From Bacteroidales bacterium (GTDB lineage Bacteria > Bacteroidota > Bacteroidia > Bacteroidales > UBA932), in assembly GCA_017548445.1 (NCBI GenBank), contig JAFYZZ010000066.1, positions 1 through 18,883 on the forward strand: a stretch of 18,883 nt of DNA, read 5' to 3'. Numbering within the stretch: the stretch's first letter is position 1; each line of letters begins with the position of its first letter. Positions 1 to 18,883 of this stretch are shown in pieces. Below the pieces are notes generated by a model, which saw only the letters and a program-made list of their open reading frames with translations, was not told the DNA's origin and searched no databases. The translations under genes and the position numbers were made by a program.

Positions 1-1076
1 AACAGTTTCTCTCCCTGCAGGTTGATCGCAATCCTATCGCCTTCTATCTCTTTCACGGGAGCCAGCGCCAGCGGGCAACTGCCTCCTGAAACGTCCTTCG
101 GACCCCACCGCTGCGCTTCGCTTGCGGTCCCCCCTCTTACTGTGCCGAGGGTGGCAGGGTTTTCTAAGGCAGTTGCCGCTGACGCTGCTGCAGAATTGGA
201 CACAGGAACGGCGACTTTATGCAGCAGGCGCTTCAGGGAAGGCATTTCGTAGAGGTCGAGGAGCGCGAGGATGCCGGGGGTTTCGGCGGTGTCGTAGACG
301 AGCTGCTCCGCCGTCACGTCCAGCGGAATGTCCGTCTTGATGGTCACCAGCTCGCGCGACAGGCCGATGTGACCCTGCGCCGCGTGGAACTGCTCCTGCT
401 GCCGGGCCGTCAGCTCGTCCAGGTGGGCGTAGATGCCGTCCACAGAGCCGTATTTGCCCAGCAGTTTCGCGGCGCCCACCGGCCCCACGCCCTGCACGCC
501 CGGCACGTTGTCCGAAGCGTCGCCGCAGATCGCGAGGATGTCGATGACCTGCGCGGGCGAGGCGATCTTCCACTTCTCGCATATTTCAGCCACGCCCAGC
601 AGCTCGTTCTCTCCCCCGCCCTTGCCCGGCTTGATTTGCAGCACCCGCGGCGTCACCAGCTGGCCGTAATCCTTGTCCGGGGTGACCATAAACACCTCGA
701 AGCCCTCGGCCTCGAAGCGCCGGGCGGCCGAGCCGATCACGTCGTCGGCCTCGTAGCCCGGGATCATCAGCACCGGGATGTCCAGCGCCTCCACGATGCG
801 CGTCAGGGGCTCCAGCGCATCGATGACCAGCTGCGGCGTATCGCCGCGATTGGCCTTGTACTCGGGATAGAGCTCGTTGCGGAACGTGCCCCCGGGCGGG
901 TCGAAACTCACCGCGATATGCGTAGGATGTTCCCTGTCGATGAGCTCGAGCAGGTATTTGGTGAATCCGAACAGGATGGACGTATCCACGCCCTTGGAGT
1001 TGACCATCGGCCGTCCGAGGAAGGCATAGTACATCTTGAAGACGAGCGCGTGGCCGTCGATGAGGAAAAGTTTCAT
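1..1076 (-). CDS. polA: DNA polymerase I, N-terminal part (5' nuclease domain and start of the exonuclease domain), cut by the window edge
   Basis: The first 358 residues are visible. Pol I fills gaps and removes RNA primers during lagging-strand synthesis and repair. Residues 1-290 are the 5'-nuclease (flap endonuclease) domain: FLIDG with Asp7, the PEYKANR helical-arch motif (71-77), GYEADDV with Asp111/Asp112, TPDKDYGQL (132-140) and the helix-hairpin-helix GDASDNVPG (185-193). Residues from about 340 (VKEIEGDRIAINL) look like the first strand of the 3'-5' exonuclease-like domain. Residues about 297-338 are an Ala/Gly/Ser-rich linker encoded by an inverted-repeat element described separately. 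The ATG at 1076 is chosen because the protein begins directly with the conserved MKLFLIDG strand and a promoter -7 box ends 4 nt upstream. The catalytic polymerase domain lies outside the window. Identification is firm; completeness of the gene cannot be judged. Confidence 0.96.
   Translation of the reverse strand, partial: MKLFLIDGHALVFKMYYAFLGRPMVNSKGVDTSILFGFTKYLLELIDREHPTHIAVSFDPPGGTFRNELYPEYKANRGDTPQLVIDALEPLTRIVEALDIPVLMIPGYEADDVIGSAARRFEAEGFEVFMVTPDKDYGQLVTPRVLQIKPGKGGGENELLGVAEICEKWKIASPAQVIDILAICGDASDNVPGVQGVGPVGAAKLLGKYGSVDGIYAHLDELTARQQEQFHAAQGHIGLSRELVTIKTDIPLDVTAEQLVYDTAETPGILALLDLYEMPSLKRLLHKVAVPVSNSAAASAATALENPATLGTVRGGTASEAQRWGPKDVSGGSCPLALAPVKEIEGDRIAINLQGEKL
63..187. repeat. 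Terminal-inverted-repeat element lying in frame inside polA
   Basis: The left arm (63-84) and right arm (167-187) are inverted copies of each other. Fourteen base pairs match around the core AACTGCCT/AGGCAGTT, and about 20 pairs match overall with one mismatch and one extra base. Between the arms is a smaller inverted repeat, ACCGC at 107-111 with GCGGT at 124-128, flanked by GGACC (100-104) and GGTCC (126-130). The element encodes about polA residues 297-338, exactly the linker between the nuclease and exonuclease domains, and leaves the frame open. This resembles a miniature inverted-repeat or REP-like element tolerated in a linker. It has no transposase. No second copy was seen in this window. 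Confidence 0.6.
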
Positions 1077-1080
1077 ACGG

Positions 1081-1112
1081 CAAAGATGAAACTTTTTCGC
1101 GAAAGTTTCAAG
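1081..1112 (-). promoter_or_regulatory. Probable polA promoter
   Basis: On the minus strand, CTTG (1112-1109) is followed after exactly 20 nt by CATCTTTG (1088-1081). This matches the Bacteroidetes pattern TTTG-N20-TAnnTTTG with one mismatch in each box. The -7 box ends only 4 nt before the polA ATG, so the transcript should start at or next to the start codon. An 8-bp inverted repeat (GAAACTTT 1088-1095, AAAGTTTC 1102-1109) fills the spacer. Confidence 0.6.
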
Positions 1113-1227
1113 TTCATTTTTTATTCATCGAGTTTCAATCCTGGCTCATCCGCAAATATTTTATCGCAATAGTCATTTTTCAAAAGTCTTTAATCCGTTT
1201 ATGAAAGAAACGCGCACGCGTATCAAT

Positions 1228-1235
1228 TATTTTTG
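1228..1235 (+). promoter_or_regulatory. Candidate -7 box for susC1
   Basis: TATTTTTG fits TAnnTTTG and lies 53 nt upstream of the susC1 ATG, leaving an AT-rich leader of roughly 50 nt like those of the other two susC genes. There is no good TTTG at the usual 19-21 nt upstream, so the call is weaker than for susC2 and susC3. Confidence 0.4.
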
Positions 1236-1288
1236 TGGCGTTCTGAATGAGATCAATACCAATCCATATTAATCTAAAACTAAAAGTA

Positions 1289-4200
1289 ATGTTCAAACAT
1301 CTGATGAAAGTGTCGGGTATCCTGATGATATTCCTCACTTTGGCAGGATCCTTCCAGGCTCTTGCCCAGAACCGCACCATCAGCGGCAAGGTCGTCGATG
1401 CTTCCGGGCAGCCGGTCATCGGCGCCGCCGTCACGGTGGTCGGCAATTCGCGTATCGGTGCAGCCACCGACCTGGACGGTAACTTCTCGCTGAGCGTCCC
1501 CGCGGGATCCAGCATCTCCGTCGAGAGCATCGGCTACACGGCGCAGACCTTCGCCGTCGGCAACCAGAGCGTCTTCAACATCGTCCTCGAGGAGGATACC
1601 GAGATGCTCGAAGAGACCGTGGTCATCGGTTACGGCGTCCAGAAGAAGAGCGACCTCACCGGCTCCGTGGCCTCCGTCCGCGATACCGAGCTCCAGAACC
1701 GCTCCACTTCCGACGCCGCCGCCGCCCTCCAGGGCAAGGCTGCCGGCGTGCAGATCTTCAACGACTCCGGTGCTCCGGGTGAAGGCGCATCCATCCGCGT
1801 CCGCGGTATTTCCTCCAACTCCGGCTCCGGCCTCGGCCCGCTCCTCATCGTGGACGGCCTGAAGGTGGACAACATCAACTACCTCGACCCTTCGATGATC
1901 GAGTCGATGGAGGTCCTGAAGGACGCCGCCTCCGCCGCCATCTACGGTGCGCAGGCCGGTAACGGCGTCGTGCTCATCACCACCAAGAACGGCGCGAAGA
2001 ACAAATCCAAGGATGGCAACATTTTCTACAACTACAAGCTTACGCTGAGCCAGTTGGGCCACCACGCCCAGGTTATGAACGCCCAGCAGTATATCGACTG
2101 GCAGCAGCAGGCCGGCCAGCTCCCCTCCGTCGATGAGATCATCAAGACCGGCGTGTGGGACGGCGTGACCGACACCAACTGGGCCGACGTCCTTTACGGG
2201 ACCGGCGTCACCCACAGCCACACCATCGGCGCGCAGGGCGGTAACGACCGCGGCTCCTATTTCCTCTCCCTCAACTACCTGGATGAAGACGGTATGGCCC
2301 GCGGAAACACGGATACCTACAAGCGTTTCACCACCCAGATCAACGCCGACTACAAGATCAAGTCCTGGTTCACCGTCGGCACCAACACTTCCATCGAGTT
2401 CCGCCAGCAGCAGAAGATCGGCGAGCACTCCGAGTACGCCGGCAGCAGCGCAGGCCTTCTCGGCACCCTCATCATCGACCCGCTCACGCCCGTCTATTTC
2501 ACGTCCTACGACGAGTTGCCCCTGGGTATGAAGGACGCCCTCGCCAAGGGAGTGAAGGTCTACGGACCCGAAGACCACCCCGGCTGGTACTATGCCGTTT
2601 CCAAGATCCTCGAAGGTGACGGCGTCAACCCGCTCATCTACCGCGACCGCAACCAGAAGAAGGAAGAAGGCTGGCAGGTCCGCGGTACGGTATTCGCCAA
2701 CATCACCCCGTTCAAGGGCCTCGTGTTCACTTCCCGTCTGGGCTACCGCATCAAACAGTCGTACAACAGCGACTTCACGGAACCCTACCACGCGAACGCC
2801 AAGAACTATGCGACGACGTACAGCATCAGCGCCACCTCTTCGCAGAGCTACTACTATCAGTGGGAGAACTTCGCCAACTACAACGTCACCCTCGGAGGCA
2901 AGCACGACCTCGGCGCGATGGCCGGTATGTCCTATACCTACAACGACAGCCGCAGCGTAGGCGCCAGCCTCACCGGCGAGGATCCTCTCAAGGGATATGC
3001 CGAGAACTTCCGCTACCTCAGCCAGGACAACGGCTCCGGCACCAAGGGCATCAGCGGCGGCACCCCCAGCCAGAGCACCCAGATCTCCTACTTCGGCCGT
3101 CTGACCTATACCTACGACAACCGCTACAGCCTCCAGACGAACTTCCGCGCCGACGCCTTCGACTCCTCCAAGCTCTCCCCGAAGAACCGCTGGGGCTACT
3201 TCCCCTCCGTCTCCGCCGGCTGGACCGTCAGCAACGAGCGCTTCATCAAGGACAACATCAGCCGCGACATCCTCAGCTTCCTGAAGTTCCGCGGATCCTG
3301 GGGTATCAACGGTAACATCGCCGTTCTCTCCGGTTATCCTTATTCCACCTCCATCTCCTACAACAGCCAGAGCTATCAGTTCAATGAGGACAACTCCCTC
3401 ACCCTGGGTTCCCAGCCTGACGGCCTCGCCAATCCGAACCTTACCTGGGAGACCTCCGTGCAGACGGACTTCGGTATGGACCTGCGTATGTTCAACAACC
3501 GCCTCACCTTCGGCGTGGACTGGTACAACAAGGACACCCGCGACCTGCTGGTCAGGATTTCCCCTGTGGCTGAGGTCGGTGTCAGCTCCCAGACCGTGAA
3601 CGCCGGCGCCGTGAACAACACCGGTTGGGAATTCGAACTCGGATGGCAGGACAACATCGGCGATTTCCACTACAGCATCAACGGCAACCTGTCCACCCTC
3701 AAGAACCGCGTGACCTACCTCGAGCCTACCGTGGGACACCAGAAAGGCGACAGTTTCGGCAATATGAAGTTCTCCACCTGGTTTGAGGAAGGATATCCGG
3801 TGTGGTTCTTCCGCGGCTACCAGTATGCCGGCATCGGCGAGGACGGAAAGGCCAACTACTATGCCGCCGACGGTTCCATCACCCAGTCTCCGGTGGACGC
3901 CGATATGGGCTATATGGGCAGCGCCCTCCCGCCCCTCACCTTCGGTCTCACCCTGCATATGGACTGGAAGGGACTCGACTTCACCCTGTTCGGATCCGGC
4001 GCCGCCGGGCACCAGCTGATGCCTTGCGTGTACCGCGTGGACCATATGAACATCAACGCCCTCACCTATTTCTATGAGGAGTGCGGCAAGTCGCTCCCCA
4101 AGATCGAGAACATCTGGAACAGCAAGGAGTTCTGGAGCTCTTCCGCCGTCGTCTTCAAGGGCGACTACTTCAAGATCAAGCAGATCCAGCTCGGCTACAC

Positions 4201-4402
4201 CCTGCCGAAGCAGTGGCTCAGGAAGATCTTCGTCGACAACCTGCGCGTCTACGCTTCAATGGACGACTGGTTCGTGTTCACCAAGTATCCGGGATTCGAC
4301 CCGGAGACCGCTTCCACCGGCTCCACTTCCGGTATGGGTCTGGACAAGGGTTCTTACCCGAATGCCAAGAAATTGATGTTTGGTGTAAATATCTCCTTCT
4401 AA
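1289..4402 (+). CDS. SusC/RagA-family TonB-dependent outer-membrane transporter (SusC1)
   Basis: This 1037-residue beta-barrel imports a ligand delivered by its SusD partner, powered by TonB-ExbBD. A signal peptide spans about 1-26 (ALA-Q cleavage), followed by a carboxypeptidase-regulatory-like domain (about 28-102; ISGKVVDASGQPVIGAAVTV), a TonB-box-like EETVVIGYG (109-116), a plug with VRGISS and LLIVDG (about 120-240), and the barrel ending in FGVNISF, with the C-terminal Phe used for barrel assembly. There is no STN domain, so no direct anti-sigma signalling is expected. The start at 1289 is preferred over an in-frame ATG at 1247 because MFKHLMK opens the signal peptide and matches SusC2. 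The partner gene susD1 starts 12 nt downstream. It is a close paralogue of SusC2. Unlike SusC2 and SusC3, it lacks the DxNGDG-type loop near residues 856-878. The ligand is unknown. Confidence 0.96.
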   Translation: MFKHLMKVSGILMIFLTLAGSFQALAQNRTISGKVVDASGQPVIGAAVTVVGNSRIGAATDLDGNFSLSVPAGSSISVESIGYTAQTFAVGNQSVFNIVLEEDTEMLEETVVIGYGVQKKSDLTGSVASVRDTELQNRSTSDAAAALQGKAAGVQIFNDSGAPGEGASIRVRGISSNSGSGLGPLLIVDGLKVDNINYLDPSMIESMEVLKDAASAAIYGAQAGNGVVLITTKNGAKNKSKDGNIFYNYKLTLSQLGHHAQVMNAQQYIDWQQQAGQLPSVDEIIKTGVWDGVTDTNWADVLYGTGVTHSHTIGAQGGNDRGSYFLSLNYLDEDGMARGNTDTYKRFTTQINADYKIKSWFTVGTNTSIEFRQQQKIGEHSEYAGSSAGLLGTLIIDPLTPVYFTSYDELPLGMKDALAKGVKVYGPEDHPGWYYAVSKILEGDGVNPLIYRDRNQKKEEGWQVRGTVFANITPFKGLVFTSRLGYRIKQSYNSDFTEPYHANAKNYATTYSISATSSQSYYYQWENFANYNVTLGGKHDLGAMAGMSYTYNDSRSVGASLTGEDPLKGYAENFRYLSQDNGSGTKGISGGTPSQSTQISYFGRLTYTYDNRYSLQTNFRADAFDSSKLSPKNRWGYFPSVSAGWTVSNERFIKDNISRDILSFLKFRGSWGINGNIAVLSGYPYSTSISYNSQSYQFNEDNSLTLGSQPDGLANPNLTWETSVQTDFGMDLRMFNNRLTFGVDWYNKDTRDLLVRISPVAEVGVSSQTVNAGAVNNTGWEFELGWQDNIGDFHYSINGNLSTLKNRVTYLEPTVGHQKGDSFGNMKFSTWFEEGYPVWFFRGYQYAGIGEDGKANYYAADGSITQSPVDADMGYMGSALPPLTFGLTLHMDWKGLDFTLFGSGAAGHQLMPCVYRVDHMNINALTYFYEECGKSLPKIENIWNSKEFWSSSAVVFKGDYFKIKQIQLGYTLPKQWLRKIFVDNLRVYASMDDWFVFTKYPGFDPETASTGSTSGMGLDKGSYPNAKKLMFGVNISF

Positions 4403-4414
4403 TCTTACAACATT

Positions 4415-6226
4415 ATGAAAAAGTATATCATTTTGGGATTATCCGTTGCACTGGCCGTGTTCTCCACCACCTCGTGCAACCCGGACCTTCTGGATATCCA
4501 GCAGAAAGGCGTCATCGCCTACGAGGATTTCTACCAGACCGACGAGGATGCCCAGTCGGCCCTCGTGGCAGCTTATTCCTCGTTTATCAAACTGATCAAT
4601 GACCAGGGTAGCAACAACCCGGCCTGGAACGTGGTCGTGAACGCCTGCGGCGACGAACTGTACTGGGGCGGCGGCAAGAAGGACGGCAGCTCCTCCGGCG
4701 CCCAGGATATGAACGAGTTCCGCAACACCTACGACAGCACCGTTCCTCACATCCGGGTCGTGTACAAAGATCTGTATTCCCTGATCTACAAGTGCAACCT
4801 GGTCATCGACAATTTCTATGGCGAGAGCGGGGAACTCTGCGACTCGCAGGTGAAGAAGCAGTGCGTGGCCGAGGCCCGCGCGATCCGCGCCTGGGCGCAC
4901 TTCACTGCGGCCACCTTCTGGGGCACCCCGCCCCTGGTGGAGCACGTGCTCTCCGGCGACGCCCGGCCGACCAACTGCGACCACCAGGTCCTGATGGACT
5001 GGTGCATCGCCGAGTTCAAGGCCGCCATTCCCGACCTTACGCCCCGCAACGGAAAGAACGACAAGGCGGGAGCCTACAGGATGACCAAGGGCGCCGCCCA
5101 GGCCTTCCTGGGCAAGGCGCAGGTCTTCAACAAGGACTGGGAAGGCGCCAAGGCTTCCCTCAAGGAGGTCATCAACTCCGGCAACTACGCCCTGGCCCCC
5201 ACCGAGGACCTCTGGAACCTCTTCCACGTGGTCTGCGACGGCAACGAGGAGAAGGTACTCGAGATGAATTATATGTATAACGAGGGTGTCGGCAGAGGGG
5301 ACTGGAAATACCACTTCCAGCGCAACCAGGCCCTGTTCCTCCGCAACATCAAGAAGTACCCTTCGGTGCTCCTCCAGGCCGGTGACGGCTGGGGCAACAA
5401 CGTCTCCCCCACCAAGCCGTTTATGGATGCCATTATGGCGCACGAGCCCAATTCTGCACGCCGCAAGGCCTGGTTCGTCTCCTACGAGGAGTTCCTCACC
5501 GACTTCTCCTACCCGCTGGAGGCATCCGAGGAAAAGGTCCCCGACAGCGAAGGCAACAAGGTAAAGGTTTCCTACAAGGCCGACGCCGATATGACCACGG
5601 AAGAGAAACTGATGGACTACCGCCGCGGCCTGAACTGCGAGAAGTATGACGAGACTTACGCCAACTACGGCTATTACTTCTTCAAGCTCCTCCCCTGGCA
5701 GTCGGATCTTATCCCGAACAACGCCACCGTCACCGAGGAGAACCGCATCATTATGCGTTACGCCGAGGTCCTGCTGCTCTACGCCGAGGCCTGCGCGATG
5801 ACGAACGACAACGACGGCCTGAAGTACCTCAATATGGTGGCCGAGCGCGCGGGCGCACCCACGTACGACGCCCTCACGATGGACAACGTCAAGCAGGAGA
5901 AATGGTTCGAACTGTCCTGGGAAGGCGTCCGCTTCTGGGATCTGGTCCGCTGGGGCGACGCCCCCAAGGCACTGGCGTTCAAGAGCCACGACGAGACGCC
6001 TTATCTCGGTGATGAATTCTATGTGTCCGGCTCCAAAGGCAAGAAGACGACCGGTCAGCCGCACAAGGCACGCATCCACTTTATTGATGACGGATGGGCG
6101 GCCAAGGGCGGCGGCTACAAGCAGGGCAAGCACGAACTCCTTCCTTTCCCGTACGATGTGATCATCATCAACGAGTGGAACGAAGAGACCGGCGAGGGTC
6201 TGAAACAGAATCCCGGCTGGGACTAA
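4415..6226 (+). CDS. SusD/RagB-family surface lipoprotein (SusD1)
   Basis: The 603-residue partner of SusC1 caps the barrel at the cell surface and binds the nutrient. The N-terminus is a lipoprotein signal ending in a lipobox, FSTTSC, with Cys21 the lipidated residue, followed by NPDLLDIQQKG, the usual SusD opening. The tetratricopeptide-like SusD fold follows (for example CNLVIDNFYG and CVAEARAIRAWAHF). The C-terminal signature KWFELSWEGVRFWDLVRWG is at 496-514, and the protein ends in LKQNPGWD, typical of the family. It begins 12 nt after susC1 with no Shine-Dalgarno sequence, so the two are co-transcribed, and a strong terminator follows 20 nt after the stop. It is similar to SusD2 through most of its length (both keep IPQKG/IQQKG, CNLVI and GNYxL). 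It carries a Gly-rich WGGGKKDGSS stretch absent from SusD2. The substrate cannot be inferred. Confidence 0.95.
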   Translation: MKKYIILGLSVALAVFSTTSCNPDLLDIQQKGVIAYEDFYQTDEDAQSALVAAYSSFIKLINDQGSNNPAWNVVVNACGDELYWGGGKKDGSSSGAQDMNEFRNTYDSTVPHIRVVYKDLYSLIYKCNLVIDNFYGESGELCDSQVKKQCVAEARAIRAWAHFTAATFWGTPPLVEHVLSGDARPTNCDHQVLMDWCIAEFKAAIPDLTPRNGKNDKAGAYRMTKGAAQAFLGKAQVFNKDWEGAKASLKEVINSGNYALAPTEDLWNLFHVVCDGNEEKVLEMNYMYNEGVGRGDWKYHFQRNQALFLRNIKKYPSVLLQAGDGWGNNVSPTKPFMDAIMAHEPNSARRKAWFVSYEEFLTDFSYPLEASEEKVPDSEGNKVKVSYKADADMTTEEKLMDYRRGLNCEKYDETYANYGYYFFKLLPWQSDLIPNNATVTEENRIIMRYAEVLLLYAEACAMTNDNDGLKYLNMVAERAGAPTYDALTMDNVKQEKWFELSWEGVRFWDLVRWGDAPKALAFKSHDETPYLGDEFYVSGSKGKKTTGQPHKARIHFIDDGWAAKGGGYKQGKHELLPFPYDVIIINEWNEETGEGLKQNPGWD

Positions 6227-6246
6227 GCAGTTCTTAAAATATTTTA

Positions 6247-6281
6247 AAATGAGGCCTTCCCCACCCGGGAGGGCCTCATTT
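6247..6281 (+). terminator. Intrinsic terminator after susD1
   Basis: A 15-bp stem (6247-6261 with 6267-6281, including one G-T pair) closes a 5-nt loop. The stem starts with AAATGAGGCC and ends with GGCCTCATTT, so the T-rich 3' side supplies the U-tract. It separates the first SusC/SusD unit from the second. Confidence 0.85.
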
Positions 6282-6345
6282 ATTCATAGGATATACCCGC
6301 TTTTTCCTTAAAAAACGCACTTATCGACGAAAATTCTGCCATTTT

Positions 6346-6377
6346 TTTGTAAAATAAGACAAATCTCATTACATTTG
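6346..6377 (+). promoter_or_regulatory. Promoter of susC2-susD2
   Basis: TTTG (6346-6349), a 20-nt spacer, then TACATTTG (6370-6377) match the Bacteroidetes -33/-7 consensus perfectly in sequence and spacing. Transcription should start near 6382, giving an AT-rich leader of about 78 nt before the ATG at 6461. No riboswitch-like fold or operator was recognised in the leader. Confidence 0.85.
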
Positions 6378-6460
6378 GAGGAAATACTAAAACAAACGCA
6401 ACAAGGTTTCAGTTATTCGAGCATTTACCAACCCTATAATTAATCCTTAACAAAACGTTT

Positions 6461-9400
6461 ATGTTCAAACATCTGATCAAAGCGACGGGTATCCTGATGA
6501 TCCTCCTCGCTTCGCTGGGCTCCCTCCCGGTGCTCGCTCAGAACCGAACCATCAGCGGCCGCGTGGTCGATGCTTCCGGGGAACCGGTCATCGGCGCCGC
6601 CGTCACGGTGGTCGGCAACACCAGGATCGGTGCAGCCACCGACCTGAACGGTGCCTTCACGCTGAACGTTCCTGCCGGAGCCAACATCTCCGTCGAGAGC
6701 ATCGGCTACAAGACCCAGACTTTCGCCATCGGCAACCAGTCCAACTTCAGCATCGTCCTCGAAGAGGACACCGAGATGCTGGAAGAGACCGTGGTTATCG
6801 GTTATGGCGTACAGAGGAAGAGCGACCTTTCCGGCGCCGTGGCTTCCGTCCGTGAAGCCGACCTCAAGAACCGTTCCACCGTCGACGCCGCCGCCGCCCT
6901 CCAGGGCAAGGTTTCCGGTGTCCACGTCCTTACGAACGGTGCTCCGGGTGAGGGCGCTTCCATCCGCGTCCGTGGTTATTCCTCCAACGGCGGCAGCCTC
7001 TCCCCTCTGTACATCGTCGACGGTCTGCAGGTCAGCAGCATCCAGTACATCGACCCTTCGATGATCGAGTCCATCGAGGTTCTGAAGGACGCCGCCTCCG
7101 CCGCCATCTACGGCGCCCAGGCTGGTAACGGTGTCGTCCTCGTGACCACCAAGACCGGTTCCGAGAGCAAGGCCACCGTGACCTACACCGGCAAGGCCAC
7201 CCTCCAGAACTTCCACAAGCGTCCTATGATGAACCGCGACGAACTGACCGAATACCTCGGCTACGAGTATGGCGCGGACTGGGTGAAGTCGCAGGTGAAC
7301 GCTTACGACTACAAGCACCCGATGTACGAGAACGGCATCATCGATACCGACTGGCTTACCGCATACTTCGAGCCCACCTGGAGCCAGCAGCACGGCATCA
7401 GCTTCTCCGGCGGTAACCGCAACGGCCACTTCTTCACCGCCATCAACTATGTTTACGACGACGGTGTCGTGAAGGGAAAGAAGGACGTTTACAAGCGTCT
7501 CACCGCCCAGGTCAACGCTGACTACAACCTCTTCAAGTGGCTGCAGGTCGGTGTGAACAGCTCCATCGAAAAATGGAACACCCAGAGCGTCTCCCAGCGT
7601 GGCTACGGCTCCTCCTTCGAGTCCGTCCTCCTGATGGACCCTCTGACCCCTGTCTACTGGACCACCCCCGAGGAGATGTCCCTCTCCTTCAAGACCGTCT
7701 ACGACGCTCTGCAGAACGGAACCTCCGACATCAACTACCGCCTGTTCCGCGACGAGAACGGCTGGTATGCCAACACCAAGTATTCCGATATGGAAGGTAG
7801 CGCCCTCGCAAAGCGCGACGCCACCGACAGCGACAACGGCGGTTTCAACATCAACGGAACCTTCTTCGCCAACTTGATGCCCATCAAGGGCCTGACCATC
7901 ACGTCCCGCCTCGGCTACCGGCTCAACTTCGGCGTCAGCCACAGCTACAGCTCTCCTTACTGGATCGGCGACCGCGGCTCGCAGAAGACCTACTCCATCT
8001 CGGCCAACGCCTCCACCGGCTGGTACTATCAGTGGGAGAACTTCGCCAACTACCTGTTCAGCATCGGCAAGAACAACTTCACCGTGATGGCCGGTATGTC
8101 CTATCGCGAGACCAACAGCGACAGCGTGAACGCAAGCTCCAGCGGCGAGGACATCCTCTCCAGCTACGAGCCCAACTTCCGCTACCTCTCCTACGTGCTT
8201 TCCGGCGCGCCTAAGAGCATCAGCAACTCCCCGGGCAAGAGCGCTTCCCTCGCCTACTTCGGACGTCTCATCTGGAACTACGACAACCGCTACCAGATCC
8301 AGGCCAACTTCCGCGCCGACGCGTTCGACTCGTCCAAGCTGCCTGCCAACAACCGCTGGGGCTACTTCCCGTCCGTGTCCGCTTACTGGACCATCAGCAA
8401 CGAGCAGTTCTTCAAGGACAACGTGAACACCAGCGTGTTCAACTTCCTCAAGCTCCGCGCCTCCTGGGGCCGCAACGGTAACATCAGCGTGTTGAGCGGC
8501 TATCCTTACACGGCTACCATCTCCATCGGTTCCAGCTCCTATCAGTACGACGTCGACAACATCGGCAACTCCTACGGTTCCGCCCCGAGCAAGCTCCCGA
8601 ACCCGAATCTCCGCTGGGAGACCTCCGAGCAGCTTGACTTCGGTCTCGACGCCCGCCTGTTCAACAACCGCCTGACCTTCACCGCCGACTACTTCAACAA
8701 GCAGACGAAGGACCTCCTCTTCAGCGTCACCATCCCGTCCGAGCTCGGTTTCTCCTCCGTGACCACCAACGGCGGTAACGTGCTGAACACCGGTTGGGAG
8801 TTCGAACTCGGCTGGAGGGACCACATCGGTGACCTCAACTACAGCATCAGCGGCAACTTCTCCACCCTGCACAACGAGGTTCTTTCCCTCGCCGAGGGTT
8901 CCACTCCTTCCAGAAGGACCGACGCCAGCTCCTCCAACTACCCGGTCGAGACCATCTTCGACGTAGGCTACCCGATCTGGTACCTGAACGGTTATGTCTT
9001 TGAAGGCATCGCCGCCGACGGCTCCGCCAAGCTCAAGGACGTCAACGGTGACGGCGAGACCAGCTCCGCCGATATGACCTTCCTCGGCCAGACCACTCCG
9101 AAGTACACCTTCGGTCTGAACGTCAACCTCGAGTACAAGGGCTTCGACTTCGCCCTGTACGGCTCCGGTGTCGCCGGCAACGTCCTGATGCCGATCTTCC
9201 ACCGTACCGGCTTCAAGAACAACCTGAAGTACTACCTTGACGCCTACAAGAACGGAGACTATCCGAACCCTGAAAAGACCGTCGGTTACTATCCTTTCTG
9301 GTCTTCGAGCGCCAATGTGTTCAAGGGCGACTACTTCCGCATCAAGCAGATGCAGTTCGGTTACACCCTCCCGAGCAGGATCACGAAGAAGGCCGCCATC

Positions 9401-9568
9401 AGCAACCTGCGCTTCTACGTGTCGCTCGACGACTATTTCACCTTCTCCAAGTATCCGGGCCTCGATCCTGAGACCGCTTCGATGAACAACTCCACCGGTG
9501 CGGGCCTCGACTTCGGCTCCTATCCTACTATGCAGAAGATTCTCCTTGGTGTGAATATCACGTTCTAA
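6461..9568 (+). CDS. SusC/RagA-family TonB-dependent outer-membrane transporter (SusC2)
   Basis: The 1035-residue importer is a tandem paralogue of SusC1. The signal peptide spans 1-26 (VLA-Q), then come the carboxypeptidase-regulatory-like domain, the TonB-box-like EETVVIGYG (about 109-116), the plug (VRGYSSNGG, LYIVDG) and the barrel ending LGVNITF. A Ca-binding-type loop DVNGDGETSSAD begins at residue 860, just before the KYTFGLNVNLEYKG strand. Similarity to SusC1 is near-continuous and highest in the signal-plug region, where a 35-nt block (6584-6618 versus 1412-1446) is identical at DNA level; the surface-loop segments around residues 245-480 and 820-880 differ. This points to duplication followed by loop diversification, so the two probably recognise related but different ligands. 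The partner gene susD2 starts 15 nt downstream. Its own promoter makes it independent of the first pair. Confidence 0.96.
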   Translation: MFKHLIKATGILMILLASLGSLPVLAQNRTISGRVVDASGEPVIGAAVTVVGNTRIGAATDLNGAFTLNVPAGANISVESIGYKTQTFAIGNQSNFSIVLEEDTEMLEETVVIGYGVQRKSDLSGAVASVREADLKNRSTVDAAAALQGKVSGVHVLTNGAPGEGASIRVRGYSSNGGSLSPLYIVDGLQVSSIQYIDPSMIESIEVLKDAASAAIYGAQAGNGVVLVTTKTGSESKATVTYTGKATLQNFHKRPMMNRDELTEYLGYEYGADWVKSQVNAYDYKHPMYENGIIDTDWLTAYFEPTWSQQHGISFSGGNRNGHFFTAINYVYDDGVVKGKKDVYKRLTAQVNADYNLFKWLQVGVNSSIEKWNTQSVSQRGYGSSFESVLLMDPLTPVYWTTPEEMSLSFKTVYDALQNGTSDINYRLFRDENGWYANTKYSDMEGSALAKRDATDSDNGGFNINGTFFANLMPIKGLTITSRLGYRLNFGVSHSYSSPYWIGDRGSQKTYSISANASTGWYYQWENFANYLFSIGKNNFTVMAGMSYRETNSDSVNASSSGEDILSSYEPNFRYLSYVLSGAPKSISNSPGKSASLAYFGRLIWNYDNRYQIQANFRADAFDSSKLPANNRWGYFPSVSAYWTISNEQFFKDNVNTSVFNFLKLRASWGRNGNISVLSGYPYTATISIGSSSYQYDVDNIGNSYGSAPSKLPNPNLRWETSEQLDFGLDARLFNNRLTFTADYFNKQTKDLLFSVTIPSELGFSSVTTNGGNVLNTGWEFELGWRDHIGDLNYSISGNFSTLHNEVLSLAEGSTPSRRTDASSSNYPVETIFDVGYPIWYLNGYVFEGIAADGSAKLKDVNGDGETSSADMTFLGQTTPKYTFGLNVNLEYKGFDFALYGSGVAGNVLMPIFHRTGFKNNLKYYLDAYKNGDYPNPEKTVGYYPFWSSSANVFKGDYFRIKQMQFGYTLPSRITKKAAISNLRFYVSLDDYFTFSKYPGLDPETASMNNSTGAGLDFGSYPTMQKILLGVNITF

Positions 9569-9583
9569 TCAATGATTTGCACA

Positions 9584-11386
9584 ATGAAAAAGATCATTCT
9601 TCCTATACTTTTCGTGCTCTCGCTCCTCGCAGTCTCCTGCGAATCCAAGCTTGAGATCCCCCAGAAAGGTACCGTCAGCACCCTGGAGTTCTATGCTTCC
9701 GACGCTGACGCCGAAGCCGCGCTGAACAACATCTACGCGAGTTTCATCAGCATTGCATCCGCCAACGGTATCAACAACCCGGAGCTGATGCTGCTCAACT
9801 ACTCCGCCGACGATATCCTCGCGGCCGGCAACAATGTCGACGACCACGAGCCTTTCCGCTGGTTCGACGAGTTCCGCTACGACGAGACGATGGACGTGAT
9901 GAGGACCTGCTACGACCGCTACGTGTCCTGCATCTACGCCTGCAACCTCGTGATCTCCAACTTCACCACCGAGAACCGCAACGGCGACGAGCCCAAGTGG
10001 CAGAGCGAATACACCAAGAAGTGCGTGGAGCAGGCCCGCGTGATGCGCGCATACGTCCATATGATGATGGCCATCATCTGGAACCGTCCCGCCATCATCG
10101 ACCGTCTTCTCGAGCCCGATGAGCTCCCGATCCAGGCCGAAAGCCAGTCCGCCATCTTCAAGTGGGTCATCTCCGAGTGCGAGAAGGCCATCTCTTCCGG
10201 TGTCCTGCCCAAGCGCAACGGCCCCACCGACAAGAATGGCACCGCGATCATGACCGTCGGTTTTGCCGACTTCACCGCCGGCAAGGCAGCCGTGTTCGAC
10301 AATGATATGGCCACCGCCCGCAAGTACCTCGGCGACCTCATCAATTCCGGCAACTACAAACTCATCCCCAGCGAAGAGTACTGGACCAATTTCCACGTCG
10401 ACGGAGACGGCAACAGCGAGAAGATCTTCGCGCCGAACTACATCTACGATCCGAACCTCGGTTGGACCAACACGATGCGTGGCCGCTGGATGGTGGCCGA
10501 CGTTCTCTGCTGGCGTACCGACAAGCTCGCCTCCATCCCTCCGTGCACCCCTTGCGCAGGTTGGAACGGCGGCGCCATCCAGGAAGACTTCGCCAAGAAG
10601 TTCCTGGAGCACGACGGCGACTCCCCTCGCCGCAAGGCCTGCTTCATCACCGAGGACGAATTCCTCTATGAAATGGAGTGGAACTCCGAGTTCAACGACG
10701 GCACCCTGGAGCAGAAGAAGTCCGATCCCAACCGCGGTATCGCCAACCCGACCGGTATCTTCAGCCACGGTCCTTACTTCGAGTGGAAACTGATGTCCTA
10801 TGCCCAGCCGTCGAGAATCCTCACCGGTGGCAGCGACAAGTATCACCGTGACAACATCCAGGCTGTCAACGGTGGTGCCTCCAACCAGTCCAACTTCCAG
10901 GTGGCCCGCTTCGCCGAGGCTCTCCTCCTCTACGCCGAGGCCTGCATCGGTGCCGACGAGGCCGCCGGTCTGAAGGCCCTCAATATGGTCCAGGAGCGTT
11001 CCGGTTCCGGCAAGATCAGCGACAAGCTGACCTTCGAAGCCGTGATGGAAGAGAAGCAGTATGAGATGTGGTGGGAAGGCTGCCGCTTCCCTGACCTCGT
11101 CCGTTGGGACAACCTCGGAAAGGTCGATATGAAGGCCCTCTTCAACACCAGCAACAACGGCAACGGCATCCACAGGCACGTTCCGACGGTGTTCGACGAG
11201 TACTTCGTGGAAGGCAAGCCCGGATACAAGAAGGAGCACAAGCTCTATACGGAGTACAGCGACGTGAAGTACACCGACTTCTCCGACAAGTTCAAATACT
11301 TCCCGTTCCCTCGCGACAGGAAGGCCGTCAACAAGTTCCAGGATGTCCTGGGTTGGGCCTACCTGAACACCGAGCCGGCGGAATAA
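9584..11386 (+). CDS. SusD/RagB-family surface lipoprotein (SusD2)
   Basis: The partner of SusC2 has 600 residues from the ATG at 9584. An in-frame ATG at 9572 would only add MICT ahead of the charged MKK, so the later start is preferred. The lipobox LAVSC puts the lipidated residue at Cys19, followed by ESKLEIPQKG. The helical SusD core includes CIYACNLVISNF and GNYKLIPSEEYW. The C-terminal signature QYEMWWEGCRFPDLVRW is at 492-508, and the protein ends KFQDVLGWAYLN. An unusual PPCTPC (Cys321, Cys324) could form a disulfide or metal pair on the surface; SusD1 and SusD3 have nothing like it. susD2 lies 15 nt after susC2 and ends 44 nt before a strong terminator. It contains one of only two CATG sites in the window (10249). 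The ligand is unknown. Confidence 0.95.
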   Translation: MKKIILPILFVLSLLAVSCESKLEIPQKGTVSTLEFYASDADAEAALNNIYASFISIASANGINNPELMLLNYSADDILAAGNNVDDHEPFRWFDEFRYDETMDVMRTCYDRYVSCIYACNLVISNFTTENRNGDEPKWQSEYTKKCVEQARVMRAYVHMMMAIIWNRPAIIDRLLEPDELPIQAESQSAIFKWVISECEKAISSGVLPKRNGPTDKNGTAIMTVGFADFTAGKAAVFDNDMATARKYLGDLINSGNYKLIPSEEYWTNFHVDGDGNSEKIFAPNYIYDPNLGWTNTMRGRWMVADVLCWRTDKLASIPPCTPCAGWNGGAIQEDFAKKFLEHDGDSPRRKACFITEDEFLYEMEWNSEFNDGTLEQKKSDPNRGIANPTGIFSHGPYFEWKLMSYAQPSRILTGGSDKYHRDNIQAVNGGASNQSNFQVARFAEALLLYAEACIGADEAAGLKALNMVQERSGSGKISDKLTFEAVMEEKQYEMWWEGCRFPDLVRWDNLGKVDMKALFNTSNNGNGIHRHVPTVFDEYFVEGKPGYKKEHKLYTEYSDVKYTDFSDKFKYFPFPRDRKAVNKFQDVLGWAYLNTEPAE

Positions 11387-11430
11387 GGAAACTTATTCGT
11401 CATACATACGAATAGTTTTGATTCGTGTAC

Positions 11431-11462
11431 GGGAGGCGCCGCGATGGCGCCTCCCTTTTTTT
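11431..11462 (+). terminator. Intrinsic terminator after susD2
   Basis: A perfect 10-bp GC-rich stem, GGGAGGCGCC (11431-11440) with GGCGCCTCCC (11446-11455), encloses the loop GCGAT and is followed by seven T. It ends the second SusC/SusD unit just before the hydrolase promoter. Confidence 0.92.
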
Positions 11463-11486
11463 GTTGCCGCAAAAAGCTTATCTTCG
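11456..11486 (+). promoter_or_regulatory. Possible promoter of the alpha/beta hydrolase gene
   Basis: TATCTTCG (11479-11486) differs from TAnnTTTG at one position. TTTT (11456-11459) sits 19 nt upstream, inside the T-tract of the preceding terminator. The -7 box ends 4 nt before the ATG at 11491, the same tight placement seen at polA. The match is moderate. Confidence 0.45.
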
Positions 11487-11490
11487 CATT

Positions 11491-12399
11491 ATGATGAAAC
11501 CGATGACCCTTCCCGCATCCGCCGACGGCCTGGACCTGGCGATGCTTGTCAGCGTCCCGGAGGGGACGCCCCGCGGCGTAGTGCAGCTCGTTCACGGAAT
11601 GTGCGAGCACAAGGAGCGCTACATACCTTTGATGGAATTCCTGACGGAGCACGGCTACGTGTGCGTCATCCACGACCATCGCGGACACGGTGCTTCCGTA
11701 AAGAGTCCTGAAGACCTCGGTTTCTTCTACGACGGCGGCTGGCAGGCCCTCGTGGAGGACATCCGCGTGGTCTGTGACTGGGCCCGGGCGCAGTGGCCGG
11801 GGCTGGACTATACGCTTTTCGGGCACAGTATGGGCTCTTTGGCCGTACGTTCGTTCGCCAAGCGTTACGACGACCGGCTGGACCGCCTGTTCGTGTGCGG
11901 CTGCCCCTCCGACAACCCTGCCAAGGGCGCCGGCAAGGCGCTGGCGGGCTTTTTCGGCAAGGTCCGCGGCTGGCATTACCGGCCCAAGCTCCTGCAGCAG
12001 ATGTCCTTCGGCGCCTACAACAAGCCTTTCGAGGCGGAGGGCTGGCCCGCAGCCTGGGTCTGCTCGAACCCGGACACGCTGAAGGCCTACCACGCCGACC
12101 CGCTGTGCCAGTATGTTTTCACGGCCAGCGGTTTCTACGGCCTGCTGGGGATGATGGGCGACTGCTACGACCCGAAGGGCTGGAAGGTGGCGCATCCGGA
12201 GATGCCGGTGCATTTCATCTCCGGCGCCGAGGATCCCTGCCGCGTCTCCGACCAGGCGCTGGAAAAGGCTGCGGAACTGATGCGCAAGGTGGGCTACCGC
12301 CACGTGGACTTGAAGCTCTACCCCGGGATGCGCCACGAGATCCTGAACGAAACGGACCGCCTGACGGTCTGGAACGACATCCTGACGCAATTGGGATAA
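11491..12399 (+). CDS. Alpha/beta hydrolase of the monoacylglycerol lipase / lysophospholipase-like group
   Basis: This 302-residue serine hydrolase probably cleaves an ester bond in a lipid or other small ester. The order of motifs is that of the Hydrolase_4 family: oxyanion strand VQLVHGMCEH (31-40), HDHRGHGAS (61-69), nucleophile elbow GHSMGS with Ser113, an acid loop SGAEDPC with Asp248, and a GMRHEILNE loop with His282. The catalytic triad is therefore complete. There is no signal peptide, so it should act in the cytoplasm. The ATG at 11491 (or the adjacent one at 11494) is chosen because an upstream in-frame ATG at 11425 would put the terminator hairpin inside the coding region and add a non-homologous leader. 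It is flanked by SusC/SusD operons but separated from both by terminators, so a role in their pathways is only a guess. The exact substrate is unknown. Confidence 0.9.
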   Translation: MMKPMTLPASADGLDLAMLVSVPEGTPRGVVQLVHGMCEHKERYIPLMEFLTEHGYVCVIHDHRGHGASVKSPEDLGFFYDGGWQALVEDIRVVCDWARAQWPGLDYTLFGHSMGSLAVRSFAKRYDDRLDRLFVCGCPSDNPAKGAGKALAGFFGKVRGWHYRPKLLQQMSFGAYNKPFEAEGWPAAWVCSNPDTLKAYHADPLCQYVFTASGFYGLLGMMGDCYDPKGWKVAHPEMPVHFISGAEDPCRVSDQALEKAAELMRKVGYRHVDLKLYPGMRHEILNETDRLTVWNDILTQLG

Positions 12400-12405
12400 A
12401 AAACA

Positions 12406-12436
12406 AAGCGGGTGACTGAATGACAGTCACCCGCTT
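12406..12436. terminator. Bidirectional terminator between the hydrolase and susD3
   Basis: A perfect 13-bp stem, AAGCGGGTGACTG (12406-12418) with its complement (12424-12436), encloses a 5-nt loop. It lies between convergent genes, 6 nt after the hydrolase stop and 21 nt beyond the susD3 stop. The A-rich run at 12398-12407 gives a U-tract for minus-strand transcripts; the plus-strand tract is weaker. Confidence 0.82.
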
Positions 12437-12457
12437 ATCGTTTATGACAGGAAAGGA

Positions 12458-14200
12458 CTACTTGAACTTGTACGGCAAGTCGCCCTTGGCCCAGTTGGTG
12501 CCGTCGCCCCAGCCGGGATTCTGCTCCAGCACCTCCTCGGACAGGGTCACCTGGTCCTCAGGGATCTTGAAGAAACCGCCCTTGGTGTCGTTGTAACGCT
12601 GCATAAAGTCGACGGTGAAGGCATACTCGCCCGGAATACCCTGGTTGGTAATCTTGTTGCCGACCTGGTTCTTCACCTTCTCCTGCACGTCGCCCCAGCG
12701 GCGAAGGTCGTTCCAGCGGATCGCCTCGAAGCAGAGCTCGTAGCGGCGCTCCTTCTTCAGCGCATTCAGGCTGTAGGTCACGTCGGGCAGACCGGCACGG
12801 GCGCGGACGGCGTTCAGGCCGCTCTTGCCATTATAGACGGCGGCGCCGTCGGTCAGCTCGGAGTGCATCAGCAGCACGTCGGCGAAACGCAGCCACACGA
12901 GCGACTGGGTCAGACCGGTCTGGCGGTTGTTCTCGCTGCCGTAGAAGTAGCCGTAGCTGAGCATACGCTGGCCGGTCTCCGGGTCATAGGCCTCGCAACC
13001 GATGTACTTCTTGGCTAGCAGGTTGGTATTCTCCACCTCCTTGGCAGGGTCGCCCTTATACTCGGGAATCTCGACGGCGCGGTCGCAGATGGAACCCACG
13101 CGGCGGTAGTCGCCGGCATAGTCCGGATCCTCGGCCCAGTCGGTCCAGAGCTTCTCGCAGACGGGGCCGTTGGAATAGCCCTGCACGGAGAACGGGAACG
13201 CGGCGGCCGTCGTCTTGCGGAGGCCGTAGAACTCCACGATACGGTTGTGACGCAACTGGGCGTCGGCGCTCCAACCGGCCTTGTTGGACATCTTCACGGC
13301 GAACATATTCTCGATGTTCTCGTCGGTGGCCCAGTTCAGGTTGTTGTCCTGGTCGTACTTGTAGTCCTTGGCCGTGTAAGGATTGGTATAAGGCCAGAGG
13401 TTGCGCTGGTCGTCCACCAAGCCATAGCCGCTGTTCCTGATACAGTCCTCGAGCCAGGCGGCCACCTGCGACTTCGAGATGGAGCCGCCCTCTGCAAGCG
13501 GGAGCTCGCTCTTGCCGTAGAAACCGGTGTAGAACAGCCACACGCGGGCCATCATACCCTCGGCCGTCCATTTGGAAGCGCGGCCGTCGCCGAATTGGGG
13601 ATACGGCTGGGACGGGCCCAGTTCGATGGCCTGCTTGAGGTCGGAAGCAATCTGGGCGTACACCTCGTCCGGGGTGTTGCGCGGCAGGTTCACGGGCTCG
13701 GTCGAGAGCACGAGAGGCACGCCGTTGAACACCTGGGCCAGGTTGAAATAATAGAAAGCACGCAGGAAGTAGATCTCGCAAAGGAGCTGGTTCTTCTTGT
13801 TGGAGGAGCTCCACTCCGTCACGTTGTCGATGGTCTCGAGCGCGCTGTTGGCGCGGTTGATTCCCTTGTAACGGTTGGACCAGCACGGATTCATCCAGTT
13901 GGTATAGGCGTTCAGCAGGCGGTCGACGCCCTGGGCGCCGATGTTGCTCTGGCTGCCGCCGCCCAGACGGTCGTCGGAAGCGATGTCGAAGATGAAGAAC
14001 GGATCCTCTTCCGGATCGGCCAGGTTGCGGTTCATCACGGAGTAGATGCCGTTCACCATCTGGATGGCGTCCGTCTCGTTGACCGGGAAGTTGGAGGTAT
14101 CCTTCTTGGTAAGGTTCTGCGTGTCGAGGAAGTCGTCGCAACCCCCGAGCATCAGCAGGCACACCGCCGTCGCAATGAGATATATAATATTCTTTTTCAT
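12458..14200 (-). CDS. SusD/RagB-family surface lipoprotein (SusD3)
   Basis: The partner of SusC3 has 580 residues from the ATG at 14200. An ATG two codons upstream (14206, adding MI) is an alternative. The lipobox LMLGGC gives lipidated Cys21, followed by DDFLDTQNLTKKD. The signature KKERRYELCFEAIRWNDLRRWGD sits at about 480-504, and the C-terminus has LEQNPGWGDG plus a short extension. Sequence is clearly more distant from SusD1 and SusD2 than those are from each other: EAIRWNDLRRWG replaces EGxRFxDLVRW. It starts 12 nt after the susC3 stop and shares its transcript. Its ligand probably differs from those of the first two pairs, but no enzyme nearby tells which it is. Confidence 0.95.
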   Translation of the reverse strand: MKKNIIYLIATAVCLLMLGGCDDFLDTQNLTKKDTSNFPVNETDAIQMVNGIYSVMNRNLADPEEDPFFIFDIASDDRLGGGSQSNIGAQGVDRLLNAYTNWMNPCWSNRYKGINRANSALETIDNVTEWSSSNKKNQLLCEIYFLRAFYYFNLAQVFNGVPLVLSTEPVNLPRNTPDEVYAQIASDLKQAIELGPSQPYPQFGDGRASKWTAEGMMARVWLFYTGFYGKSELPLAEGGSISKSQVAAWLEDCIRNSGYGLVDDQRNLWPYTNPYTAKDYKYDQDNNLNWATDENIENMFAVKMSNKAGWSADAQLRHNRIVEFYGLRKTTAAAFPFSVQGYSNGPVCEKLWTDWAEDPDYAGDYRRVGSICDRAVEIPEYKGDPAKEVENTNLLAKKYIGCEAYDPETGQRMLSYGYFYGSENNRQTGLTQSLVWLRFADVLLMHSELTDGAAVYNGKSGLNAVRARAGLPDVTYSLNALKKERRYELCFEAIRWNDLRRWGDVQEKVKNQVGNKITNQGIPGEYAFTVDFMQRYNDTKGGFFKIPEDQVTLSEEVLEQNPGWGDGTNWAKGDLPYKFK

Positions 14201-14212
14201 AATCATCGGGGA

Positions 14213-17200
14213 TTAAAAGATGATGTTCAGACCGATCTGCCAGGAGCGGGCGGACGGGTAATAACCGTTGTCGATGCCGGACGCCCAGCTGGTGTCGTTG
14301 CCGAAGCCGACCTCGGGATCCATTCCGGTGTAGCCCGTGAAGGTGAACATATTGGTCGCGGTCACATACAGGCGGCACCTGGTCACAGGGAGGAATTTCG
14401 CGATCCGCTTGACGTCATAGCCGAGCGAGATGGTGGAAATCTTGAAGTAGTCGGCATCTTCGAGCCACACGCGGGAAAGCTCGGACATATTGACGTGCTT
14501 GCCGTGGGTGAAGCGCGGATAGTGATTGGTGCTGCCCTCGCCGGTCCAGTACTTGGTGTACACGTCGGTGCAGTAGTTGTCGTCCGGGTGGTCGGAGAAC
14601 TGACGATAGCTCTTCGCGACCTGCTGGCCGAAGGCTCCGTAGCCGTTGAGGCTGAAATCTATCCCCTTCCATTCGAGGTTGATGCTCAGACCCACGTTGT
14701 AGTCCGGGTTCGGGTCGCCGATCATCGTCTTGTCCTTCTCGTCGATCTTCTGGTCGCCGTTCTTGTCAACGAACATCACGTCGCCGGGCTGGATGTCCCC
14801 GCCCTGGAAGGACTTGGAGGCCTCGCCGCCGAAGTATTTGTTAAGATACTCCTGCTTCTGCTGCTCGTTCTGGATGATACCGTCCATCTCGTAGCCCCAG
14901 AAATAACCGATCGGATAGCCGACCTGCACGCGGTAGAGCTCGGCCGTGTTCTGCGCGATGGCATTGGATCCGCCGTGGATGATACCCTCGGAGTTCGCGA
15001 TACGGGTCACGAGGTTGCTGTTATGCGAGAAGGTGGCGGAAATGCCATAGGAGAAATCGCTGTTGACGGAGTCGTTCCAGGAGAGGAGGAACTCATAACC
15101 GCGGTTGCGGATGTCTCCACCGTTCACGTACGGGGCGTTGGTACCGTAGGAAAGGAGCACGGGGGCCCGGACGAGCCAGTCCTTGGTCATCTTGTTGTAC
15201 CAGTCGAAGGAGATGCCCAGACGGCTGCGCAGGAAACGGGCATCGAAGCCGAAGTCGAGCTGCTCGGAGGTCTCCCATTTCACGTCCTTGTTGGGGAGGA
15301 TGTCGGGATAGGCGCCGATGCCGGGATTGTCCTTGCTGTCGAAGTAATACGGATCGTCAAAGGCGATGGTGGCCAGGTACTGGAAGCTGGAGATGTTGCA
15401 GTTGCCGTTCTGGCCCCAGCTGCCGCGGAGCTTGAAGAAGCTCAGCCAGTCCTTGCTGAATTCCATAAACGGCTCGTTGCTCACCACCCAGCCGGCGGAC
15501 ACGGAGGGGAAGATACCCCAGCGGTTGCCGCGGGCGAAGTTGGAGGAACCGTCTGCGCGAAGCACCGCGGAGAACAGGTAGGTCTCGTTGTAGTTGTAGT
15601 TCACGCGCCCGAAGAAGGAAGACAGGGCTCCCTGGCTGTTCGGGCTGCCGCTGATGCTGGTATAGGCCGGATCCACCACGTTCGCATTGGTGATGTAGGC
15701 GTGGTCGAAGGAGCCCGGGAACAGGGAATTGGAGTTGGACGCGCCCACGCTGCTGCCATAGCCCCATTTCTCCAGGGACTGGCCCACGAGGATGTCCAGG
15801 TTGTGGTTGCCGAAGGACTTCACCCAGTTCACGGTGTTCTCCCAGGACCAGCGTATGCTGTAGGACTGGCTCTGGCTGACGTCGTCGTTGGGGTTGGAGG
15901 TCTTGGTGCTCAGCTCATACACGGGCACGTAGCTGCGGCTCTCGCTGTGGTTGTACAGCCAGCCGAAGCTGGAGCGGAAAGTGAGGCCCTTGATGGGGAC
16001 GAACTCCAGGAAGAAGTTGGTCTGCAGGCGGTTGCCCTTGGTATAGCGGCTATTGCGGGTGTAATCCAGCTGGGCGAGCGGGTTGGCCATCTCGGCGCTG
16101 AAATCCCAGTTGTCCGCCACGATATCCTTGTATTCATACCAGCCGCCTTCGTCGTTGCGGGCGGGCAGGAGCGGGGACATCGTCAGGAGCGTACGGATAT
16201 TGTTGCTGTAGATACCGCCGATCTGGACACCCTTCTTGAAGGTGTTGGTGAAGGTGATGTTCTCGCCGAACTTGAGGATGTCGCGGTTGTTCTTCCGGAT
16301 CAGGGAATAGTCGGAATTCAGGCGGACGGTCATACGGTCATACTGCGGGGTGGCGGGATAACCGAGCGTACCGGTCTGGGAGAATTTGCTGAAACCGAGG
16401 GAGAAACGGGAAACGTCGCTGCCGCCGAGGATGTTGATGGAGGCGTTGCTGACCGGGGCGTTGTGCACCGTAGTCTCCTCCAGCCAGTTGGTGCCGTTCC
16501 AGGTACCGGCCTGGATCTGAGAATACTGCTTGGGGATCAGGCTGGCCCAGTCGTACGTGACCTGGTTGGCCGTCTGGTAGGCCTTGTCGTTGATCTCCAT
16601 ATACTGCTTGGCGTTCAGCGGGGTGACCCCGTTGGTATTGGGGTTCTGCCAGCCCAGATAACCGTCGAAGGTCACCTGGACCTTGCCGGCCTTGCCTTTC
16701 TTGGTGGTCACGAGGATGACGCCGTTGGATGCCCGGGCGCCGTAGATGGCGCTGGAGGCGGCATCCTTCAGGACGTCGATGGATTCGATGTCGTTCGGCG
16801 AGAGGGCCGTGATGGAACCGCCCGGCACGCCGTCGATGACGTAGAGCGGGGTATTGGAACCGGCGGTACCCATACCGCGGATCGTCACCTTGTAGCTCTC
16901 GCCCGGCTGACCGGAGTTCTGCACGATGTTCACGCCGGCCGCCTGGCTCTGGAGGGCGCCGAAGGCGTCGACGGCGTGGGTGGAAGCGAGCTTGTCGCCG
17001 GATACGCTGACCGTCGAACCGGTCACGAGTTTCTTGCGCTGCACGCCGTAACCGACCACGACCGTCTCTTCAAGCATTTCCGCATCATCCTGAAGAGTGA
17101 TGATCATATTGTCGGCGGCGGAAACGCGCCGCGTGTCGTAGCCGATGCAGGAAACTTCCAGCACCGTCCCGGGAGCGACCTGAAGGCTGAAGTTTCCGTC

Positions 17201-17383
17201 CAGGTCGGTAGTGGCTCCGTTGGTGGTGCCGGGCACGAGGACGGCTGCGCCGATGATGGCCTCGCCGTTCGCGTCGACAACCTTGCCAAAGATGCTCCGA
17301 TTCTGGGCGAAAGCCTCAAGGCCTCCCCACAAAGTGAAGAGTATCGCCAGGATACCCGTCACTCTCATCAGTTGTTTTGACAT
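14213..17383 (-). CDS. SusC/RagA-family TonB-dependent outer-membrane transporter (SusC3)
   Basis: This 1056-residue importer pairs with SusD3. The signal peptide spans about 1-26 (AFA-Q), followed by a carboxypeptidase-regulatory-like domain (IFGKVVDANGEAIIGAAVLV), a TonB-box-like EETVVVGYG (105-113), and a plug with VTIRGMGT and LYVIDGVPGG. Next comes DVLKDAASSAIYGARASNGVILVTTKKGK, the most conserved plug stretch of the family. The barrel ends IGLNIIF. A loop DKNGDQKIDEKD (873-884) matches the Ca-binding-like loop of SusC2. There is no STN domain. It belongs to a different SusC branch from SusC1 and SusC2: the N-terminal domain and the barrel share only family-level motifs with them. A consensus promoter lies 68 nt upstream, back to back with that of tadA. 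Confidence 0.96.
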   Translation of the reverse strand: MSKQLMRVTGILAILFTLWGGLEAFAQNRSIFGKVVDANGEAIIGAAVLVPGTTNGATTDLDGNFSLQVAPGTVLEVSCIGYDTRRVSAADNMIITLQDDAEMLEETVVVGYGVQRKKLVTGSTVSVSGDKLASTHAVDAFGALQSQAAGVNIVQNSGQPGESYKVTIRGMGTAGSNTPLYVIDGVPGGSITALSPNDIESIDVLKDAASSAIYGARASNGVILVTTKKGKAGKVQVTFDGYLGWQNPNTNGVTPLNAKQYMEINDKAYQTANQVTYDWASLIPKQYSQIQAGTWNGTNWLEETTVHNAPVSNASINILGGSDVSRFSLGFSKFSQTGTLGYPATPQYDRMTVRLNSDYSLIRKNNRDILKFGENITFTNTFKKGVQIGGIYSNNIRTLLTMSPLLPARNDEGGWYEYKDIVADNWDFSAEMANPLAQLDYTRNSRYTKGNRLQTNFFLEFVPIKGLTFRSSFGWLYNHSESRSYVPVYELSTKTSNPNDDVSQSQSYSIRWSWENTVNWVKSFGNHNLDILVGQSLEKWGYGSSVGASNSNSLFPGSFDHAYITNANVVDPAYTSISGSPNSQGALSSFFGRVNYNYNETYLFSAVLRADGSSNFARGNRWGIFPSVSAGWVVSNEPFMEFSKDWLSFFKLRGSWGQNGNCNISSFQYLATIAFDDPYYFDSKDNPGIGAYPDILPNKDVKWETSEQLDFGFDARFLRSRLGISFDWYNKMTKDWLVRAPVLLSYGTNAPYVNGGDIRNRGYEFLLSWNDSVNSDFSYGISATFSHNSNLVTRIANSEGIIHGGSNAIAQNTAELYRVQVGYPIGYFWGYEMDGIIQNEQQKQEYLNKYFGGEASKSFQGGDIQPGDVMFVDKNGDQKIDEKDKTMIGDPNPDYNVGLSINLEWKGIDFSLNGYGAFGQQVAKSYRQFSDHPDDNYCTDVYTKYWTGEGSTNHYPRFTHGKHVNMSELSRVWLEDADYFKISTISLGYDVKRIAKFLPVTRCRLYVTATNMFTFTGYTGMDPEVGFGNDTSWASGIDNGYYPSARSWQIGLNIIF

Positions 17384-17450
17384 GATTAATGAGTTGATTG
17401 AATATAAAATGGGTAATGGGTAATACAGGTTACTAAGCTTTAATCTTTCT

Positions 17451-17482
17451 CAAATATATGAATTATGAAAGACATTGGCAAA
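17451..17482 (-). promoter_or_regulatory. Promoter of susC3-susD3
   Basis: On the minus strand, TTTG (17482-17479), a 20-nt spacer and TATATTTG (17458-17451) fit the Bacteroidetes consensus exactly. Transcription would start near 17446, leaving a leader of about 60 nt. The leader contains a direct repeat of the heptamer TTACCCA. The -33 box overlaps the divergent tadA promoter. Confidence 0.82.
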
Positions 17483-17505
17483 TTTAATTAGAAAGCGTAT
17501 CTTTG
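17474..17505 (+). promoter_or_regulatory. Promoter of tadA
   Basis: TATCTTTG (17498-17505) is a perfect -7 box, with ATTG (17474-17477) exactly 20 nt upstream as a one-mismatch -33 box. The -7 box ends 8 nt before the ATG at 17514, so the leader should be only a few nucleotides. This position also excludes the TTG at 17475 as a start codon. Confidence 0.75.
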
Positions 17506-17513
17506 GATTCCGG

Positions 17514-17948
17514 ATGGAAATGGACGAGAAATATATGCAGGAGGCCCTGCGCGAGGCACGCGCTGCCGGCGCCGAGGACGAAGTACCCATCGGCGCCGTG
17601 GTGGTGTGTCGCGGGCGTATCATCGCACGCGGGCACAATATGACCGAGCGGCTGCACGATCCCACCGCCCACGCCGAAATGATCGCGCTGACGGCCGCCA
17701 CGGAGGCCCTGGGCGGCAAATACCTCGACGCCTGCACGCTTTACGTGACGGTGGAGCCCTGCCCGATGTGCGCCGCGGCGCTGGGCTGGGCGCAGCTTGG
17801 CCGCCTGGTCTGGGGCGCGCCCGACCCGCGCCGCGGCTACACCCTCTTCTCCCCCTCCCTGCTGCATCCACGCACCGAAGTGGCCTCCGGCCTGCTCGCC
17901 GACGACTGCGCCGCCCTGGTCAAGGATTATTTCAAAACCAAAAGATAA
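17514..17948 (+). CDS. tadA: tRNA-specific adenosine deaminase
   Basis: This 144-residue enzyme converts adenosine 34 to inosine in the anticodon of tRNA-Arg(ACG), letting one tRNA read CGU, CGC and CGA. The zinc-binding cytidine/deoxycytidylate-deaminase motifs are intact: HAE (His53, with Glu55 the proton shuttle) and PCPMC (Cys83, Cys86). The family hallmarks VPIGAVVV (24-31) and ARGHN (38-42) are also present, and the length is typical for TadA. The start at 17514 is supported by a -7 box 8 nt upstream; an ATG two codons later (17520) is possible. It is followed at once by a promoter and a tRNA gene, so it appears to be monocistronic. A guanine or cytidine deaminase of the same superfamily is less likely given the LYVTVEPCPMCAAAL and C-terminal SPSLLHPRTEV context. 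Confidence 0.93.
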   Translation: MEMDEKYMQEALREARAAGAEDEVPIGAVVVCRGRIIARGHNMTERLHDPTAHAEMIALTAATEALGGKYLDACTLYVTVEPCPMCAAALGWAQLGRLVWGAPDPRRGYTLFSPSLLHPRTEVASGLLADDCAALVKDYFKTKR

Positions 17949-17961
17949 TTTGCTATCTTTG
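17930..17961 (+). promoter_or_regulatory. Promoter of tRNA-Gln
   Basis: TTTC (17930-17933), a 20-nt spacer and TATCTTTG (17954-17961) give a perfect -7 box and a one-mismatch -33 box. The -7 box ends 10 nt before the mature tRNA 5' end. The -33 box lies within the last codons of tadA. Confidence 0.8.
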
Positions 17962-17971
17962 CACCCGGAAT

Positions 17972-18042
17972 TGAGAGTTGGTGTAATGGTAGCACTCAAG
18001 TTTTTGGCACTTGCAGTAGAAGTTCGAATCTTCTACTCTCAA
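17972..18042 (+). tRNA. tRNA-Gln (anticodon UUG)
   Basis: The 71-nt sequence folds into a complete cloverleaf. The acceptor TGAGAGT pairs with ACTCTCA over 7 bp, the D stem is GTG/CAC, the anticodon stem is CAAGT/ACTTG with loop TTTTGGC (anticodon TTG), the variable loop has 4 nt, and the T arm is AGAAG-TTCGAAT-CTTCT. The discriminator base is A, and CCA is not encoded (CAA follows), so the 3' end must be added by CCA-adding enzyme. The D arm GTGTAATGGTAGCAC is typical of Bacteroidetes tRNA-Gln. Confidence 0.95.
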
Positions 18043-18072
18043 CAAAGGAGACCAGTTTGGTCTCCTTTGTTG
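18040..18072. terminator. Hairpin terminator shared by tRNA-Gln and the HNH gene
   Basis: A perfect 15-bp stem (18040-18054 with 18058-18072) closes a 3-nt loop between convergent genes. It uses the last three bases of the tRNA gene and ends one base before the HNH stop codon. The 3' flank GTTGTT is only moderately U-rich. On the minus strand the arm ends in TTTGTTG. Confidence 0.7.
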
Positions 18073-18546
18073 TTAACGCTTGCGATTTGAGTAGTTTTCC
18101 GTTTGAGAATGGCAATTTGGGCAAAGCAGCTGAAGATTCTCCACCACGTGATTCCGGTGATTCCCATCTATATGATGGATCTGGAACATCAATTCTTTCC
18201 CGTTCCACTCCCTGATTCCACATATCTCGCAGTGAGCGTCACCTTTTAGCACCCGACGGACATATTCACGTTTCAGATTCATCGTCTTTATTTGTGCGCC
18301 ATAACTGAATATCTCCTCGTCCGACCGATTGACTAGCTGACGTTCATAGTGCCTCCCATTCCTCCCCTTCGCCATCCGGTAATCAAAATGAGAGATATCC
18401 AGACCATATCCATCAATCTTCCCTTTCAATGTTCTATAATTACATCCTATTTTTGGGATACCTAGTTTATCCAAACAATCAAAAACGCAGTTCGCTTCAG
18501 CAACCGCCTTTTCCACCCGAGCTTCAGACCAGTCGTACTTTCTCAT
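18073..18546 (-). CDS. HNH endonuclease, stand-alone
   Basis: This 157-residue protein has an N-terminal helical segment (YDWSEARVEKAVAEANCV...LDKLGIPK...NYRTLKGKI...LDISHF). That segment is the DNA-binding-like module often found in front of HNH domains in homing-type and phage nucleases. The C-terminal HNH domain has two zinc-type pairs, CEIC and CPNC, around the catalytic IHHIDGNHRNHVVENLQLLCPNCHSQ segment, which carries the HH, Asn and His of the motif. The start at 18546 is chosen because a perfect -7 box lies at 18568-18561; the upstream in-frame ATG at 18654 would precede the transcript. Base composition is visibly poorer in GC than in all neighbours, suggesting recent acquisition next to the tRNA. 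No methylase or second subunit is adjacent, so a homing or mobile nuclease is likelier than a restriction enzyme. The target is unknown. Confidence 0.88.
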   Translation of the reverse strand: MRKYDWSEARVEKAVAEANCVFDCLDKLGIPKIGCNYRTLKGKIDGYGLDISHFDYRMAKGRNGRHYERQLVNRSDEEIFSYGAQIKTMNLKREYVRRVLKGDAHCEICGIREWNGKELMFQIHHIDGNHRNHVVENLQLLCPNCHSQTENYSNRKR

Positions 18547-18560
18547 AACACCTCTTTCTT

Positions 18561-18568
18561 CAAAGATA
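18561..18568 (-). promoter_or_regulatory. -7 box of the HNH gene
   Basis: TATCTTTG on the minus strand is a perfect TAnnTTTG match, 14 nt upstream of the ATG at 18546. The expected -33 position has only TTGA (18591-18588, 19 nt spacing), so promoter strength is uncertain. Confidence 0.6.
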
Positions 18569-18593
18569 AGCATTACAAGCAAACCATTCAAGG

Positions 18594-18676
18594 CCGTCCT
18601 CAAAATGAGGCAAAAATGAGGACGGAGAGCGAAATTACTGCTCTCCGTCCTCAAATAAGGGCATTTTTGAGGATGG
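18594..18676. repeat. Cluster of alternating inverted 9-mers
   Basis: CCGTCCTCA occurs at 18594-18602 and 18645-18653; its complement TGAGGACGG occurs at 18617-18625, and one with a single mismatch (TGAGGATGG) at 18668-18676. The copies alternate in orientation, so the middle copy can pair with either neighbour. A further small hairpin, CCTCA-TGAGG, lies at 18598-18610. Confidence 0.6.
18612..18653 (-). terminator. Terminator downstream of glpF
   Basis: On the minus strand, a perfect 14-bp stem (18653-18640 with 18630-18617) encloses a 9-nt loop and is followed by five T (18616-18612). The inner part of the stem is one of several alternating copies of CCGTCCTCA/TGAGGACGG in this interval. 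Confidence 0.8.
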
Positions 18677-18715
18677 CTAGAAGATATAGTTCAGGCCGAG
18701 GTGAAGTGAAGCGAC
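18677..18715 (-). pseudogene. Possible remnant of an outer-membrane protein C-terminus
   Basis: Directly downstream of the glpF stop, in another frame, the minus strand encodes VASLHLGLNYIF followed by TAG. The alternating hydrophobic pattern with a terminal Phe is the C-terminal beta-strand signature of outer-membrane barrels, and it resembles the ends of the SusC proteins here (LGVNITF, IGLNIIF). No start or body is left, and a terminator follows. It could be the tail of a deleted gene, or chance, since only about 12 residues are involved. Confidence 0.35.
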
Positions 18716-18717
18716 AG

Positions 18718-18883
18718 TTAGAACACCAGCAGATAAAGCAGGCCGGCAAGGACTGCGCCGAGCATAGGGCCGGCGACGGGAATCCAGCTGTAGCTCCAGC
18801 CGCTGTCGCGCTTGCCCGCGATGGGCAGCACGGCGTGGGCGCAGCGCGGGCTGAGGTCGCGCGCCGGGTTCAGGGCGTAGCCC
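18718..18883 (-). CDS. glpF: Glycerol uptake facilitator (MIP/aquaglyceroporin), C-terminal end, cut by the window edge
   Basis: The last 54 residues of an inner-membrane channel of the major intrinsic protein family are visible. They open with GYALNPARDLSPR, the second NPA pore motif. The Asp after NPAR is the hallmark of glycerol-conducting GlpF-type channels rather than water-only aquaporins. After a short loop, the final membrane helix is WIPVAGPMLGAVLAGLLYLLVF, ending at TAA (18720-18718). The tail after the helix is very short; this would be normal for a compact Bacteroidetes GlpF but is also compatible with truncation, given the foreign-looking tail that follows. A glycerol kinase or dehydrogenase gene may lie beyond the right edge. 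Confidence 0.88.
   Translation of the reverse strand, partial: GYALNPARDLSPRCAHAVLPIAGKRDSGWSYSWIPVAGPMLGAVLAGLLYLLVF

Follow-up and report, generated by a model that had tools for sequence, protein, structure and literature searches.

The window, the whole stretch of 18,883 nt analysed here, comes from a Bacteroidales lineage that, with a probability of roughly 0.72, has been purged of the tetramer CATG by counter-selection through a CATG-recognising restriction system; long exposure to such a system is the best and most likely reading of the observations below. A direct count over positions 1..18883 found CATG only twice, at 10249-10252 and 17381-17384, where the original prediction had placed the two sites, against about 62-69 expected (69.2 from independent bases, 65.8 from a first-order and 61.9 from a second-order Markov model; second-order observed/expected ratio [O/E]: 0.03). 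In 200 dinucleotide shuffles of the window CATG occurred 67.2 ± 7.7 times (mean ± sd), and the Poisson probability of two or fewer sites given 61.9 is 2.6e-24, ruling out chance and base composition. CATG had the lowest second-order O/E of all 256 tetramers of the window; a single palindrome thus lies well below its Markov expectation, as in restriction-site avoidance. The next-lowest tetramer was CTAG (4 vs. 21.6 expected; O/E 0.19), which is scarce in most relatives as well. The predicted abundance of AATG, GATG and TATG was borne out (32, 128 and 62 occurrences, respectively), and the predicted 65-70 CATG sites at about 60% GC came close, the expectation being 62-69 and the GC content 58.7%, not quite 60%.

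Quantification of the codons preceding Met in the window ORFs revealed one ending in C where 41.9 were expected, with a surplus of those ending in T (32 vs. 14.5) and in G (46 vs. 22.1), confirming that C-ending codons are avoided before Met; before a G, CAT was used 0 times and CAC 59 times. Among the examples that had been given of this switch, TCA-ATG at 4256-4261 and TTT-ATG and ATT-ATG inside 5420-5460 are present, and GAT-ATG, AAT-ATG and TAT-ATG occur in the window ORFs (seven, three and two times, respectively) but not within 5420-5460, where they had been placed.

The forward strand of the window carries an ORF of 317 aa with no Pfam or NCBIfam match (219..1172), a SusC/TonB-dependent receptor (1247..4402), a SusD-like gene (4415..6226) and a second SusC gene (6461..9568), all free of CATG, followed by a second SusD-like gene (9572..11386) that holds the site at 10249..10252, and by a serine aminopeptidase S33/alpha-beta hydrolase gene (11425..12399) whose DNA is ~77-81% identical to that of CATG-normal relatives. 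On the reverse strand lie a third SusD-like gene without CATG (12458..14206) and a third SusC gene (14213..17383), whose sole CATG (17381..17384) overlaps the start codon. A tadA-type tRNA adenosine deaminase gene (17514..17948, forward strand), our phylogenetic marker, had a best identity found of 92% (G845), and the window ends in an aquaporin-like gene piece. Profile scans of ten window genes gave no methyltransferase and no ICEA match, and a tblastn search with an ICEA fragment gave no match in the window; genes of an NlaIII/ICEA-type system are thus absent from the ten scanned genes. The stand-alone HNH nuclease ORF on the reverse strand (18073..18654) matches PF01844 and not the ICEA family, and a CATG-normal relative (L334; CATG O/E 1.10) has DNA that aligns with most of this ORF at the same location. 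As the depleting agent it is therefore not supported; on present evidence this gene, which had been taken for a likely import, does not appear to be the cause.

The nine nearest relatives found (tadA identity 86-92%) have ordinary CATG levels (O/E 0.49-1.10), and those of similar GC content are normal around the tadA gene. In DNA aligned with theirs, the window has kept none of the relatives' 66 CATG sites but 638 of 1247 control tetramers; when three of these relatives were compared in turn with the other eight, they had kept 18/55, 26/53 and 43/61, although relatives share sites, so that the aligned-site pairs are not independent. Similarly, 38 aligned segments from depleted loci kept 2 of 125 CATG sites and 799 of 2158 control tetramers. 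In a tadA tree of the window and 56 of the 80 loci (24 were left out), nine depleted rows required nine changes, of which branches with good support force four, and several related lineages appear to have lost CATG separately. CATG is not the only palindrome concerned: among loci of at least 10 kb, an O/E below 0.2 was seen for CATG in 6/65, GATC in 6/65, ACGT in 3/60, AGCT in 3/65 and GGCC in 2/64, so that different relatives are short of different palindromes, a pattern that a variety of Type II systems would produce. An Rfam search of three loci (L144, L146 and L149) gave no match. One genome that seemed depleted by its GCATGC count (G261) was rejected, with a CATG O/E of 0.56 on 20 kb; another (G249) had an O/E of 0.29, from 5 kb only.

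The scale of the depletion was seen in G133, a well-assembled depleted relative (contigs of 2.18 and 0.51 Mb), in which avoidance is chromosome-wide, extending across 1.88 Mb of coding and non-coding DNA. Non-coding DNA of this genome held 9 CATG sites where 143 were expected, and the backbone outside CATG clusters held 101 instead of 4394.7 (O/E 0.023). Thirteen clusters had CATG at an O/E of 0.34-1.44. These clusters hold defence-type genes as well as core genes such as enolase and SecY (from a scan of 72 of their 96 ORFs, 8 of the 96 spanning a border between pieces, and from the first 25 of the 101 families matched), and because core genes are among them, the idea of recently acquired islands fits only in part.

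A predicted CATG-type restriction operon, consisting of an ICEA/NlaIII-family nuclease and two methyltransferases, is present in the window's family, and most of the relatives that carry it are CATG-poor. In G303 an ICEA fragment (PF05315, E 6.9e-53) adjoins a D12 methyltransferase gene (PF02086, E 1.1e-49), and the contig piece bearing the fragment has 0 CATG versus 36.1 expected. Complete ICEA genes with two methyltransferases were found in G205, G308 and G620 (D12 methyltransferase of G620: PF02086, E 1.1e-52; PADLOC call for the G205 methyltransferase: Type II MTase). In the complete operons the second methyltransferase, of 259-265 aa and matching PF01555 in two stretches, lies 5' of the nuclease. 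G205 and G001 also encode, ahead of the D12 gene, an extra protein of ~380 aa whose EVE match is weak and below the cut-off. Both features set these operons apart from NlaIII and iceA1-hpyIM, and neither gene is present in the window. NlaIII itself has one methyltransferase. ICEA matches above the cut-off are rare, with three among the 299 genomes of the family and one among the 393 of the order. Carriers of the D12 methyltransferase (at least 71% identity) ranked 3, 19, 21 and 61 of 299 by GCATGC density (Mann-Whitney p = 0.002), a measure that is confounded by GC content and was calculated with rounded genome sizes. One carrier of a complete operon, G205, nevertheless has 4-5 CATG around the operon, where 9.7-10.8 are expected. 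Searches of mobile records with ICEA gave no phage match, no viral contig and one weak plasmid match, and searches of solved structures with the ICEA protein, the 380-aa protein and the D12 methyltransferase gave no match. From family membership and the CATG-poor carriers, we infer that the ICEA-type enzymes read CATG in these bacteria, probably both cleaving and methylating it, and the genome of the window may carry, or may once have carried, such a system.

The predicted cause was thus upheld in part: a suitable operon exists in the same family, in G303, G308, G205 and G620, and the methyltransferase carriers are CATG-poor, but the nuclease and methylase search, run in relatives, found no such system in most depleted genomes. 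Among the eight genomes lowest in GCATGC density only G303 gave an ICEA and a D12 match, and the other seven, G133 included, gave none. The methyltransferase families compared were D12, N6_N4, C5 and N6_Mtase. Relative to controls that were chosen for high GCATGC and have larger assemblies (mean 2.5 vs. 1.9 Mb), the low group was not enriched in N6_N4 (9/24 vs. 15/22; G261 and G209 were in the low group for this count and removed afterwards), C5 (7/22 vs. 14/22) or N6_Mtase (10/22 vs. 13/22); G249, G049 and G208 were kept for C5, N6_Mtase and MT-A70, the pieces of G049 and G208 being all N. An association of depletion with any of the four families was therefore not found in this comparison. 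The MT-A70 search gave no match in any control and carries no weight as a negative. In G133, where the searches spanned the whole assembly, the N6_N4 match is an rRNA methyltransferase, and the only credible candidate among the four families in G133, G002, G003 and G004 is a single MmeI-type IIG enzyme of G133, located within a CATG-containing stretch; G002-G004 are small assemblies (1.5-1.7 Mb), and their defence islands may have escaped binning. That most depleted genomes show no CATG system points to a fast turnover of such systems, to elements missed in binning or to a system that is not recognised as such.

If a CATG-specific system is responsible, a lag in methylation would leave CATG sites of the host chromosome unmethylated, the nuclease would cut them, and selection would favour mutations that destroy a site, whether in coding or in non-coding DNA, self-cutting being the probable selective step. 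A mutational origin had been offered as an alternative. In the form in which a modified or targeted C of CATG deaminates to give TATG or CATA, we consider it very improbable as the explanation, the routes of loss disfavouring a purely mutational process. Single differences at CATG comprised all 12 kinds of change, with 37 of 94 being transversions, although these differences between aligned sequences are not polarised. In the frame xxC|ATG there were 21 C>T, 9 C>G and 7 C>A differences, 4 elsewhere, and no G>A (Met to Ile) among 59 sites; in xCA|TG, 6 of 7 single differences fell on the A, and xCC|TG is in surplus in G133 (158 vs. 56.6), where TAT|G is not (622 vs. 625, a weak test). In CAT|G there were 17 G>A, 13 T>C, 6 G>C, 2 C>T and 6 other differences at 54 sites. 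Such a variety of routes fits counter-selection. Nevertheless, C>T and G>A at the ends are over-represented (40/94 vs. 193/816 at control tetramers; Fisher p = 0.00015), the commonest CAT|G difference, G>A (17/54), alters the next amino acid and exceeds the synonymous T>C, and the ratio of CAT|A to CAC|A is higher in the window (1.51), G133 (1.28) and other depleted loci (1.10) than in controls (0.70). Given the C>T/G>A surplus and the excess of G>A over T>C, mutation may have had a share. We assign a negligible probability to the view that the scarcity is accidental, follows from base composition or stems from an effect on RNA or codon usage confined to this stretch: no point in favour was found, and the Poisson probability, the CATG-poor non-coding DNA of G133, and the absence from the window of aligned sites that relatives of similar GC content possess all speak against it.

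A special case of the restriction reading is that the sites were purged and the system was later lost, both in the window's lineage and in most of the depleted relatives, a real though tentative possibility. Depleted genomes without a visible system would be accounted for, as would the thirteen G133 clusters, in which CATG must now be tolerated, and there is precedent in the avoidance of sites whose systems only other strains of the species encode (43.3% of 1930), read in PMC4687349 as a vestige of systems since lost. However, by a rough estimate neutral regrowth would reach the G133 backbone value of 0.023 at ~1% divergence or less, which would require almost every loss to be of very recent date, and losses are not visible in single representative genomes. 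That the agent in most lineages is instead an unrecognised CATG-targeting system, not of the NlaIII type and with its protection outside the searched families, we think unlikely; it would agree with the paucity of methyltransferase candidates in G133 and G002-G004 and with the CATG nuclease of the Ureaplasma system UpaP162, described in PMC6191088 without a recognised endonuclease domain, but the small, possibly incomplete G002-G004 assemblies and the uninformative MT-A70 search weaken the case. Quite doubtful, too, is the purging of several Bacteroidales lineages by a CATG-targeting system whose protecting partner cannot be recognised as a DNA methyltransferase, or which lacks such a partner altogether, so that site loss itself would be the host's self-protection and a few, often clustered sites would be tolerated.

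The depletion most likely represents an extreme and recurrent instance of restriction-site avoidance, an effect already known, whose agent is mostly missing here. Near-complete removal of a 4-base site, which covers an entire contig in one relative or more and is scattered on the tree while sister species retain CATG, clearly documents the pressure that restriction puts on the host's own genome. With depleted and ordinary sister species to compare, one can test whether self-restriction is what drives the loss, how fast it proceeds and for how long it persists beyond the enzyme, and CATG counts could flag genomes for searching.

For orthodox Type II systems, PMC4687349 gives 47.9% as the share of 1774 site-genome pairs in which the site is under-represented. 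The window resembles the avoidance described there in that one short palindrome is under-represented, at times in a genome from which the system itself is absent; in magnitude, the window (O/E 0.03) and the G133 backbone (0.02) are given on an index that differs from the Kr used there (calling threshold 0.78). The same source describes general bacterial scarcity of CTAG, shared by the window and most relatives; this is a background of these bacteria, whereas CATG has been lost lineage by lineage. As in NlaIII and iceA1-hpyIM, an ICEA-family HNH nuclease adjoins a D12 adenine methyltransferase in G303, G308 and G620, the iceA1 product being 52% identical to NlaIII (PMC2749054). UpaP162 of Ureaplasma parvum is likewise a Type II system with CATG recognition and a protecting methyltransferase, and its nuclease is reported in PMC6191088 to be without homology to studied restriction enzymes.

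In the window, CATG occurred only twice, against 61.9 expected under a second-order Markov model (18,883 bases) and a mean of 67.2 (sd 7.7) in dinucleotide shuffles, and ranked at the bottom of all 256 tetramers by second-order observed/expected ratio (O/E), which confirmed the depletion itself. The count bore out both the number and the positions of the sites in the original prediction. The next-lowest palindrome, CTAG (O/E 0.19), was rare in most relatives too, and PMC4687349 describes frequent CTAG avoidance across bacteria generally. The further claim, that CATG avoidance shapes codon choice before Met, also held: a C-ending codon stood in this position once (41.9 expected). Before G, the window used CAC 59 times and CAT 0 times.

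Matches to the window's tadA (17514-17948, + strand), our phylogenetic marker, came from Bacteroidales assemblies, many of them ruminant-derived and two named Candidatus Cryptobacteroides; within the genus of the genome carrying locus L008, the highest identity was 92% (173 genomes with a match, 187 drawn). Nine relatives with tadA 86-92% identical showed CATG O/E of 0.49-1.10 (3.2-3.4 kb each). In DNA aligned with these same nine genomes (G013 represented by L008), the window retained 0 of 66 CATGs, as against 638 of 1247 control C..G tetramers. When three relatives were compared in turn with the remaining eight, they retained 18 of 55, 26 of 53 and 43 of 61 CATGs, counts that are non-independent since pairs of relatives have sites in common. 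Among the relatives seen, the depletion is private to the window's lineage.

The hydrolase gene and tadA, between which the window carries a SusC/SusD pair (12458-17383, - strand), were adjacent in eight of the nine close relatives' loci (L008, L332, L333, L335-L339); L339 has a piece resembling the window's minus-strand SusD on the opposite side of the hydrolase. The stand-alone HNH gene (18073-18654) lies beside tRNA-Gln (17972-18043), and only L334, among the nine, gave an alignment extending through it, up to 18546.

Comparison of depleted with ordinary loci over 38 aligned segments revealed that 2 of 125 CATGs were kept, versus 799 of 2158 controls. All 12 kinds of change were represented among the 94 single differences at CATG, with C>T or G>A at the ends making up 40 of them (controls: 193 of 816; Fisher p 0.00015); the direction of these differences is unpolarised because relatives are not ancestors. 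By reading frame (bar, codon border), xxC|ATG sites (n = 59) showed C>T 21, C>G 9, C>A 7, other single changes 4 and G>A 0; CAT|G sites (n = 54) showed G>A 17, T>C 13, G>C 6, C>T 2 and other single changes 6; and at xCA|TG (n = 11) six of seven single changes hit the A. In G133, a well-assembled CATG-depleted relative, xCC|TG occurred 158 times (56.6 expected) and His preceded a G-starting codon 282 times against 394 expected (ordinary loci: 716 against 745). Synonymous escape, together with the transversions and middle-base changes, speaks for selection against the CATG site. The G>A class at CAT|G, along with CAT|A being relatively over-represented, leaves room for a share of the loss that may be mutational.

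Among 80 loci around tadA, CATG O/E was 0.00-0.13 in L072, L003, L026, L042 and L033, 0.17-0.26 in L055, L048 and L001, and 0.40-1.48 in the remaining 72. A tree built from tadA comprised 57 rows, the window and 56 loci; its nine rows with O/E <0.3 needed nine changes, four of them forced by well-supported branches, and shuffled labels needed no more. Median GCATGC density in the 299 family genomes drawn was 139 per Mb, with 8 genomes at ≤10 per Mb. Sampled pieces gave CATG O/E of 0-0.10 in ten genomes (G303, G213, G195, G197, G027, G182, G232, G230, G175 and G071), weaker depletion in G229 (0.22) and G234 (0.26), a doubtful case in G249 (0.29 over 5 kb only) and no depletion in the G261 piece (0.56); the G049 and G208 pieces are all N and contribute no ratio. 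As a separate observation, multiple palindromes were absent together in L072, an Alistipes sp. assembly (CATG, ACGT and CGCG each O/E 0.00 over 11.4 kb), and GATC, ACGT, AGCT or GGCC fell to O/E 0.00-0.14 in L026, L002, L046, L079, L004, L011, L012, L060 and L032.

Where it could be read at length, in G133, the depletion spans most of the chromosome: 206 CATGs against 4566 expected over 1.88 Mb (O/E 0.045, bottom of all tetramers), with 278 of 376 five-kb bins lacking the site. Leaving out 13 clusters, within which O/E was 0.34-1.44, the count was 101 against 4394.7 (O/E 0.023); outside both clusters and ORFs ≥90 aa it was 9 against 143 expected, with TGCA and AGCT at their ordinary level. The clusters hold defence-type genes (an MmeI-type IIG restriction enzyme-methyltransferase at L145:7040-9778, in a CATG-containing stretch; an ABC-3C component; AbiEii; RhuM) and also core genes, e.g., enolase and SecY.

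A putatively CATG-specific operon was found in relatives. G303 carries a fragment of an ICEA-family HNH nuclease (PF05315, E 6.9e-53), truncated by the contig end and adjoined by a D12 methyltransferase (methyltransferase 2); G308 and G620 have the order methyltransferase 1, ICEA, methyltransferase 2; G205 has the same three genes plus a ~380-aa protein; and G001 has both methyltransferases and the ~380-aa protein without ICEA. This protein, which precedes the second methyltransferase in restriction-modification operons at L201:1498-3947 and L181:4713-7661, gave a sub-cut-off EVE match, and its C-terminus appears nuclease-like in our own reading. Methyltransferase 2 (identity ≥71%) occurred in 4 of 299 genomes, at GCATGC-density ranks 3, 19, 21 and 61 (p = 0.002; for the three carriers with ICEA, p = 0.007). 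The operon surroundings contained 0 CATGs in G303, G308 and G620, and 4-5 against 9.7-10.8 expected in G205. Sequence databases contain many ICEA relatives (2017 proteins, E ≤ 1e-10); for methyltransferase 2, the matches listed number at least 8000, other D12 enzymes included. According to PMC2749054, iceA1 and NlaIII share 52% identity. G303 also had eleven C5-methyltransferase matches (contigs C34, C50, C76, C46, C49, C90 and C4), some being pieces of one gene; the runner-up among 44 genomes searched had 5.

Other results do not fit the ICEA operon as the agent. Among the 299 family genomes only 3 had an ICEA match above the cut-off, and among 393 genomes of the order there was 1; methyltransferase families were commoner in 22 high-GCATGC genomes, which are larger assemblies, than in 22-24 low-GCATGC ones, and the methyltransferase-family searches of G133 returned none except the IIG enzyme. 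The missing agent could reside on unbinned elements, could turn over within species, could have been lost recently, or could be a CATG system of another kind, the existence of unrelated CATG nucleases being shown by UpaP162 of Ureaplasma (PMC6191088). In the window's genome the agent is unseen and any CATG system putative. Taken together, the extreme and recurrent CATG depletion looks like restriction-site avoidance, an effect of an already known kind.
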